Assembly: GCF_021728535.1 (NCBI RefSeq)
Contig: NZ_JAKKDU010000004.1
Coordinates: 94,853 to 158,852 of the forward strand
DNA: 64,000 bases
Direction: 5' to 3'
Origin: Wocania arenilitoris
Lineage (GTDB): Bacteria; Bacteroidota; Bacteroidia; Flavobacteriales; Flavobacteriaceae
Both the position numbers and the translations under genes were made by a program. This document shows, in pieces, positions 1 to 64,000 of this stretch. The notes under the pieces were generated by a model. The model was given only the letters and a program-made list of their open reading frames with translations. It was not told the DNA's origin and ran no database searches. Within the stretch, counting starts at the first letter, position 1; each line of letters starts with the position of its first letter.

Positions 1-38
1 ACATTGAAGATAACAGAGCTAAGACTCAAATTCAATAA
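1..38 (+). CDS. C-terminal tail of an unidentified gene (partial)
   Basis: The third forward frame is open from the window edge to a TAA at 36-38 and reads IEDNRAKTQIQ. It is followed at once by a good intrinsic terminator, as expected for a gene end. Eleven residues are too few to name a family. The other forward frame that is open here ends inside the terminator stem, so it is less likely. Confidence 0.35.
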   Translation, partial: IEDNRAKTQIQ

Positions 39-58
39 AACTTGTAAAAACAAAAGCT

Positions 59-84
59 AAGCCTCATTAATTTGAGGCTTTTTT
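59..84. terminator. Bidirectional intrinsic terminator
   Basis: A perfect 8-bp stem (AAGCCTCA / TGAGGCTT) encloses a 6-base loop and is followed by a T run. A run of A's on the left side would serve the opposite strand. It lies between the partial plus-strand gene and the minus-strand GYDIA kinase gene, so it probably ends both transcripts. Confidence 0.75.
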
Positions 85-89
85 GTGCG

Positions 90-1025
90 CTATAATATCA
101 TGTCTTGATACGGAATAATAGTGTTAAACCCTTTCTTTTTAAAATATGTTTCAGGATTGTCTTTTGATGCGACTAAAACAAAATCTCCACCCCAAGCACC
201 AAGGCTTTTTATACCACCATTGAAATCGTTAAATAAACGCTCTTTTACGGGTTTCTGCTTAATGATTTTTGAAATGATAATTTCATGTTTTTCTATAAGA
301 AAAACAAAATCTGCAAGTGTTTTACAAGTGATTATATTTTGAGTGATTGTATTTATTTCTGAAATAGATTGTGATAAATTTGAAGTATTCTTTTTATACT
401 GTGCAATGCCATCCCGACTATTTTGCTTTTGATTTAGGTAAACAAAGTATAACTGATTTTTAAATGAAGGATTAAAATTTACTTCTTTAATAATTCTGGT
501 TTTGTCATGCTGAACTTGTTTCAGCATATCACTATTAATTAATTGATAAGTAATAGGTTTATTATGTTGTGCACAAGCAATATCGTAACCACTACCACCA
601 AAAGTTTTATTTAAAAGCAGGTAAGCATCAACTTTTGCCCATTTTGCTATATTATTTATTAATGTCGATGATGTGCCTAACCCCCAATGTCTTGGAAAAT
701 CGAGTTTGGTAGTAACTTTAAACCCTTTTACAGAACTTAAAAACTTAGGGTTTAGTTTTTTAGCAATATTTAATATTTTAATTAATTTATCTGATGTTTC
801 GTCATGTTCAGCTTGTTTCAGCATCTCTCTAAAAATTAAAAACTGACATTCAAACCAAATAGTTTCTTTTTCATCAAAACTTGTCCAAATAATTTTTGGT
901 GTATCAAAAGGTTCAATTTCTAAAGATTGCCCGTATTTTGTTGGGATGGCCAAAGATAAAGCACCATCAAGCACAACATATTCTCCAGTTAATAATAATT
1001 TTCCGTTGCTGTAAAAACGTTCCAT
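90..1025 (-). CDS. GHMP kinase, GYDIA family (mevalonate pathway)
   Basis: 311 residues. The N-terminus GKLLLTGEYVVLDGA and the phosphate-binding loop GLGTSST (about 115-121) mark a GHMP-fold small-molecule kinase. The motif GSGYDIA (about 144-150) gives the GYDIA family its name. The family occurs in Bacteroidota beside HMG-CoA reductase and is assigned to the mevalonate route to isoprenoids; the exact substrate cannot be read from sequence. It starts one base after the HMG-CoA reductase stop, so the two are one operon. Oddly, residues 67-75 and 166-174 are two copies of a MLKQ..HD peptide, encoded by a palindromic repeat that sits in the reading frame. These inserts lie outside the catalytic motifs, so the enzyme is probably functional. 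Confidence 0.9.
   Translation of the reverse strand: MERFYSNGKLLLTGEYVVLDGALSLAIPTKYGQSLEIEPFDTPKIIWTSFDEKETIWFECQFLIFREMLKQAEHDETSDKLIKILNIAKKLNPKFLSSVKGFKVTTKLDFPRHWGLGTSSTLINNIAKWAKVDAYLLLNKTFGGSGYDIACAQHNKPITYQLINSDMLKQVQHDKTRIIKEVNFNPSFKNQLYFVYLNQKQNSRDGIAQYKKNTSNLSQSISEINTITQNIITCKTLADFVFLIEKHEIIISKIIKQKPVKERLFNDFNGGIKSLGAWGGDFVLVASKDNPETYFKKKGFNTIIPYQDMIL
504..530 (-). repeat. Palindromic repeat inserted in frame, copy 1
   Basis: This 27-bp element has perfect 8-bp arms (ATGCTGAA / TTCAGCAT) around a short spacer. It matches the copy at 801-827 in 23 of 27 positions. It lies inside the GYDIA kinase gene and encodes DMLKQVQHD (residues 166-174). Elements of this kind are, as I recall, common between genes in flavobacteria; here it is read through as protein. 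Confidence 0.75.
801..827 (-). repeat. Palindromic repeat inserted in frame, copy 2
   Basis: Second copy of the 27-bp element at 504-530, in the same orientation and the same reading phase. It encodes EMLKQAEHD (residues 67-75 of the GYDIA kinase). The arms are less perfect than in the other copy, suggesting it is older or is drifting under coding constraint. Confidence 0.7.
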
Positions 1026-1026
1026 T

Positions 1027-2349
1027 TTAGTTGTTAACTCTTAATTTATTTAAAGCATCAACAACCGCATTATGCGTAACGGAATTGGTTTTAAAATGTT
1101 CGGTTAATAAACGTTTTTCTTTACCGTTAGCTTCAAATTGATTAAGGATGTTCATTAAATGCATTTTCATATGGCCTTCTTGAATTCCTGTAGTGATTAA
1201 CGAACGTAGTGCTGCAAAATTTTGTGCTAAACCAGCAACTGCTACTATTTGCATTAACTCTTTAGCTGATGGTTTATGTAGTAACTCTAATGCTAATTTT
1301 ACTAATGGATGTAAATTAGTAAGCCCGCCAACAGTACCTAAAGCTAAAGGAATTTCAATCCAAAATGTAAAAATACCATCTTCAATTTTTGCATGGGTTA
1401 AACTACTATATTTACCATGTCGAGACGCATAAGCGTGTACGCCAGCTTCAACTGCTCTAAAATCGTTGCCAGTTGCTAAAACAACCGCATCAATGCCGTT
1501 CATTATACCTTTGTTGTGCGTTACTGCACGATAAGGTTCAATCTCAGCAATGTTTACTGCTTGCACAAATTTAGTTGCAAAGTCTTTACCAACAATTAAA
1601 TCATTGTCATTTAAAACTTCAATAGGGCAACTTACTTCTGCGCGTACTAAACAATCAGGTACATAGTTTGATAAAATACTCATCACAACTTGAATTTGCC
1701 TTTCTTCTTCAGAAAAACTTTTAAATAGCAAAGCTTCATTTTTAAAAGTTTTAGCAAACTGTTCTAAGCAGGAATTTATAAAATTTGCACCCATAGCATC
1801 TAGGGTTTCAAACGATGCATGCAGTTGGTAATAACCATTTATGCCGCTAGTTTTGTCGCGTAATTCAATATCAATAATGCCGCCACCACGCGATTCCATA
1901 TTTTTGGTAATGGGTTTAGCTTCTTCTATAAGTTTTGGTTTTACATCATTAAAAAAGCTTTTTAGTTTATTCAATTCACCATGGTACATAAAGTGTACTT
2001 GTCCTATTTTAGTAGTAGAAATAACGGTTGTTTTAAAGCCGCCTCTATCTAACCAAAATTTTGCAGCTTTACTTGCGGCAGCTACAACAGAGCTTTCTTC
2101 AATAGCCATGGGTATAGTATAAAGCCTATTGTTAATTAAAAAATTAGGAGCAACACCAAGAGGTAAATAGTAATTAGAAATTGTATTTTCTATAAACTCA
2201 TCGTGTAGTTGTTGTAGTTTATCATTAGAATTCCAATATTGTTTTAAAATACGTTTTGCTTCTTCTGTATTGGAAAAATAGGTGTTTACAATCCAATCGA
2301 TTTTTTTAGATTTTGAAAGCTTAGAAAACCCAGAAATTGTTTTACTCAT
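1027..2349 (-). CDS. Hydroxymethylglutaryl-CoA reductase, class II type
   Basis: 440 residues. The protein belongs to the HMG-CoA reductase family, which interconverts HMG-CoA and mevalonate in the cytoplasm. Recognisable parts are the N-terminal substrate segment MAIEESSVVAAASKAAKFW, the ETLDAMGANFIN cofactor region, the NGIDAVVLATGNDFRAVEAG segment, and HMKMHLMNI near the C-terminus with the catalytic histidine. Length and motifs fit the shorter soluble class II enzymes, which in bacteria with a mevalonate pathway run in the biosynthetic direction. It leads an operon with the GYDIA kinase (one base between them). A -7-like element and a palindrome lie just upstream. Confidence 0.93.
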   Translation of the reverse strand: MSKTISGFSKLSKSKKIDWIVNTYFSNTEEAKRILKQYWNSNDKLQQLHDEFIENTISNYYLPLGVAPNFLINNRLYTIPMAIEESSVVAAASKAAKFWLDRGGFKTTVISTTKIGQVHFMYHGELNKLKSFFNDVKPKLIEEAKPITKNMESRGGGIIDIELRDKTSGINGYYQLHASFETLDAMGANFINSCLEQFAKTFKNEALLFKSFSEEERQIQVVMSILSNYVPDCLVRAEVSCPIEVLNDNDLIVGKDFATKFVQAVNIAEIEPYRAVTHNKGIMNGIDAVVLATGNDFRAVEAGVHAYASRHGKYSSLTHAKIEDGIFTFWIEIPLALGTVGGLTNLHPLVKLALELLHKPSAKELMQIVAVAGLAQNFAALRSLITTGIQEGHMKMHLMNILNQFEANGKEKRLLTEHFKTNSVTHNAVVDALNKLRVNN

Positions 2350-2367
2350 TATTAACTATTTACATAG

Positions 2368-2388
2368 CAAATATACCAATCTTGGTAT
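2368..2388 (-). promoter_or_regulatory. Candidate -7 element and palindromic operator for the mevalonate genes
   Basis: On the minus strand 2375-2368 reads TATATTTG, a full match to the Bacteroidota -7 consensus TAnnTTTG, and it ends 19 bases before the HMG-CoA reductase ATG. Overlapping its upstream edge, 2373-2388 is a perfect 7-bp inverted repeat (ATACCAA / TTGGTAT, 2-base spacer). No clear -33 TTTG is seen at the expected distance, so the promoter may depend on a regulator. The regulatory role is inferred. Confidence 0.45.
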
Positions 2389-2498
2389 GAAATTTGGAAA
2401 AGTAGTTGATGCATTCGCTTATTTAACTGTTAATAGTGTCGGTTTTTTGCATAATTTTTAGTAAACTTGACATCATTTTATTAAAAAAATAATTTTAA

Positions 2499-4730
2499 AT
2501 GAAATTATTAAGATTACCATTATTTATTTGTTTTTTTATTTCCACAGTTTTATCGGCTCAAACTAAGCAAATTTCCCTTGAAGAAATTTGGGATGATACC
2601 TTTAGAACTGAACGATTAGAAGTGCTTCATTCTATGAAAAATGGTCAGCAATATTCGGTATTAAATTTTAACAGAAATACGAGGTCGACTTCAATAGATA
2701 TTTACGATTACAAAACACTAAAAAAGATAAAAACCTTAGTAAGTTCTTTAGATATTAGCGAACTTGAATATTTTACAGATTATACTTTTAGTGATGATGA
2801 AAGCAAAATTATTTTAGCCACAAACGAAGAATCTATTTACCGTAGGTCAACATTAGGAAATTATTATGTTTATGATACTGCTAAGAAATCGATAAGTTTA
2901 ATTTCTGAAAATAGAATTCAAGAACCAACATTTTCTCCCGATGGAAATAAAGTAGCCTTCGGGTATCAAAATAATTTGTACACAAAAGATTTAACTGCTA
3001 ATACGACCACGCAAATTACTTTTGATGGCGAAAAAAATAAAATAATTAATGGTATTACCGATTGGGTTTACGAAGAAGAATTTGCATTTGTTTGTGCTTT
3101 TGAATGGAATGCTGATAGCGATAAAATAGCTTTTATTAGGTTTAATGAAACTGATGTTCCAGAATTTTCAATGGATGTTTATGGCACTGCATTGTACCAA
3201 ACTCAGCAGGTATTTAAATACCCAAAAGCAGGTGAAAAAAACGCTTTAGTATCGCTTCATATTTATAATTTAGAGACAGAAAAAACTAATAAAGTAAAAG
3301 TTAATAAAGCGTATAGTGATTTTTATATTCCAAGAATTAAATGGACCAATAACCCCAATATTTTAAGTGCACAATATATTAATCGTCACCAAAATGAATT
3401 GGACTTATGGATGATTAATGCTAAAACAAACACATCAAATCTAGTATTAGCAGAAAAGGATGATGCTTATGTTGATATTACTGATAATTTAACTTTTTTA
3501 AAAGATAATAGTTTTATTTGGACTAGCGAAAAAGATGGATACAATCATATTTATCACTATTCAAATACAGGTAAACTAATAAACCAAATTACTAAAGGTA
3601 ATTGGGAAGTCACTAATTATTATGGCTTTGACGAAAACACAAATAGGATTTTTTATCAATCTGTAGAAAACGGTTCAATAAACCGTGATGTTTATTCCAT
3701 TAAATTAAATGGGCGCGATAAAAAACGCTTAACAAAAAGCGAAGGCACTAATAACGCTTCATTTAGTGCAGATTTCTCTTATTTTATAAATACATTTTCT
3801 AGTGCTACAACGCCGCCAGAATATACTTTAAATAGTTCTGCTTCAGGAAATGTTATAAAAAGTATTAAGGATAACGATGTGTTGTCTAAAAACCTTTCTT
3901 ATTATAAAACTTCAAAAAAAGAATTTAGCACCATTAATGTAAATGGCAACGATTTGAATATGTGGATGATTAAACCTGCTTATTTTGATGCTACAAAACA
4001 GTACCCTTTGCTAATGTATCAATATTCTGGACCAGGGTCTCAACAAGTAGCTAACCAATGGAATAACTCAAACGATTATTGGTATCAACACTTAGCACAG
4101 CAAGACTATGTTATTGCATGTGTTGATGGTCGTGGAACAGGATTTAAAGGTGCTGCGTTTAAAAAAGTAACGCAGAATGAGTTGGGGAAATATGAGGTAG
4201 AAGATCAAATACAAGCAGCAAAACAATTAGGCGCATTGCCATATATTGATGCTAGTAGGATTGGTATTTGGGGCTGGAGTTATGGTGGGTTTATGAGCAG
4301 TAATGCTCTATTTAAAGGTAATGATGTGTTTAAAATGGCAATTGCAGTAGCACCTGTTAGTAGCTGGCGTTTTTACGATACCATTTATACCGAACGTTAT
4401 ATGACGACACCACAAGAAAATGCCAGTGGTTATGATGACAACTCACCAATAAACCATGTAGATAAGTTAAAAGGAGACTATTTATTAATTCATGGGTCGG
4501 CAGACGATAATGTGCATTTACAAAACACCATGCGATTGGTTGAAGCTTTAATACAGGCTGATAAGCAATTTGATTGGATGATTTATCCAGATAAAAATCA
4601 TGGGATTTATGGTGGAAACACAAGATTACATCTTTATAAAAAAATGACTAACTTCATCAATGCAAATCTTGGAGATAAGAGAGAAAAAGGCAAAGAGAGC
4701 GAATCGAAAAAAATAGAAATTAAAGGATAA
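2499..4730 (+). CDS. Dipeptidyl peptidase IV-like S9 family peptidase
   Basis: 743 residues with a signal peptide (about 1-20, ending LSA-Q), so it acts in the periplasm or at the surface. The N-terminal two thirds form the DPP-IV beta-propeller. DWVYEEEFAF carries the double-glutamate motif that binds the substrate N-terminus. The C-terminal alpha/beta-hydrolase domain has the triad S594 in GWSYGG, D669 in GSADDNVH and H701 in KNHGIYG. The family removes dipeptides from peptides with proline or alanine at position 2. Two POT peptide transporters follow at once, making an obvious digest-and-import cassette. A lysine/glutamate-rich tail follows the last helix. Confidence 0.93.
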   Translation: MKLLRLPLFICFFISTVLSAQTKQISLEEIWDDTFRTERLEVLHSMKNGQQYSVLNFNRNTRSTSIDIYDYKTLKKIKTLVSSLDISELEYFTDYTFSDDESKIILATNEESIYRRSTLGNYYVYDTAKKSISLISENRIQEPTFSPDGNKVAFGYQNNLYTKDLTANTTTQITFDGEKNKIINGITDWVYEEEFAFVCAFEWNADSDKIAFIRFNETDVPEFSMDVYGTALYQTQQVFKYPKAGEKNALVSLHIYNLETEKTNKVKVNKAYSDFYIPRIKWTNNPNILSAQYINRHQNELDLWMINAKTNTSNLVLAEKDDAYVDITDNLTFLKDNSFIWTSEKDGYNHIYHYSNTGKLINQITKGNWEVTNYYGFDENTNRIFYQSVENGSINRDVYSIKLNGRDKKRLTKSEGTNNASFSADFSYFINTFSSATTPPEYTLNSSASGNVIKSIKDNDVLSKNLSYYKTSKKEFSTINVNGNDLNMWMIKPAYFDATKQYPLLMYQYSGPGSQQVANQWNNSNDYWYQHLAQQDYVIACVDGRGTGFKGAAFKKVTQNELGKYEVEDQIQAAKQLGALPYIDASRIGIWGWSYGGFMSSNALFKGNDVFKMAIAVAPVSSWRFYDTIYTERYMTTPQENASGYDDNSPINHVDKLKGDYLLIHGSADDNVHLQNTMRLVEALIQADKQFDWMIYPDKNHGIYGGNTRLHLYKKMTNFINANLGDKREKGKESESKKIEIKG

Positions 4731-4759
4731 TAAACTAATTACTAACTAACAACATATTT

Positions 4760-6316
4760 ATGACAGCAACGGCATTACAACCGCATCAAAAAGAACTTTG
4801 GGGTCAACCTATTGGTTTATATATTTTATTTTTAACTGAAATGTGGGAGCGTTTTTCCTACTATGGAATGCGTGCACTTTTAGTGTTGTATATGACAACT
4901 CAAACTATTGGAGATGATAGAGGTGCTGGATTAGGTTGGAGCGATCAAGAAGCTTTAGCGCTTTACGGTTGGTATACCATGTTAGTGTATGTGATGTCGA
5001 TTCCTGGAGGTATGATAGCTGATAAACTTATTGGACAGAAAAAAGCTGTATTACTTGGAGCCATTGTATTATGTCTTGGACATGGTGTATTGGTTCTCAC
5101 TGATATTTGGGCTTTTTATACAGGTTTAGGACTAGTAATCCTAGGTGTTGGATTATTAAAACCTAACATTTCTACAATGGTTGGCGGTTTATATAAAGAA
5201 GGAGATATCCGGCGAGATAAAGGTTTTAGTATATTTTATATTGGTATTAATTTAGGGTCTTTATTGGCTACCATGATTGTTGGATTAGTTGTGGCTGAAT
5301 GGGGTTGGCACGCAGGTTTTGGACTCGCTGGAGTTGTAATGCTACTTGGATTAATTAATTATATAATTGGTCAAAAGTACTTAACACAAGTTGGTAATTT
5401 TGAGCCACCAAAAAAAGATGATACTAATGAGATATCTTATGGTAAGCTTTACGGTAAATTATTTAAGTCGCCAATGCAGTTAGTTTTTACATTTATTTTA
5501 TTAGCTGCTTCGTTATATGGATGGTATGCTTTAGAGTGGGGTTACGGTCTCTTATTTGTGTTCTTAACGGCTGTTACTTCTTTATTAATGATGATTTATA
5601 AAGAGTTAAATTCTCAAGTTTATAAAGATCGTTTTATGGTATTACTCTTATCTTTTATTATGGTAATTGTATTTTGGGGAGCTTTTGAACAAGCAGGAGG
5701 ATTAATGAATTTATATACAGAATCAAAAGTTGATAGAGTGCTATTTGGATGGGAAATTCCAACTGTAATGTTTCAAAGTTTAAATGCTGGATTTATAATT
5801 ATATTTGCTACCCTTATAGCTTCTATTTGGGCTAAGCGTAAGTTGAAAGGCAAAGAAGGTTCTTCCATTTTTAAAATGGCAATTGGTATCATAATCATGG
5901 GGTTTGGATTCCTTTTTATGGTGTTTGCAGCTATGGAGTTTGAAAAATCTGGTACATCTAGTATGATTTGGCTGGTATTAGCGTATTTATTTCATACTAT
6001 TGGGGAACTATGTTTATCGCCCGTTGCACTCTCATTTATTACCAAGCTAACACCTGTTAAATATGCATCATTAATGATGGGTGTATATTTTGCAGCTACT
6101 GGCTTAGGAAGTAAAGTTGCTGGAATAGTTGGAGAAGCTGCAAGTGATTTTGGTGAATATGCTATTTTCTTAGGAATCTTAATATTTACTGTAATTATTG
6201 GCTCATTATTTATTATGATTTTAAAACCTTTAAAACGATTAACGCATGGTGCAGAAGATAATGAACGTGAGATGCATACAGACGAAACTGAAGGCTTCGA
6301 ATTAGCAGATAATTAA
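4760..6316 (+). CDS. POT family proton-coupled di/tripeptide transporter
   Basis: 518 residues with about 12-14 hydrophobic segments. The helix-1 motif EMWERFSYYGMRALLVLYM contains the ExxERF proton-coupling signature of the POT/PTR2 family. PGGMIADKLIGQKKAVLLG is the loop after helix 2, and FYIGINLGS is the second family signature. It should import small peptides across the inner membrane. It starts 29 bases after the DPP-IV-like peptidase stop and is followed by an intrinsic terminator and a paralogue, so peptidase and transporter probably form one unit. The hydrophilic C-terminal tail is rich in Glu and Asp. Confidence 0.92.
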   Translation: MTATALQPHQKELWGQPIGLYILFLTEMWERFSYYGMRALLVLYMTTQTIGDDRGAGLGWSDQEALALYGWYTMLVYVMSIPGGMIADKLIGQKKAVLLGAIVLCLGHGVLVLTDIWAFYTGLGLVILGVGLLKPNISTMVGGLYKEGDIRRDKGFSIFYIGINLGSLLATMIVGLVVAEWGWHAGFGLAGVVMLLGLINYIIGQKYLTQVGNFEPPKKDDTNEISYGKLYGKLFKSPMQLVFTFILLAASLYGWYALEWGYGLLFVFLTAVTSLLMMIYKELNSQVYKDRFMVLLLSFIMVIVFWGAFEQAGGLMNLYTESKVDRVLFGWEIPTVMFQSLNAGFIIIFATLIASIWAKRKLKGKEGSSIFKMAIGIIIMGFGFLFMVFAAMEFEKSGTSSMIWLVLAYLFHTIGELCLSPVALSFITKLTPVKYASLMMGVYFAATGLGSKVAGIVGEAASDFGEYAIFLGILIFTVIIGSLFIMILKPLKRLTHGAEDNEREMHTDETEGFELADN

Positions 6317-6326
6317 TAATTATATA

Positions 6327-6362
6327 AACCTCATAAAGCTTATTATGAGGTTTTCTTTTTTT
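6327..6362 (+). terminator. Intrinsic terminator after the first POT transporter
   Basis: A perfect 10-bp stem (AACCTCATAA / TTATGAGGTT) around a 6-base loop is followed by a T-rich run. It lies in the 66-base gap between the two POT genes, so the second probably has its own promoter or is made by read-through. Confidence 0.75.
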
Positions 6363-6382
6363 AACTTTTTAATATTCTTAAT

Positions 6383-8158
6383 ATGGCAGAAAACTCAACC
6401 GATCATTTTTTTAAGGATAAAGTCTTAGGGCATCCTTCGGGTTTATTTGTTCTCTTCTTTACCGAAATGTGGGAACGCTTTTCTTATTATGGCATGCGAG
6501 CCATCTTAGTTATATTTTTAACAGGAGCACTTATTGGAGATAATCCTGGATGGGAGTGGACTTCAGAAGCGGCACTTTCGCTACTTGGTACTTATGCAAT
6601 GCTTGTTTATTTAACCCCCTTAGTTGGTGGTTGGTTAGCAGATAATAAGATTGGATATAGAATGGCAGTTGTAATAGGAGCTCTTTTAATGACCTTAGGA
6701 CATGCTTCTATGGCTGTTGAAACACCAACTTTCTTATATATTGGTATTGCGTTTTTAATTGTTGGAAATGGATTCTTCAAACCTAATATGACATCCATAA
6801 TTTCTAAAATGTATGAAGGTCATGATGAGAAAAAAGATGGTGCTTATAATATTTTTTACATGGGTGTTAACGCAGGAGCATTTATAGGTATTATGCTTTG
6901 TGGTTGGGTTGGAGAGAAAATAGGTTGGAGTTATGGTTTTGGTCTTGCTGGAATATTCATGCTTTTAGGAATGCTTCAGTTTTACTACGCACAACCTCTT
7001 TTTGGGAATATCGGTGATAAACCAAAAAATGAAAATGTCGATTTAATAGATGATTTAGTAAATAATTCAGCAACAGTTTCAAGTAGTGGCGTAAAATTAA
7101 ACAGGTTTTTAACTATTGATTATATTTTAATAGGAGTATTTATTATTTCTGCTATGATTTTTATTATAAATGACCCGTTAAGTAAAATCGGGAATATTTA
7201 TACTTTTAATTTCACAGTCGCTGGAATGACGGATTCTTTGTTTTTTGCACTACTTGCTGCTATATCATTTATTTTACTACTAATTGTCAGAATACCTAGA
7301 TATGTTACTATAGAAAGAGATAGAATGATAGCATTTTCAATATTTTGTTTATTCACTATATTTTTCTGGGCTGCTTTTGAGCAAGCTGCTGGGTCTTTAC
7401 CTATATATACAAGAGATTACACAAACAGAATTTTAGCAGGTGGAGCCGCAACCACTTTTAAAGTTGTTGATTTAATAGTTACAGTAGTTCCGCTATGTGT
7501 TATAACCTATGTGCTTTTAAGATTATTCAGAAAAACCTTTAATAGAATTGGATTATCTAACATTATTCTCGGTTTTAGTTTTATAATAGTTTGGGCTATT
7601 GTTTTATATAAATTATATATTGAATTTCAATCAACTGAAACTGAAGTTCCAATTACTTGGTTTGCTATATTGAACTCACTTTTCATAATCATGTTTGCTC
7701 CGTTGTTTACTAAGTGGTGGGACAGTAAATATAATCCACCAGCTTCGGTTAAATATTTTCTAGGACTTGCGTTATTAGGAATTGGCTTTGGTTTTTTGGC
7801 TTTTGGTGCTAAAGATGTTCCATTAGGTGCTCAAACAGCTAGTTTAAGTATGGCGTGGTTAGTTTTTGCATATTTGTTCCATACATTAGGAGAAATGTGC
7901 TTAAGCCCTATGGGGCTATCTTACTTAAGTAAGCTAGTTCCTGGTCGTATGGTGGCTTTTATGTTTGGTGTTTATTACCTAGCAATAGCCATTGGTAATA
8001 AGTTAGCTCATTATGTTGGTGGAGACATTGAAAAGATTACTAATGACCACGGTCTTTCTTTTTTCTTTTTAATTTTCACATTTATCCCAATAGGTTTAGG
8101 ACTTATTTCACTATTGCTACACCCATTGCTTAAAAAACTAATGCACGGTGTTCGTTAA
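6383..8158 (+). CDS. POT family proton-coupled peptide transporter (second copy)
   Basis: 591 residues, a paralogue of the upstream transporter. It has the same helix-1 signature (EMWERFSYYGMRAILVIFL) and FYMGVNAGAFIGIMLCGW as the PTR2-type motif. It is about 70 residues longer, mainly in the central hydrophilic loop (around 215-240, rich in Asn and Asp) and in extra hydrophobic segments in the middle, typical of the longer Bacteroidota POT proteins. Tandem copies next to a DPP-IV-like peptidase suggest different peptide preferences, which cannot be deduced here. An intrinsic terminator follows. Confidence 0.91.
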   Translation: MAENSTDHFFKDKVLGHPSGLFVLFFTEMWERFSYYGMRAILVIFLTGALIGDNPGWEWTSEAALSLLGTYAMLVYLTPLVGGWLADNKIGYRMAVVIGALLMTLGHASMAVETPTFLYIGIAFLIVGNGFFKPNMTSIISKMYEGHDEKKDGAYNIFYMGVNAGAFIGIMLCGWVGEKIGWSYGFGLAGIFMLLGMLQFYYAQPLFGNIGDKPKNENVDLIDDLVNNSATVSSSGVKLNRFLTIDYILIGVFIISAMIFIINDPLSKIGNIYTFNFTVAGMTDSLFFALLAAISFILLLIVRIPRYVTIERDRMIAFSIFCLFTIFFWAAFEQAAGSLPIYTRDYTNRILAGGAATTFKVVDLIVTVVPLCVITYVLLRLFRKTFNRIGLSNIILGFSFIIVWAIVLYKLYIEFQSTETEVPITWFAILNSLFIIMFAPLFTKWWDSKYNPPASVKYFLGLALLGIGFGFLAFGAKDVPLGAQTASLSMAWLVFAYLFHTLGEMCLSPMGLSYLSKLVPGRMVAFMFGVYYLAIAIGNKLAHYVGGDIEKITNDHGLSFFFLIFTFIPIGLGLISLLLHPLLKKLMHGVR

Positions 8159-8183
8159 TCGAAAAAAGTGTTAAAAAATATTC

Positions 8184-8211
8184 AAAAAGCTCTTAATTAG
8201 GAGCTTTTTTT
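8184..8211 (+). terminator. Intrinsic terminator after the second POT transporter
   Basis: A perfect 9-bp stem (AAAAAGCTC / GAGCTTTTT) with an 8-base loop runs into a T tract. It separates the transporter from the thioredoxin-like gene that starts at 8247. Confidence 0.75.
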
Positions 8212-8246
8212 GTAAGTTCGGAACAAATTTTGCAACTCAAATTATT

Positions 8247-8795
8247 ATGAAAAAAACAATATTTATATTACTAATAGCCGTTTTTACATCGGTTAGTATT
8301 AACGCGCAGAAAATTAACTGGGTTGATTTTGAACAGGCACTAGCGCTTCAAAAGAAAAATCCAAAAAAAATCATGATGGATGTTTATACCAATTGGTGTG
8401 GACCTTGTAAAATGTTAGATAAGAACACTTTTCAAAATAAAGAAGTGGTAGATTATATTAATGAGCATTATTACGCTGTTAAGTTTAATGGTGAAGGAGA
8501 TGATGTTGTTGATTATAAAACCAATTCTTTCACCAATCCTAATTATAACCCTGCAAATGCAAACAGGCGTAATTCGGCTCATGAATTAACAAGGTATTTA
8601 CAAGTTAGCGCTTATCCTACAATTGTCTTTTTCGATGATAAAGGCGATGTTATTGCACCTATTAGAGGGTATCAAAAACCATCTCAATTAGAGTTATATT
8701 TAAAAATGTTTAAACAAGACCACCATAAAAACATTAAAACTCAAGAGGAATTTAACGCTTATTACAAGGCTTTTGTCTCTAATTTTAAAGATTAA
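8247..8795 (+). CDS. Periplasmic thioredoxin-family protein
   Basis: 182 residues. A signal peptide (about 1-20, ending INA-Q) sends it to the periplasm. The redox centre is WCGPC with Cys51 and Cys54, and SAYPTIVFFD carries the cis-proline opposite the active site. The insert between them (about 75-112, with NPNYNPANANRRNSAHELT) is larger than in cytoplasmic thioredoxin and resembles the thioredoxin_7/DUF255-like group. It probably reduces or isomerises disulfides in exported proteins; its partner is unknown. It stands alone, between two terminators, and converges with comEC. Confidence 0.85.
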   Translation: MKKTIFILLIAVFTSVSINAQKINWVDFEQALALQKKNPKKIMMDVYTNWCGPCKMLDKNTFQNKEVVDYINEHYYAVKFNGEGDDVVDYKTNSFTNPNYNPANANRRNSAHELTRYLQVSAYPTIVFFDDKGDVIAPIRGYQKPSQLELYLKMFKQDHHKNIKTQEEFNAYYKAFVSNFKD

Positions 8796-8799
8796 AAAA

Positions 8800-10839
8800 T
8801 TAATAATTTATAATAAAGGCTCCCTTTTTGCTGGTTTGGTGAAAAGGGAGTTTTCGTTTTAAACAAATTGCTTCCCACCCTTCAACATAAGATTTGTAAT
8901 TGCTACCATCTGCAATTATGTGTTTTGGTTTAATAGAATCAATCAATCTATTCAAATTTATTTTTGGCGATTGTCTTAATAATACATAATCAGGATGAAA
9001 CGATTTTATATTATAAACGCCCAAACTATCAATAACTAAAAGTTTTTTATTGTTTAAAATATAAATAGATTTTAGTGTGTCTTTTTTAATGGTTTTTATA
9101 TAATTTCCAACAGTAAAATCTCTAATTATTTTGTTTGAAGACTGGGTTATACTATCAAAATCATGTGCTACTAAAAGGTTTTTATTGGTGTGATTTCCTA
9201 ATAGTGTATTTCTGCTTTTATGAAAAACTATAAATTGATTTGTAGGTGTTTTGTAAGCTGTATAAATAAAAGCACATTGAAATATCAATACAGCAATTAG
9301 CAGGAGTTTTAAATTGACAAAACTTCTTTTCTTTAAAAATTTTATAAGTGTAATAATAAGTAAATAGGAAACAAATACATATAGTAAATTAAAAGCAATA
9401 TCCTTTAAAAGAAAGGTTTCCTGTTTAGAAACCCAAGCAACAAAACTATTCATACCACTAATAATATATCCGTAAAATTCTGCAAAAAAACTTGGGAGTA
9501 AGTTTATTGTTGCTAGTAAAATAACAAGAATGCCTAAGCCTAAAATGAGTCCTAAAAAAGGAATAATAACCAAATTTGAAATAAAAAATAAACCAGGAAA
9601 CTGATGAAAATAATATAAACTAATAGGAATAATACCAAATTGAGCAGAAACAGTAATAGTTAGGGTATGCCAGTATTTGTCTAAAAACCAGTTTTTTGGT
9701 CGCCATAAATTATACAATAAAGGGTCTATAGCAACAATGGCAAAAACTGCTAAATAGCTAAGTTGAAAACCAACATCAAATAAAAATAATGGCTTAAAAA
9801 GTAATATTACAAACATTGAAATTGCCAACGTGTTGTAAACATTTGTTGGTCGCTTTAAATTCATAGCGATGGCAACAATACTAAACATGGTTACTGCTCT
9901 AGTAACTGATGCTGATAAACCAGCAATTAAGGCAAAACTCCATAAACATGAAACTAATAAAATGGCTTTTATAAGTTTTCCGTGTTTAAAGCGTTCTATG
10001 GGTTTAAAAACTTGTGTTAAAATGAGTAAAATAATACCAACATGTAGCCCAGAAACAGCTAAAATATGTATCGCGCCCGCATTGGTATAACTCGTGTAAA
10101 CTTCTTTACTAATATCTTGTCGTTGCCCAAGTAATAAAGCATTAATTATAGCGAGTTCATCAGGTTTAAAATGATAAGGCTTAAGTTTTAAATTGATATA
10201 TTCTCGAATATCATTAGCAATTCCAATTAGTGTATGTGTATCAGAACTTAGTTTTAAAAGGTACTCATTTTTAGTAAATATTTGATGATAGATGTACTTT
10301 TTTTCTAGATATTTTTTATAATCAAATTGATGTGGATTTAAAGGATGAATAAGATTCTGAAATCCTAAATTACCTACAATAATTTCATCTACTTTTAAAG
10401 TCGATTGTGTAGAGTCTTTTTGAATGTTTAATAGCGATTTTCCTGAAACCGTTTCATTATTAATTTTTAAAACATCAATAACATATTTGTCGTAATAATT
10501 TCCGGGTTTTAAAACTTCTCTAATTCTAAATGTTACCGTTTTTAAAGAATCCTTTTCAATTGAAATACATTTAGAATAGTGGTTCCAGGCGTTTTTTTGA
10601 TTGTGAAAGGAAGTTGTTAAAACACCAACAAAAATCATTAAAACATAAGCGATTATTCCAAACCAAATGGATTTAATAAACTGTTTTCTGGCGATTAAAA
10701 TGCTAATGAATAATAAAACTAAAAGCGTAAAGCATAAATATAAATTTAAAGAAATTGGGATAGGGTAAAAGTATGAAATTATAATGCCTATAATTAAGAA
10801 ACATGTTAATTTAATAATTGTGAAATTAAATAACTTCAT
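8800..10839 (-). CDS. comEC: ComEC/Rec2-family DNA uptake channel protein
   Basis: 679 residues, inner-membrane protein. The N-terminal part (about 1-200) has two hydrophobic segments and a DUF4131-like soluble region. The competence domain follows, with NALLLGQRQDISKEVY and the strongly conserved AIHILAVSGLHVGII (about 245-270), then many membrane helices to about 500. ComEC proteins carry single-stranded DNA across the inner membrane in natural transformation. The C-terminal soluble part (about 520-679) is short and I see no HxHxDH motif, so the metallo-beta-lactamase-like nuclease domain of Firmicutes ComEC looks absent or degenerate, as in other Bacteroidota. Its last codons overlap a terminator for the convergent thioredoxin gene. 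Confidence 0.9.
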   Translation of the reverse strand: MKLFNFTIIKLTCFLIIGIIISYFYPIPISLNLYLCFTLLVLLFISILIARKQFIKSIWFGIIAYVLMIFVGVLTTSFHNQKNAWNHYSKCISIEKDSLKTVTFRIREVLKPGNYYDKYVIDVLKINNETVSGKSLLNIQKDSTQSTLKVDEIIVGNLGFQNLIHPLNPHQFDYKKYLEKKYIYHQIFTKNEYLLKLSSDTHTLIGIANDIREYINLKLKPYHFKPDELAIINALLLGQRQDISKEVYTSYTNAGAIHILAVSGLHVGIILLILTQVFKPIERFKHGKLIKAILLVSCLWSFALIAGLSASVTRAVTMFSIVAIAMNLKRPTNVYNTLAISMFVILLFKPLFLFDVGFQLSYLAVFAIVAIDPLLYNLWRPKNWFLDKYWHTLTITVSAQFGIIPISLYYFHQFPGLFFISNLVIIPFLGLILGLGILVILLATINLLPSFFAEFYGYIISGMNSFVAWVSKQETFLLKDIAFNLLYVFVSYLLIITLIKFLKKRSFVNLKLLLIAVLIFQCAFIYTAYKTPTNQFIVFHKSRNTLLGNHTNKNLLVAHDFDSITQSSNKIIRDFTVGNYIKTIKKDTLKSIYILNNKKLLVIDSLGVYNIKSFHPDYVLLRQSPKINLNRLIDSIKPKHIIADGSNYKSYVEGWEAICLKRKLPFHQTSKKGAFIINY
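8820..8854 (+). terminator. Intrinsic terminator for the thioredoxin gene inside the comEC 3' end
   Basis: A perfect 9-bp stem (CTCCCTTTT at 8820-8828, AAAAGGGAG at 8842-8850) with a 13-base loop is followed by TTTTCGTTTT. It is oriented to stop plus-strand transcription 25 bases after the thioredoxin gene, but it lies wholly within comEC codons on the other strand. Confidence 0.6.
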
Positions 10840-10846
10840 ATAAACC

Positions 10847-10876
10847 GAAAGTTACTAAAAAAACTATAATACCAAA
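10847..10876 (-). promoter_or_regulatory. Candidate comEC promoter
   Basis: On the minus strand, TTTG (10876-10873), an 18-base spacer and TAACTTTC (10854-10847) match the Bacteroidota TTTG / TAnnTTTG promoter except for the last base. The -7 element ends only 7 bases before the comEC ATG, so transcription would begin at or a few bases before the start codon, giving a nearly leaderless message. Confidence 0.5.
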
Positions 10877-10980
10877 TGAATTTTAAAATCAATAATGACC
10901 GAGTAAAATTGTTTATTATCGAGAAAGAACAGATTTTATTAAGTTAATTTAGTGTTGCTATTGTTTGTTAGTTAAAGACA

Positions 10981-11023
10981 AGTCTAGATTCTTGATTCTA
11001 GAAGCGCAGCGGTCTAAAATCTA
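10981..11023. repeat. Intergenic repeat-like element
   Basis: Two TCTAGA-containing half elements flank TTCTTGATT and are followed by AGAAGCGCAGCGGTCTAAAATCTA. The look is of a small intergenic repeat of the kind scattered through flavobacterial genomes. I see no second copy in this window, so the assignment rests on recall. Confidence 0.3.
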
Positions 11024-11027
11024 TTTT

Positions 11028-11528
11028 TTAAAGAACACGACGTGCTTGTACAAAAGCAAAATACCAATAGCGTTCTGATAGTTCAGAAGTTATAACACCT
11101 TTACTTGTTGTAGAGTGTATAAACTCCACACGACCAACTTGAGAAGCGGTTACAATACCAACATGATTTACTTTTCTACTATTTTTTTTGGTAGCAAAAA
11201 AGAGTAAATCACCTTTTTTAACGTTTTTTAAATCTATCCAATCACCAGTAATAGCCAAGTCTTTTGTAGTTCTGGGAAGTGAAATTGCTTCACTTTTAAA
11301 CGCTGTATAAATTAAACCAGAACAATCCATTCCTTTTTTTGTAGTGCCACCGTATTTATAACGTACACCTTCAAATTTTTTGGCGTAGTCAATAATGTTG
11401 TTTGCCTTAGGTAATGGATTTGATTCGTTTTTCTTAACAACTATTTTTTCTTTTTTTTGTGTTGATTTTGAAGATTTACAGCTGTTGAAACTTGCAATTA
11501 GTAAAAATATAAAAAGAAACTTTTTCAT
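11028..11528 (-). CDS. C40 (NlpC/P60) peptidoglycan peptidase, lipoprotein
   Basis: 166 residues. A lipoprotein signal ends at Cys17 (ASFNSC), followed by a lysine/serine-rich linker. The NlpC/P60 domain (about 45-166) has the catalytic Cys69 in GMDCSGL and His122 in VNHVGIV. These enzymes cut D-Glu to meso-DAP bonds in cell-wall peptides. Its ATG lies one base after the lpxB stop, so it is the last gene of the surE / small membrane protein / lpxB group, all concerned with the envelope or survival. A larger paralogue with SH3-like domains lies at 16111. Confidence 0.88.
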   Translation of the reverse strand: MKKFLFIFLLIASFNSCKSSKSTQKKEKIVVKKNESNPLPKANNIIDYAKKFEGVRYKYGGTTKKGMDCSGLIYTAFKSEAISLPRTTKDLAITGDWIDLKNVKKGDLLFFATKKNSRKVNHVGIVTASQVGRVEFIHSTTSKGVITSELSERYWYFAFVQARRVL

Positions 11529-11529
11529 A

Positions 11530-12645
11530 TTATGCTTGAATAGACTTATAAATCAGTTTCGCTGTTTTTTCGCTAGCCCCTTTGCCACCAAGCTTTTTTT
11601 CTAAATCGTAATAATCCAAAAACAATTGCTCTCGTTTTTTAGAGTCGAGTATTAAATTTAGCTCTTGTTTTAATCTTTTTTTGTTAAAATCGTTTTGAAT
11701 TAACTCAGTAACCACTTCTTTATCCATTATTAAATTAACCAACGAAATAAATTTTAAAGTTATTATACGTTTAGCTATTTGATATGATAAGTTACTGCCT
11801 TTATAGCAAACCACCTGTGGTACTTTAAATAATGCAGCTTCAAGGGTTGCAGTTCCAGAAGTAACTAATGCTGCATAAGAAACGCTTAATAAATCATAAG
11901 TTTTATTATCAACAAAACTCACGTTTGAGTTTTTAATAAAGGTTTTGTAAAACTCAAAATCCTGACTTGGAGCACCTGCTATAACAAATTGATAATTTGA
12001 AAAATCGTCAACTAAACTTAACATTACTGATAGCATTTTGGTAATTTCTTGTTTCCTGCTTCCAGGTAAAAGAGCAATAATAGGTTTGTCGCTTAATTTG
12101 AAGGTTTTTCTAAACTCAAATAAATTAATGGGAGTTCTATCTGCTATACCATCAATTAAAGGATGCCCAACAAAAGTAACATTGTAGTTAAATTTGTCTT
12201 TATAAAAGTCTTTTTCAAAAGGTAGTATAACATACATGGCATCAATATCTCTTTTAATAGCATGCACTCTATTAGCTCTTGATGCCCAAACCTGTGGCGA
12301 AATATAATAATTGGTTTTAAACCCCTTTTGTTTTGCCCACTTTGCAATACGTAGGTTAAAGCCTGAATTATCTATAAAAATAATAACATCGGGTCTAAAA
12401 GCTTCAATATCTTTTTTACAAAACGAAATGTGTTTAAATATTTTATTGAGGTTTAAAATAACTTCAACAAAGCCCATAAAGGCACGTTCTTTATAATGTT
12501 TTACTAAAGTACCGCCAACATTTTGCATAAGGTCGCCACCCCAAAACCTAAAGTTAGCGTTGCTGTCTTCTTTTTGCAATGCTTTCATTAAGTTAGAAGC
12601 GTGTAAATCACCTGATGCTTCACCAGCAATAATATAGTACTTCAT
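11530..12645 (-). CDS. lpxB: Lipid-A-disaccharide synthase
   Basis: 371 residues, the usual LpxB length. LpxB (GT19) joins UDP-2,3-diacylglucosamine to lipid X on the cytoplasmic face of the inner membrane in lipid A synthesis. Motifs seen are GEASGDLHASNLMKAL at the N-terminus, SPQVWASRANRVHAIKRDID (about 115-135), VGHPLID and LLPGSRKQEI. Its start abuts the stop of the upstream small membrane protein gene, and the C40 peptidase begins one base after its own stop, so all are probably translated from one message. Confidence 0.95.
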   Translation of the reverse strand: MKYYIIAGEASGDLHASNLMKALQKEDSNANFRFWGGDLMQNVGGTLVKHYKERAFMGFVEVILNLNKIFKHISFCKKDIEAFRPDVIIFIDNSGFNLRIAKWAKQKGFKTNYYISPQVWASRANRVHAIKRDIDAMYVILPFEKDFYKDKFNYNVTFVGHPLIDGIADRTPINLFEFRKTFKLSDKPIIALLPGSRKQEITKMLSVMLSLVDDFSNYQFVIAGAPSQDFEFYKTFIKNSNVSFVDNKTYDLLSVSYAALVTSGTATLEAALFKVPQVVCYKGSNLSYQIAKRIITLKFISLVNLIMDKEVVTELIQNDFNKKRLKQELNLILDSKKREQLFLDYYDLEKKLGGKGASEKTAKLIYKSIQA

Positions 12646-12927
12646 TTAAAAAAGTTTAAAAACAAAGGTAAAAACTGCAATAAAAACAGTAATTAATAAA
12701 ACACCTCTTGCTCTATAGTCTTGTTTCTTTTTTATAAATATAAAAAATGCTGCAAGATTTAAAATAGCACCTAAACTTATTAATTTACCTAAAAACCCTT
12801 CAGCAGAGGCCTTTTTTATTACGGTTGTAAAATCGTCTCCGCCACCTAAAAGTGTGGCTGCTAAAATTAGTCCTGTTATGTTTGCAATTAATCCAACAAA
12901 TATGCCAATAAAAATATCTTTCTTCAT
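12646..12927 (-). CDS. Small membrane protein of unknown function
   Basis: 93 residues with three predicted membrane helices (about 5-27, 48-66 and 74-93). A glycine- and aspartate-containing loop (LLGGGDDF) follows helix 1, and a KKKQDYRARG loop precedes helix 3, consistent with a positive inside. It is packed between surE (3 bases) and lpxB (directly adjacent), so it is part of that operon. I recognise no named family; a role in lipid A or envelope work is only a guess from position. Confidence 0.75.
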   Translation of the reverse strand: MKKDIFIGIFVGLIANITGLILAATLLGGGDDFTTVIKKASAEGFLGKLISLGAILNLAAFFIFIKKKQDYRARGVLLITVFIAVFTFVFKLF

Positions 12928-12930
12928 GTA

Positions 12931-13701
12931 TTATAAATTCCAGTTATTTAATGTTTCTATATGTTTATGTGCTGTTAAATCGAACTGTGTAGGCACTACA
13001 GAAACATAATTATTTTCTAAAGCCCATTCATCAGTATCTTCGCCACTATCAAGATTGATAAATTCACCAGAAAGCCAATAATAATCTCTGCCTTGAGGGT
13101 TTTTTCGTTTGTCAAAAGCTTCAACCCAATTAGCCTTTGCTTGCCTACATATTTTAATACCTTTTATATTTTCTTTAGAAACATTAGGAATGTTAACATT
13201 TAAAACCACATCATTAGGAATACCATTTTTTAAGGCGTTTTCGGTAATGGTTTTTACAAAGGGTTTACAGGCTTCAAAGTTGGCTTTCCAATTATAATCT
13301 AACAACGAAAACCCAATGGCAGGAATACCTTCAATACCAGCTTCAATAGCTGCACTCATGGTGCCAGAGTAAATAACATTTATAGATGCGTTAGAACCAT
13401 GGTTAATACCCGAAACACATAAATCGGGTTTTCTTTTTAATATTTCTCTAATGCCAAGTTTTACACAATCTGCGGGTGTTCCAGAGCAACTATACTCTAA
13501 TTGTGACTCGTTTTTAGTGCTAATTTGTCTTACATAAAGTGTAGAATTTATGGTAATGGCATGTCCCATACCACTTTGCGGACTATCTGGTGCAACCACA
13601 ACAACTTCTCCAATAGTATTTAAAACCTCTATTAAGGTTCTAATTCCTGGCGCATTAATGCCATCGTCGTTTGTTACTAAAATAAGTGGTTTTTCTGTCA
13701 T
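12931..13701 (-). CDS. surE: 5'/3'-nucleotidase SurE
   Basis: 256 residues. SurE is a metal-dependent phosphatase of nucleoside monophosphates, often linked to stationary-phase survival. The metal site is in ILVTNDDGINAPGI. The other family blocks are APDSPQSGMGHAIT, SGTPADCVKLG and CVSGINHGSNASINVIYSGT. It is the first gene of a minus-strand group with a small membrane protein, lpxB and a C40 peptidase. It is divergent from the Prc-type protease gene, with 185 bases between them that should hold both promoters. Confidence 0.95.
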   Translation of the reverse strand: MTEKPLILVTNDDGINAPGIRTLIEVLNTIGEVVVVAPDSPQSGMGHAITINSTLYVRQISTKNESQLEYSCSGTPADCVKLGIREILKRKPDLCVSGINHGSNASINVIYSGTMSAAIEAGIEGIPAIGFSLLDYNWKANFEACKPFVKTITENALKNGIPNDVVLNVNIPNVSKENIKGIKICRQAKANWVEAFDKRKNPQGRDYYWLSGEFINLDSGEDTDEWALENNYVSVVPTQFDLTAHKHIETLNNWNL

Positions 13702-13886
13702 GTTTTGTGTTTAAAAACATCGCTAAAATACATAATTTAGTCAGTAAACACTTAATTTCTTTGCTTTAACAAAAAATTAGTAGCAATTGCCTTTATTGGC
13801 ATGGTTTTTTCTTTATTTTAGTAGAAAATAATTATTGATTGTATTTAATGATAATTATTTTTAATGTTTAAAGGAAAGATTAAAAT

Positions 13887-16034
13887 ATGAAAAATATTAT
13901 GAAGAGGAATTATAAAGCTTTATTATTAATGGTGCTACTAGCTTTTGCATCGTGTAGTTTTACAACCAAAACATTTGACGATTCTGATAGGGACAAATTG
14001 CTAATTCATATTATTAAAAGTGTTTTAGAGCAACTTCATTTCGATCCCATAGCAATAAATGATGATTTTTCAGCTGAATTATTTTCAGATTATGTAGAGA
14101 CTATGGATCCTTTAAAACGTTATTTCTACGAATCGGATTATAAAGATTTCGAGAAATTCAAATTAGTAATTGATGATCAATTAAAAGTATCAGACATTAC
14201 ATTTTTTAATGTAACTCACGAGCGTATGCTGAAGCGTATTGATGAGGCTAAATTAATTTACAAAGAGGTGTTATCTCAACCCTTTGATTATACTAAAGAT
14301 GAGGTTTTTAATACGAATTCTGAGAATATCACTTATGCTAAAAATAAAAAAGAACTAAAAGAGCGTTGGAGGCAGCAACTTAAGTTTTCTACACTTACAA
14401 ATTATGATGATATCTATATTCAAGAAAAACAAGCAAAAGAAAAGGATGTGTCTTATGTAATGAAAACTGAGGAGGAAATAGAAAAAGAAGCAAGAGAAGC
14501 TACGCTAAAATCGCTTGATATTTACTTTAATGATAATATTGATGATTTAAAACGTGAAGATTATTTTGCTGTTTATGTAAATGCAATTGTAGAAGAATTC
14601 GATCCGCATACCTATTATCTAGCACCGCGAAGTAGAGAAGTTTTCGATCAGCGTATGTCTGGAAAACTAGAAGGTATTGGTGCAGGATTACAAAAACGTA
14701 TGGATTATATTAAAGTTACTTATTTAGTATCTGGTGGTCCAGCGTGGCGTGGTAAAGAGTTAGAAATGGACGATGTTATTTTAAAGGTAAAACAAGAAGA
14801 TGAAGACGTGCCTGTTAGTATTGTTGGTATGCGAATAGATGATGCTATTAAATTAATTAAGGGGCCAAAAGGCACTAATGTAACATTAACCATTAAAAAA
14901 GTAGATGGTACTATTAAAGATATTACAATTACTAGAGATATTGTAGAGTTAGGTGAAACTTATGCTAAATCATCACTAGTAGAAAAAAACAATAAAAAGT
15001 TTGGAGTTATTAATTTACCATCATTTTATCTAGATTTTAATGATTATAAAAAGTTAAACGCAGCGGCAGATGTTAAGAAAGAAATTGAGCGTTTAAAAGC
15101 TGAAGGAATGGAAGGTTTAGTGCTTGATTTACGTAATAATGGTGGCGGATCGTTGCCAGCTGTTGTAGATATGGCAGGTTTATTTATAGAAGATGGTCCA
15201 ATAGTACAAGTACGATCAACAGGTAGACCAAAAGAAGTTTTAAAAGATAAAGATAAATCAATCACTTGGGATGGACCACTAGTTATTTTGGTTAACGAAA
15301 TATCTGCTTCAGCATCAGAAATTATGGCAGCTGCTATGCAAGATTACAAACGTGCCATTGTTATTGGTAGTAAACAAACTTATGGTAAAGGAACAGTTCA
15401 GAATGTAGTAAATTTAAACAATGTGGTTAGAAATAGTTCTAGTGGAGATTTAGGTTCATTAGCTTTAACTACTCAAAAATATTATAGAATTAATGGAGGC
15501 TCGGTTCAGTTAGAAGGTGTTAAAAGTGATGTTACAGTTCCTGGAAGATTTAGCTTTATAGATGTAGGCGAAAAAGATAAAGAAAACCCATTACCTTGGG
15601 ACGAAATTGATGCTGCTTATTATACGGTTTGGGATAATTATTTTGATTACGATAAAACCATTGAAAAAAGCAAAGAAAGAATGCGTAATAATGAGCAATT
15701 AAAGCTTATTGAAGACAATGCGAGATGGGTTAAGACTAAAATTGATGATACAGTAGTGCCATTGAATTACGAAAAGTATAAAGCTACAAATGATTTGAAT
15801 GAAAAGGAATCTGAGCGTTTTGATGCCATTTCAAAATACAAAACAAATCTAACATTTACTTCTCATGCTTTTGAAAGAAATCTTTTTGAAAGTGATACAA
15901 CCGATTTAAGAGAAAAACGCAAAAGATGGCACGAAAGCCTAAGTAAAGATGTTTACATTGAAGAAGCTTTAAATGTTCTTGAAGATTTAAAAATGTCTTA
16001 CGCTATTAAAAAAGTAGCGAAGGTAAAAGATTAA
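13887..16034 (+). CDS. Carboxy-terminal processing protease (Prc/Tsp type), lipoprotein
   Basis: 715 residues. A lipoprotein signal (LLAFASC, about 16-22) anchors it in an envelope membrane. After a helical N-terminal region comes a PDZ domain (about 278-355) and an S41 protease domain with the Ser/Lys dyad: a serine within SASASEIM (473-477) and Lys501 in TYGKGT. The C-terminal helical region (about 570-715) matches the extra domain of the long E. coli Prc class rather than short CtpA enzymes. Such proteases trim or degrade periplasmic proteins from their C-termini and help control peptidoglycan hydrolases, which fits the C40 peptidases nearby. It converges on one of these across a terminator. 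Confidence 0.92.
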   Translation: MKNIMKRNYKALLLMVLLAFASCSFTTKTFDDSDRDKLLIHIIKSVLEQLHFDPIAINDDFSAELFSDYVETMDPLKRYFYESDYKDFEKFKLVIDDQLKVSDITFFNVTHERMLKRIDEAKLIYKEVLSQPFDYTKDEVFNTNSENITYAKNKKELKERWRQQLKFSTLTNYDDIYIQEKQAKEKDVSYVMKTEEEIEKEAREATLKSLDIYFNDNIDDLKREDYFAVYVNAIVEEFDPHTYYLAPRSREVFDQRMSGKLEGIGAGLQKRMDYIKVTYLVSGGPAWRGKELEMDDVILKVKQEDEDVPVSIVGMRIDDAIKLIKGPKGTNVTLTIKKVDGTIKDITITRDIVELGETYAKSSLVEKNNKKFGVINLPSFYLDFNDYKKLNAAADVKKEIERLKAEGMEGLVLDLRNNGGGSLPAVVDMAGLFIEDGPIVQVRSTGRPKEVLKDKDKSITWDGPLVILVNEISASASEIMAAAMQDYKRAIVIGSKQTYGKGTVQNVVNLNNVVRNSSSGDLGSLALTTQKYYRINGGSVQLEGVKSDVTVPGRFSFIDVGEKDKENPLPWDEIDAAYYTVWDNYFDYDKTIEKSKERMRNNEQLKLIEDNARWVKTKIDDTVVPLNYEKYKATNDLNEKESERFDAISKYKTNLTFTSHAFERNLFESDTTDLREKRKRWHESLSKDVYIEEALNVLEDLKMSYAIKKVAKVKD

Positions 16035-16059
16035 GTATTTTCAATAGCTTAAAAAATAT

Positions 16060-16100
16060 AAAACGCTCTATAAATCATTAACTTTTAGTGCGTTTTTGGT
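16060..16100. terminator. Convergent bidirectional terminator
   Basis: An 11-bp stem with one mismatch (AAAACGCTCTA at 16060-16070, TAGTGCGTTTT at 16087-16097) has a T run on one side and A's on the other. It lies between the convergent protease and C40 peptidase genes and can serve both. Confidence 0.55.
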
Positions 16101-16110
16101 TTATCTAAAA

Positions 16111-17316
16111 TTAAAGTTTTAGAGTTGTTTGTTTTTTTAAATCAACAATCATTGAGTCGTCAACACCTAAATACCGTCTTGCACCTAAATACCTATTTGT
16201 GTTAAATTCGTCGTAATTATCTGCATTAGCATTTACAGAGTTAATTCTAACTTTACTAGCAGAATGAATAAATTCTCCTTTACCATTTCCTAACCAAATA
16301 CCAACATGTGTGGTGCGTTGCTTAGTGCTATCAGTTGCTTTTTTACCAAAAAATAGTAAATCGCCTTTTTTTAAATTTTCAAAAGTTAAATCTGTGTCTA
16401 TTACTTCGCCCGCGTTAATTTGTTGCGAAGCATCTCGAGGAATAATAAATCCATTCATTAAATAAACGGTTTTGGTAAATCCGCTACAATCCATTCCTTT
16501 AGTTGATGTTCCTCCCCATAAGTATGGCGATCCTAAAAATTGATTAGCAGTTTGTTCTATTAAATAGCCTGAAGGTTGTAAAGTATTAATCCAATCGTTA
16601 AAAATAACCGCTTCTTTTTTGCTAATATAACCCATACGATTATCAGGATAAGCTACCTTATAAAATTTTTTAGTAGTTTCTAAAAGGGCTAGTTGAGCAC
16701 CTAAAACAATATCCGAAACAATAGGTGCATTTGCGCTTTCAGATTGATACACATGTCCTACAGTTTTGGTATAAATTATTTTAGTGGCAGCTTGCCATTT
16801 TGTTATGTCTGCATCAGTCATTAAAGTAACACCGCCGTGGTCTACCCAAGAAATATAACGATCTGGAGTTTGTATTAAATAAAAGTCACCATCAATTTTT
16901 AAAACATTTAAAACTGTTCCTAAAATGGCTTGTGTTGCTAATTCTGCTGAGTGTTTGGGTTTAGAACGAATGTTAGCCACCGAGTTATTAACAACAGCGT
17001 ATTTGGTTTTTCCAACAGATTTATTGGGTAGTAAATCTATGCTGTAATCAACATTAAATGTACCAGATTTATCAATTAGAGTTGTGAGTTTGTCATTAAA
17101 AACTGAAACAACTTCAGGGTTGGTAGTTTCGCCAGTAATGGTTAAGTTTTTATCTTTTTTACTCAAGTTAATATTAAAAACTTCAACACGAGTATCTGGT
17201 GCATATATGGTTTTTAAGCTGTCTTTTACGGTTTCAAAATTGTTTTGATAGTTAGCGTCTCGCTTATTACAAGAAATCAAAAAGAGTAGAACAAGTATAA
17301 CAACGTAATGTTTCAT
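16111..17316 (-). CDS. SH3-domain C40 (NlpC/P60) peptidase, lipoprotein
   Basis: 401 residues. A lipoprotein signal ends at Cys16 (LFLISC). Residues about 105-235 contain two bacterial SH3-like segments (VANIRSKPKHSAELATQ and the region around GHVYQSESANAPIVSDI). The NlpC/P60 domain follows, with Cys277 in GMDCSGF and the His in THVGIWL. The layout resembles gamma-D-glutamyl-L-diamino-acid endopeptidases that cut murein peptides for recycling. It is a single gene, and its promoter should lie in the 258-base gap before the broken beta-galactosidase gene. Confidence 0.9.
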   Translation of the reverse strand: MKHYVVILVLLFLISCNKRDANYQNNFETVKDSLKTIYAPDTRVEVFNINLSKKDKNLTITGETTNPEVVSVFNDKLTTLIDKSGTFNVDYSIDLLPNKSVGKTKYAVVNNSVANIRSKPKHSAELATQAILGTVLNVLKIDGDFYLIQTPDRYISWVDHGGVTLMTDADITKWQAATKIIYTKTVGHVYQSESANAPIVSDIVLGAQLALLETTKKFYKVAYPDNRMGYISKKEAVIFNDWINTLQPSGYLIEQTANQFLGSPYLWGGTSTKGMDCSGFTKTVYLMNGFIIPRDASQQINAGEVIDTDLTFENLKKGDLLFFGKKATDSTKQRTTHVGIWLGNGKGEFIHSASKVRINSVNANADNYDEFNTNRYLGARRYLGVDDSMIVDLKKQTTLKL

Positions 17317-17574
17317 GCTGGATTTGATTTGTGAAAGCTAAAATACGAAAAGAGGTTAAATAAAAATGAGGTTATTTTCATGTGTGGTTTGGAGAAAATT
17401 GGAATGGTTTGTTTAACGTTAAGAATATGGGGCGTTGGGCACTTCAGGGCTCCAAACTACCAATTCTCTAAATATTTTATTAAAAATACTCATTTTCAAA
17501 TTTAGCACTATTCACCAAATGACCTATATTTATTCTTAGCATTTCGTGCTTTTGTATTCTAATAATTTATGAGG

Positions 17575-20774
<3,200 letters not shown>

Positions 20775-20828
20775 TTAGGACGGGTCAGCATGAATGCTAA
20801 TGCAAAGATAAGTTTCCGTTTCAATGAA

Positions 20829-20966
20829 ATTTATCGGTTGTTAAACGAAGTTATCGTTTTTTTCTAACAAAGTCAACTATATGTTACTTAATATATTGTT
20901 GAAAATTTGTTAAAAGACAAATACTTATTCAAATTCTCTGTTTTTTTTAAACAGTATCTTTCCCAC
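20829..20966 (-). pseudogene. Diverged duplicate of the engB 3' end
   Basis: This stretch aligns in direct orientation with 22105-22251, which is the last part of engB plus its downstream flank. Shared landmarks include GTTAAACGAA, TTAATATATT and AGACAAAT in the same order; about three of four bases agree by eye. In the frame matching EngB it reads GKDTV and then a stop, where EngB has GKDEVLRYIEDLN. It is therefore a dead copy of the gene tail, separated from the real one by a decayed secreted-protein gene. Confidence 0.6.
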
Positions 20967-21082
20967 TATCTGCCATTACCTATATTATTATTATTATGTT
21001 TTAGTTAAATATTAGACACTTTAGAAAAATGAAAATTGATTTTGTAATGGGATTGAATGGGATGAAATAATTTTAGATTAGC

Positions 21083-22015
21083 TCAATGTCGCTTCTGTAT
21101 AGTAGTAAAAATATCACTTTCTAGATAGTTTGGTATACTTATCACACCTTCACTACTCAATAGTGTCGACAACTTTCCATTCTTGAGAATATTATCAATA
21201 AGAATAGATTTCCCGTTGATGAAAGCTGATTTAGATATTAATCTTATACCATGAGAGTAATATACATACATTGCATTATGACCATTATATACAGGCTAAA
21301 TAGGATTGTTTTTTTCTAAATGCCAGCCATAGATTACTACTCTAATCGATGTTTTATCCACACTGTATATTTTATTAGATATTATTACATCCTTATTTAT
21401 GTCCAGAAATAATATTATTAGATGATCTGTCAAGTTTCATTTGTGTAAGTTGTTGTTTAATTGAATTTGTATGCTGTTTAAATAAGGATGGATTGTCTAG
21501 TTTTGGTGGTGGTATGGGTTGAGGTTTCAGTTTAACTTCTGCTTGATTGTAAATAATATCTATAATCTTTCTTGTTGGAAGTGAACAATTTAATTTATCA
21601 GCTATGTATTGAGCAGTTGAAGGTATCAATGGCATGTACAAATAATCTTCATTTTATCCAATAGCTATGTAATCGTGTGTAGTAAAAAATATTAATTCAT
21701 AATTTTTCTCATTAACTACTTTTGTGGTTTTTAAAGATTTTAATTTACGCGATAAAGATGGTATGTTTCCTGATAATATTTATTTGATAGCAGCTTTTTC
21801 TCTTTCTGTTATACTCAAACCACTAACTTGGTTTGCAAATTCAGATCCGCCGATAGCATTTTTTGATCGCTCAGGAATATTCAAGTATCTTATTGTATCG
21901 TTTGCAGTTAACTTTATTCTATCGTCACTAACAATATCTTTGGACACCGGCTGACCAAAAATTAATTTGGTATAAAAAACAGTATTACACAAATTGTGTT
22001 AACTATTTTACCCAT
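21083..22015 (-). pseudogene. Decayed gene for a secreted protein of unknown family
   Basis: Pieces in different frames join into one protein of about 310 residues. It begins MGKIVNTICVILFFIPN (a signal peptide), shifts frame, then continues as LIFGQPVSKDIVSDD. In-frame TAA codons follow AAIK (21780-21782) and YIAIG, there is another shift after NNIISGHK, and an in-frame TAG sits before PVYNGHNAMYVYYSHGIRL. The last piece ends TTIQKRH. At least three stops and two frameshifts make this a real pseudogene, not one sequencing error. The pattern GHK-DVIIS, IYGWHLEKNNPIQPVYNGH, YYSHGIRLI looks like a conserved exported family that I cannot name. Confidence 0.65.
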
Positions 22016-22184
22016 TTTTTATCATATTCGTTTCTGATTTTGTAGAGTATAGTGCTCAACAGATATGCACCCGTTTTAACACTTCGACTGCGCTTGGTAC
22101 AGGTATTTATATTAGCTGTTAAACGAAATTTGACATTTTTTCTGACAAAATAAAATATGTATTAATTAATATATTATGGAAAAA

Positions 22185-22796
22185 TTAATTAGAAGACAAA
22201 TCCATATTCCAATTCAAATCCTCAATATATCTTAAAACTTCATCTTTTCCAATCGCTGTAGATGATGAGGTTATAAAGTAATTAGGCATTACTTCCCAAG
22301 TTTCTAAAAGTGTATTTTTATAGGCTTCAATATGCCTCTGTATAGCTTTGGGTTTTAGCTTATCGGCTTTAGTAAAAATGATTGAAAACGGTATGCCATT
22401 TTCTCCAAGCCATTGCATAAATTCTAAATCGATAGGTTGTGGTTTGTGTCTAATATCAACTAAAACAAAAGCGGTAACTAATTGCTCACGTAAGGCAAAA
22501 TATTGAGTTATAAATTTTTGAAAAACCTTTTTTGCGCTTTTTGAAACGCGCGCATAACCATAACCCGGTAAATCAACTAAATGCCAGTTTTTATTAATTA
22601 AAAAATGATTAATAAGTTGTGTTTTTCCAGGTCTTCCAGAAGTTTTAGCTAAACTTTTTCGGCTAGTTAGCATATTAATTAACGACGATTTACCAACGTT
22701 ACTTCTACCAATAAATGCATATTCTGGTAACATGCTTTTTGGGCATTTTGCAGCATCAGAATTGCTCATTACAAATTCGGCAGATTTAATTTTCAT
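22185..22796 (-). CDS. engB: Ribosome-biogenesis GTPase EngB (YihA/YsxC)
   Basis: 203 residues. The G1 motif is GRSNVGKSS, G3 is DLPGYG and G4 is TKADK, in the order and spacing of the EngB subfamily of TrmE-Era GTPases. The protein assists assembly of the large ribosomal subunit. The gene begins 31 bases after the alpha/beta hydrolase stop, probably in one operon with it. Its last codons and downstream flank have a diverged duplicate about 1.2 kb away (20829-20966). Confidence 0.95.
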   Translation of the reverse strand: MKIKSAEFVMSNSDAAKCPKSMLPEYAFIGRSNVGKSSLINMLTSRKSLAKTSGRPGKTQLINHFLINKNWHLVDLPGYGYARVSKSAKKVFQKFITQYFALREQLVTAFVLVDIRHKPQPIDLEFMQWLGENGIPFSIIFTKADKLKPKAIQRHIEAYKNTLLETWEVMPNYFITSSSTAIGKDEVLRYIEDLNWNMDLSSN

Positions 22797-22827
22797 TTAC
22801 GATGTAAAAAATGGTGGTCTTAATTTT

Positions 22828-23592
22828 TTAGATATTCCTTTTAGTTAACCAGCCACTAAGAATTTGGTTAAACTCATCAGGGTGTTCCATCATAGCTGCA
22901 TGCCCACATTTATCAATCCAAAATAACTCAGAATCTGGTAAAAGTTCGTTAAATTCTTCAGCAACTTCAGGTGGTGTAACAGTATCGTTCCTTCCCCAAA
23001 TAATGCAGGTTGGAGTTTGCATTTTTGGTAAATCTTTAGCCATATTGTGTCTAATGGCACTTTTTGCAATGGCTAATGTTTTTATAAGTTTGTTACGGTC
23101 GTTAACGGTTTCGTAAACCTCGTCTACTATTTCTTTTGTAGCAATTGCAGGATCGTAAAATACATCTTGTGCTTTCTTTTTAATCACTTCATAATCACTA
23201 CGTTTTGTGTAGCCTCCTCCCATGGCGCTTTCGTAAAGACCAGAACTTCCTGTAATTACTAATGCTTCAACTTTCTCAGGAAATAATTTGGTGTGGTATA
23301 AAGCAATATGTCCACCAAGAGAATTACCTAATAAAATTACATCTTTAAAACCTTTAAAATCAATAAAATCGTGCAAATATTTAGCAAAACTTTTTACGTT
23401 GGTTTTAAGTAAAGACATAGTATAAATTGGCAATTCAGGAATAATAACTTTATATCCTTTGTCGCTAAAAAATGTAGTTACAGAATCAAAATTACTTAAT
23501 CCTCCCATTAAACCATGTAAAATAATAATGGGTTTGCCTTCTCCAACTTCAATATAACTATAATCCTTTTCTTTTTTTAAACGATGCGTCAT
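22828..23592 (-). CDS. Alpha/beta-fold hydrolase
   Basis: 254 residues. The oxyanion-hole region is ILHGLMGG (about 28-35), the nucleophile elbow is LGNSLGGH with Ser as catalytic residue, an Asp lies in WGRNDTVTPP (about 200-209), and His is in CGHAAMMEHPDEF near the end. No signal peptide, so cytoplasmic. It resembles esterases and C-C bond hydrolases of the MhpC type, but the substrate cannot be told. It is divergent from the dcw cluster and precedes engB. A full -7 element lies 28 bases before the ATG. Confidence 0.87.
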   Translation of the reverse strand: MTHRLKKEKDYSYIEVGEGKPIIILHGLMGGLSNFDSVTTFFSDKGYKVIIPELPIYTMSLLKTNVKSFAKYLHDFIDFKGFKDVILLGNSLGGHIALYHTKLFPEKVEALVITGSSGLYESAMGGGYTKRSDYEVIKKKAQDVFYDPAIATKEIVDEVYETVNDRNKLIKTLAIAKSAIRHNMAKDLPKMQTPTCIIWGRNDTVTPPEVAEEFNELLPDSELFWIDKCGHAAMMEHPDEFNQILSGWLTKRNI

Positions 23593-23619
23593 TAATTAGT
23601 TAGTCTTTTTCGTTAAAAA

Positions 23620-23627
23620 CAAATATA
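23620..23627 (-). promoter_or_regulatory. Candidate -7 element for the hydrolase-engB operon
   Basis: The minus strand reads TATATTTG, a full TAnnTTTG match, ending 27 bases before the hydrolase ATG. A -33 TTTG is not evident at the usual distance. Confidence 0.4.
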
Positions 23628-23847
23628 GTTATTTCATTCATATTTCGGTCATTTTAATTAAAGTCTAAAATAATTGTTTTCTAATCAAGATGTTAACAAT
23701 GTGTTTATAGAATTTGATTTTTATGTAATAGTCTGATAGCGAGTTGTTAAAGTATTTTCAATCATTTATAATCTATTTAAAAGTGCGTTTAGTCGGAAAT
23801 TTATTAACAAAGTGTAGTAAAGTGGTAAAATGTGGGATATTTTTCAA

Positions 23848-23855
23848 TATATTTG
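23848..23855 (+). promoter_or_regulatory. Candidate -7 element for the dcw cluster
   Basis: TATATTTG matches TAnnTTTG and ends 32 bases before the mraZ start codon. No -33 TTTG is seen 17-20 bases upstream. As the only such element in front of mraZ it is the best candidate for the main promoter of the 13-gene cluster. Confidence 0.4.
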
Positions 23856-23887
23856 AAACTTAAACCGAAAAACGAGTATTATTCGCT

Positions 23888-24358
23888 TTGAACTCATTAA
23901 TAGGAACATACGATTGTAAAGTAGATGCGAAAGGCAGGCTGATGATGCCTGCTGGCATGAAAAAGCAATTGGCAGCTATTTTAGAAGATGGGTTTGTGCT
24001 AAGACGTTCTGTTTTTCAACCTTGTTTAGAGTTGTATCCAATGAGCGAGTGGCAAACAGTAATGCAAAAAGTAAATAAGCTAAACAGGTTTAAAAAGAAG
24101 AACAACGATTTTATTCGACGTTTTAATGCAGGTGCTAGAATGGTTGATATTGATGGAAGTGGCCGATTATTAATCCCGAAAGATCTTATTGGTTTTGCAG
24201 GTATTTCGAAAAACATAGTGATTTCTCCAGCTGTAAATATTATTGAAATTTGGGATAAAGACATGTATGAGCAGGCTATTGATGATGCTGCTATTGATTT
24301 TGCAGATTTAGCTGAAGAAGTTATGGGACAAGATGATGAAGACCATGGCATATCATAA
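23888..24358 (+). CDS. mraZ: Transcriptional regulator MraZ
   Basis: 156 residues with two SpoVT/AbrB-like DNA-binding halves (about 5-50 with DAKGRLMMPAGMKK, and 80-130 with DGSGRLLIPKDLIGFAG). In other bacteria MraZ binds repeats before its own gene and controls the dcw operon. The start is TTG at 23888; the conserved N-terminus NSLIGTYDCKVDAKGR begins there and no ATG is available. Its 3' end overlaps rsmH by 14-26 bases depending on which rsmH ATG is used. Confidence 0.93.
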   Translation: MNSLIGTYDCKVDAKGRLMMPAGMKKQLAAILEDGFVLRRSVFQPCLELYPMSEWQTVMQKVNKLNRFKKKNNDFIRRFNAGARMVDIDGSGRLLIPKDLIGFAGISKNIVISPAVNIIEIWDKDMYEQAIDDAAIDFADLAEEVMGQDDEDHGIS

Positions 24359-25241
24359 TCCTGTTTTATTAAAAGAAACCGTTGACGGTTTAAATATTAA
24401 AGAAGATGGTGTTTATGTTGATGTGACTTTTGGTGGAGGAGGGCATAGTAAAGAAATATTAAAACGTCTCGGTAAAAACGGAAGGCTGTTTGCTTTTGAT
24501 CAAGATTTAGACGCTCTTAAAAATACAATTGATGATGACAGGTTTACACTAATTCATGAGAATTTTAGGTACGTAAAACGATTCTTAAGATTTCATGGTG
24601 TTAAGCAAGTTGATGGTGTATTGGCAGATTTTGGTGTTTCATCGCATCAATTTGATGTAGCTGAGCGAGGGTTTTCTACTCGTTTTGAAGCAGATTTAGA
24701 TATGCGAATGAATCAAGAAAATGATTTATCTGCATTTCATGTGGTTAATGAATATGAAGAAGAACAATTAAAACAAGTGTTTTTACAGTACGGTGAGTTA
24801 AGAGCTGCACCAGCTATGGCAAGATTAATTGTTGAGTACAGAGAAACTGAAACAATTAAAACCAGCGAACAGCTGAAAAAAGTGTTAAAAAAGTTTTTGC
24901 CACCAAGACACGAAAATAAAGTGCTTGCACAAATTTATCAGGCTATTCGGATTGAAGTGAACCAAGAAATAGAGGTGTTAAAAGAGTTTTTACAGCAAAC
25001 ACCAGATATATTAAAAGTAGGCGGTCGTTTAAGTTTTATATCCTATCACTCACTAGAAGATAGATTAGTAAAGCGCTTTATAAGAAATGGATTGTTTGAA
25101 GGTGAACCAGAGCGAGATATGTTTGGGAATTTTGAAGTGCCACTAGAAAAAGTAAGCGGACTAATTGTGCCAACAAAAGAAGAGATAGCAGTGAACAATA
25201 GAGCAAGAAGTGCAAAACTTCGAATTGCTGAAAAGTTATAA
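24333..25241 (+). CDS. rsmH: 16S rRNA (cytosine(1402)-N(4))-methyltransferase
   Basis: 302 residues (MraW family). The SAM site is DVTFGGGGHSKEIL (about 30-43), and DFGVSSHQFDVAERGFS and YHSLEDRLVKRFI are diagnostic. It methylates the exocyclic amine of C1402 in the ribosomal P site. The frame overlaps the end of mraZ; of three possible starts, the ATG at 24345 (MAYHNPVLLKE) matches the family N-terminus best, so the first four residues are doubtful. The stop is 6 bases before ftsL. Confidence 0.95.
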   Translation: MMKTMAYHNPVLLKETVDGLNIKEDGVYVDVTFGGGGHSKEILKRLGKNGRLFAFDQDLDALKNTIDDDRFTLIHENFRYVKRFLRFHGVKQVDGVLADFGVSSHQFDVAERGFSTRFEADLDMRMNQENDLSAFHVVNEYEEEQLKQVFLQYGELRAAPAMARLIVEYRETETIKTSEQLKKVLKKFLPPRHENKVLAQIYQAIRIEVNQEIEVLKEFLQQTPDILKVGGRLSFISYHSLEDRLVKRFIRNGLFEGEPERDMFGNFEVPLEKVSGLIVPTKEEIAVNNRARSAKLRIAEKL

Positions 25242-25247
25242 TTAAAG

Positions 25248-25565
25248 TTGAGAAAAAACATCTATAGCATATTAAAAGGAACATTTTTAGTGAGCGACGA
25301 TTCGTTTAAAAATTGGCGCATGATTCTTTTTATATCTGGATTAGCTATAGTAATGATTGCAAGTTCGCATAGTGCCGATAAAAAAGTATATGAAACTGCA
25401 CGATTAAAAAATGAAGTTAACGAAATGCGTTCAGCATTTATTGATGGTAGATCGAAACTGATGCAACTAAAAATGGAGTCTGCTGTAGTTGGTAAAATGA
25501 AAGAAAAAGGATTGTCGCCATCGGTGATTCCACCAAAAAAAATAAAAGTTAAATCTCAAAATTAA
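25248..25565 (+). CDS. ftsL: FtsL-like cell-division protein
   Basis: 105 residues in the layout of FtsL: a short cytoplasmic N-terminus, one membrane helix (about 28-44, ILFISGLAIVMIASS), then a coiled-coil-like periplasmic segment (ETARLKNEVNEMRSAFIDG). FtsL pairs with FtsB and FtsQ and activates septal FtsW/FtsI. The start is TTG at 25248; the next ATG would remove the cytoplasmic tail. Its place between rsmH and ftsI supports the call, since FtsL sequence itself is poorly conserved. Confidence 0.85.
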   Translation: MRKNIYSILKGTFLVSDDSFKNWRMILFISGLAIVMIASSHSADKKVYETARLKNEVNEMRSAFIDGRSKLMQLKMESAVVGKMKEKGLSPSVIPPKKIKVKSQN

Positions 25566-25574
25566 AGGTAGACC

Positions 25575-27590
25575 TTGGCAGTAAACGAGAAAGGCATATT
25601 AAACCGATTGTATTTTATAGCAGGATGTATGTTCATCTTCGGCGTTGCTGTGGTATTTAAATTGTTGAGTATTCAATTTTTGCAAGGCGACAAGTATAGG
25701 GCTATGGCACAGGAGCGCATTGTTAAAGATGTTGTTATTCCTGCTAACAGAGGTAATGTGTATTCTGCTAATGGTAATTTATTGGCAACATCCGTTCCTA
25801 AATATGATATTAGGATTGATGCTATTACGCCAACCTTAAAAACCTTCGAGAAATATTTAAAGCCACTAAGCGATTCCCTTTCAAAATACTCAGGAAAATC
25901 TTCGAGTTATTATCAAAAAGAAATCAGAAAAGCTAGAGCAAATAAAAACAGATACTATTTGTTGGCTAGAAATATTGGCTATTCAGATTATATCAGGATT
26001 AGAAACTTTCCATTGTTAAATCTTGGCGCTTTTAAAGGTGGATTGATAGAAGAGCAAACCACAAAGCGAGAACACCCTATGGGTGGAATAGCGCAACGAA
26101 CAATTGGTTATGAACGTTTTGATGAAAAAGGGAATGTAACACGTCCAGGAATTGATGGGGCATTTGGTGAAAAATATTTACGTGGTAAACCAGGTAAACG
26201 AAAAAAACAACAAATAGGAAAAGGGCAATGGAAACCTTTAAGTGATGCAAACGAAGTTGAACCCAAAGATGGTAAGGATGTTTACACAACTATTAATGTA
26301 AATATTCAAGATATAGCGCATCATGCACTTTTAGAGCAGTTAGAAAAATACAAAGCAGACCACGGTTGTGTAGTGGTTATGGAAACTAAAACAGGTGAGG
26401 TAAAAGCGATTGCAAATTTAGGTAGAAATTCACTTGGTAATTATTATGAAAGGAGAAACTATGCTGTATGGGAATCGCATGAACCAGGATCTACTTTTAA
26501 GTTAATGGCGCTTGCGGCAGCTCTTGAAGATAAAGTTATAGATACAAGTGATGTAGTAGATACAAAAAAAGGAAGATTAACTTTTTACGGTAAACATGTA
26601 GACGATTCGAATCATAAAGGTTATGGGAAAATAACCGTGTCTAAAGCTTTTGAGTTATCTTCTAATACTGGTATAGTAACGGCTATAGATCATGCTTATA
26701 AAGAAAAGCCTAGCAAGTTTGTTGATAGGCTTTATGATATGAGTTTGAATGAAAAGTTGGGATTACCAATTATTGGTGAATCAAGTCCAATTATTCCAGA
26801 CCCAAGAATAAAAAATAAACGTTGGAGCGGTATTGCATTGCAATGGATGGCGTTTGGTTACGGTGTCTCATTTACGCCTCTGCAAACCTTAACATTTTAT
26901 AATGCTATTGCAAATGATGGTGTTATGGTAAAGCCTCAATTTTTAAAAGAAGTAAAAGAATTTGATAGAGTTGTTAAGCCTTATAAAGTAGAAGTAATAA
27001 ACAAACAAGTATGCTCTAAAGAAACCGTTGCAAAAGTGCAGCAATTACTTAAAAATGTAGTTGAAAAGAAACATGGAACAGGACATAGGTTGTATTCTGA
27101 AAACTTTTCGATGGCAGGTAAAACAGGAACTTGTCAAAAAGATTATCGAGATAAAGAAAAGCTAAATTATATTTCATCTTTCGCTGGATATTTCCCAGCT
27201 GATAACCCCAAATATTCTTGCATTGTTGTAATACATGAGCCGGAAAAAGGTATTGGTTATTATGGTGCCGATGTATCTGGTCCAGTATTTAAAAAAATAG
27301 CTCAAAAAATATTTACAGATACACCCATTATTGATGAGGTTGAATCATTAAAAGTTAAAAGAGTATCAACTGAAAAAGAATACGAAAGCTTTTATAAAAT
27401 AGCACAAACATACAAAACTATTATGCCAAATGTGGTAGGCTTACCAGCAATGGATGCCTTAGTATTGTTAGAAAATATGGATGTAAATGTAAAAGTAAAA
27501 CTTGATGGCAGAGGTATTATAAAAGAGCAATCAATTAATAAAAATGTAAAACTTAAAAACAATCAAACCATTGTTTTAAAAGCATCATGA
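25575..27590 (+). CDS. ftsI: Septal peptidoglycan transpeptidase FtsI (PBP3)
   Basis: 671 residues. One N-terminal membrane helix (about 11-32) is followed by the dimerisation domain with PANRGNVYSANGNLLA. The transpeptidase domain has the active Ser306 in STFK, SSN at 362-364 and KTG at 516-518. A C-terminal PASTA domain (about 605-671, PNVVGLPAMDALVLLEN) is present. It crosslinks septal murein with FtsW as partner. The start is TTG at 25575, 9 bases after ftsL; its end overlaps the murE start by 4 bases (ATGA). Confidence 0.94.
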   Translation: MAVNEKGILNRLYFIAGCMFIFGVAVVFKLLSIQFLQGDKYRAMAQERIVKDVVIPANRGNVYSANGNLLATSVPKYDIRIDAITPTLKTFEKYLKPLSDSLSKYSGKSSSYYQKEIRKARANKNRYYLLARNIGYSDYIRIRNFPLLNLGAFKGGLIEEQTTKREHPMGGIAQRTIGYERFDEKGNVTRPGIDGAFGEKYLRGKPGKRKKQQIGKGQWKPLSDANEVEPKDGKDVYTTINVNIQDIAHHALLEQLEKYKADHGCVVVMETKTGEVKAIANLGRNSLGNYYERRNYAVWESHEPGSTFKLMALAAALEDKVIDTSDVVDTKKGRLTFYGKHVDDSNHKGYGKITVSKAFELSSNTGIVTAIDHAYKEKPSKFVDRLYDMSLNEKLGLPIIGESSPIIPDPRIKNKRWSGIALQWMAFGYGVSFTPLQTLTFYNAIANDGVMVKPQFLKEVKEFDRVVKPYKVEVINKQVCSKETVAKVQQLLKNVVEKKHGTGHRLYSENFSMAGKTGTCQKDYRDKEKLNYISSFAGYFPADNPKYSCIVVIHEPEKGIGYYGADVSGPVFKKIAQKIFTDTPIIDEVESLKVKRVSTEKEYESFYKIAQTYKTIMPNVVGLPAMDALVLLENMDVNVKVKLDGRGIIKEQSINKNVKLKNNQTIVLKAS

Positions 27591-29050
27591 TGATATTAAA
27601 AGACATATTATATAAAGTAACTCTCAACACTGTTGTTGGAAGTACTGGCGTGTCTATTAATAATATTCATTTTGATTCTAGAAACATTAAAAAAGCCGAT
27701 TTGTTTGTAGCTGTTACAGGTAGTGTGGTTGATGGTCATAAGTTCATTGATGTAGCTATAAAAAGTGGAGCAACAGGAATTATTTGTGAAACATTACCAA
27801 AAAACTTAGTCGAAGGTGTTTCTTATATTGAGGTTGATAGCTCTACTAAAGCTTTGGCAATAATCGCATCAAATTTTTACGGTTCACCATCAGAAAATTT
27901 AAAGCTAGTTGGGGTTACAGGAACAAACGGGAAAACCACTATAGCAAGCCTATTATGGCAATTATTTAAAAAAGCAGGATATAAAGTTGGGTTGCTTTCA
28001 ACAGTTAAAATAATTGTTGATAATACAGAACATAAAGCAACGCATACAACACCAGATTCTTTAACTATAAATAAGTATTTAAAGGAAATGAATGAGGCTG
28101 GTGTTGAGTTCTGTTTTATGGAGGTTAGCTCGCATGGTATTCACCAAAACAGAATTGAAGGATTGTGTTTTGAAGGTAGTATTTTTACCAATCTGTCTCA
28201 CGATCATTTAGATTATCATAACACATTTGCAGAATATCGAGATGTGAAAAAAGCGTTTTTTGATGGGCTTTCAGCTAAAGCTTTTGCGCTTGTAAATACC
28301 GATGATAAAAACGGATTGGTAATGCTGCAAAATACAAAGGCAAAAAAATACACCTATGCACTAAAAGGCTATGCCGATTATAAAGCACAAATTTTAGAAA
28401 ATCAATTCGGAGGTTTGTTGTTAAAGCTAAATAATAGTGAGGTTTGGACACGTCTTGTTGGGAATTTCAATGCCTATAATGTGTTAGCGATTTACGCTAC
28501 TGCAGAGTTGTTAGGATTAGAAAAAGTTGAAATTTTAAGAATGATTAGCGAGTTAGAAAGCGTAAGTGGAAGGTTTCAATACACCATTTCAGATGAAAAA
28601 ATAACGGCAATAGTTGACTATGCTCATACACCTGATGCTTTAAAAAATGTGCTAGAAACCATTAATAGTATTCGTACTAAAAACGAAGAATTAATAACCG
28701 TGGTAGGTTGTGGTGGAGATAGAGATAAAATAAAACGCCCTAAAATGGGGCATATCGCATCAGCGTTAAGTACAAAAGTAATTTTTACAAGTGATAATCC
28801 ACGAAGCGAAAAACCAGAGGCTATTCTTGAAGAGATTGAAAAAGGTGTCGAGCCTCAAAACTTTAAAAAAATAGTAACCATTTCAGATAGAAAACAAGCA
28901 ATTAAAATGGCATGTCAGTTGGCGCAACCTAACGACATTATTTTAATAGCAGGAAAAGGGCATGAAACCTATCAAGAAATTAAAGGAGAACGCTTTGATT
29001 TTGATGATTATAAAATAGTACAAGAGTTTTTAAAACAATTACAGAAATAA
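27587..29050 (+). CDS. murE: UDP-MurNAc-tripeptide synthetase, meso-DAP adding
   Basis: 487 residues. The ATP loop is GVTGTNGKTTIAS, and THTTPDSL and FTNLSHDHLDYH are Mur-ligase blocks. DNPR (403-406) is the motif that selects meso-diaminopimelate rather than lysine, so the cell wall is of the DAP type. It acts in the cytoplasm after MurD. The start overlaps the ftsI stop; either of two adjacent ATG codons may be used. Confidence 0.95.
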   Translation: MMILKDILYKVTLNTVVGSTGVSINNIHFDSRNIKKADLFVAVTGSVVDGHKFIDVAIKSGATGIICETLPKNLVEGVSYIEVDSSTKALAIIASNFYGSPSENLKLVGVTGTNGKTTIASLLWQLFKKAGYKVGLLSTVKIIVDNTEHKATHTTPDSLTINKYLKEMNEAGVEFCFMEVSSHGIHQNRIEGLCFEGSIFTNLSHDHLDYHNTFAEYRDVKKAFFDGLSAKAFALVNTDDKNGLVMLQNTKAKKYTYALKGYADYKAQILENQFGGLLLKLNNSEVWTRLVGNFNAYNVLAIYATAELLGLEKVEILRMISELESVSGRFQYTISDEKITAIVDYAHTPDALKNVLETINSIRTKNEELITVVGCGGDRDKIKRPKMGHIASALSTKVIFTSDNPRSEKPEAILEEIEKGVEPQNFKKIVTISDRKQAIKMACQLAQPNDIILIAGKGHETYQEIKGERFDFDDYKIVQEFLKQLQK

Positions 29051-29073
29051 AGAATAAGCAAAAAACACTATAA

Positions 29074-30315
29074 ATGCTGTATTATCTATTTGAATATTTA
29101 GAAAAACAATTCCAAGTTCCAGGGGCAACACTTTTCGGATTCTTAACATTTCGAGCGGCTTTGGCTATGATTTTATCATTACTTATTTCTACTATTTATG
29201 GAAAAAGAATAATACGTTTTCTTCAGAAAAAACAAATGGGAGAAACTATTAGAGATTTAGGATTAGAAGGACAAGCGCAAAAGGCAGGAACACCAACTAT
29301 GGGAGGAATTATTATTATTCTTGCTACGTTAATTCCAGTGTTATTACTTGCTAAACTAGAAAACATATATGTTGTTTTATTAATTGTTACCACCCTCTGG
29401 ATGGGAGTTATTGGTTTTATTGATGATTATTTAAAGAAGTTTAAAAATGATAAAGAAGGCTTAAAAGGGCGTTTTAAAGTTTTAGGTCAAGTAGGTTTAG
29501 GAATTATTGTTGGCGCAACTTTATTTTTTCATAATGATGTCACTATGAAAGAGAAGTTACCAATTGAAGAGCAACGTGTTTTGTTGGCTGCAAATCCAAA
29601 TATAGAAGCTTCAAAGCTATTTCAAGACGAAATAAAATCAACTAAAACAACCATTCCTTTTGTAAAAGGAAACGAATTTGACTATGCAAAATTAATTACT
29701 TGGATAAGTCCTAGTTTAGAAAAATACGCTTGGATTATTTTCATATTGATTTCAATTTTCATCATTACAGCAGTTTCAAATGGTGCTAATTTATCGGATG
29801 GAATTGATGGTTTAGCTGCGGGAACATCAGCAATAATAGTACTCACTTTAGGGATTTTTGCATGGGTTTCGGGTAACATTATTTTCTCAGAATACCTTAA
29901 TATAATGTATATACCAAGGGTTGAGGAAATAACAATTTATATCGCTGCATTTGTTGGTGCACTTATTGGGTTTTTATGGTACAACACGTATCCAGCACAA
30001 GTTTTTATGGGAGATACAGGTAGTTTAACCATTGGTGGAATAATAGCGGTAATAGCTATTGCAGTTCGTAAAGAATGGTTAATCCCTGTGCTGTGTGGTA
30101 TTTTTTTAGCGGAAAATTTATCAGTGGTTATGCAAGTCAGTTGGTTTAAATATACCAAAAAGAAGTATGGAGAAGGACGCCGCATTTTTAAAATGTCACC
30201 ATTACATCATCACTATCAAAAATTAGGATATCACGAAAGTAAAATAGTTACTCGATTTTGGATTGTTGGGATTTTGCTTGCAATACTATCAATTGTAACA
30301 TTGAAGATTAGATAA
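29074..30315 (+). CDS. mraY: Phospho-MurNAc-pentapeptide transferase
   Basis: 413 residues with about ten membrane helices. MraY moves phospho-MurNAc-pentapeptide to undecaprenyl phosphate, making lipid I. Seen are [20 protein letters not shown] (catalytic Asp pair), [25 protein letters not shown] and [20 protein letters not shown]. It is about 50 residues longer than the E. coli enzyme because of an insert at about 165-220 (from [10 protein letters not shown] to NEFDYAKLI), usual in Bacteroidota. A small palindromic repeat lies between it and murD. Confidence 0.95.
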
Positions 30316-30320
30316 TAGTT

Positions 30321-30348
30321 GTTATGCTTGGTTTAGTCGAAGCATCTC
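30321..30348. repeat. Small palindromic intergenic element
   Basis: ATGCTT at 30324-30329 pairs perfectly with AAGCAT at 30340-30345. The flanks (GTT... and ...CTC) and overall size resemble the 27-bp elements inside the GYDIA kinase gene, read on the minus strand, but the middle differs. It fills most of the 43-base mraY-murD gap. Confidence 0.45.
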
Positions 30349-30358
30349 AAAATATAAC

Positions 30359-31696
30359 ATGACAAAACAAAGACTAGTCATATTAGGCGGAGGAGAAAGC
30401 GGAATAGGTACAGCGCTTTTAGGAAATGCGAAAGGATACGAAGTTTTTGTTTCGGACAACCAAAAAATAAAAGAAAAATATAAACAAGTTCTTATACATA
30501 ATGAGATTGAATGGGAGGATGAGAAGCATTCTGAAAATAAAATTCTAAATGCAAACATCGTTATGAAAAGCCCTGGAATTCCAGATAATGTGCCACTGGT
30601 AAAACAAATTCGTAAGCAAGGAATTACTGTAGTTTCTGAAATTGAATTTGCATCAAAATTTACCAAAGCTTGCATTGTTGGGATTACAGGAAGTAATGGT
30701 AAAACAACTACGGCAACCTTAACACATCACATCTTAAAGCAAGAATTGAATGTTGGGTTAGCTGGAAATATTGGAGATAGTTTTGCGAAACAGGTTTTAG
30801 AAGATGATTTTGAAAATTACGTGCTAGAAATTAGCAGTTTTCAATTAGATGATATTGTTGATTTTAAACCTGAAATAGCGATTATTACTAATATAACACC
30901 AGATCATTTAGATAGATATAATCATCAATTTAAAAATTATGTCGCTTCTAAATTTAGAATAGCCATGAATCAAACAAAAAGCGATTACTTGATTTATGAT
31001 GCCGATGATAAGGTTATAACAAATTATTTAATGAATCATCCAGTTCAATCTACATTATTACCGTTTTCATTAAGAAGAACTATTGAAAATGGCGCGTATT
31101 TAGATAACGATAAAATAAAAATAACAATAGATAACAACCAAATAATTATGCCAACAACAAACCTAACATTAGAAGGAAAACATAACATAAAAAATGCAAT
31201 GGCGGCCTCTACTGTTGCGCATTTATTAAAAATTAGAAAACAAACTATTCGAGAGAGTTTAGAGAACTTTCAGGGTGTAGAACATCGTTTAGAGCACGTA
31301 TTAAAAATTAATAAAGTACAGTATATAAACGACTCTAAGGCAACTAATGTTAACGCTACATATTTTGCTTTAGAAAGTATGGATGCACCAACCGTTTGGA
31401 TTGTTGGTGGTGTAGATAAAGGTAATAACTACGAAGAGTTATTTCAGTTTGTAAATGAAAAAGTTAAAGCTATTATTTGTTTGGGTGTAGATAACGAAAA
31501 ACTTATTAATACGTTTGGAAGAATGGTAGATGTTATAATTGAAACTCAATTTGTTAGTGAAGCTGTAAAGATAGCTTACAAACTAGCAGAAGCTGGAGAT
31601 AATGTATTGTTGTCACCTGCATGCGCTAGTTTCGATTTGTTTGAAAATTACGAAGATAGAGGGCGTCAATTTAAAAACGCCGTAAGAAATTTATAA
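30359..31696 (+). CDS. murD: UDP-MurNAc-L-alanine:D-glutamate ligase
   Basis: 445 residues. The N-terminal Rossmann domain begins LVILGGGESGIGTALLG. The ATP loop is GITGSNGKTTTATLTHH (about 112-128), then ITPDHLDRY in the central domain and YINDSKATNVNATYFAL in the C-terminal domain. It adds D-Glu to UDP-MurNAc-L-Ala in the cytoplasm. The stop is 9 bases before the ftsW start. Confidence 0.95.
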   Translation: MTKQRLVILGGGESGIGTALLGNAKGYEVFVSDNQKIKEKYKQVLIHNEIEWEDEKHSENKILNANIVMKSPGIPDNVPLVKQIRKQGITVVSEIEFASKFTKACIVGITGSNGKTTTATLTHHILKQELNVGLAGNIGDSFAKQVLEDDFENYVLEISSFQLDDIVDFKPEIAIITNITPDHLDRYNHQFKNYVASKFRIAMNQTKSDYLIYDADDKVITNYLMNHPVQSTLLPFSLRRTIENGAYLDNDKIKITIDNNQIIMPTTNLTLEGKHNIKNAMAASTVAHLLKIRKQTIRESLENFQGVEHRLEHVLKINKVQYINDSKATNVNATYFALESMDAPTVWIVGGVDKGNNYEELFQFVNEKVKAIICLGVDNEKLINTFGRMVDVIIETQFVSEAVKIAYKLAEAGDNVLLSPACASFDLFENYEDRGRQFKNAVRNL

Positions 31697-31705
31697 GAAG
31701 AAAAA

Positions 31706-32899
31706 GTGCAAACACTATTTAAAAACATAAAAGGAGATCGTTTAATTTGGGCAATTGTAGCTTTATTAGCTATTCTATCATTTTTGCCAGTTTATAGTGC
31801 TGCAAGTAATTTGGCATATAGAGGAGGCAATGGTAATACTTTTGCCTTTTTTGTAAAGCATTTTATGCATCTGTTTTTAGGGTTTGCCATAATGTATGGT
31901 GTGCATAAAATTCCGTACAGATATTTTAGGGGTTTATCATTAATAATGATTCCGATAGTTTTGGTATTATTGAGTGTTACCATGTTGCAAGGAACAACTA
32001 TCGAAGGGGCAAATGCTAGTAGATGGATTCAAATACCTATAGTAGGAATGTCGTTTCAAACATCAACTTTAGCATCTGTGGTGCTAATGGTTTATGTAGC
32101 TAGGTATATGTCTAAAATAAAAGACAAAACAGTAACCTTTAAAGAGTCTATATTACCGCTTTGGGTTCCTGTTTTTCTCATATTGGTTCTTATTCTTCCA
32201 GCTAATTTTTCAACTTCAGCTATTATGTTTTTAATGGTTGTAATGTTGGTTTTTTTAGGAGGATATCCAATTCGATATTTAGCTGTAATTATAGGTTCAG
32301 GCATATTGGTTTTAGTGTTATTTGTTTTGGTAGCAAAAGCATTTCCAGATATGATGCCTAATAGAATTGATACTTGGATGAGTAGAATTGAAAACTTTTC
32401 AGATCCTGAGGATACAAAAGCCGATTATCAAATTGAAAAAGCTAAAATAGCTATCGCTTCTGGAGGAATTCAAGGTGTTGGTCCAGGAAAAAGCATACAA
32501 AAGAATTTTTTACCACAGTCGTCATCCGATTTTATTTTTGCCATTATTATTGAAGAATATGGATTGTTGGGTGGTTTCACAATAATGATTTTGTATATGT
32601 GGTTGCTGTTTCGAATCGTTATTGCTGCACAAAAATCCGATACTATTTTTGGTAAACTTTTAGTGCTTGGTGTGGGGTTGCCCATTGTTTTTCAAGCTTT
32701 AATTAATATGGCGGTTGCAGTAGAGTTATTTCCAGTTACAGGGCAAACATTGCCACTAATTAGTAGTGGAGGAACATCTATTTGGATGACTTGTTTAGCT
32801 ATTGGAATTATACTAAGTGTTAGTGCAAAACGAGAAGAAATAAAAGAACAAGAAAGTAGTGAAGATAACCCGTTAGAAATTTTATCTGAAACAATTTAG
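31706..32899 (+). CDS. ftsW: Septal peptidoglycan polymerase FtsW (SEDS family)
   Basis: 397 residues with about ten membrane helices. The SEDS signature blocks include ASRWIQIPIVGMSFQ, GGIQGVGPGKSIQKNFLPQS, SSDFIFAIIIEEYGLLGG and the C-terminal LPLISSGGTSIWMT. FtsW polymerises lipid II at the septum with FtsI. The start is GTG at 31706, with AAGAAGAAAAA just before it as ribosome site. Its stop directly abuts the murG ATG. Confidence 0.94.
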   Translation: MQTLFKNIKGDRLIWAIVALLAILSFLPVYSAASNLAYRGGNGNTFAFFVKHFMHLFLGFAIMYGVHKIPYRYFRGLSLIMIPIVLVLLSVTMLQGTTIEGANASRWIQIPIVGMSFQTSTLASVVLMVYVARYMSKIKDKTVTFKESILPLWVPVFLILVLILPANFSTSAIMFLMVVMLVFLGGYPIRYLAVIIGSGILVLVLFVLVAKAFPDMMPNRIDTWMSRIENFSDPEDTKADYQIEKAKIAIASGGIQGVGPGKSIQKNFLPQSSSDFIFAIIIEEYGLLGGFTIMILYMWLLFRIVIAAQKSDTIFGKLLVLGVGLPIVFQALINMAVAVELFPVTGQTLPLISSGGTSIWMTCLAIGIILSVSAKREEIKEQESSEDNPLEILSETI

Positions 32900-33994
32900 A
32901 TGAGCAAATACAAAATCATATTATCTGGAGGAGGAACAGGAGGTCATATATATCCTGCCATTGCTATTGCAAACGAAATAAAATCTCGTTTTCCAGATGC
33001 AGAATTTTTATTTGTTGGAGCTAAGGATAGAATGGAAATGGAAAAAGTGCCACAGGCGGGATATAATATTAAAGGTTTGTGGATATCTGGAATACAGCGA
33101 AAACTATCTTTAAAAAACGTAATGTTTCCGTTTAAACTAATAAGTAGTTTGTGGAATTCGAGAAAAATAGTAAAACAATTTAAACCTAATGTAGCTATTG
33201 GTACGGGTGGTTTTGCTAGTGGACCATTATTACATGTAGCAACTTTAAATAAAATACCAAGTTTAATTCAAGAACAAAATTCGTATCCAGGGATTACCAA
33301 TAAGTTATTAGCAAAAAAAGCAGATAAAATATGTGTGGCTTATGATAATTTAGAACGGTTTTTCCCAAAAGAAAAAATGATTAAAACAGGAAATCCTGTA
33401 CGTCAAGATTTATTAGATATTGATACTAAAACAGTTGAGGCTAAAAACCACTTCAATTTAAAACATGGAAAATACACGTTATTAGTTATTGGAGGGAGCT
33501 TGGGGTCAAGACGAATAAACGAACTTATTGAAAAGGAACTAGATTTTTTAGACACCCAAAATGTAGAAATAATTTGGCAATGTGGTAAGTTATATTATCA
33601 ACAATACAAGATTTATAATAATACAGACGGTATACAAGTTTACGAGTTTTTAAATAATATGGATTTTGCCTATGCAGCAGCAGATATTGTTATTTCTAGG
33701 GCCGGTGCTATTTCGGTTTCTGAACTATGCATTGTAGGTAAGCCCGTAATTTTTATTCCATCACCAAATGTTGCCGAAGATCATCAAACTAAAAATGCTT
33801 TAGCCGTAGTTAATGAAAATGCTGCATTATTGATTAAAGAAGAAGATTTGGATGTAGATTTTGAGAACACATTTTCTCAGCTCATAGCTTCACAAGACAA
33901 ACAAAAAGAATTAGGAAGAAATATAAAAAAACAGGCATTGATTAATGCCACAAAAGAAATAGTAGACGAAGTAGAAAAACTATTAAAAAAATAA
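32900..33994 (+). CDS. murG: UDP-GlcNAc:undecaprenyl-PP-MurNAc-pentapeptide transferase
   Basis: 364 residues, GT28 fold. The N-terminal glycine-rich loop [16 protein letters not shown] and the second block [14 protein letters not shown] bind lipid [13 protein letters not shown] and [17 protein letters not shown] with [14 protein letters not shown] form the UDP-GlcNAc site. It makes lipid II at the inner face of the membrane. It has no gap to ftsW or murC, so these three are tightly coupled. Confidence 0.96.
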
Positions 33995-35347
33995 ATGGAT
34001 TTAAGCAAGATACATAACATATATTTAATAGGCATTGGTGGCATAGGTATGAGTGCTTTGGCGCGTTATTTTAATATTAATAATAAAAAGGTTTCTGGCT
34101 ATGATAAAACCAAAACTTCAATTACTAATGAGTTAATAGCCCTAGGTGTTGATATTCATTTTGAAGATTCAATTGAAAAGATAGATGTTAATTTTTTAAA
34201 TCCTAAAAACACACTGGTCGTTTATACACCAGCTATTCCAGAAGGTCATACAGAATTTAATTACTTTAAAGCAAACGGTTTTCAGGTTTTAAAACGATCT
34301 AAAGTTTTAGGCTTAATAACAGAGAATACATTTTGTTTAGCAGTTGCAGGTACACATGGTAAAACAACAACAACAAGTATTCTTGGGCATTTATTGTATG
34401 AATGTGGTGTAGAATTAACAGCCTTTTTAGGAGGAATTAGCGAAAATTACAATTCTAATTTAATATTAAAAGGAACAAAAGTTTCAGTTGTTGAAGCTGA
34501 TGAATTTGATCGTTCATTTTTAACACTGTCTCCAGATTTAGCGTGTATAACCTCAATGGATGCTGATCATTTAGATATTTATGGACAGGCTTCAGAATTA
34601 ATAAATTCTTTTAAAGAATTTTCAAAAAAAATAAAACCTAATGGAAAGTTATTTGTTAAAAATGGACTGCCACTAAAGGGTATTACCTATGGTATTGAAG
34701 ATAATTCAGATTATACCATTCAAAATATAAAAATAGAAAACGGTACTTATATTTTTGATGTGAAAACACCAAAAACAGTATTAGAAAATTTACAATTTAA
34801 CTTACCTGGGAGACATAATTTGTTGAATGCATTAATAGCCTTGGCGATGGCTGTAGAATATGGTTGTTCTAACCAGCAGCTCGCCAATGCTTTAACATCT
34901 TATAAAGGTGTGAGAAGACGATTTACGTATCATATAAAAACTGATGATTTGGTTTTTATTGACGATTATGCACATCATCCAGAAGAAATTAATGCAGTAC
35001 ACCAAGCGGTTAGAGAAATGTATCCAGATAAAAACGTGTTGGCAATTTTTCAGCCTCACTTATATACTAGAACACGTGATTTTATAGATGATTTCGCTAA
35101 AAGCTTATCAGAATTTGATCAAATTATTTTATTAGATATATATCCAGCAAGAGAATTACCTATTGAAGGCGTGACATCGAGTTGGCTATTAGAAAAAATA
35201 AACAACCAAAATAAACAGCTTATAAGTAAGTCTGAAATTGTTTCAAAAATACTAAAAAGCGATGCACAAGTGGTCTTAACCATTGGTGCTGGCGATATAG
35301 GAGAAGAAGTAAAACATATTAAAAAAGGATTGCGTTTTGCGAGTTAA
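33995..35347 (+). CDS. murC: UDP-MurNAc:L-alanine ligase
   Basis: 450 residues. The N-terminal loop is IGIGGIGMSALARYF, the ATP loop is AGTHGKTTTTSILGH (about 118-132), and VVEADEFDRSFL, SMDADHLDIYG and DDYAHHPEEINA follow in Mur-ligase order. It adds the first amino acid to UDP-MurNAc. The last 11 bases overlap the start of ftsQ. No ddl or murF is present in this cluster, which is the usual Bacteroidota state. Confidence 0.95.
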   Translation: MDLSKIHNIYLIGIGGIGMSALARYFNINNKKVSGYDKTKTSITNELIALGVDIHFEDSIEKIDVNFLNPKNTLVVYTPAIPEGHTEFNYFKANGFQVLKRSKVLGLITENTFCLAVAGTHGKTTTTSILGHLLYECGVELTAFLGGISENYNSNLILKGTKVSVVEADEFDRSFLTLSPDLACITSMDADHLDIYGQASELINSFKEFSKKIKPNGKLFVKNGLPLKGITYGIEDNSDYTIQNIKIENGTYIFDVKTPKTVLENLQFNLPGRHNLLNALIALAMAVEYGCSNQQLANALTSYKGVRRRFTYHIKTDDLVFIDDYAHHPEEINAVHQAVREMYPDKNVLAIFQPHLYTRTRDFIDDFAKSLSEFDQIILLDIYPARELPIEGVTSSWLLEKINNQNKQLISKSEIVSKILKSDAQVVLTIGAGDIGEEVKHIKKGLRFAS

Positions 35348-36056
35348 CTGGAGTTACATAAAAATGATATTTCTACTAAGCTTAGTAGTCTTTTTATTTG
35401 CCTTTTCATCAAGTAAAAATAAGCAAAGAGCCATTACTAAACCGCAAGTAAAATTTATTGGTGATAACAACCTTTTTATTACAAACGAAACTGTTAGTAA
35501 ATTGTTAATACAAAATTCTAAAGGAGCTAAAAATGTACATAAAGAAACTTTAGTTTTGAATGAATTAGAAAATGCCCTAAAATCTAATCCAATGATAAAA
35601 GCTGCAGAAGTGTATGTTGCTGTAAATGGTATACTTAGTGCAGAAATTGAACAAAAAACACCTATCGCAAGAGTAAGTACTAATGCGTCTTATTATATAG
35701 ATGATGAAGGTTTGTACATGCCGTTGTCAAATAATTATTCAGTGCGAGTACCTTTAGTTACTGGTTATATTGAAAAAAATAATTTAAAAAATGTCTATAA
35801 AGTAGCACTTAAAATTAGTGAAGACAATTTTCTAAAAAAGAATGTTATAGAAATTCATCAAAGTGCTAATAAAAAAATACACTTAAAGCTTAGGCAGTGT
35901 AAATTTTTAGTTCAATTAGGTCATGTTAGTTTTTTAGATAAGAAAATTAATAACCTAAAGGCGTTTTATAAAAAAAGTCAAAAAGAAAAAACACTAAATA
36001 ATTACAGCAAAGTCAATTTGCAATTTGAAAACCAAGTAGTATGTACCAAAATTTAA
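35337..36056 (+). CDS. ftsQ: Cell-division protein FtsQ/DivIB
   Basis: 239 residues. One N-terminal membrane helix (about 9-24, MIFLLSLVVFLFAFSS) precedes a POTRA-like domain (about 35-105) and the FtsQ beta domain. FtsQ recruits FtsB/FtsL to the septum. The start is TTG at 35337, overlapping murC by 11 bases; the alternative ATG at 35364 would remove the cytoplasmic tail MRVNWSYIK and start inside the helix. Sequence is weakly conserved, but topology and position between murC and ftsA decide the call. Confidence 0.88.
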   Translation: MRVNWSYIKMIFLLSLVVFLFAFSSSKNKQRAITKPQVKFIGDNNLFITNETVSKLLIQNSKGAKNVHKETLVLNELENALKSNPMIKAAEVYVAVNGILSAEIEQKTPIARVSTNASYYIDDEGLYMPLSNNYSVRVPLVTGYIEKNNLKNVYKVALKISEDNFLKKNVIEIHQSANKKIHLKLRQCKFLVQLGHVSFLDKKINNLKAFYKKSQKEKTLNNYSKVNLQFENQVVCTKI

Positions 36057-36059
36057 ACT

Positions 36060-37364
36060 ATGGAACATAATTTAGCAGTAGGATTAGACATAGGAACCAC
36101 AAAAATTGTGGCTATGATTGGTCGTGAAAACGAATACGGCAAAGTAGAAATTTTGGGTATTGGCAAATCTAAAAGTTTAGGGGTGCATCGCGGTGTGGTA
36201 AATAATATTACACAAACAATTCAATCTATACAACAAGCTGTTCAAGAGGCAGAGGTTGCTGCCGATATGAAAATTATTGGTGTAACTGTAGGTATCGCAG
36301 GGCAGCATATACGTAGCCTTCAACACAGTGATTATATCACAAGATCGAATTCAGAAACGGTTATTGATGATAATGATATTGATAGGCTTATTAATCAAGT
36401 ACATAAATTGGTAATGCTTCCAGGAGAAGAAATTATTCATGTATTACCTCAAGAGTATAAGGTTGATGGACAAGCCGAAATAAAAGAACCTATTGGCATG
36501 TACGGCGGTAGGCTAGAGGCTAATTTTCATGTCGTTGTTGGGCAAGTGTCATCTATAAGAAATATTGGACGTTGTGTACAAAGTGCAGGTTTAAATTTAG
36601 AAGGCATCACGTTAGAGCCTTTGGCATCAGCAAATGCAGTGTTGAGTCAAGAAGAAAAAGAAGCTGGAGTGGCATTAATTGATATAGGTGGCGGAACAAC
36701 CGATTTAGCGATTTTTAGAGATGGTATTATACGCCATACAGCAGTAATTCCTTTCGGAGGAAATGTGATTACTGAAGATATAAAAGAGGGTTGCTCCATT
36801 ATAGAAAAACAAGCAGAACTTTTAAAAATAAAATTTGGTTCAGCATGGCCAGGAGAAAATAAAGATAACGAAATAGTGTCTATTCCGGGGTTACGTGGTA
36901 GAGAGCCAAAAGAAATTACTCTAAAAAATCTGTCTAAAATAATTCATGCCCGTGTGGTTGAAATTGTTGAGCAAGTTTATGTAGAAATTAAAAATTATGG
37001 TCACGAAGAGCAAAAGAAAAAACTCATAGCAGGTATTGTTTTAACAGGAGGAGGGAGTCAATTAAAACATTTAAAGCAATTAGTAGAATACATTACAGGA
37101 ATGGATACTAGAATTGGGTATCCAAACGAGCATTTAGCTGGCGATAGTGATGAGGATATTACAAGCCCACTATACGCAACAGCAGTTGGTTTGGTTTTAG
37201 ATGGTTTAAAGCGCCAAGAAAGAAAGAAAGTAGAGGAACAGCAAAATGAAGCTGAAGAACAAGAAAAACAAGAAGAGATAAAGGAAAAACCTGTAAAAGA
37301 GCGACGATCATTTCTTGATAAATTAACAGAGCGTGTTAAAGATTTTTTAGATAACGCAGAGTGA
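36060..37364 (+). CDS. ftsA: Cell-division protein FtsA (actin-like membrane tether of FtsZ)
   Basis: 434 residues. The actin-fold phosphate loops are VGLDIGTTKIVAMIG (about 6-20) and ALIDIGGGTTDLAIF (about 203-217), and IVLTGGGSQLKHL (about 325-337) is the adenosine block. After a charged linker (about 383-412, rich in Glu, Lys and Gln), the C-terminal RSFLDKLTERVKDFLDN forms the amphipathic helix that holds FtsA to the membrane. It lies 3 bases after ftsQ and 53 bases before ftsZ. Confidence 0.95.
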   Translation: MEHNLAVGLDIGTTKIVAMIGRENEYGKVEILGIGKSKSLGVHRGVVNNITQTIQSIQQAVQEAEVAADMKIIGVTVGIAGQHIRSLQHSDYITRSNSETVIDDNDIDRLINQVHKLVMLPGEEIIHVLPQEYKVDGQAEIKEPIGMYGGRLEANFHVVVGQVSSIRNIGRCVQSAGLNLEGITLEPLASANAVLSQEEKEAGVALIDIGGGTTDLAIFRDGIIRHTAVIPFGGNVITEDIKEGCSIIEKQAELLKIKFGSAWPGENKDNEIVSIPGLRGREPKEITLKNLSKIIHARVVEIVEQVYVEIKNYGHEEQKKKLIAGIVLTGGGSQLKHLKQLVEYITGMDTRIGYPNEHLAGDSDEDITSPLYATAVGLVLDGLKRQERKKVEEQQNEAEEQEKQEEIKEKPVKERRSFLDKLTERVKDFLDNAE

Positions 37365-37417
37365 TAATCCATAGAAATAAAAAATAAAAAGTATAAAACC
37401 CCGGTAAAACAGAATTT

Positions 37418-39421
37418 ATGAGCAGCAAAAAAGAATTCGAAAGCATTGCATTTGATTTGCCAAAAAACCAATCAAATGTTATTAAAGTTATTGGTGTTGG
37501 CGGTGGCGGCAGTAATGCCATTAACCACATGTTTCAACAAGGTATAAAAGGAGTCGATTTTTACGTTTGTAATACCGATGCGCAAGCACTCCAAAATAGT
37601 GGTGTTCCAAACAAAATTCAGCTAGGTGTTAATCTAACAGAAGGATTAGGAGCTGGGGCTAACCCAGATATTGGTGAGCAATCTGCAGTCGAAAGTTTCG
37701 ATGATATTTCAACAATGCTCGATACCAATACCAAAATGGTATTTATTACTGCCGGAATGGGTGGTGGAACAGGAACTGGAGCTGCTCCAATTATTGCTAA
37801 AATGGCTAAAGATTTAGACATTTTAACTGTTGGTATCGTTACAATGCCATTTGCTTTTGAAGGTAAAATGCGTATTGAACAATCTCAAAAAGGAATTGAA
37901 AAATTAAGAGATGTTGTAGATTCTCTTATCGTAATAAATAATAATAAACTTCGCGAAGTTTATGGGAATCTTGGTTTTAAAGCAGGTTTTTCAAAAGCAG
38001 ACGAAGTGCTATCCACTGCTGCTCGTGGTATAGCCGAAGTTATTACACACCACTACACGCAAAACATCGATTTACGTGATGCAAAAACAGTATTAAGTAA
38101 TAGCGGGACAGCTATTATGGGGTCTGCATTAGCTTCTGGTCAAAACCGAGCTCAAGATGCTATTCGTAAAGCCTTAGATTCTCCATTACTAAACGATAAT
38201 AAAATCACTGGAGCTAAAAATGTATTGCTGTTAATTGTTTCTGGTTCGCATGAAATAACTATTGATGAAATAGGAGAAATTAATGATCATATTCAAACTG
38301 AAGCAGGTCATGGTGCAAATATTATTATGGGTGTTGGAGAAGATGAGGCTTTAGAAGAATCTATAGCAGTTACTATTATTGCTACAGGATTTAATGTAGA
38401 ACAACAAGACGAAATTTCTAATACAGAAACCAAGAAAGTAGTACATTCTTTAAGTGAAGAGGAGGACGTTACTTTAAAAGCAAAAGAGCCAGTTATTATT
38501 GAGCCTATTGTTGAATTAGAAGAAAAGAAAGAAACACCAATCGTTAGGCATACTTTAGATATTGAATCTATAGAAGAATCAGTTAATCAAGCCGAAATAG
38601 GAACAATTGTAAAAGAAGATGTTGAAGATAATTTTGTTGATGATTTTTCAAAAGATATAAATCTAATTCCAACATCAGAAATTATAAAAAATATAGAAGT
38701 AGTTTATGATGAGGTTAAAGCTAATATAGTTGAAGACGAAGATTTTATAATCAAACCTGTAACAAGAATGTCTGAGGATGTTGAAGATATAACTGATGTA
38801 GAAGTTATCTCAGATTATATAGAAGAGGAACAACAAATTACATTAACGTTCGATTTACCTTTATCTACCAATACTAATGAAGAAGTAAAAGAGGACAATG
38901 TTATTTCTCATCAATTAACAGAAGATACTAAGGATATTTCAGTTAATGATTTTATTGAGGTAATACCTGTAACAGAAACTAGTGAAAAAGGAGATATTCG
39001 TTACGCTTTAGATGACTATTATGAAGTTGAGTCTGCAATGAACAAAAAGGCATCAGAACCTCAAGAGGCTGTCAAAGAATTAGATAGTGATATTGTTTTT
39101 GAAAAGAAAGTTTTATCAAAAGAAAACATTGAAAAAACACCTCTTGAAGAAGTAGACCCAATGTATAGTCCAATTTCTGAACTCTTGAAAGAGCGTGCAG
39201 AAGAACGTAGGCTTAAAATGAAAGAGTTTAACTATAAATTTAATACAGCTAAGATTGACGATATCGAAAAAGAGCCAGCCTACAAGCGACAAGGCGTTAA
39301 TTTAGAAGAAGCAAAGCATTCTTCAGAAACTGATATGTCTAGAACAGCAATTGGTTTAGATGATAATGATGATATCCAATTAAGAAATAATAATTCTTTT
39401 TTACACGATAATGTAGATTAA
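37418..39421 (+). CDS. ftsZ: Cell-division GTPase FtsZ with long C-terminal tail
   Basis: 667 residues. The tubulin-fold core (about 1-330) has VGGGGSNAINHMF, the GTP signature GGGTGTG at 115-121 and NLGFKAGFSKADEV. FtsZ polymerises into the division ring. The core is followed by about 330 residues, very rich in Glu, Asp, Ile and Val, with little fold signal. That nearly doubles the usual length of about 380. Long tails are seen in Flavobacteriia, so this is probably normal for the group. The conserved terminal peptide that contacts FtsA is not obvious at the very end. A strong terminator follows. Confidence 0.95.
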   Translation: MSSKKEFESIAFDLPKNQSNVIKVIGVGGGGSNAINHMFQQGIKGVDFYVCNTDAQALQNSGVPNKIQLGVNLTEGLGAGANPDIGEQSAVESFDDISTMLDTNTKMVFITAGMGGGTGTGAAPIIAKMAKDLDILTVGIVTMPFAFEGKMRIEQSQKGIEKLRDVVDSLIVINNNKLREVYGNLGFKAGFSKADEVLSTAARGIAEVITHHYTQNIDLRDAKTVLSNSGTAIMGSALASGQNRAQDAIRKALDSPLLNDNKITGAKNVLLLIVSGSHEITIDEIGEINDHIQTEAGHGANIIMGVGEDEALEESIAVTIIATGFNVEQQDEISNTETKKVVHSLSEEEDVTLKAKEPVIIEPIVELEEKKETPIVRHTLDIESIEESVNQAEIGTIVKEDVEDNFVDDFSKDINLIPTSEIIKNIEVVYDEVKANIVEDEDFIIKPVTRMSEDVEDITDVEVISDYIEEEQQITLTFDLPLSTNTNEEVKEDNVISHQLTEDTKDISVNDFIEVIPVTETSEKGDIRYALDDYYEVESAMNKKASEPQEAVKELDSDIVFEKKVLSKENIEKTPLEEVDPMYSPISELLKERAEERRLKMKEFNYKFNTAKIDDIEKEPAYKRQGVNLEEAKHSSETDMSRTAIGLDDNDDIQLRNNNSFLHDNVD

Positions 39422-39451
39422 ATTATATATACTGAACTTACTTATTTGTGC

Positions 39452-39486
39452 GCCCAAAAAGTTCCCTCAGCTTTTTGGGCTTTTTT
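39452..39486 (+). terminator. Intrinsic terminator ending the dcw cluster
   Basis: A perfect 10-bp stem (GCCCAAAAAG / CTTTTTGGGC) with a 9-base loop is followed by TTTTTT. It lies 31 bases after the ftsZ stop and is the clearest terminator in the window. None is seen between mraZ and this point. Confidence 0.85.
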
Positions 39487-39588
39487 ATTATTATACTTTC
39501 TTTTCTCCCAAATAAAGAGATTTATTTATTTCTTTTTATAAATGATTTTTAACCCGAGATTGTAAACTGAAGACTGCATACTTTTTTA

Positions 39589-39596
39589 TATCTTCG
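39589..39596 (+). promoter_or_regulatory. Possible -7 element for the yqeY-type gene
   Basis: TATCTTCG differs from TAnnTTTG at one base and ends 18 bases before the ATG. A TTG lies too far upstream (26 bases) to be a good -33 partner. Confidence 0.3.
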
Positions 39597-39614
39597 CATC
39601 TCAAAAAATAAGTC

Positions 39615-40064
39615 ATGAGTTTACAACAAAATGTAATGATAGCTTTAAAAGAAGCGATGAAAGCTAAAGATCAAACGGCTTTAACCGCCTTACGTGCAGT
39701 TAAATCTGCTATTTTATTAGCACAAACAGAAAGTGGCGCGAAAGAAGAATTGTCAGAGGAACAAGAGCTTAAAATTCTTCAAAAGCAAGTTAAACAACGT
39801 AGAGATAGTGCTGCAATTTACTTAGAACAAGGGCGACAAGATTTAGCTGCTCCAGAAATTGCCGAAGCCGATGTAATTTCTCAGTTTTTGCCAGAAGCTT
39901 TAAGCGAAGAAGAAATTGAAAAAGTTGTAGTTATGACTATAGAATCTGTTGGTGCTGAAGGTATGAAAGATATGGGTAAAGTTATGGGTGTTGTTAGTAA
40001 AGAGTTAGCAGGACGAGCCGATGGAAAAGCTATTTCTAATATTGTAAAAGCGAAATTATCTTAA
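39615..40064 (+). CDS. GatB/YqeY domain-containing protein
   Basis: 149 residues, all helical, the normal size for free-standing YqeY proteins. The first half (MIALKEAMKAKDQTALTALR, then EELSEEQELKILQKQVKQRR) and the second half (QFLPEALSEEEIEKVV, then MGKVMGVVSKELAGRADGKA) match the family. The domain is related to the tail of the GatB amidotransferase subunit and may bind tRNA; the free-standing protein's function is not settled. It is followed at once by tRNA-Arg. Confidence 0.88.
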   Translation: MSLQQNVMIALKEAMKAKDQTALTALRAVKSAILLAQTESGAKEELSEEQELKILQKQVKQRRDSAAIYLEQGRQDLAAPEIAEADVISQFLPEALSEEEIEKVVVMTIESVGAEGMKDMGKVMGVVSKELAGRADGKAISNIVKAKLS

Positions 40065-40103
40065 AAACAAAATAAAGAGATACCTGCCTTGGTAGGAATA
40101 AAT

Positions 40104-40177
40104 GGCTGCGTAGTTCAACTGGATAGAATATCAGATTTCGGCTCTGAGGGTTGGGGGTTCGAATCCCTTCGCGGTCA
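40104..40177 (+). tRNA. tRNA-Arg (anticodon UCG)
   Basis: 74 bases fold as a full cloverleaf. The acceptor stem is GGCTGCG with CGCGGTC (two G-U pairs) and discriminator A. The D arm is GTTC/GAAT, the anticodon stem TCAGA/TCTGA has loop TTTCGGC giving anticodon TCG, the variable loop has 5 bases, and the T arm has loop TTCGAAT. The anticodon reads CGA and other CGN arginine codons. CCA is not encoded. Confidence 0.93.
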
Positions 40178-40203
40178 CTAGAATACTTTCAAATAAATTC
40201 ATT

Positions 40204-40238
40204 ACCCCGCAGTTTTAGGGACTGTGGGGTTTTGCTTT
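40204..40238 (+). terminator. Intrinsic terminator after tRNA-Arg
   Basis: A 10-bp stem with one G-U pair (ACCCCGCAGT / ACTGTGGGGT) and a 7-base loop is followed by TTTGCTTT. It closes the core-gene side before the minus-strand PUL begins. Confidence 0.7.
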
Positions 40239-40331
40239 AATATCTTTTGTGTCATTTTAGCTATAATTTGAATTATCAATAGCATTTGTTCTTTGATTTG
40301 ATAGTGCTTGATTAAAAGAAAGTATGTGAGA

Positions 40332-42944
40332 CTAATAGAATTTAAATGTAATTTTCTTGCTTTTTATACTAACGCCTTTTTTTTCTTTCCAAATATTTTT
40401 ATCTGGATCTCCAACTCTTATTGTATAATAATTTAATTTTTCAAATATTTTAGGTTTGTATACTTTAGAATTAATACGCAATGTATATTCTACTTTTTTA
40501 GTTGATTCATTTATAATTTCAATCACAGGTTTTTTTAGCCCTTTAATTTTGATTTGTGGCAAATATGCAACAGCTTTACGGCCATAATTATCTTCTTGTG
40601 TAATTGTTTGAGGCCAACCTGGATATTGGGCATCTTTTTCTTCAGGGTCTATAAAACGCTTAAAGCATTCTGTTTTTATAGTTCTATCTTTTTTATTAAA
40701 GGTCACTATACCATAGCCCACAGCTCTATTATGCAAAACCTTAGGTTCTTTATGCATGTTATGTGGGTTTGCTACTGCTTTCACTGTCATTTTATTACCA
40801 AACCCATCGATGTGGTTACCAGTATAAGCAGGGTTATCATAGCTGTGATTTGAACTGTCTACGGGTGGCCAAAAGCGTCGAGGCCAAATGTTATTTAAAG
40901 CTGGGCCAGCAAAGGCAAATCCACTATCTTCAAATTCATCTAAACCATATTGAATAAAAGAACCTAAATGTTGGTCTCCAGCTATATGAAATGCAAATCC
41001 TTTTCTAATGATTTCAACCGCCTTATCCCTTTTTTTTGCAGGCCAACCGTTAGAATCCATATCTACTGTAGGCTTGTCTCCTTGAATGTATTCTCCTATC
41101 TCTGGAACATAAAGTTTAGGTACAACAGCACCTGTTTTTTCCTCTTCGGGCAAGGTAGCAACCGTAGCAAAATTGGTTTGAGACAATACTGCTTTCATCT
41201 GTGCACCATAAGACCAATCTTGCACCCAATACTTTAAAAAATCTTCCTGTCTAGACCCTAACAATTCGGCGTCTAAATCTCTGTATTTTTTAATATCAAA
41301 ATTATCGGCCATAATCCATCCGTTATACACTTTTGCTTGTTTGGGTAAGACATGTGAAGGTGCCGACTTAAACTTTCTATCCTCTAAAATAGCAAAGCTA
41401 ATACCTGCATAGTTCCAATGGGTATAATAAACCCCAATATTGTTTTTTACAGATGTCGTATCGTATGGATCTGGCAAATGACTAGTTTGGGTAAATTGCA
41501 CCATATTTACCCATTCAGGTGTCATTTTATAACCACCGCTATCTTGTGATGATGCTCCGTATCCATCACTATTGTCTGCTAATTTCCCTTCTTCTCCCCA
41601 AATATTTCCATGGTAAACATCATGATCGTCTGGAATGATAGCACATGGTCGGTGTCTGAATAATTCGCGATAAGACCAACCAAACATCATCCATTTTCTT
41701 AGATAATCTAAACACATTTTATCGAAATCTCCAGAAAATTGTACTCCATAACCACCAGTGGCTTCATAAAATTGATCTCCGAGGAATAAACAAATATCAG
41801 GATTTAATTTTGACACATTTTCATTTACATCCGAATCGGGAAAACCATAGTCGAAGTTACAGCTAAACACAGCTGCTTTAAGTGTATCTTTGGTTTTTGG
41901 CTCTGCTAAAATAGTACCGTTATAATCATATTGATGAAGTTCGTTTACCAAAGGAATTTGCAAGCGAATTCTATAGGGCGTATTTGTAATAGCATTCCAA
42001 TTATCTACTGAAAAATTTATAGCGCGACCTGCATGTGTAATCACTTGTTCTTCTTGAGTCTTCCAATTATTATCTTTTTTAAATTGTAAAAGTACTTTGT
42101 GACCTTTAATGTCTTCAATTGGAGATAATTGAGTTGTTATTTTTAGCTTTTTACGATTTAAGGTGTATTGAGAGAAGCAAATAGGACCGTAAATGTTTTC
42201 TTCATTAGAATACAAAGATTTTGAATTTATATTCCAATTTTCAAATCCCACTAGGGGTTTGTAATTATTATTTCTTTTGGTATCGATATTTGATATTAAA
42301 GCAAAACCACCTTTTAGGGTTTTATTAGAAACCTCTATGTCGTTTAAGTTAAATATTACACTATTAAGTGTATCAATAATCGAAATGCTAAGTAATTGCT
42401 TATTAGTATCAGCATTTTTTACAGTAACATGTAAAGTATAATTTTTTGGTATTTTATTTAAATTGGTTTTATGAATTTTATTACCAAAAACCAGATTGCC
42501 TTTCAAATTTAGTCCTATATCTAAGCCTTTACCAAATACAGCAGATGATCTGTAATCATCAAATCTTCCTTTGACTCCAAGCCTAATACCATAAAAACTA
42601 TTTTCAGAATTCTTAATGTCATCGTCTAAAATATTTATAGTAACTTTTGTCTCAAATTCCGCACTGCCTTTTGGGTTTTGTACAGTTAGTAAATGTAAGT
42701 TTCTATTTTTACCTTTTACAACACAGATAGCTTGTCCGTTCTTTAATTCCCAATCTTGGAGTCTATTACCCCAATATTGAGGTCCAATCCATTTCATGTT
42801 TTGCCATAAATGCCATTTGCTTTTAAATGCCAAAGGTTTTTGATTGGTAAACCCCATAGCCGAAATATTTTTAATGCCATAGCCAGAAGCTACAGGGATT
42901 ACTGAGCCTAATAAGACTGTTTTTATATAATTTCTACGATTCAT
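40332..42944 (-). CDS. PhoD-like metallophosphatase, exported
   Basis: 870 residues. The N-terminus MNRRNYIKTVLLGSVIPVASG looks like a Tat-type signal. Residues about 40-240 resemble a beta-sandwich, then a PhoD-type N-terminal domain precedes the catalytic part. Metal-binding blocks are AAVFSCNFDYGFPDSD, ICLFLGDQFYEA, IIPDDHDVYHGNIWGE and FHIAGDQHLGSF. PhoD-family enzymes are calcium/iron phosphodiesterases and phosphatases. As the last gene of the PUL operon it may remove phosphate from the glycan or degradation products. Members beside sulfatases are seen in marine Bacteroidota, and the true substrate could be another ester. It starts 71 bases after the second sulfatase. Confidence 0.85.
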   Translation of the reverse strand: MNRRNYIKTVLLGSVIPVASGYGIKNISAMGFTNQKPLAFKSKWHLWQNMKWIGPQYWGNRLQDWELKNGQAICVVKGKNRNLHLLTVQNPKGSAEFETKVTINILDDDIKNSENSFYGIRLGVKGRFDDYRSSAVFGKGLDIGLNLKGNLVFGNKIHKTNLNKIPKNYTLHVTVKNADTNKQLLSISIIDTLNSVIFNLNDIEVSNKTLKGGFALISNIDTKRNNNYKPLVGFENWNINSKSLYSNEENIYGPICFSQYTLNRKKLKITTQLSPIEDIKGHKVLLQFKKDNNWKTQEEQVITHAGRAINFSVDNWNAITNTPYRIRLQIPLVNELHQYDYNGTILAEPKTKDTLKAAVFSCNFDYGFPDSDVNENVSKLNPDICLFLGDQFYEATGGYGVQFSGDFDKMCLDYLRKWMMFGWSYRELFRHRPCAIIPDDHDVYHGNIWGEEGKLADNSDGYGASSQDSGGYKMTPEWVNMVQFTQTSHLPDPYDTTSVKNNIGVYYTHWNYAGISFAILEDRKFKSAPSHVLPKQAKVYNGWIMADNFDIKKYRDLDAELLGSRQEDFLKYWVQDWSYGAQMKAVLSQTNFATVATLPEEEKTGAVVPKLYVPEIGEYIQGDKPTVDMDSNGWPAKKRDKAVEIIRKGFAFHIAGDQHLGSFIQYGLDEFEDSGFAFAGPALNNIWPRRFWPPVDSSNHSYDNPAYTGNHIDGFGNKMTVKAVANPHNMHKEPKVLHNRAVGYGIVTFNKKDRTIKTECFKRFIDPEEKDAQYPGWPQTITQEDNYGRKAVAYLPQIKIKGLKKPVIEIINESTKKVEYTLRINSKVYKPKIFEKLNYYTIRVGDPDKNIWKEKKGVSIKSKKITFKFY

Positions 42945-43015
42945 TTATTGAAAAAAATTTTCAGAAAGTTTTTTATAATCAGGGTTTTGTTTAATCATAT
43001 ATTGATTATTCGACT

Positions 43016-44431
43016 TTATTTAACAAAGTCTTTATTTAATTCGGTTGGAACTGGTGCATTGGTTTTTGCTCTCCAATCTATAAGTTCTTTATGTAACATC
43101 TTTACAATCTTAGGGTTTTCATTTGAAATATTATTTTGTTCTCTTAAATCGGTATCTAAATTGTAAAGTTCTAAATCACCATCTTCAAAATATTCATGCA
43201 GTTTCCATTTTCCTTTTCGTATAACACTTCCTGGTCTAGTTCTAAAGAAAGGATCTCTAGCTTCTTCTTTTTTTGGTTTAACACTTTGAAGATAAATAGG
43301 AAAGTGCCAAAATAATGAGCGTTCTTCTATCTTTTTGTTTTCTACTAAAAGTGGCAAAATTGAAGTGCCATCAAAATTATAGTTTGTTTTATCATTTACA
43401 ACATCCATAATGGTTGGAAATATATCCAAGCCTGTAATAGGTGTATCGTCTTTTCTAAAAGTTTTTATTTTATTTGGCCATTTTATAATACAAGGAACTC
43501 GTATCCCCCCTTCGTAATAAGACCCTTTACCACCTCTTAATGGAAACTGTGAAGAAACACTTGCCAACCCTCCGTTATCAGACATAAAAATAACTAACGT
43601 ATTATCTGAAATATTGAGTTTATCAAGTGTCTTTAAAATTTTTCCAATATTAGTATCCATAGATTCAACCATAGCACCATATTTAGCGTTAAATCGTTCA
43701 TCACCATTTAATTTTAAGGTATATTTTTGAACGAGACTATCTTTTCCTTGTAAAGGTGTATGAACTGTGAAATATGGAAGGTATAGAAAAAATGGCTGGG
43801 CTTTATTTTTATTAATATAACTAATGGCTTCATTTGTTAATCTGTCGGTTAAATACTCGCCCTCTTTTCCATCTTCAAGAGCAGGATTTTTATATGGACT
43901 AAAATAAGACTTTGGATGTCCTGCATGCGACCCTGCAATGTTTACATCAAAACCTTGTGTTTTAGGATTTTCCCCCAGATGCCACTTTCCTATTGATGCA
44001 TTAGTATAACCATTACTTTTTAATGCTTCGGCGAGTGTAATAAAATTATCGTTTAAGGTTATTGTATTTGGGGTAGGTACTAATTTTCGATTTTTAGATT
44101 TACCGCGTTCAGAAGAACCAACCGTATAAATACCATGTCTAGGTGTATTTTTACCAGACATGATGCAGGCTCTACTTGGGGCACAGTTTGCCGCTGGCGC
44201 ATAAGCATTACTAAATATCACAGCATCACTAGAAAATTTATCTAAATGAGGGGTTTCATAAACTGGATTCCCCATAAAACCGGTATCACTCCAACCAAGG
44301 TCGTCTACCAAAATGAAAAGAATATTTGGTTTGGTTACCGCTCCCCCTTTTTTATCGCTTTTAGTAAGGCATCCAAAAAGGGTTATACAGAAAGCCAACA
44401 CCAATGCTATTTTAATTTTTGATTTTGTCAT
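43016..44431 (-). CDS. Sulfatase (S1 family), lipoprotein
   Basis: 471 residues. A lipoprotein signal ends at Cys21 (TLFGC), so it is held in an envelope membrane. The metal site begins ILVDDLGWSD. Cys83 in CAPSR (83-87) is the residue converted to formylglycine, the catalytic aldehyde; FMSDNGG and GKWHLG are further blocks. It should remove sulfate esters from a saccharide; the position of the sulfate cannot be told. No maturase for the formylglycine is in the window. It differs clearly from the other sulfatase at 51741 (CAPAR), so the two probably act on different sulfates. Confidence 0.92.
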   Translation of the reverse strand: MTKSKIKIALVLAFCITLFGCLTKSDKKGGAVTKPNILFILVDDLGWSDTGFMGNPVYETPHLDKFSSDAVIFSNAYAPAANCAPSRACIMSGKNTPRHGIYTVGSSERGKSKNRKLVPTPNTITLNDNFITLAEALKSNGYTNASIGKWHLGENPKTQGFDVNIAGSHAGHPKSYFSPYKNPALEDGKEGEYLTDRLTNEAISYINKNKAQPFFLYLPYFTVHTPLQGKDSLVQKYTLKLNGDERFNAKYGAMVESMDTNIGKILKTLDKLNISDNTLVIFMSDNGGLASVSSQFPLRGGKGSYYEGGIRVPCIIKWPNKIKTFRKDDTPITGLDIFPTIMDVVNDKTNYNFDGTSILPLLVENKKIEERSLFWHFPIYLQSVKPKKEEARDPFFRTRPGSVIRKGKWKLHEYFEDGDLELYNLDTDLREQNNISNENPKIVKMLHKELIDWRAKTNAPVPTELNKDFVK

Positions 44432-44483
44432 TTTTACTTTAATATTTTAAGGATCATTCCCAAACAAAGACAACTGTTTTAAT

Positions 44484-45194
44484 TTAATCTACTGTAAACT
44501 CAAAAACCTCTGATGTTGAGCTATTTCCATGTGCATCTATAGTAATAACATACCACTTATAATTTGTTCCAGAAGATACTGTTACACCAGCTAGACTCGT
44601 ATTTGTTAATCCACTAGATAATTCAATTAATGTCTCTCCAGAAATTGCAAAATACACGTCGTAAGTTGCTATATCATCATCAACATCACTAGCACTCCAC
44701 TCTAAAGTTGTACTTGTTGTAGCTGCTATATTCGTGCTATTAGCAGGTGCTACTACAGTCGCTGGAAAAGGTGCGTAATTCACAACGCCTGCGCCTGCGT
44801 TATAAAATTTCCATGTGGCACTTATAGCAGTTTCTGAAACCTCAGTGGACTTTGAAATTATGTACCATGAGTATGGGGTAGCACGTAATAACTCAATACT
44901 TTTTTCATTTGTAGCCGCTGTATGAGTTGTACTAACACCGCTTTCTAAGTTTTTTAAAACTAATTCATAGGAATCTGTATTGGCACTGGCATTCCATTTA
45001 AATAAAACCGTACTATTTGTATCTGTTATATTAGTGCCTTCTGTACATTCTGAGTTCTGATTAGGAAAACTAAGCGCTGCTGCCACTGGCTTTTTAGGTG
45101 GTTCAACTACAGGTGGATTTGGTTCATCATTACCTCCACTACTGCAACCCAATATTAATAATAAAACAGATATATTTAATATTAACTTTTTCAT
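44484..45194 (-). CDS. Surface lipoprotein with two fibronectin-III-like domains
   Basis: 236 residues. The lipoprotein signal ends LLILGC at about residue 17, followed by SSGGNDEPNPP and a proline-rich linker typical of exposed Bacteroidota lipoproteins. Two beta-sandwich repeats follow (about 40-130 with TVLFKWNASANTDSYELVL, and 140-235 with TTLEWSASDVDDDIATYDVY). No catalytic residues are seen, so binding or spacing is likely. The start overlaps the stop of the 1584-residue T9SS gene by 4 bases (ATGA), suggesting coupled translation and a joint role at the surface. Confidence 0.8.
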   Translation of the reverse strand: MKKLILNISVLLLILGCSSGGNDEPNPPVVEPPKKPVAAALSFPNQNSECTEGTNITDTNSTVLFKWNASANTDSYELVLKNLESGVSTTHTAATNEKSIELLRATPYSWYIISKSTEVSETAISATWKFYNAGAGVVNYAPFPATVVAPANSTNIAATTSTTLEWSASDVDDDIATYDVYFAISGETLIELSSGLTNTSLAGVTVSSGTNYKWYVITIDAHGNSSTSEVFEFTVD

Positions 45195-48100
45195 TGTTTA
45201 ATCATTTTATGGTTAATGAAATTTTCGCCAACTTCAACAGAAACTATATACGACCCTTTAGGCAAATCACTTGTATCTAATTTGATTTTTTGATTAGCAC
45301 TTGGATATTTTTGAATACGAACTAAACGTCCTAAGGAAGTATAGATAGAAACTTTAGCTTCTTTATTATTTTCCATCATAGATCCTAACAGGATATTAAG
45401 TTCGTTAGATGTTGGATTAGGGTAAAACAAATCTTTTCCGCTTAAAATAATGGTTTCTTGATATAGCCCCTGGCAAGTTTTATTGGTAGATACTTTTAAA
45501 TCATTTGCTATATTAGGTTGTAAGTTGAGTATTACCTTACTTTTTGTTGTTACAATTTCTGTTTTGTTTAAACTAATAGTATAAGAGCTTGCACCAGATA
45601 ATTCTAATGATACGGTATTTTTAGAATTATTAACCTTTGAAAACACGGATAAGTTTTCTGGTTCGTTTATAACTACCGTAAAGCACTGTTCATAATAAGG
45701 GGCTTCATCGATGGTAATACAAATACTATATGTACCAGCTAATAGGTTTTCTAAATTTAAAGGAGAAGCTAAGCTAAAACTACTTGTTTGGTTAAAACCT
45801 TCCCCTGTAATAATTGCATTATATGGGTAATCTGCTTTTGGTATTATATTAATTTTTCCATTATTACTATTTCTACATGTTTCACTTGTGCTAGAAACAG
45901 TATAATTATCGATAGATAAGTTAACATCTAAAGGTTTTTTTACAGTAATATAATCTACTATTTCTTTACTATCAGATCCTTGTATATTGGTAGCTTCCAG
46001 TATTACTTTATAAGAGCCTTCAGTGTTGTAAGTTATTGTTGGATTTTGATCTGTACTTGTGTCTGGTGTTCCACCTTCAAAAGTCCAAGCCCAAGATGTA
46101 GGGTTATTCGTTGAAGTGTCAGTATAACTAACTTGTTCTCCTTCCCAAATGATGGTTTTATCAGCAGAGAAATTTGCAACCGGAGGAGGAGGTGTGTTTA
46201 CCGTAATATAATCTGTAATTGTTTTAGTGTCAGACCCCTCACTATTAGTTACTGTTAGTGATACTGTATAAGTTCCGGCTGTAGAATAAGATATAGTAGG
46301 ATTTTCTTCATTAGAACTTTCAGTATCCGCACCAATAAATATCCATGACCAAGTGGTTGGGCTACCAGAAGAATTATCAGTAAAACTAACCTCATCTCCT
46401 TGTAATATTGTAGTAACATTTGCACTAAAATCTGCTATAGGAGGTACAGGAGGTGCATCATTCATAATATCCTGAATTTCTTGTTCAGTTAATGCTTCAG
46501 AATAAATTCGAACGTCGTCTAAATCGCCTTGCCAATAATAATTTGCATTATAATTTGCATTACCTACTTGTAAATTATTTATGGTATTATCTGTATTTAT
46601 AACTGTAGCTTCCGAATTAAATGAATCGCCACTATCTGGTTGATTTGCATAAAACACACCATCAATATAAAGTTTCACATCTGATGCTTTATCTCCATCT
46701 GCAGGATCATAGGTTACTGCTATATGTCGCCATGTATTACCATCTAATCTTGCTACACTTGAGTCATCATTTTGAACATTACAACTTCCTCCTTCTACTC
46801 TAATATTTCCATTCTCCACCATAACGTTAAACATTTGTCCAGAAGAATTTGTGCCCCAAGAAACTATGGTTTTCCTGCTACCCGCAGCAGTTGTTTTTAT
46901 CCATGCTGTTACTGTACGTTCCCCATCAGCTCCAATACTTTTATAACCATTCGTTAAATAATTATTTGAAGCCCCGGGACTATGGTAAGCACTGTTAGGA
47001 TTGGCATTATGGTCATCGACATAAGTTGGAGTAAAACCTCCAATTACAGATAAGTTTCTGCCATATGATGAGTCATCATTCAAATTTTCATCAAAGTTGT
47101 AATGCGCTTGTAACGTACCCGACCCCATATTTTCTGTTACTGTTATATAATCAACAACCTCTTTCGTATCAGATCCTGTATTATTAGTTACAGTTAACGA
47201 AACCTTGTAAGTTCCTATAGTATTGTATGTTATGCTTGGATTTTGGTCTGTACTATTAGCTGGAGTGCCACCTTCAAAAGTCCAGTTCCATGAAGCCGGC
47301 TCATTCAAAGATGAGTCTGTAAAATTAATCAAATTACCTTCAGATACAGTTTGAGAATCTACTGTAAAATCTGCAACAGGAGCAGGTAATGGAATAACTG
47401 TTATATAATTAGCTACAGATTTTGTTTCTATACCGGAATCTGTTGTATAAGACAGTGTTACAGCAAATGTCCCTTCGGTATTATATGTTACTATAGGGTT
47501 TTCTTCTAAACTTGTCGCAGGGGTACCACCTTCAAAAGTCCATATAAAAGATCCAACGGGAACGTTTGAAGATTCGTTTGTAAATTGAACCTGCCCGTCT
47601 TTAAAAACCTCTGCTTTATCTGAGTTAAAATTGACAGTAGGTGCTGGCAAAGAAATATCATTTAGAGCCGTTCTCCAGAATCCTCTACCATCTGTAGAAA
47701 CTGTTAAAAAACTATCTTCTCTAGTTGCTCCATAATAAATATCCATTCCTGAAACACGTATGGCTGGTAATCCGTTTGAGTAATCTATCCAATTTGATAA
47801 GGTTGCATCTTTATAATAAACACCTAAATCCGTTCCTATATAAATCCCTTCATCGCTGGAGCTATCGTATACCATTTCTAGTAATGGAATACTTGGCAAT
47901 CCATTAGAGATATCTGTCCAAGTTTCTCCTTTATCTGTTGATTTATAAACTTTACTACCTCTTAAAATATAGACTAAATTTTCATCTGTTGGATGTGTTG
48001 CTATATCGTTAATTGTTCCGGAACCTTGTAAGTTAGATGTTAAATTGATGAAAGAAGGAGAGGCGGTTCTAACATCGTCCGATCTGTAAAAAGATCCGCT

Positions 48101-49945
48101 TCCTCTAGATACATATAGGATGTTATGGTTCGCATCACTCTGTTCAATCTTTTTAATTTTTGTGCTACCTCCAAAAGATGAAATTTTTGTCCAAGCCGTA
48201 GATGAAGTAGCAGTTCTGGCATTATTAATTCGTTCTACCTCAAACAAGCCCACAAACAATGTGTTTACATCGCTTTTATCTAAAACACCGGTGCCAGTAT
48301 ATTCGCCTCTATCTGCTGAGGATGAGTTAATTCTTTGAAAGGTAAGACCTCCATTTACAGATCTGCTTATTTTTTCATATTTAAAATGGTATGCATAGGT
48401 GTCATCTGAATAATCAAATAATACTGTAGATTCATCGCCTCCCCATTGTGAATACCATACACCATCTCTATTTAACTTTACCCCGCAATGAAAAGTCCCG
48501 CCGGCTACATTAGTAGGGTTCTGTTGGCTCTGGGTACATTCCCAGACTTCGGCTATTGGTAAACCGTCTGTTATGTTTTGAAATTTATCATCTGAATTTA
48601 AATACCAAATACCACCGTCATTTACAGCAAATAGTCTATCAGTCAATGGAGAATATGCCCAAGTTAATTGATCTAAATGTAATCCATACCCATCAGCAGT
48701 AACATTATTAAATACTTGAGTCCAATTTACTCCACCATCTATGGACTTCCATGATTTTACACCGCCAGCATAGAGTATATCTGCATTGTTTGGATCTGCA
48801 ACTATAAACAAATTATAATTTGGCTGTCCTCTTGAAATAGAGCCACTATCACTATATCCTGTTATACATGGTGTTCCTCCAGATTGTTTAGTAAAAGTTA
48901 CTCCAGAATCTGTTGATTGGTAAACACCTTCAAAAGAATCTTGATCTAGATGATCTCTAGAATTTATAACATATACATAATTTGGTTGTGCTGGTGTAAC
49001 AGCTATTTTCATAAAGGCGCCTTGCCCAAAATCAGTAGTATTTTCTACCCAGGTAATGCCTCCATCACTTGACCTAAAAAACTGCGATGTAGTTCCGTTT
49101 GTACCGGCATACATAATATCTGGATTTGTTGGATGCACACGTAATTCTGAAACTTTACTTGCCGATTGTACTTGTGTAAACGAAGTTCCTCCATTAGTGG
49201 ATCTGTAAATGCCAGTATTATTCCCTGCAATAATTATACTTTCATTGTCAGGCTTTATTAAAAGAGCATTTGTACTATTTGATGGTAACCCCGACAAGTT
49301 TGAACTCCAATTTGCACCAGCATCAGTAGACTTTAAAACACCAGCGTTTGTTCCTATAAATATCGTTGTTGGGTTAGATGGGAGTACTTTCGATATAAAA
49401 ACCTGTTCTGGCAAATGATCTGTTATAGGAATCCATGTATTACCTTCATCTGTTGTTTTAAATAGCCCCCCTTTGAAAGTAGAAACATAATAAGTATTTG
49501 GGTCTGTTGGGTGAAACTCAATATCTTTTACACGACCTCCATTTTTTGGGTCTCCATTAGTTTTTCGCCCTACGTTTACTGGACCATAATTATACCATTG
49601 TCCTTTTTGTTCAAAAGCTAAGGAAGAGCGCATTTTTTGAAATTCACTTATTATATGAGTATAAGGCACTACATTTCCATAAGCATCCAAACGCTTAGAG
49701 TTTCTGGTGTACCAACGCTCAAATTGCTTAGAACGATCTCCTTTAAAATGTGTGTTATGCTGCCAATAAGTATCAAAAGCTGTTCGAGCTTCTTCTAAAT
49801 TTACAGATGGTTGTTCCATCATATCTATCCAAACAGGATAATTTTCTTCATTTATTGAGTGGCTTTTTTTCTCAATACTTTTATAAATAAAGCCTAGCAA
49901 TAAAATGCTTATTAGAAGTATGAATTTTGATTTATTATTTTTCAT
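45191..49945 (-). CDS. Giant Asp-box/PKD/LamG protein secreted by T9SS
   Basis: 1584 residues. An N-terminal signal-type helix (about 7-24) leads to a region (about 100-770) with at least eight Asp-box motifs such as KTTDEGNTW, RSSDGGITW and KSTDKGETW, forming sialidase/VPS10-like propellers. Then come two PKD domains (FIWTFEGGTP, WNWTFEGGTP), a LamG/concanavalin-like domain (AHYNFDENLNDDSS to DDVRIYSEALTEQEI), two more PKD domains, an SprB-like domain (ETCRNSNNGKINI) and a T9SS type A sorting domain (FYPNPTSNELNILLG to the C-terminal KMIKQ). It is therefore exported and anchored or released at the surface. I see no certain catalytic residues: a glycosidase is possible, a large glycan-binding protein equally so. 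Confidence 0.87.
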   Translation of the reverse strand: MKNNKSKFILLISILLLGFIYKSIEKKSHSINEENYPVWIDMMEQPSVNLEEARTAFDTYWQHNTHFKGDRSKQFERWYTRNSKRLDAYGNVVPYTHIISEFQKMRSSLAFEQKGQWYNYGPVNVGRKTNGDPKNGGRVKDIEFHPTDPNTYYVSTFKGGLFKTTDEGNTWIPITDHLPEQVFISKVLPSNPTTIFIGTNAGVLKSTDAGANWSSNLSGLPSNSTNALLIKPDNESIIIAGNNTGIYRSTNGGTSFTQVQSASKVSELRVHPTNPDIMYAGTNGTTSQFFRSSDGGITWVENTTDFGQGAFMKIAVTPAQPNYVYVINSRDHLDQDSFEGVYQSTDSGVTFTKQSGGTPCITGYSDSGSISRGQPNYNLFIVADPNNADILYAGGVKSWKSIDGGVNWTQVFNNVTADGYGLHLDQLTWAYSPLTDRLFAVNDGGIWYLNSDDKFQNITDGLPIAEVWECTQSQQNPTNVAGGTFHCGVKLNRDGVWYSQWGGDESTVLFDYSDDTYAYHFKYEKISRSVNGGLTFQRINSSSADRGEYTGTGVLDKSDVNTLFVGLFEVERINNARTATSSTAWTKISSFGGSTKIKKIEQSDANHNILYVSRGSGSFYRSDDVRTASPSFINLTSNLQGSGTINDIATHPTDENLVYILRGSKVYKSTDKGETWTDISNGLPSIPLLEMVYDSSSDEGIYIGTDLGVYYKDATLSNWIDYSNGLPAIRVSGMDIYYGATREDSFLTVSTDGRGFWRTALNDISLPAPTVNFNSDKAEVFKDGQVQFTNESSNVPVGSFIWTFEGGTPATSLEENPIVTYNTEGTFAVTLSYTTDSGIETKSVANYITVIPLPAPVADFTVDSQTVSEGNLINFTDSSLNEPASWNWTFEGGTPANSTDQNPSITYNTIGTYKVSLTVTNNTGSDTKEVVDYITVTENMGSGTLQAHYNFDENLNDDSSYGRNLSVIGGFTPTYVDDHNANPNSAYHSPGASNNYLTNGYKSIGADGERTVTAWIKTTAAGSRKTIVSWGTNSSGQMFNVMVENGNIRVEGGSCNVQNDDSSVARLDGNTWRHIAVTYDPADGDKASDVKLYIDGVFYANQPDSGDSFNSEATVINTDNTINNLQVGNANYNANYYWQGDLDDVRIYSEALTEQEIQDIMNDAPPVPPIADFSANVTTILQGDEVSFTDNSSGSPTTWSWIFIGADTESSNEENPTISYSTAGTYTVSLTVTNSEGSDTKTITDYITVNTPPPPVANFSADKTIIWEGEQVSYTDTSTNNPTSWAWTFEGGTPDTSTDQNPTITYNTEGSYKVILEATNIQGSDSKEIVDYITVKKPLDVNLSIDNYTVSSTSETCRNSNNGKINIIPKADYPYNAIITGEGFNQTSSFSLASPLNLENLLAGTYSICITIDEAPYYEQCFTVVINEPENLSVFSKVNNSKNTVSLELSGASSYTISLNKTEIVTTKSKVILNLQPNIANDLKVSTNKTCQGLYQETIILSGKDLFYPNPTSNELNILLGSMMENNKEAKVSIYTSLGRLVRIQKYPSANQKIKLDTSDLPKGSYIVSVEVGENFINHKMIKQ

Positions 49946-50000
49946 TGTTTCTTAGTTATTATAATTTTAAAGGCATACAGAATATTGATATTATTATGTG

Positions 50001-51710
50001 TTAATTTAATGTCTTAAATTTCTGCGTATCCAATGACCACGTTATGCCTTCATCATTCTTTATTTTTATCCTGTAAAAATAATTTGTATCGTTTTCAAGG
50101 TCATTTAATGTTATAGTATTAGCCTCCGCACTAATCGGGATAGACATGCTATTTTGCCATTTGCTTTCTTTAGTAAGCCCTTCTTCAGTTCCCCAAAAAA
50201 GTTCTGCTGAAGCATTTGTGCCTAAATTTGAGACATTAAAACTAAGCTTTGCTGATGTGCTTAAAATTTCTATTGGAGAGTTATCTACAAAGCTTGCAGG
50301 CATTTTATAAAGTTCATCTAAATAAGCTCCTTTAAGATAGTCAGGGACAGGATCAGGGTTGTTAAGTGTGAGTGTCTTCTTTTCAATTCCAGGCTCTCCC
50401 CAGCCTCCCATTTGCATTGAAAATTTATTGTTGACTGTTTTCCAATCTCTATAGCTTAGATTATTCTGTCCAGTTGTTCCAATCATTTTGTTTATAGGAT
50501 ACCAATTCCCAGATGTGTCCATCTGCCAGCCTCTATATTGTGTTTCGCTTGTTACATTTCCATTTCTCACCTTATGCGCACCTCCTGGGACTTCTACAAA
50601 TGCCCCTGTAGTTAAATATTCGATATTTCCATTCTTATTAAATTTTTTACCACAACCGTACAATTTCCAATGTCCATCTACAGGGTCTAAGTAGTAACTC
50701 CAATATGTGTCATATGTTTCTCCGGGAACTTTACGCACGGCAATGGTTTGAACATTTGTATCAATACCTATATATGGGTGATTGCCTCTTGGTTTTACAC
50801 CTGTACCTTCATGGCCATAAGACCCAAATTCGAGCCCGGGTCCGACAGCAATGAGATGACTTTCCTGGTAGAATGGTGGAACAGGATCGTTTTGACCATA
50901 AGACCAAAGCGAAAAATTATAACCTCCAAATGTTTGGGTGTCTTTATCCCATGTTGAACCTGTGTACCCAAACGGTGTTGTTATGGGTTGATAAAAATCC
51001 TGTGATTTGCTTATAATAGTAAGTTCATGAACACTAATTTCGATAGGGTTTGTACTTTCAGTAGCCCACTTACAATGAACTGCTTTAGCTCGATAGCGAC
51101 GCATTACACTTTCAGCATCTTTAGCAGCTGGACCTGTTACATGAAGGTTGTTTAAGCGCCCTACACTCGAACCTGGATTAGTAAGCGATTTTAATTGCAG
51201 TTTTACTATATGAAAACCTGTTGTAACATTTTCAAAAATTACTTCGTCTTGAACTACATAGTTATTCTCTGATCCTGTTGAAGTTAAAGGTAATTCTTTA
51301 CTCACATCGTCTAAATAAATTAGTATTTTGGAACCTTCTTGATTTGCAGGAATTCCCATTTCTGGCTTAATAATTAAATTTCCGGCTGTTTTTATGTTTA
51401 TACCAAAAACGATGGTATCGGTTAATACTTCCCAATTAGTTATATAATCGTAGTATTCATTTTTATTATACTCATTTCCAGTTGTTTTATCTCTTAGATT
51501 AGCTAATAAGGTACCTGTTGGGGAAAAGAAACTTTCATTAGGTGTTAAAACAAGTGTTTCATAGTCTTCATTTTCTGTGGGTTCATTTTCTTCTTCCTCA
51601 GTTTCAATAGGTGGAGTTACCGGGGCGTCACTTTTTGAACAAGAAGCGGCAATTGAATTAGTAAATAGTAATAATAAACTTAGATTTATAAAATATTTTT
51701 TTAATATCAT
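50001..51710 (-). CDS. DUF3472-like exported lipoprotein
   Basis: 569 residues. The lipoprotein signal ends at IAASC, followed by an acidic Pro/Glu linker. Residues about 55-195 form a beta-sandwich resembling DUF5077 domains. The next part (about 225-470) has the look of DUF3472, with [30 protein letters not shown] and [17 protein letters not shown]. The tail (about 480-569) is a fibronectin-III-like domain ([12 protein letters not shown]). DUF3472 proteins occur in PULs, but no activity is established to my knowledge. Placed between a sulfatase and the T9SS giant, it is a good candidate for an undescribed carbohydrate-active or binding protein. Domain naming is from memory. Confidence 0.7.
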
Positions 51711-51740
51711 AATGTGGGGTATTCTAATTAAGAAACTGTT

Positions 51741-53321
51741 TTATTTTGTATTATATATTTCTTCTAAAGCATCTATTTTAAACCTTTCAACTTCTGGTGT
51801 GCTATGTTCTTTTTTTATTATTTCAAATAATTTTTCTACTATTTCTGGATGCTGAGAGGCAATATTTCTGGTTTCTGCTAAATCTTCTTCTAAATTGTAT
51901 AACTCTATCTCTTTATTTCCTTTTTTGATGTTTTTCCAGAGTATTTTCCATTTGCCCATCCTAATAGCTACTTGTCCATTATATTCTGGGTATTCCCAAT
52001 ATAAATAGTCATGTATTTTTTGTTCTTCCGGTTTACTTAAAAGCGTTGGTAAGAAGCTATTACCATCTGTACTAGTGGGAGCTTTTTGATTGATGATATC
52101 ACAAAAAGTTGCCATAACATCGTAATGTGCAGAAATTAAATTGGTTTTAAAACCGGCTTTAATTTTGTCTGGCCATGAAGCAATCATTGGTACGCGAATA
52201 CCTCCTTCGTTTAAAAAGCCTTTTCCATAACCATATTCACTGTTAAATGGTTTGGCACTATCAAACCATGAAGAATCTGAACCGCCATTGTAAGTTGGTC
52301 CATTGTCCGAGGTAAACATAATAATGGTGTTTTCATAAATGCCTTCTTTTTTTAACTGAGCAACTAATTTCCCTACGTTCTCATCTAAATAAGAAACCAT
52401 TGCTGCGTAAGTAGCTCTTGGGTTTTTTGTTGGGAAATATCCTTTGTCTCCTAAATAAGGTTCTTCTTCTCCAAATTTATTTATATAATAATCTACCCAT
52501 CTTTTAGGTGCTTGTAATGCAGCATGTGGTATTGGGTCGGCCCAATACATAAAGAAGGGTTTGTCTTTATTAGTATCAACAAATTGGGTGATTTTTTCAA
52601 ACATCACTTCTGATGCGTATTCTTTTAAATTGTAATTAGAATAACTGGCTTCATCATTAGGGTTAGCGTCTTTTGCTAGCTTGGTGCCAGGAGCAATTGT
52701 ATCATTAGCAAGTGGGTATCGCTTATCATTTTCATATAGATGAACAGGATAATAGGTATGAGCTTGTCTCTGACAATTAAACCCAAAGAAGTAATCAAAG
52801 CCAAAATTATTAGGAATGGAGGTTGTATGTGGAGCACCTAATCCCCATTTTCCAACCATAGCCGTAGCATACCCACTTTCTTTAAGCTTGTTTGCTACTG
52901 TTATTGTTTTTAATGGAATGGGTCGTTGTCCTTCTAATGTAGAATCTTTAATGGCAGCCTTGTAGTTCCAAACATTACCTCTTTCTGCCCATTCGTCATT
53001 GCCTCTAACATAGGAGTGCCCAGAATGTTTCCCTGTTAAAAAATTAAATCGTGCGGGTGCACAGACGGGTGTACCGGTATAATGTTGTGTAAACAAAACA
53101 CCATTTTTAGCTAGTGCATCAATATTGGGTGTTTCTATTTTTTCCTGACCGTAAGCCCCAATTTCGGCATAACCTAAATCATCAGCTAAAATGTAGATGA
53201 TGTTTGGTTTATTTGGCTTAGTTTGGGTTTTATTTTTTTCTGCACGTTCTTTACATGAAAATGAAAGTGCTAGCACGAAACCAATTATTAGGATTTTTAT
53301 TAAGTAGTTTTTTGTATTCAT
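51741..53321 (-). CDS. Sulfatase (S1 family), lipoprotein
   Basis: 526 residues. The lipoprotein signal ends at Cys23 (SFSC). The metal site is YILADDLGYAE. Cys87 in CAPAR (87-91) is the formylglycine precursor; FTSDNGPT and GKWGLG are further family blocks. It resembles arylsulfatase-A-like carbohydrate sulfatases. It follows the SusC/SusD group after a 187-base gap with a large hairpin, so it may be expressed at a lower level. Together with the second sulfatase it shows that the PUL substrate is sulfated. Confidence 0.92.
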   Translation of the reverse strand: MNTKNYLIKILIIGFVLALSFSCKERAEKNKTQTKPNKPNIIYILADDLGYAEIGAYGQEKIETPNIDALAKNGVLFTQHYTGTPVCAPARFNFLTGKHSGHSYVRGNDEWAERGNVWNYKAAIKDSTLEGQRPIPLKTITVANKLKESGYATAMVGKWGLGAPHTTSIPNNFGFDYFFGFNCQRQAHTYYPVHLYENDKRYPLANDTIAPGTKLAKDANPNDEASYSNYNLKEYASEVMFEKITQFVDTNKDKPFFMYWADPIPHAALQAPKRWVDYYINKFGEEEPYLGDKGYFPTKNPRATYAAMVSYLDENVGKLVAQLKKEGIYENTIIMFTSDNGPTYNGGSDSSWFDSAKPFNSEYGYGKGFLNEGGIRVPMIASWPDKIKAGFKTNLISAHYDVMATFCDIINQKAPTSTDGNSFLPTLLSKPEEQKIHDYLYWEYPEYNGQVAIRMGKWKILWKNIKKGNKEIELYNLEEDLAETRNIASQHPEIVEKLFEIIKKEHSTPEVERFKIDALEEIYNTK

Positions 53322-53386
53322 AAAAATAATGTGCTATACCAAGTTTTTATTTTTATTTTTTTGCTGCTTTAATATTCATAAATTAA

Positions 53387-53440
53387 AAAAAGATATTTAT
53401 CTCCATACGATGGAATCGTAGATTCAATAAACATCTTTTT
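53387..53440 (-). terminator. Large hairpin between the SusE-position gene and the sulfatase gene
   Basis: Outer arms 53387-53400 and 53427-53440 pair over 14 positions with one mismatch. An inner perfect 6-bp stem (TACGAT / ATCGTA) has a GGA loop. On the minus strand the stem runs into seven T's. It could be an intrinsic terminator, or a partial one that lowers expression of downstream PUL genes relative to SusC/SusD. Confidence 0.5.
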
Positions 53441-53508
53441 AGATTGACTCAAATAAATTATTTTAGGATTCAGCGAAAGTCAATTGCTCTTCGTTAAAAT
53501 CTAACACA

Positions 53509-54501
53509 TTACAATCCTGCCAATGCAGCAATTTCTACTGCAGTTAAAGCTCTGTTATAGACTCTTAAATCATCGATAGCGCCTTTAAACCGCCTGAATG
53601 TTAAACTCCCATCAGATGCACCTTCTGAACCGATAGTAATTTGTCTGTCTCCAGCAACTGCTGTGTTAATTCGAGTTTCGGGTCTAGTAAAGTCTAAAAC
53701 TGCATCGATATACACTTTAATATCAGCTCCATCATAAGTATAGGCAATATGATGCCATTCCCCGTCATTTACCTTACCCGTAGAGTTTTGACCACCACCC
53801 TGATACTCAAACCTTACCGTTCCATTACCGTTAACAACAAACGTATTTCGACTAAAAGTTCCACTGTTACCCCAAGTAGCTACACCTTGTCTTGCCGTAT
53901 TAGTTGTCTTAATCCAAGCGGAAACTGTTCTGGGATTGTTACCTGTTATACCGTTATACCCCTCTATGGTAATACCACTTCCACTAAAAGTGGCTGCAAA
54001 ATCATTGATTGCACCTTCTTCATAACCTGAAACTGCTCCAATGGCGTTTGTTTCTGAAACTTCCTCATATAAACTTTGTTCAAAGTTTAAACGCACTTCA
54101 ACTGCTGGATCTAAAGGCTCGCCTTCAACAGTTATAAAGCCTTCTTTAACGACTTCGTTTGCTCCATATTGGTTTCTTATTTTAAGGGATACCGGATAAG
54201 TTCCTCTTACTGTATACTTTACTGTTACATTTGCTTGATTACTATCACCAGGGCTACCCCCAGTAAAGGTCCAAGAATATAAATCGCCTTCGTTTATTTC
54301 GGCAGTTGCAAAATTTATGGTCTCAAATTGAAAAATTGATGTAGCCGATGCTGTGAAATCTGGCACTGGCAAAAGGCTTGGATCAATATTTGAATCTTTA
54401 CGATAACCATTTTCATTAGGTGAACATGCTATAAAAACACCTATAACTGTCAGAGCCAAAATGCTCAACTTAGCTTTAGTATATATATTTATTTTATTCA
54501 T
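53509..54501 (-). CDS. Surface lipoprotein with PKD and LamG domains (SusE position)
   Basis: 330 residues. The lipoprotein signal ends GVFIAC at about residue 26, followed by SPNENGYRKDSN. A PKD domain (about 47-128, FSWTFTGGSP-like, here YSWTFTGGSP) precedes a LamG/concanavalin-like domain (about 130-330) with VSAWIKTTNTARQG and DDLRVYNRALTAVEIA. It follows SusD directly, the usual place of SusE/SusF-type glycan-binding lipoproteins, and probably captures the substrate on the cell surface. The PKD-LamG pair closely resembles the same modules in the 1584-residue T9SS protein of this operon. Confidence 0.85.
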   Translation of the reverse strand: MNKINIYTKAKLSILALTVIGVFIACSPNENGYRKDSNIDPSLLPVPDFTASATSIFQFETINFATAEINEGDLYSWTFTGGSPGDSNQANVTVKYTVRGTYPVSLKIRNQYGANEVVKEGFITVEGEPLDPAVEVRLNFEQSLYEEVSETNAIGAVSGYEEGAINDFAATFSGSGITIEGYNGITGNNPRTVSAWIKTTNTARQGVATWGNSGTFSRNTFVVNGNGTVRFEYQGGGQNSTGKVNDGEWHHIAYTYDGADIKVYIDAVLDFTRPETRINTAVAGDRQITIGSEGASDGSLTFRRFKGAIDDLRVYNRALTAVEIAALAGL

Positions 54502-54563
54502 TTTTATTTATTTTAATAAAACTGGATATTGATAACATCTAGTTTTATGTTATTTATTAACGA

Positions 54564-56345
54564 TTACCAATCTGGATTTTGATCCAAATTTGGATTAATT
54601 ACACGCTCATTAGAAGGTATAGGGTATAAGTAATAATACTCTGGGAATGCCGGAGGGATATCGTCAATTGCTTGAATATACCCTTCTGAAGCATTATTTT
54701 GAATTTTTACTGTTGGGTAATCGGATTTACTTACCCAGCGACCTAATTTTATTTCGGTTGCATAATCCATTTTTTTCCATCGTCTTAAATCATCTCGTCT
54801 ATAACCATCACCCATAAGTTCAATAGCGCGTTCACGACGTATTTCCCATAAAACTGGATCTACACTTTGGTCGCGCATCGGGTCCCAATCTGCAGTTATA
54901 GCACCCACATCCATAGGATCCACACCACCTCTTGCTCTTAATTTTGTAATAGTAGCATCGGCAATGGCTTGATTAAATTGTCCCATTTCAAAGGCCGCTT
55001 CTGCATAATTTAACATCACCTCACCCATTCTAAATATTGGACAGTCACTTACATCTGCAGAAGACACTTTATAATTATGCTCATTCCATACTTTCCAAAA
55101 ACGATACCCGTTATTTGTTTGAGTAGGTACTAATTTTGTAAAGTTTGGCACTTCACCCGTAACACGTCCTGACCAATTACGATCTGGTAAATTCTTATAC
55201 GGAAAGCCGCTAGTAATAGATTCTAATATTGAAAAATATTCTCTAGTTGGATCATTTAGATCTGTAGATAGAAAGTCAAATTCCTGCCCACCATCACCTG
55301 TAACTTTATATGGAGGAGGTGTCATAATCAACAAACGATTATCTCGATTTTTAAATTCATCATTAAAATTCTTATCTCCAAGATATTGCGTATTTCCTGC
55401 ATTATAAATTGGCATTCCATTTTTAGTTAAAAATTTGTCGATTCCTTTTCTAGTAATATCGTACTTATTATTGGTTGATCTCGTATCTGTTGACACCCAA
55501 TGTGTTAATTCATCAATAATATAATGCTTATACAATAAAATACCAGGTTGTCCAGCTAAATTTTCGCTATTAAATACATGGTCGTAATTACTCATTATAG
55601 ATGGGTGCTTATTTACTAATTCTTGAGATGCGGTAATACAGGCATTAAGAAATTTTTCTGAACTAGCTAGACCATGATATTTACGCCACGTCCCTTCAAA
55701 CAATCCAAAACGCGAAAGCAAAGCTCTGGCAACATCTGCCGTAATAGTGTTATCTCCATCACCATTTTCTTTAATATTATCGACTGCAAACAAAAGGTCT
55801 CTAAGTATATTGTCTGCTACCAAATCACGACTATCTCTTGGTGCGTATAAAAGATCGGTATCTAAATCTGTTAATTCATTCTCTACCCAAGTTACACCAC
55901 CAAAAGTAGATAACAATGTAAAGTATTCGTGTGCTCTAAAAAACAAGCCTACACCACGCCAATGATTTTTTTCTTCTTCTGTGATATTAGATTCATCTAA
56001 ATGATCTAGCATTATATTTACTTTACGAATGTTTGAATAGCTAGAACTGTATCTGCCATCACTATTAGGAATATTGTATGATGCATATAAGTAACTTCGT
56101 CTACCGTTAGTTTGCATTAAATCGCCATCTAAATCTCTAGTAGCGGCCCAACTTGTGCTCCTCCCATAAGACTCTAAAAAATCATAAAAACTCCATGAAT
56201 ATGTTTTTATATTGTTGTATGTGCTAAAAATAGTCGCAGCAGACAGTTCGTCTTTAGGAGTTTTATCTAAAAAATCTTCTTCGTTACAAGCTGTAAAAAG
56301 GATACCGCTTAAAAGAATTATTAATATGTATTTTAAGTTTTTCAT
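54564..56345 (-). CDS. SusD/RagB-family glycan-binding lipoprotein
   Basis: 593 residues. The lipoprotein signal ends LFTACNEEDFLDKTPKDEL, the typical SusD N-terminus with an acidic export signal after the Cys. TPR-like helical segments and the family ending ELMGDGYRRDDLRRWKKM and YYLYPIPSNERVINPNLDQN are clear. SusD closes over the SusC channel as a lid and delivers oligosaccharide. It lies 12 bases after susC. Its partner proteins here suggest a sulfated glycan, but no ligand residues can be assigned. Confidence 0.95.
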   Translation of the reverse strand: MKNLKYILIILLSGILFTACNEEDFLDKTPKDELSAATIFSTYNNIKTYSWSFYDFLESYGRSTSWAATRDLDGDLMQTNGRRSYLYASYNIPNSDGRYSSSYSNIRKVNIMLDHLDESNITEEEKNHWRGVGLFFRAHEYFTLLSTFGGVTWVENELTDLDTDLLYAPRDSRDLVADNILRDLLFAVDNIKENGDGDNTITADVARALLSRFGLFEGTWRKYHGLASSEKFLNACITASQELVNKHPSIMSNYDHVFNSENLAGQPGILLYKHYIIDELTHWVSTDTRSTNNKYDITRKGIDKFLTKNGMPIYNAGNTQYLGDKNFNDEFKNRDNRLLIMTPPPYKVTGDGGQEFDFLSTDLNDPTREYFSILESITSGFPYKNLPDRNWSGRVTGEVPNFTKLVPTQTNNGYRFWKVWNEHNYKVSSADVSDCPIFRMGEVMLNYAEAAFEMGQFNQAIADATITKLRARGGVDPMDVGAITADWDPMRDQSVDPVLWEIRRERAIELMGDGYRRDDLRRWKKMDYATEIKLGRWVSKSDYPTVKIQNNASEGYIQAIDDIPPAFPEYYYLYPIPSNERVINPNLDQNPDW

Positions 56346-56357
56346 AATTATTTTTAT

Positions 56358-59300
56358 TTAAAATGAAAGATTAATACCCATTGAATATCTGGTCATAATA
56401 GGATATACCCCATTAGAACTTTGATCTGGGTCTAGCCCCTTGGGTAATTTATCGAAGGTATGTATGTTGTTTCCAGAAACAAACACTCTTAACTTATCAA
56501 TGTTTAATTTATCAAGAAGTTTACCATCTAAACTATATCCAAATGTAATATTTTGGATACGTAAATAGCTTTCGTCGCTTAAATATTTGGTTTGGGTTCT
56601 TCTATTTCTTCCATAATTACCGCCTGTATTGCCATTACTCGCATCGCCATACATTCTAGGGTAATAAGCATCTTGATTGTCTGGAGTCCAATAATCGAGT
56701 TGATGTTTATAAATATGATCAAAACCTCCTCGAAAAGGCCAAATGAGGTCTGAATTTCTATTGCCATCTTCTTTAGCAACACCACTTAACACAAAAGAGA
56801 CATCAAAGCCCTTATATTGAACAGCACCATTAATACCAAATTGGTAATGTTTTTGGTTGTTGCCAATCACTTTTCTATCACCTAGTCCTGTAGTAATTAC
56901 GCCGTCGGCATTAACTACTGGGTTTCCTTGATCGTCTAATTCTGTTATTAATGATGAATTTCCAGCCGCTATATAACCGTCGCCATCTAAATCTTTAAAT
57001 TTCACATCGCCCGGATATGGTGTGTTACCTATAAAAGTAGGCACTCCAGGTTTTAGCTCCCTATTAGGTCCCTCTAGATCAGCATTAAGTGTTCCTGGCA
57101 CAAAATCATCTGCGGTGTAATAGCCATCGGTTACATAACCCCAAATTTCTCCAATTTCTCGACCAACGTAATTACGACCTATTAAGCCACCAGGGTTATC
57201 GAATTTTGTAATTTTAGATGTGTTATCGAATAGATTCACATTAATATTATATGTTAAGTCTCCAATACGGTCATTCCAACCTACTTCTACTTCCCATCCT
57301 TTAGTTTCTAAATCTGCTACATTTTGAAATGGAGCAGCAGTACCAAGTATATCTGGTAGTGGTTGTCCTGCTGCTAACATCCCTATAGTTTCTCTTTTAT
57401 ATATTTCAAAACTAGTGCTTAGGCGATTTTTAAACATTCTTAAATCTAGCCCAATATTACTGGATATTACTCTTTCCCAAGTTAATCCAGCACTAATTAA
57501 CTGTGCAGGATTAAAAGTTAAATAGCGCAAATCGGTTTCTAAATTCGTCCACGAAGCAAAGAAGCTTTCATATCCAGGATTAAATGGATAATAATCTCTA
57601 CTTCCATTAAGCTTTCTTGCAATTTGATTTCCAATTTCTCCCCAAGAGGCTCTTGGTTTTAGCATAGATATAAAATCTACATTCTGCATAAACGGTTCTT
57701 TAGCTACATTCCAAGCAACAGAAAATGAAGGTAAAAGCACATAACGATCGCCTTCATCAAAAATAGAAGAACCGTCATATCGTAAATTAGCTTCTGCAAA
57801 ATAGCGTTCTTTATAGTTGTAATTTAAACGTCCAAAATAACCAACTACTGCCCAATCATAAAACGATTCACTAATGTCGAAATTTTCACCTTCTGCCAGC
57901 TCGAAAGTAGCCGTTGTTGGATCGATTAAGCCATTTCTAGAAGTTGATAAAGATTCGAAACTCTCACTTTCTCTGTTTAAACCGGCTAACACATTAATAT
58001 TGTGATCTCCTAAACTAACATTGTATTTTGCATATAAGTTTAAACCATTATAAACTCTTTGATTTTTTGAACGCGCCAAACTTGTATTAGTAAATACATT
58101 TTCGGCTAATGTTTCAGGATTAAACCTAAAGGTGCTAATAAAGCGTTGTCCATTATTTATACTTAATGTACTTACATTATTTTTTTCATAAGTATATTCT
58201 CCTGTAAGACTAACATTTTTAATTGGTTTCCACTCGAGTTTTTCAAAAAGCCTCAGGTTATCATCATATGTTTTTGAAGGGACTGTATACCGAACTTTAT
58301 TAGCTGTAGATCCAAAGGGTAATATTACGCCCTCTGGTTCGTACTCAAACCAACCTGTTGGATCGTACATACGATTTTGAATAGCTGCAGAATATGAAGC
58401 TCTAGGTCGGCTTTGTACACTAGATCTGTATAAAATATTAGTTGTTGATACAAGGTTAGAAGCAATATCAGCAGTTACTAACCCATTAATATTATACTTT
58501 TTAAAATTATCTTGATTTGTTACCATAATACCATCTTCGTAGCTATAACCAGTACCTAAGCGATAAGCTACTTTTTCTCCTCCTCCAGCAATTGTGAAAT
58601 TATGAATAGTTTGATATCCAAAACTATTTAAAAACTCATCAATATGATTAGAATCTGCTAAAGGATAATGTTGATTAGTTGCTGTATCAAAATGAATGGG
58701 ATAGGTTGTTCCATTAACAGGATCCTTAATTAAATTTAATTGACCTGGATTAGAATCATATAAATCTAAATATCCTAGCCAATCTTGCACATTTTGACCA
58801 GCAAAATAACTTCTTTCACCCCAATCGTTTAAAGCTTCAATAAATTCTCTTGTTGTCGCTTTTTCGGGTAAATCAGAAGGATTAGAAATACTTGTAGTCG
58901 TATTGTACGAAAACTTGACTTTTTCATTACGTTTAGCCTGCTTTGTAGTAATAATAACCACCCCAAAAGCAGCTCTAGCTCCATAAATAGAAGAAGATGC
59001 CGCATCTTTAAGTACAGAAATAGACTCAATATCACTTGGGTTTATATCGTTAATACTTCCAGGTACATTATTAATTAAAATTAATGGTGTACCTCCATTA
59101 ATAGAAGTAAATCCACGAATATTAATACCAACGCCGTTTGATCCTGGCTGGCCCGTACTATTGGTTACTTGCAATCCAGCAGCTACACCTTGCAGTGCTT
59201 CTGCAGCATTAACAATTGGCCGATCTGCAATAATTTCATCCATTTTAACAAAGGATGTCGCTCCAGAAACGTTGTCCTTTTTCTGTGTACCAAAACCTAC

Positions 59301-59621
59301 TACTACTACCTCATCAAGCTGTGAAACATCTTCCTGTAAAGTAATATTTATAGTGGTTCTGCCAGCAACTGCAACTTCTTGAACAAGATATCCTATGTAG
59401 GACACCACAAGTGTTGCATTTTCATTAACAGTTAATGAATATTTCCCGTCAAAGTCTGCCGAAGCTCCTGTAGTTGTTCCTTTTACGGCTATAGTAGCAC
59501 CTGCTAAAGGAAATCCTGCTTCGTCCGTAACCGTACCTTCAACGGTCTTTTGCTGAGCCTGCATCGAACAGGTAAGCACCAACAAAATCCCTAAAAGTTT
59601 TAAAGTTAATAGTTTTCTCAT
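56358..59621 (-). CDS. SusC/RagA-family TonB-dependent outer-membrane transporter
   Basis: 1087 residues. The signal peptide ends SMQAQ at about 23. A carboxypeptidase-D-like regulatory domain (about 24-105, VEGTVTDEAGFPLAGATIAV) is followed by a TonB-box-like DEVVVVGFGTQKK, the plug domain with INIRGFTSINGGTPLILIN and SSSIYGARAAFGVVIITTK, and a 22-strand barrel to the C-terminal Phe. It imports oligosaccharides with energy from TonB/ExbBD. It begins 40 bases after the GH109-like gene and is followed by SusD. Confidence 0.96.
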   Translation of the reverse strand: MRKLLTLKLLGILLVLTCSMQAQQKTVEGTVTDEAGFPLAGATIAVKGTTTGASADFDGKYSLTVNENATLVVSYIGYLVQEVAVAGRTTINITLQEDVSQLDEVVVVGFGTQKKDNVSGATSFVKMDEIIADRPIVNAAEALQGVAAGLQVTNSTGQPGSNGVGINIRGFTSINGGTPLILINNVPGSINDINPSDIESISVLKDAASSSIYGARAAFGVVIITTKQAKRNEKVKFSYNTTTSISNPSDLPEKATTREFIEALNDWGERSYFAGQNVQDWLGYLDLYDSNPGQLNLIKDPVNGTTYPIHFDTATNQHYPLADSNHIDEFLNSFGYQTIHNFTIAGGGEKVAYRLGTGYSYEDGIMVTNQDNFKKYNINGLVTADIASNLVSTTNILYRSSVQSRPRASYSAAIQNRMYDPTGWFEYEPEGVILPFGSTANKVRYTVPSKTYDDNLRLFEKLEWKPIKNVSLTGEYTYEKNNVSTLSINNGQRFISTFRFNPETLAENVFTNTSLARSKNQRVYNGLNLYAKYNVSLGDHNINVLAGLNRESESFESLSTSRNGLIDPTTATFELAEGENFDISESFYDWAVVGYFGRLNYNYKERYFAEANLRYDGSSIFDEGDRYVLLPSFSVAWNVAKEPFMQNVDFISMLKPRASWGEIGNQIARKLNGSRDYYPFNPGYESFFASWTNLETDLRYLTFNPAQLISAGLTWERVISSNIGLDLRMFKNRLSTSFEIYKRETIGMLAAGQPLPDILGTAAPFQNVADLETKGWEVEVGWNDRIGDLTYNINVNLFDNTSKITKFDNPGGLIGRNYVGREIGEIWGYVTDGYYTADDFVPGTLNADLEGPNRELKPGVPTFIGNTPYPGDVKFKDLDGDGYIAAGNSSLITELDDQGNPVVNADGVITTGLGDRKVIGNNQKHYQFGINGAVQYKGFDVSFVLSGVAKEDGNRNSDLIWPFRGGFDHIYKHQLDYWTPDNQDAYYPRMYGDASNGNTGGNYGRNRRTQTKYLSDESYLRIQNITFGYSLDGKLLDKLNIDKLRVFVSGNNIHTFDKLPKGLDPDQSSNGVYPIMTRYSMGINLSF

Positions 59622-59661
59622 AATTTAAAGTTTGATTTAGTTTTCATATTCTAATTTTTAT

Positions 59662-61020
59662 TTAATAGCTGTCTTTAATCCAGTTATAAGGTTTGTTCTT
59701 TACCCACATACCTCTTGTGAAATCAGGAAAATCCTGTGGTTCGCCATTGTTTTCTATGGATAGTTCAGATAATGGGGTAATAGCACTCCACGCAGCAGCG
59801 TCGTAGGCATCCATTGGAGGTGCTATATTTTGTTTTGCAGATTCTACAAAAGCATGTAACACAAAAAAGTCCATACCGCCATGACCTGCACCTGTGGCAT
59901 GTTCGCCATATTTTTTCCAAAGTGGATGATCGTATTTTTCCAACCAAGCTTTAGAATCATCCCACTTGTGAGGTTTAGAAATGCCTTCTACATGTATTCT
60001 GTCTCCATCCTTTTCCCATAGCCCCTTTGTGCCCTGAACCCTAAAACCTAATGAATAAGGTCTTGGTAAGTGTACATCATGGGTAACTATAATGGTTTCT
60101 CCATTGGCTGTTTCTATGGTTGATGTAATAACATCGCCCATTTTAAAGTTTACTTTTGCATTTGGATGATTTTCTCCGCCATGTTCAACAATATAATTAT
60201 GCATCCCCCTACTTTTTGTGGCATGAGAGGTTAGTGATACAAACCTATTGCCTCTGTTGATGTCGCACATAGCAGCTATTGGCCCAGCGCCGTGGGTTGG
60301 GTAAACATCTGCGTTTCTTAATACTGAATGTTGTGTTCTCCAAGCCGACTCCGATATACCTTTATCACCAAACTCTACACCTTTACCATAAGCTGTCTTT
60401 CCATCATTAAGCATAACGAAACGTAAATCGTGTTGGTAACCACATCTAAAATGAACCAATTCGCCAAAAACATTTTGTTTTACCATATTTAAAACAGCTA
60501 AAACATCCCGACGGTAATTTACATTTTCCAACAACATTAAATGTGTTCCTGTTTGTTCATGTGTATTTACTAAATCCCAGCATTCTTCCAATGTATTGGC
60601 TGCCGATACTTCTAAACCTGTGTACTTGCCAGCTTTCATAGTATCTACTGCCATTCTGGTATGCCAAAGCCATGGTGTTGATATAATAACAGCATCTACT
60701 TCTTTTAATTCTAATAGATTTCTGTAATCATAATCACTTTTTCCAAAAACTTGTGGTTCTTTCTTTCCTGCCTTGCTAATCTTATCTAAAGCTATTTTTA
60801 TACGATTAGGGTCTATGTCACAAATAGCTGTTATCTCTACATCTTTTCTTATTAAAGCATTGTTTAAATGATTAGTTCCTCTTAAACCAACACCAATAAA
60901 TGCTAGTTTTAACTTGTTTGTATTGTCATTAATAGTTTTAGCATAGGTTAAACTTGGCAATATGGTAAGTCCTGCACTTGCCAATGCAGCTTGCTTAACA
61001 AAATTTCGACGTCTATTCAT
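59662..61020 (-). CDS. Gfo/Idh/MocA-family protein, GH109-like, Tat-exported
   Basis: 452 residues from the chosen start at 61020, where NRRRNFVKQAALASAGLTI forms a twin-arginine signal; an earlier in-frame ATG at 61071 would put 17 odd residues before it. The Rossmann part has AFIGVGLRGTNHL for NAD binding. TGAGHGGMDFFVL near the C-terminus is the motif I associate with GH109, a family that cleaves N-acetylgalactosaminides by an NAD-dependent redox mechanism. It could instead be a dehydrogenase or act on another sugar. It is the first gene of the PUL operon, 40 bases before susC, and is the only glycosidase-like enzyme in it. Confidence 0.82.
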   Translation of the reverse strand: MNRRRNFVKQAALASAGLTILPSLTYAKTINDNTNKLKLAFIGVGLRGTNHLNNALIRKDVEITAICDIDPNRIKIALDKISKAGKKEPQVFGKSDYDYRNLLELKEVDAVIISTPWLWHTRMAVDTMKAGKYTGLEVSAANTLEECWDLVNTHEQTGTHLMLLENVNYRRDVLAVLNMVKQNVFGELVHFRCGYQHDLRFVMLNDGKTAYGKGVEFGDKGISESAWRTQHSVLRNADVYPTHGAGPIAAMCDINRGNRFVSLTSHATKSRGMHNYIVEHGGENHPNAKVNFKMGDVITSTIETANGETIIVTHDVHLPRPYSLGFRVQGTKGLWEKDGDRIHVEGISKPHKWDDSKAWLEKYDHPLWKKYGEHATGAGHGGMDFFVLHAFVESAKQNIAPPMDAYDAAAWSAITPLSELSIENNGEPQDFPDFTRGMWVKNKPYNWIKDSY

Positions 61021-61104
61021 TATATAAATTTCTTTTATTAACAATAATGTACTTAACAAAGTACAATTCATCTATACAAATATTTAAATATTCCTAGTAT
61101 ATTA

Positions 61105-61175
61105 TGGTGGGTTTTTTTATCTAAAACGACTTGTATTTTACTCAAAAAAGCAAGTTTAGATAAATATACCTACCA
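61105..61175. promoter_or_regulatory. Large inverted repeat, candidate PUL operator
   Basis: Arms 61105-61125 and 61155-61175 are inverted copies matching at 18 of 21 positions (TGGT.GGT...TTATCTAAA). They have a 29-base spacer that itself carries CTTG and CAAG at its ends. It lies 85-155 bases upstream of the GH109-like start, in the divergent region with the sensor gene. AraC-type DNA-binding domains of hybrid sensors use repeated half sites, so this is a plausible binding site. A second, perfect 7-bp inverted repeat (TGTACTT / AAGTACA) lies at 61048-61065, nearer the gene. Confidence 0.5.
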
Positions 61176-61225
61176 TTTTTGATTAACATGTCTCTTATAA
61201 GTATTAATCTATTAAATCACACTAG

Positions 61226-61240
61226 TTTTTTTTTTTTTTT
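61226..61240. repeat. Homopolymer T15
   Basis: Fifteen consecutive T's lie 13 bases upstream of the -33 element of the sensor gene. It may bend DNA or act as an upstream element, and its length could vary between cells. Nothing else is seen in the remainder of this 345-base divergent region apart from the repeats and promoter listed. Confidence 0.6.
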
Positions 61241-61253
61241 GATTGATAAATCT

Positions 61254-61283
61254 TTTGTTAATAAATCTAAACTTGTAAATTTG
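61254..61283 (+). promoter_or_regulatory. Promoter of the hybrid sensor gene
   Basis: TTTG (61254-61257), an 18-base spacer and TAAATTTG (61276-61283) match both elements of the Bacteroidota promoter exactly. The start codon at 61366 leaves a leader of about 75 bases. The spacing equals that of the comEC promoter candidate. Confidence 0.65.
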
Positions 61284-61365
61284 AACAAATCCTCTCAAAA
61301 TAGTTTTACACATTTTTTAAATAAAAAATAATATCAAAACTGTTTACTTTTATTCTTGACTAAAG

Positions 61366-64000
61366 ATGAACTACTTTTCAAAAACCTTTATTCTATTTAA
61401 ATTTTTACTGTTTGTAAATGCAATAGGTTTTAGTCAAGAAAAATCAAATTTCATAAAGTTGAATGAAATTTTTTTTGGTAATTCAAACATTGTTGAAGAC
61501 AATTTAGGATTTATTAGAGTTTTTGGAACCGAAGGACTTGGCAAGTATGATGGTTATAGCTTTTCATTAACACCATACAAATCTCTTTTTGGTGCTGAGT
61601 ATGTAAGAGATAGGGATTTTTTAATGAATAAAGATGGCAATAATAATATTTGGATTTCTTCTTTTAATGGTGAATTAACCAAAATTGGAGCAAATGGAGT
61701 TAATACATCATATAAAAAAGAGATTTTATATAACAAAGCTCCTCAACAAATCTCTGCCATGAAAGCCTATGCAAAAGATATGTGGTTTGGAAGCATAAAT
61801 GGCATACTGTATAAGCATGATTTTATTAACTCTAAAATTGATAGTATTGCTGCTTTACCTAGTTTAAATGATTTGCCTCAAAGAGTAGGAAGTATTGCTA
61901 TTACTAACTTTAAAGAAATATGGATTAGTACATTTAGGGGAAAAGTTTACAGTTACTCATTAACAACAAACACGTTTAAAGCTTTAAAACTTCCTATAAA
62001 GGATAAAACGCAAACAATTAAAATAGTAAATGATAAAAATGGAGAACTTTGGATTGCTACTGAATTAGATGGGTTATTTAGGTATAGTCCTAAACAAAAT
62101 AATAATAGTTTTAAACAATATAATAATTTAGATTCCTCAAAAACTGGGCAAAAGCATCACATGTACATTTCTGTTTTCTGTGATAAGTCAGGAAAAATAT
62201 GGGCAGGAACAGATGGAGACGGGCTTTATTCAATTAATCCTGTAAATGATAAAATAACTACTTACAAGCATGAAGAAACAAACAAATTTTCTATTAGTAA
62301 TAACACTATCATTAACATCAATGAAGATTCAAAAGGTAATATTTGGGTTTTAGCAAAAAAAGGTGAGATAAATATTCTTCCAAACAACAACAACAATATT
62401 AAATATTATAACGGTTTAGAAAACAATACTCCCACTAATGTGCTTTCTATATTAAAATCTTCAGATAATTCTTTATGGTTAGGTACAGATGGAAAAGGAT
62501 TGAATAGGGTTTTCCCCAACAATACCAAAGTTCAATATGATATAAACAAAAAGGGAGAATACTTTTTTGAAGGAAGATATGTTCAATCTCTTGTTGAAGA
62601 TGCCAAAGGAAACATCTGGATAGGCACTTATCAAAAGGGATTATGGGTTTATAATAAAGACTCTAGATATTTTACTAAAGTTAACACTTCCAACTCAAGT
62701 GGAATATATGCTTCAGATATTAGAGCCTTGTTTAAAGATTCAAAAAATAGAATTTGGGTGGCCTCATCAAATTCAATAAATGTTTTTTCAGACAACCAAG
62801 AACAAGTTGCAAACTTTGATTATGATGATAATGGTTTATTTGGGAGTATATCCATGGCAATAAATGAAGATGAAAATGGAACAATTTGGGCGGGCATAAA
62901 TCCTAATAAATTGTTTAAGTTTAATGAAAACTTTAATGACATTAACAAATCTTATTTTACAAAACACAATTATTTTTTAAAACAAAAAAATGATTCGCGT
63001 AACTATAATATTCATTCATTATTACCTGATTATAAAGGGAATTTATGGATTTTGTGTGCCTCTGGAATGCTACAAAAATTTAAACTTAAGGACAATACCT
63101 ATGAGTCGTTAGCAAACAAAAATCATTTTAAAAATATAGTGCTAAACTCTATTTTATTTGAAGACTCAAATAATTTATGGATTTCCAGTAATAATGGGGT
63201 ACATCATTATAATATAGAAGATGACACATTTAAGTCTTTCTATAGAATTGATGGATTTCAAAGTAATAGTTTTACCCGAAGAAGTGCTTTTAAGGACTCT
63301 GAAGGAATATTATATTTTGGAAGTGAAGATGGTGTTAATTCTTTTTTACCCTCTCAGTTAAATAAAGAAGAAGTCAAAGCGAAATTGTATATAAATAACA
63401 TTGAAATTTTAAACAAACCGGCTCGTTCTATAATTGGAGATCAAATAAAAGGCGGTATTGAATATATACAAGAACTTAACTTAAACTCTAACCAATCGTC
63501 GTTTTCATTTCAATTTTCAGCAATTGATAACGTAATAAATCCTAATTATCACTATGCCTATAAATTGAATGGTTTTGATGCCGATTGGATTATCCCGAAA
63601 AATGACCGCATAGCTACTTATACCAACATACCTTACGGAGATTATATATTTGAAGTAAAAGCTGGATCAAAAAAAGGAGAATGGAATATTGCTCCAATAC
63701 AAGTTGCCATTAATATTAAACCGCCTTGGTGGCATAGCAATATGGCCTACATAGTATACTTTATAGCGAGTCTACTATTAATTTATGGTATTACCATATG
63801 GGTTCGCTTAAAAAACAAATTAGCTAAAGAAGCGTGGCAAAATAATAAAGAAAAAGAGTTATATGCAATGAAAATGAATTTTTTCGCAAAAATGTCTCAC
63901 GAGATTCAAACACCTCTAACTTTAATTTTAGGTCCCATAGAAGATATGTTAGAACGAGCTTCTGCAAATAAAAATCAGTTATTAAAGCAGCGCTTGCAAA
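61366..64000 (+). CDS. Hybrid two-component system sensor (HTCS), N-terminal part
   Basis: About 878 codons are in the window and the frame is still open at its end. A signal peptide (about 1-22, ending GFS-Q) is followed by two-component-regulator propeller repeats over about 25-690 (recurring DxxGxIW-type motifs: DKSGKIWAGT, DSKNRIWVAS, DAKGNIWIGT). Then come a Y_Y_Y domain (about 725-790), one membrane helix (about 793-815) and a histidine-kinase domain with phospho-acceptor His845 in MSHEIQTPLTL. In full HTCS proteins an ATPase, receiver and AraC-type domain follow. It senses oligosaccharide in the periplasm and should control the divergent PUL. Confidence 0.93.
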   Translation, partial: MNYFSKTFILFKFLLFVNAIGFSQEKSNFIKLNEIFFGNSNIVEDNLGFIRVFGTEGLGKYDGYSFSLTPYKSLFGAEYVRDRDFLMNKDGNNNIWISSFNGELTKIGANGVNTSYKKEILYNKAPQQISAMKAYAKDMWFGSINGILYKHDFINSKIDSIAALPSLNDLPQRVGSIAITNFKEIWISTFRGKVYSYSLTTNTFKALKLPIKDKTQTIKIVNDKNGELWIATELDGLFRYSPKQNNNSFKQYNNLDSSKTGQKHHMYISVFCDKSGKIWAGTDGDGLYSINPVNDKITTYKHEETNKFSISNNTIININEDSKGNIWVLAKKGEINILPNNNNNIKYYNGLENNTPTNVLSILKSSDNSLWLGTDGKGLNRVFPNNTKVQYDINKKGEYFFEGRYVQSLVEDAKGNIWIGTYQKGLWVYNKDSRYFTKVNTSNSSGIYASDIRALFKDSKNRIWVASSNSINVFSDNQEQVANFDYDDNGLFGSISMAINEDENGTIWAGINPNKLFKFNENFNDINKSYFTKHNYFLKQKNDSRNYNIHSLLPDYKGNLWILCASGMLQKFKLKDNTYESLANKNHFKNIVLNSILFEDSNNLWISSNNGVHHYNIEDDTFKSFYRIDGFQSNSFTRRSAFKDSEGILYFGSEDGVNSFLPSQLNKEEVKAKLYINNIEILNKPARSIIGDQIKGGIEYIQELNLNSNQSSFSFQFSAIDNVINPNYHYAYKLNGFDADWIIPKNDRIATYTNIPYGDYIFEVKAGSKKGEWNIAPIQVAINIKPPWWHSNMAYIVYFIASLLLIYGITIWVRLKNKLAKEAWQNNKEKELYAMKMNFFAKMSHEIQTPLTLILGPIEDMLERASANKNQLLKQRLQ

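Follow-up and report, generated by a model that had tools for sequence, protein, structure and literature searches.

The mucin locus BT4240-50 of B. thetaiotaomicron is among the described systems closest to the locus analysed here, and a GH109 enzyme of this species is described as freeing GalNAc from Tn antigen, the Forssman disaccharide and blood group A (PMC11992087). For the 3S-GalNAc-preferring S1_20 sulfatase, O3-sulfated Tn has been put forward as a target in a 2023 review, which also notes that BT1622 has no identified biological substrate (PMC10154612), and the model S1_20 enzyme is reported to prefer beta- to alpha-linked 3S-GalNAc with kcat/KM values of about 1.1 × 10^2 and 7.5 per s per M, respectively (PMC13383068). 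In marine Flavobacteriaceae, PhoD is usually interpreted as an alkaline phosphatase that supplies phosphate (PMC7477175). DUF3472 is named with no activity attached in the relevant parts of papers on centipede venom (PMC7864903) and on a Chryseobacterium nematode pathogen (PMC6394051). The solved structure 4QHW appears in the open-licence literature in cross-linking work; 8PMU, 8PN3 and 8PN5 are not named in that literature.

Gene content of the operon

The window, a stretch of 64,000 nucleotides from Wocania arenilitoris (contig NZ_JAKKDU010000004.1), carries a SusCD operon of ten genes on the minus strand at 40332-61071, with intergenic gaps of -4 to 187 bp. The ten-gene unit claimed in an earlier note on this DNA is thus real, and the end given there, 61020, corresponds to the second in-frame Met (MNRRRNF) in the GH109 ORF, which itself extends to 61071. 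The ten genes and a divergent regulator are as follows:

40332..42944, minus: PhoD-like metallophosphoesterase, 870 aa (Pfam PF09423, 27.8 bits; invariant motifs)
43016..44431, minus: sulfatase nearest S1_16 (4S-Gal/GalNAc type), lipoprotein, CAPSR (9fo1, 348.6 bits; motif and lipobox)
44484..45194, minus: FN3-containing lipoprotein, 236 aa, possible surface glycan-binding protein (Pfam fn3, 27.9 bits; lipobox)
45191..49945, minus: Asp-box/Vps10-like propeller protein with PKD, LamG and T9SS tail, 1584 aa (Pfam, NCBIfam, homologues)
50001..51710, minus: DUF3472 lipoprotein with CBM35-like module, core and FN3-like tail (Pfam, 100.9 bits; E301/E373)
51741..53321, minus: sulfatase nearest S1_20 (3S-GalNAc-preferring type), lipoprotein, CAPAR (7ana 605 vs 7an1 335 bits; lipobox)
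53509..54501, minus: PKD-LamG lipoprotein, likely surface glycan-binding protein (Pfam Laminin_G_3, 93.9 bits; lipobox)
54564..56345, minus: SusD homologue (Pfam SusD_RagB, 142.5 bits)
56358..59621, minus: SusC TonB-dependent transporter (TIGR04056, 833 bits)
59662..61071, minus: putative GH109 alpha-N-acetylgalactosaminidase (PF21252, 290 bits; 2ixa, 521 bits)
61366..63999, plus: hybrid two-component system regulator, divergent, continuing past the window (1369 aa when complete, L008:3219-7328)

The two sulfatases, the DUF3472 protein and the GH109 protein named previously all scored far above chance, as did SusC, SusD and the Asp-box protein. On the reading we favour, with a probability of roughly 0.55, the operon is a SusCD polysaccharide utilization locus whose targets are sulfated GalNAc glycans that also bear phosphorus substituents; the likeliest candidates are O-glycans of mucin type, or GalNAc glycoconjugates resembling them, from marine animals.

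Conservation of the locus

Genes for GH109, SusC, SusD, the PKD-LamG protein, S1_20, S1_16 and PhoD occur together in all seven other locus-bearing genomes examined, some copies running off the end of their stretch and the PKD-LamG match in G513 being weak (34%). Identities are 74-88% for GH109 and 61-86% for S1_20. The search for the same gene set in other genomes, suggested earlier, was thus fruitful, and the opinion that it is unusual for a SusCD unit to combine a phosphatase with sulfatases does not apply to this lineage: all seven copies have both, and given this joint recurrence the combination is the rule in this locus.

Other genes vary. For DUF3472, no gene was found in what could be read of two of the seven copies (G513, G736), and L011 has two; in G736 a GH43-domain gene and an additional sulfatase are present instead. 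The Asp-box protein is found in the locus of G689, G513 and G736 and is missing from L011 and G755, these being the five other copies readable in that part. The Flagellimonas copy (L012) includes an additional lipoprotein with a metzincin-like HELAHGLNVPH motif, which is consistent with a glycoprotein target.

GH109 and the sulfatases

The GH109 protein consists of a Rossmann NAD-binding domain (PF01408, 42.7 bits) and the GH109 C-terminal domain (PF21252, 290.3 bits), and matches the solved alpha-N-acetylgalactosaminidase 2ixa with 521 bits across residues 37-468. By family and by this match it is a putative alpha-GalNAcase. It has a twin-arginine-like start if translation begins at 61020.

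Both sulfatases are well supported by the Pfam sulfatase domain (201 and 203 bits). The S1_20-type enzyme has the formylglycine motif CAPAR at residue 87 and is much nearer 7ana (605 bits) than 7an1 (335 bits), and 3S-GalNAc specificity is expected of it. In an alignment by eye, the presumed O2-contacting Arg of the 3S-Gal enzyme is replaced by Gly in the window protein and by Cys in 7ana, and the presumed O2-contacting Glu is retained in both. We infer that 7ana is BT1622, because 7oqd, grouped with 7an1, carries 3-O-sulfo-galactose. The S1_16-type enzyme, with CAPSR at residue 83, has 9fo1 ("k-carrageenan sulfatase S1_16") as its top match (348.6 bits); its label is drawn from the closest solved relative, the domain and the motif, and 4S-Gal/GalNAc specificity is expected.

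With Gal/GalNAc sulfatases and an alpha-GalNAcase as nearest solved relatives, these proteins agree with the earlier suggestion of sulfated GalNAc glycans. The reading as alpha-GalNAc or Tn is weakened by the preference of the model S1_20 enzyme for the beta-linked form, and 4S-Gal of algae is a possible target since the top S1_16 match is a carrageenan sulfatase. A sulfated algal galactan or other GalNAc-free glycan, with GH109 and S1_20 drifted in specificity and PhoD merely supplying phosphate, would also agree with the 44 sulfatase-family matches (one below the cut-off) and at least five GH29 matches in the genome, as expected of an algal-glycan degrader, with the GH43-domain gene in the G736 copy and with the usual view of PhoD in marine Flavobacteriaceae (PMC7477175). 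We regard such a target as rather unlikely, as no known galactan-degrading family occurs among the Pfam matches of the ten window proteins (the other copies being Pfam-scanned in part), the identities of GH109 and S1_20 remain high in the seven other genomes, and a PhoD protein with a lectin-like domain near sulfatases and DUF3472 is no ordinary phosphate scavenger.

DUF3472 and propeller proteins as backbone-cutting candidates

The DUF3472 protein (PF11958, 100.9 bits against a cut-off of 24.8) is composed of a CBM35-like module (about residues 50-204), the DUF3472 core (204-448) with E301 and E373, and an FN3-like tail. Both Glu residues are kept in every one of the 26 relatives collected; the position aligned to E373 is Glu in the solved chain 8pmu and Ala in 8pn3. 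The AlphaFold2 model has a mean pLDDT of 48.5, with an unusable core and an informative N-terminal module and FN3-like tail; in this predicted structure the CBM35-like module gave Z 12.3 (2.1 Å, 114 residues). Eph receptors, the top Foldseek rows for the model, were set aside because of query TM-scores below 0.2. No DUF3472 protein was confirmed in viral contigs, searched to deepen the alignment, and DUF5077 (PF16871) had no match in the own genome, where the control was silent too.

No Pfam GH family spans the propeller of the 1584-aa Asp-box protein, whose score against the NCBIfam "F510_1955 family glycosylhydrolase" (112.6 bits) is below the cut-off of 175. Homologues were found in L009, L068 and L067/L055. 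Its identification as a GH74 xyloglucanase was unsupported. The similarity to 6p2k is weak (43.7 bits); at the presumed position of the GH74 catalytic Asp, in the first-blade motif, there is no Asp in the four propeller proteins readable there.

The earlier note saw no recognisable backbone enzyme, which is half right but too strong: GH109 is a CAZy glycosidase, albeit exo-acting, and structures have been solved for relatives of the DUF3472 protein, among them 4qhw under the title "putative two-domain sugar hydrolase". A known backbone hydrolase in the strict sense was not identified among the ten proteins, since GH109 is exo-acting and no published DUF3472 activity was found in the open-licence literature. 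Of the two cutters proposed there, the Asp-box protein is the weaker, as it is missing from two of the five readable copies and has no Pfam GH family on its propeller, and the DUF3472 protein, with its conserved Glu pair, CBM35-like module and lipoprotein signal, is the better. Judged from its sequence, it has a putative hydrolase core and is the best candidate among the locus proteins for the first glycosidic cut.

The second option of that note was scavenging; a locus that lacks an endo-enzyme and takes up short, pre-cut GalNAc saccharides bearing sulfate or phosphate appears doubtful to us. For GH109, S1_20 and S1_16, the relatives that have been characterised are indeed described as exo-acting and DUF3472 was not found in two of the seven other copies, but its Glu pair and CBM35-like module, its duplication in L011 and the peptidase-like gene of the Flagellimonas copy speak against mere scavenging, and the big T9SS propeller-PKD-LamG proteins suggest large substrates.

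The PhoD-like protein and its neighbourhoods

The PhoD-like protein has a twin-arginine-like start, as B. subtilis PhoD does, a predicted concanavalin-A-like lectin domain (about residues 52-246), an Ig-like region and the PhoD domain (358-672). The claim of a PhoD-like phosphatase stands despite a score barely above the cut-off (27.8 vs 27), as the His/Asp motifs D390, DDHD 439-442, H653, D657 and H659, which we take to be metal ligands, are invariant in all 18 full-length proteins compared. In the AlphaFold2 model (mean pLDDT 49.1) the PhoD core is of low confidence and the N-terminal domain usable, the latter reaching Z 14.4 (3.0 Å, 161 residues) against lectin-fold chains in the predicted structure. 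GH2 enzymes and a purple acid phosphatase, the top Foldseek rows, were set aside for query TM-scores below 0.2. The twin-arginine-like start is found in the 18 proteins; the L009 copy, outside those 18, has by eye a lipoprotein-like start instead, which disfavours a fixed periplasmic location.

Around the best PhoD matches, excluding those of the window itself and its two congeners, a sulfatase lies within the 20-kb stretch in 9 of 14 cases compared with 2 of 14 displaced control stretches (251 and 394 bits; p = 0.009), with unreadable parts in three case stretches and one control and a profile of 11 sulfatases that includes seven from case stretches, which somewhat favours the case side. Two of the 14 (L053, L055) are the window-type locus in G736 and G513, and the count without them is 7/12. 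DUF3472 occurs in 2 of 14 PhoD stretches and 0 of 14 controls, too few for a test; these are L054 and L057, SusCD loci lacking a sulfatase, in which PhoD lies by a DUF3472 gene of the canonical form. In G487 a DUF3472 gene is about 15 kb from PhoD on the contig. Other neighbours of PhoD are GH123, EEP and S1_20 genes in L065, a GLAA-B (GH110-like) gene and S1_16 in L060, and GH95 genes in L059, L064 and L065. The five stretches lacking a sulfatase are L054, L057, L061, L063 and L064, two with DUF3472 and one with GH95; L061 has GH109-domain, SIS and class II aldolase genes, and L063 is similar by eye and blastp.

PhoD might itself be the depolymerase of a phosphodiester-joined backbone or branch, as for teichoic acid, since the PhoD of B. 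subtilis is reported to cleave teichoic acid as an endo-acting phosphodiesterase (PMC7086022), the window protein bears a lectin-like domain and is present in all eight locus copies, and an Exo_endo_phos gene comes after PhoD in L011 and L053 and is close to it in L065. We consider this improbable, because the twin-arginine-like start of the 18 proteins would place PhoD in the periplasm behind SusCD and not at the surface, the L009 copy being different in this respect.

Probable aminoethylphosphonate degradation

In the own genome PhnW and PhnA score above their cut-offs and PhnY just below, so judging by these genes it can probably degrade 2-aminoethylphosphonate. Of 397 Flavobacteriaceae genomes, nine have PhnA, and each of these is among the 70 with a PhoD-like protein (Fisher p = 1e-7, taking the PhnA, PhoD and GH29 genome sets as one set of 397 in which related genomes are not independent). 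At least four GH29 copies are present in eight of the nine PhnA genomes (p = 7e-7), an association about as strong, and stratification by GH29 copy class leaves p = 4e-4 (any PhoD) and 0.009 (long-form PhoD). Because of the similarly strong association of GH29, the kinship of the genomes and the presence of PhnA and PhnW together in just three of the eight locus-bearing genomes (both missing from five), the case for aminoethylphosphonate as a substituent is suggestive, not decisive.

It is possible, and we propose it tentatively, that lectin-fused PhoD proteins are carbohydrate phosph(on)odiesterases of a new class that act beside sulfatases and DUF3472 enzymes and strip groups such as 2-aminoethylphosphonate or phosphoethanolamine from the GalNAc glycans of marine invertebrates; such loci would then also be phosphorus-acquisition systems.

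Proposed route of degradation

In the favoured reading of a locus for sulfated GalNAc glycans, the glycan would be bound and trimmed by the surface lipoproteins, with the first glycosidic cut presumably made by the DUF3472 protein through its CBM35-like module and putative hydrolase core. The S1_20 and S1_16 lipoproteins would take 3-O- and 4-O-sulfate off GalNAc/Gal, the fragments would be taken in by SusCD, a periplasmic lectin-fused PhoD protein may remove a phospho- or phosphono-ester, and the bared alpha-GalNAc would finally be freed by GH109. Flavobacteria as jellyfish specialists are not favoured, as the degradation of jellyfish detritus is ascribed mainly to Gammaproteobacteria (PMC10360251).

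If this is true, the pairing of a 3S-GalNAc-type sulfatase with an alpha-GalNAcase in a conserved operon gives a concrete substrate idea, namely O3-sulfated GalNAc glycans including Tn, and removal of phosphonates or phosphodiesters from animal glycans would tie carbohydrate degradation to marine phosphorus cycling. The locus also names two little-known enzyme types, DUF3472, which has solved structures, and lectin-fused PhoD.

Comparison with known systems

The operon shares with BT4240-50, as described in PMC11992087, SusCD, a surface binding protein, GH109 and, on the favoured reading, alpha-GalNAcase activity and a glycoprotein-directed logic, but adds two sulfatases, DUF3472, PhoD and the propeller protein and lacks the M60 peptidase, GH2 and GalNAc kinase given there. 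It was not assigned to this mucin type, because no peptidase family is among the Pfam matches of the ten proteins at E<=0.1.

With 4qhw (B. caccae) and 8pmu/8pn3/8pn5 the DUF3472 protein has the Pfam family and two conserved Glu in common, and its N-terminal module resembles that of 4qhw (Z 11.5); it belongs, however, to a divergent subgroup with an FN3-like tail and 18-21% identity to canonical and other forms. The Pfam PhoD domain is likewise common to the window protein and B. subtilis PhoD (PMC7086022), the former differing in its extra lectin-like domain, its place in a SusCD operon beside sulfatases and its marginal Pfam score. The sulfatases are highly similar to S1_20 BT1622 and S1_16 BT3057/BT3796 and share the sulfatase motif with them, whereas, compared with these enzymes as described in PMC10154612 and PMC13383068, both types here stand in a single marine operon together with GH109.

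Organization of the locus

The ten genes of the SusCD operon are arranged head-to-tail along the minus strand (61071 to 40332) and separated by -4 to 187 bp; in order of transcription they code for a GH109 protein, SusC, SusD, a PKD-LamG lipoprotein, an S1_20-type sulfatase, a DUF3472 lipoprotein, an Asp-box T9SS protein, an FN3 lipoprotein, an S1_16-type sulfatase and a PhoD-like protein. The main coordinates are:

59662-61071, minus strand: GH109 gene, the first of the operon
51741-53321, minus strand: S1_20-type sulfatase
43016-44431, minus strand: S1_16-type sulfatase
from 61366, divergent from the operon: hybrid two-component regulator

Past the PhoD gene the translations, judged by eye, resemble cell-division and housekeeping genes. 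The operon is genuine and coherent. It is less poor in enzymes than the earlier note supposed, which saw no recognizable backbone enzyme: GH109 is a family of exo-acting glycosidases, and one solved relative of the DUF3472 protein is titled as a putative sugar hydrolase. Sulfatase-family matches in the host genome (3.49 Mb) number 44, of which one scores below the cut-off.

Downstream of the regulator (8148-12890 of L008, a stretch from W. arenilitoris itself), a PSCyt1/PSCyt2/PSD1 (planctomycete-type) gene is paired with a DUF1501 gene. Elsewhere in the window, a GH2 beta-galactosidase on the minus strand (17575-20573) is split over two ORFs, one coding for the N-terminal domains (19617-20573) and the other for the TIM barrel and C-terminal domains (17575-19566), being either a broken gene or a sequencing error.

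Sulfatases and GH109

The sulfatase at 51741-53321 scores 605 bits against the solved chain 7ana and 335 bits against 7an1. The latter has the same sequence as 7oqd, which is depicted with 3-O-sulfo-galactose (PMC13383068), so 7ana is presumably BT1622, the second of the S1_20 enzymes. BT1622 prefers 3S-GalNAc over 3S-Gal, and its biological substrate is called unidentified in the review that proposes the O3-sulfated Tn antigen (PMC10154612). The idea of alpha-linked Tn is weakened because BT1622 acts better on a beta- than on an alpha-linked test substrate (PMC13383068). The nearest solved chains to the sulfatase at 43016-44431 belong to S1_16, the top match being a carrageenan sulfatase; 4S-Gal and 4S-GalNAc are given as substrates of the characterized B. 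theta S1_16 enzymes (PMC10154612). The GH109 protein matches the alpha-N-acetylgalactosaminidase 2ixa with 521 bits over residues 37-468, and BT4243-GH109 is described as freeing GalNAc from Tn antigen, the Forssman disaccharide and blood group A (PMC11992087). An alpha-GalNAcase acting after a 3S-GalNAc sulfatase would make a coherent pair.

Conservation across genomes

The locus was found in seven other genomes: G001, G003, G689 (apparently the genome of stretch L009, with the same coordinates), G754 (L011), G755 (L012, Flagellimonas pacifica), G513 and G736. All seven possess GH109, SusC, SusD, PKD-LamG, S1_20, S1_16 and PhoD genes, some copies being cut by stretch ends and the PKD-LamG match in G513 being weak. 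The combination of a phosphatase with sulfatases in one SusCD unit, called unusual in the earlier note, is thus the rule here. DUF3472 is present in five of the seven, with none detected in the readable parts of the locus in G513 and G736, and in G755 PhoD sits past the regulator. In the five copies readable for the Asp-box protein, it is present in G689, G513 and G736 and absent from L011 and G755. Two further genes, one for a GH43-domain protein and one for a third sulfatase, are found in the copy of G736. Between the sulfatase and DUF3472 genes of F. pacifica (L012:8318-9985) there is a lipoprotein with an F5/8C domain, the sequence HELAHGLNVPH (HExxHxxxxxH), presumably a metzincin-like motif, and a later SLMSFG; its only Pfam match is a weak one to PF12044 (E 5e-4).

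The DUF3472 protein

DUF3472 proteins of the window type are rare, occurring in 3 of the 198 genomes of the relatives set, W. arenilitoris counted; close named relatives come from two uncultured Flaviramulus, Gaetbulibacter sp. 4G1, a Flavobacteriaceae MAG and Flagellimonas pacifica. Single-sequence search returned no solved relative of the window protein, and a profile of 16 members matched 4qhw, whose entry title is "putative two-domain sugar hydrolase", with 439 bits, and 8pmu, 8pn3 and 8pn5 with 102-107 bits. Residues E301 and E373 are kept in all 27 collected proteins, including the W. arenilitoris copy (L035). As the position aligned with E373 is Glu in 8pmu and Ala in 8pn3 in the alignments of those two chains, the sequences suggest that a residue suspected to be catalytic was exchanged by the depositors in 8pn3; no papers on 8pmu, 8pn3 or 8pn5 were found in the open-licence literature. 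A 99-residue part of 8pmu matches the mucin/carbohydrate-binding module PF03272 (77 bits), and residues 51-204 of the window protein are CBM35-like in the predicted structure (Z 12.3, 2.1 A over 114 residues). Some relatives have PKD-LamG domains at the C-terminus, which are absent from the window copy. L011 carries tandem DUF3472 genes (9070-13711), the first with a PKD-LamG C-terminus and the second short.

The PhoD-like protein and its neighbourhoods

The PhoD-like protein scores barely over the Pfam cut-off. Nevertheless, D390, DDHD 439-442, H653, D657 and H659 do not vary among 18 full-length proteins, all 18 of which start with a twin-arginine-like signal; the L009 protein, cut at the end of its locus and outside the 18 compared, has a lipoprotein-like start. 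The structure predicted for residues 52-246 is a lectin fold of the concanavalin-A-like kind (Z up to 14.4; many legume lectins score about 12).

Of 397 Flavobacteriaceae genomes, 70 code for a PhoD-like protein (E<=1e-30). Fourteen stretches around the best matches were compared with 14 control stretches displaced by 100-120 kb on the same contigs, and a sulfatase was found in 9/14 versus 2/14 (Fisher p=0.009; two of the PhoD stretches are copies of the locus described here). S1_20 relatives lie near PhoD in L058, L062 and L065, S1_16 relatives in L053, L055 and L060, GH123 in L065, and GH95 in L059, L064 and L065. L060 also has a GLAA-B gene, which we take to be GH110-like, and the PhoD neighbours in L061 are genes for a GH109-domain protein, SIS and a class II aldolase. 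PhoD and DUF3472 appear to be linked apart from sulfatases too, because in two genomes SusCD loci that have no sulfatase carry a lectin-fused PhoD gene next to a canonical DUF3472-DUF5077 gene (L054:9015-13561 and L057:7377-11376), the contig with PhoD in G487 has a DUF3472 gene at a distance of about 15 kb, and none of the 14 displaced controls contains DUF3472.

Phosphorus substituents and the proposed pathway

Invertebrate glycans are reported to bear 2-aminoethylphosphonate (jellyfish O-glycans), phosphoethanolamine, phosphorylcholine and sulfate (PMC6994554). W. arenilitoris has a PhnA-PhnY-PhnW cluster for aminoethylphosphonate degradation together with a PgtP/GlpT-like transporter (L075, contig C16), with scores of 415 bits for PhnW (cut-off 361), 460 for PhnA (cut-off 408) and 628 for PhnY, below its cut-off of 636. 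Among the 397 Flavobacteriaceae genomes PhnA is confined to 9, each of which also has a PhoD-like protein. PhnA is likewise associated with a high number of GH29 copies, and after stratifying by GH29 copies the PhnA-PhoD association is weaker but still present (p=4e-4; long-form PhoD p=0.009). The Phn pathway is not a fixed partner of the locus, since five of the eight locus-bearing genomes have neither PhnA nor PhnW.

Beyond gene identification we infer every step of the following pathway. Glycan would be bound and first cut at the surface by DUF3472, perhaps by the Asp-box protein, then desulfated by the two sulfatase lipoproteins and imported through SusCD; in the periplasm PhoD would take off a phosphorus substituent, and GH109 would finally release GalNAc. 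DUF3472 and the lectin-fused PhoD are two enzyme types worth testing.
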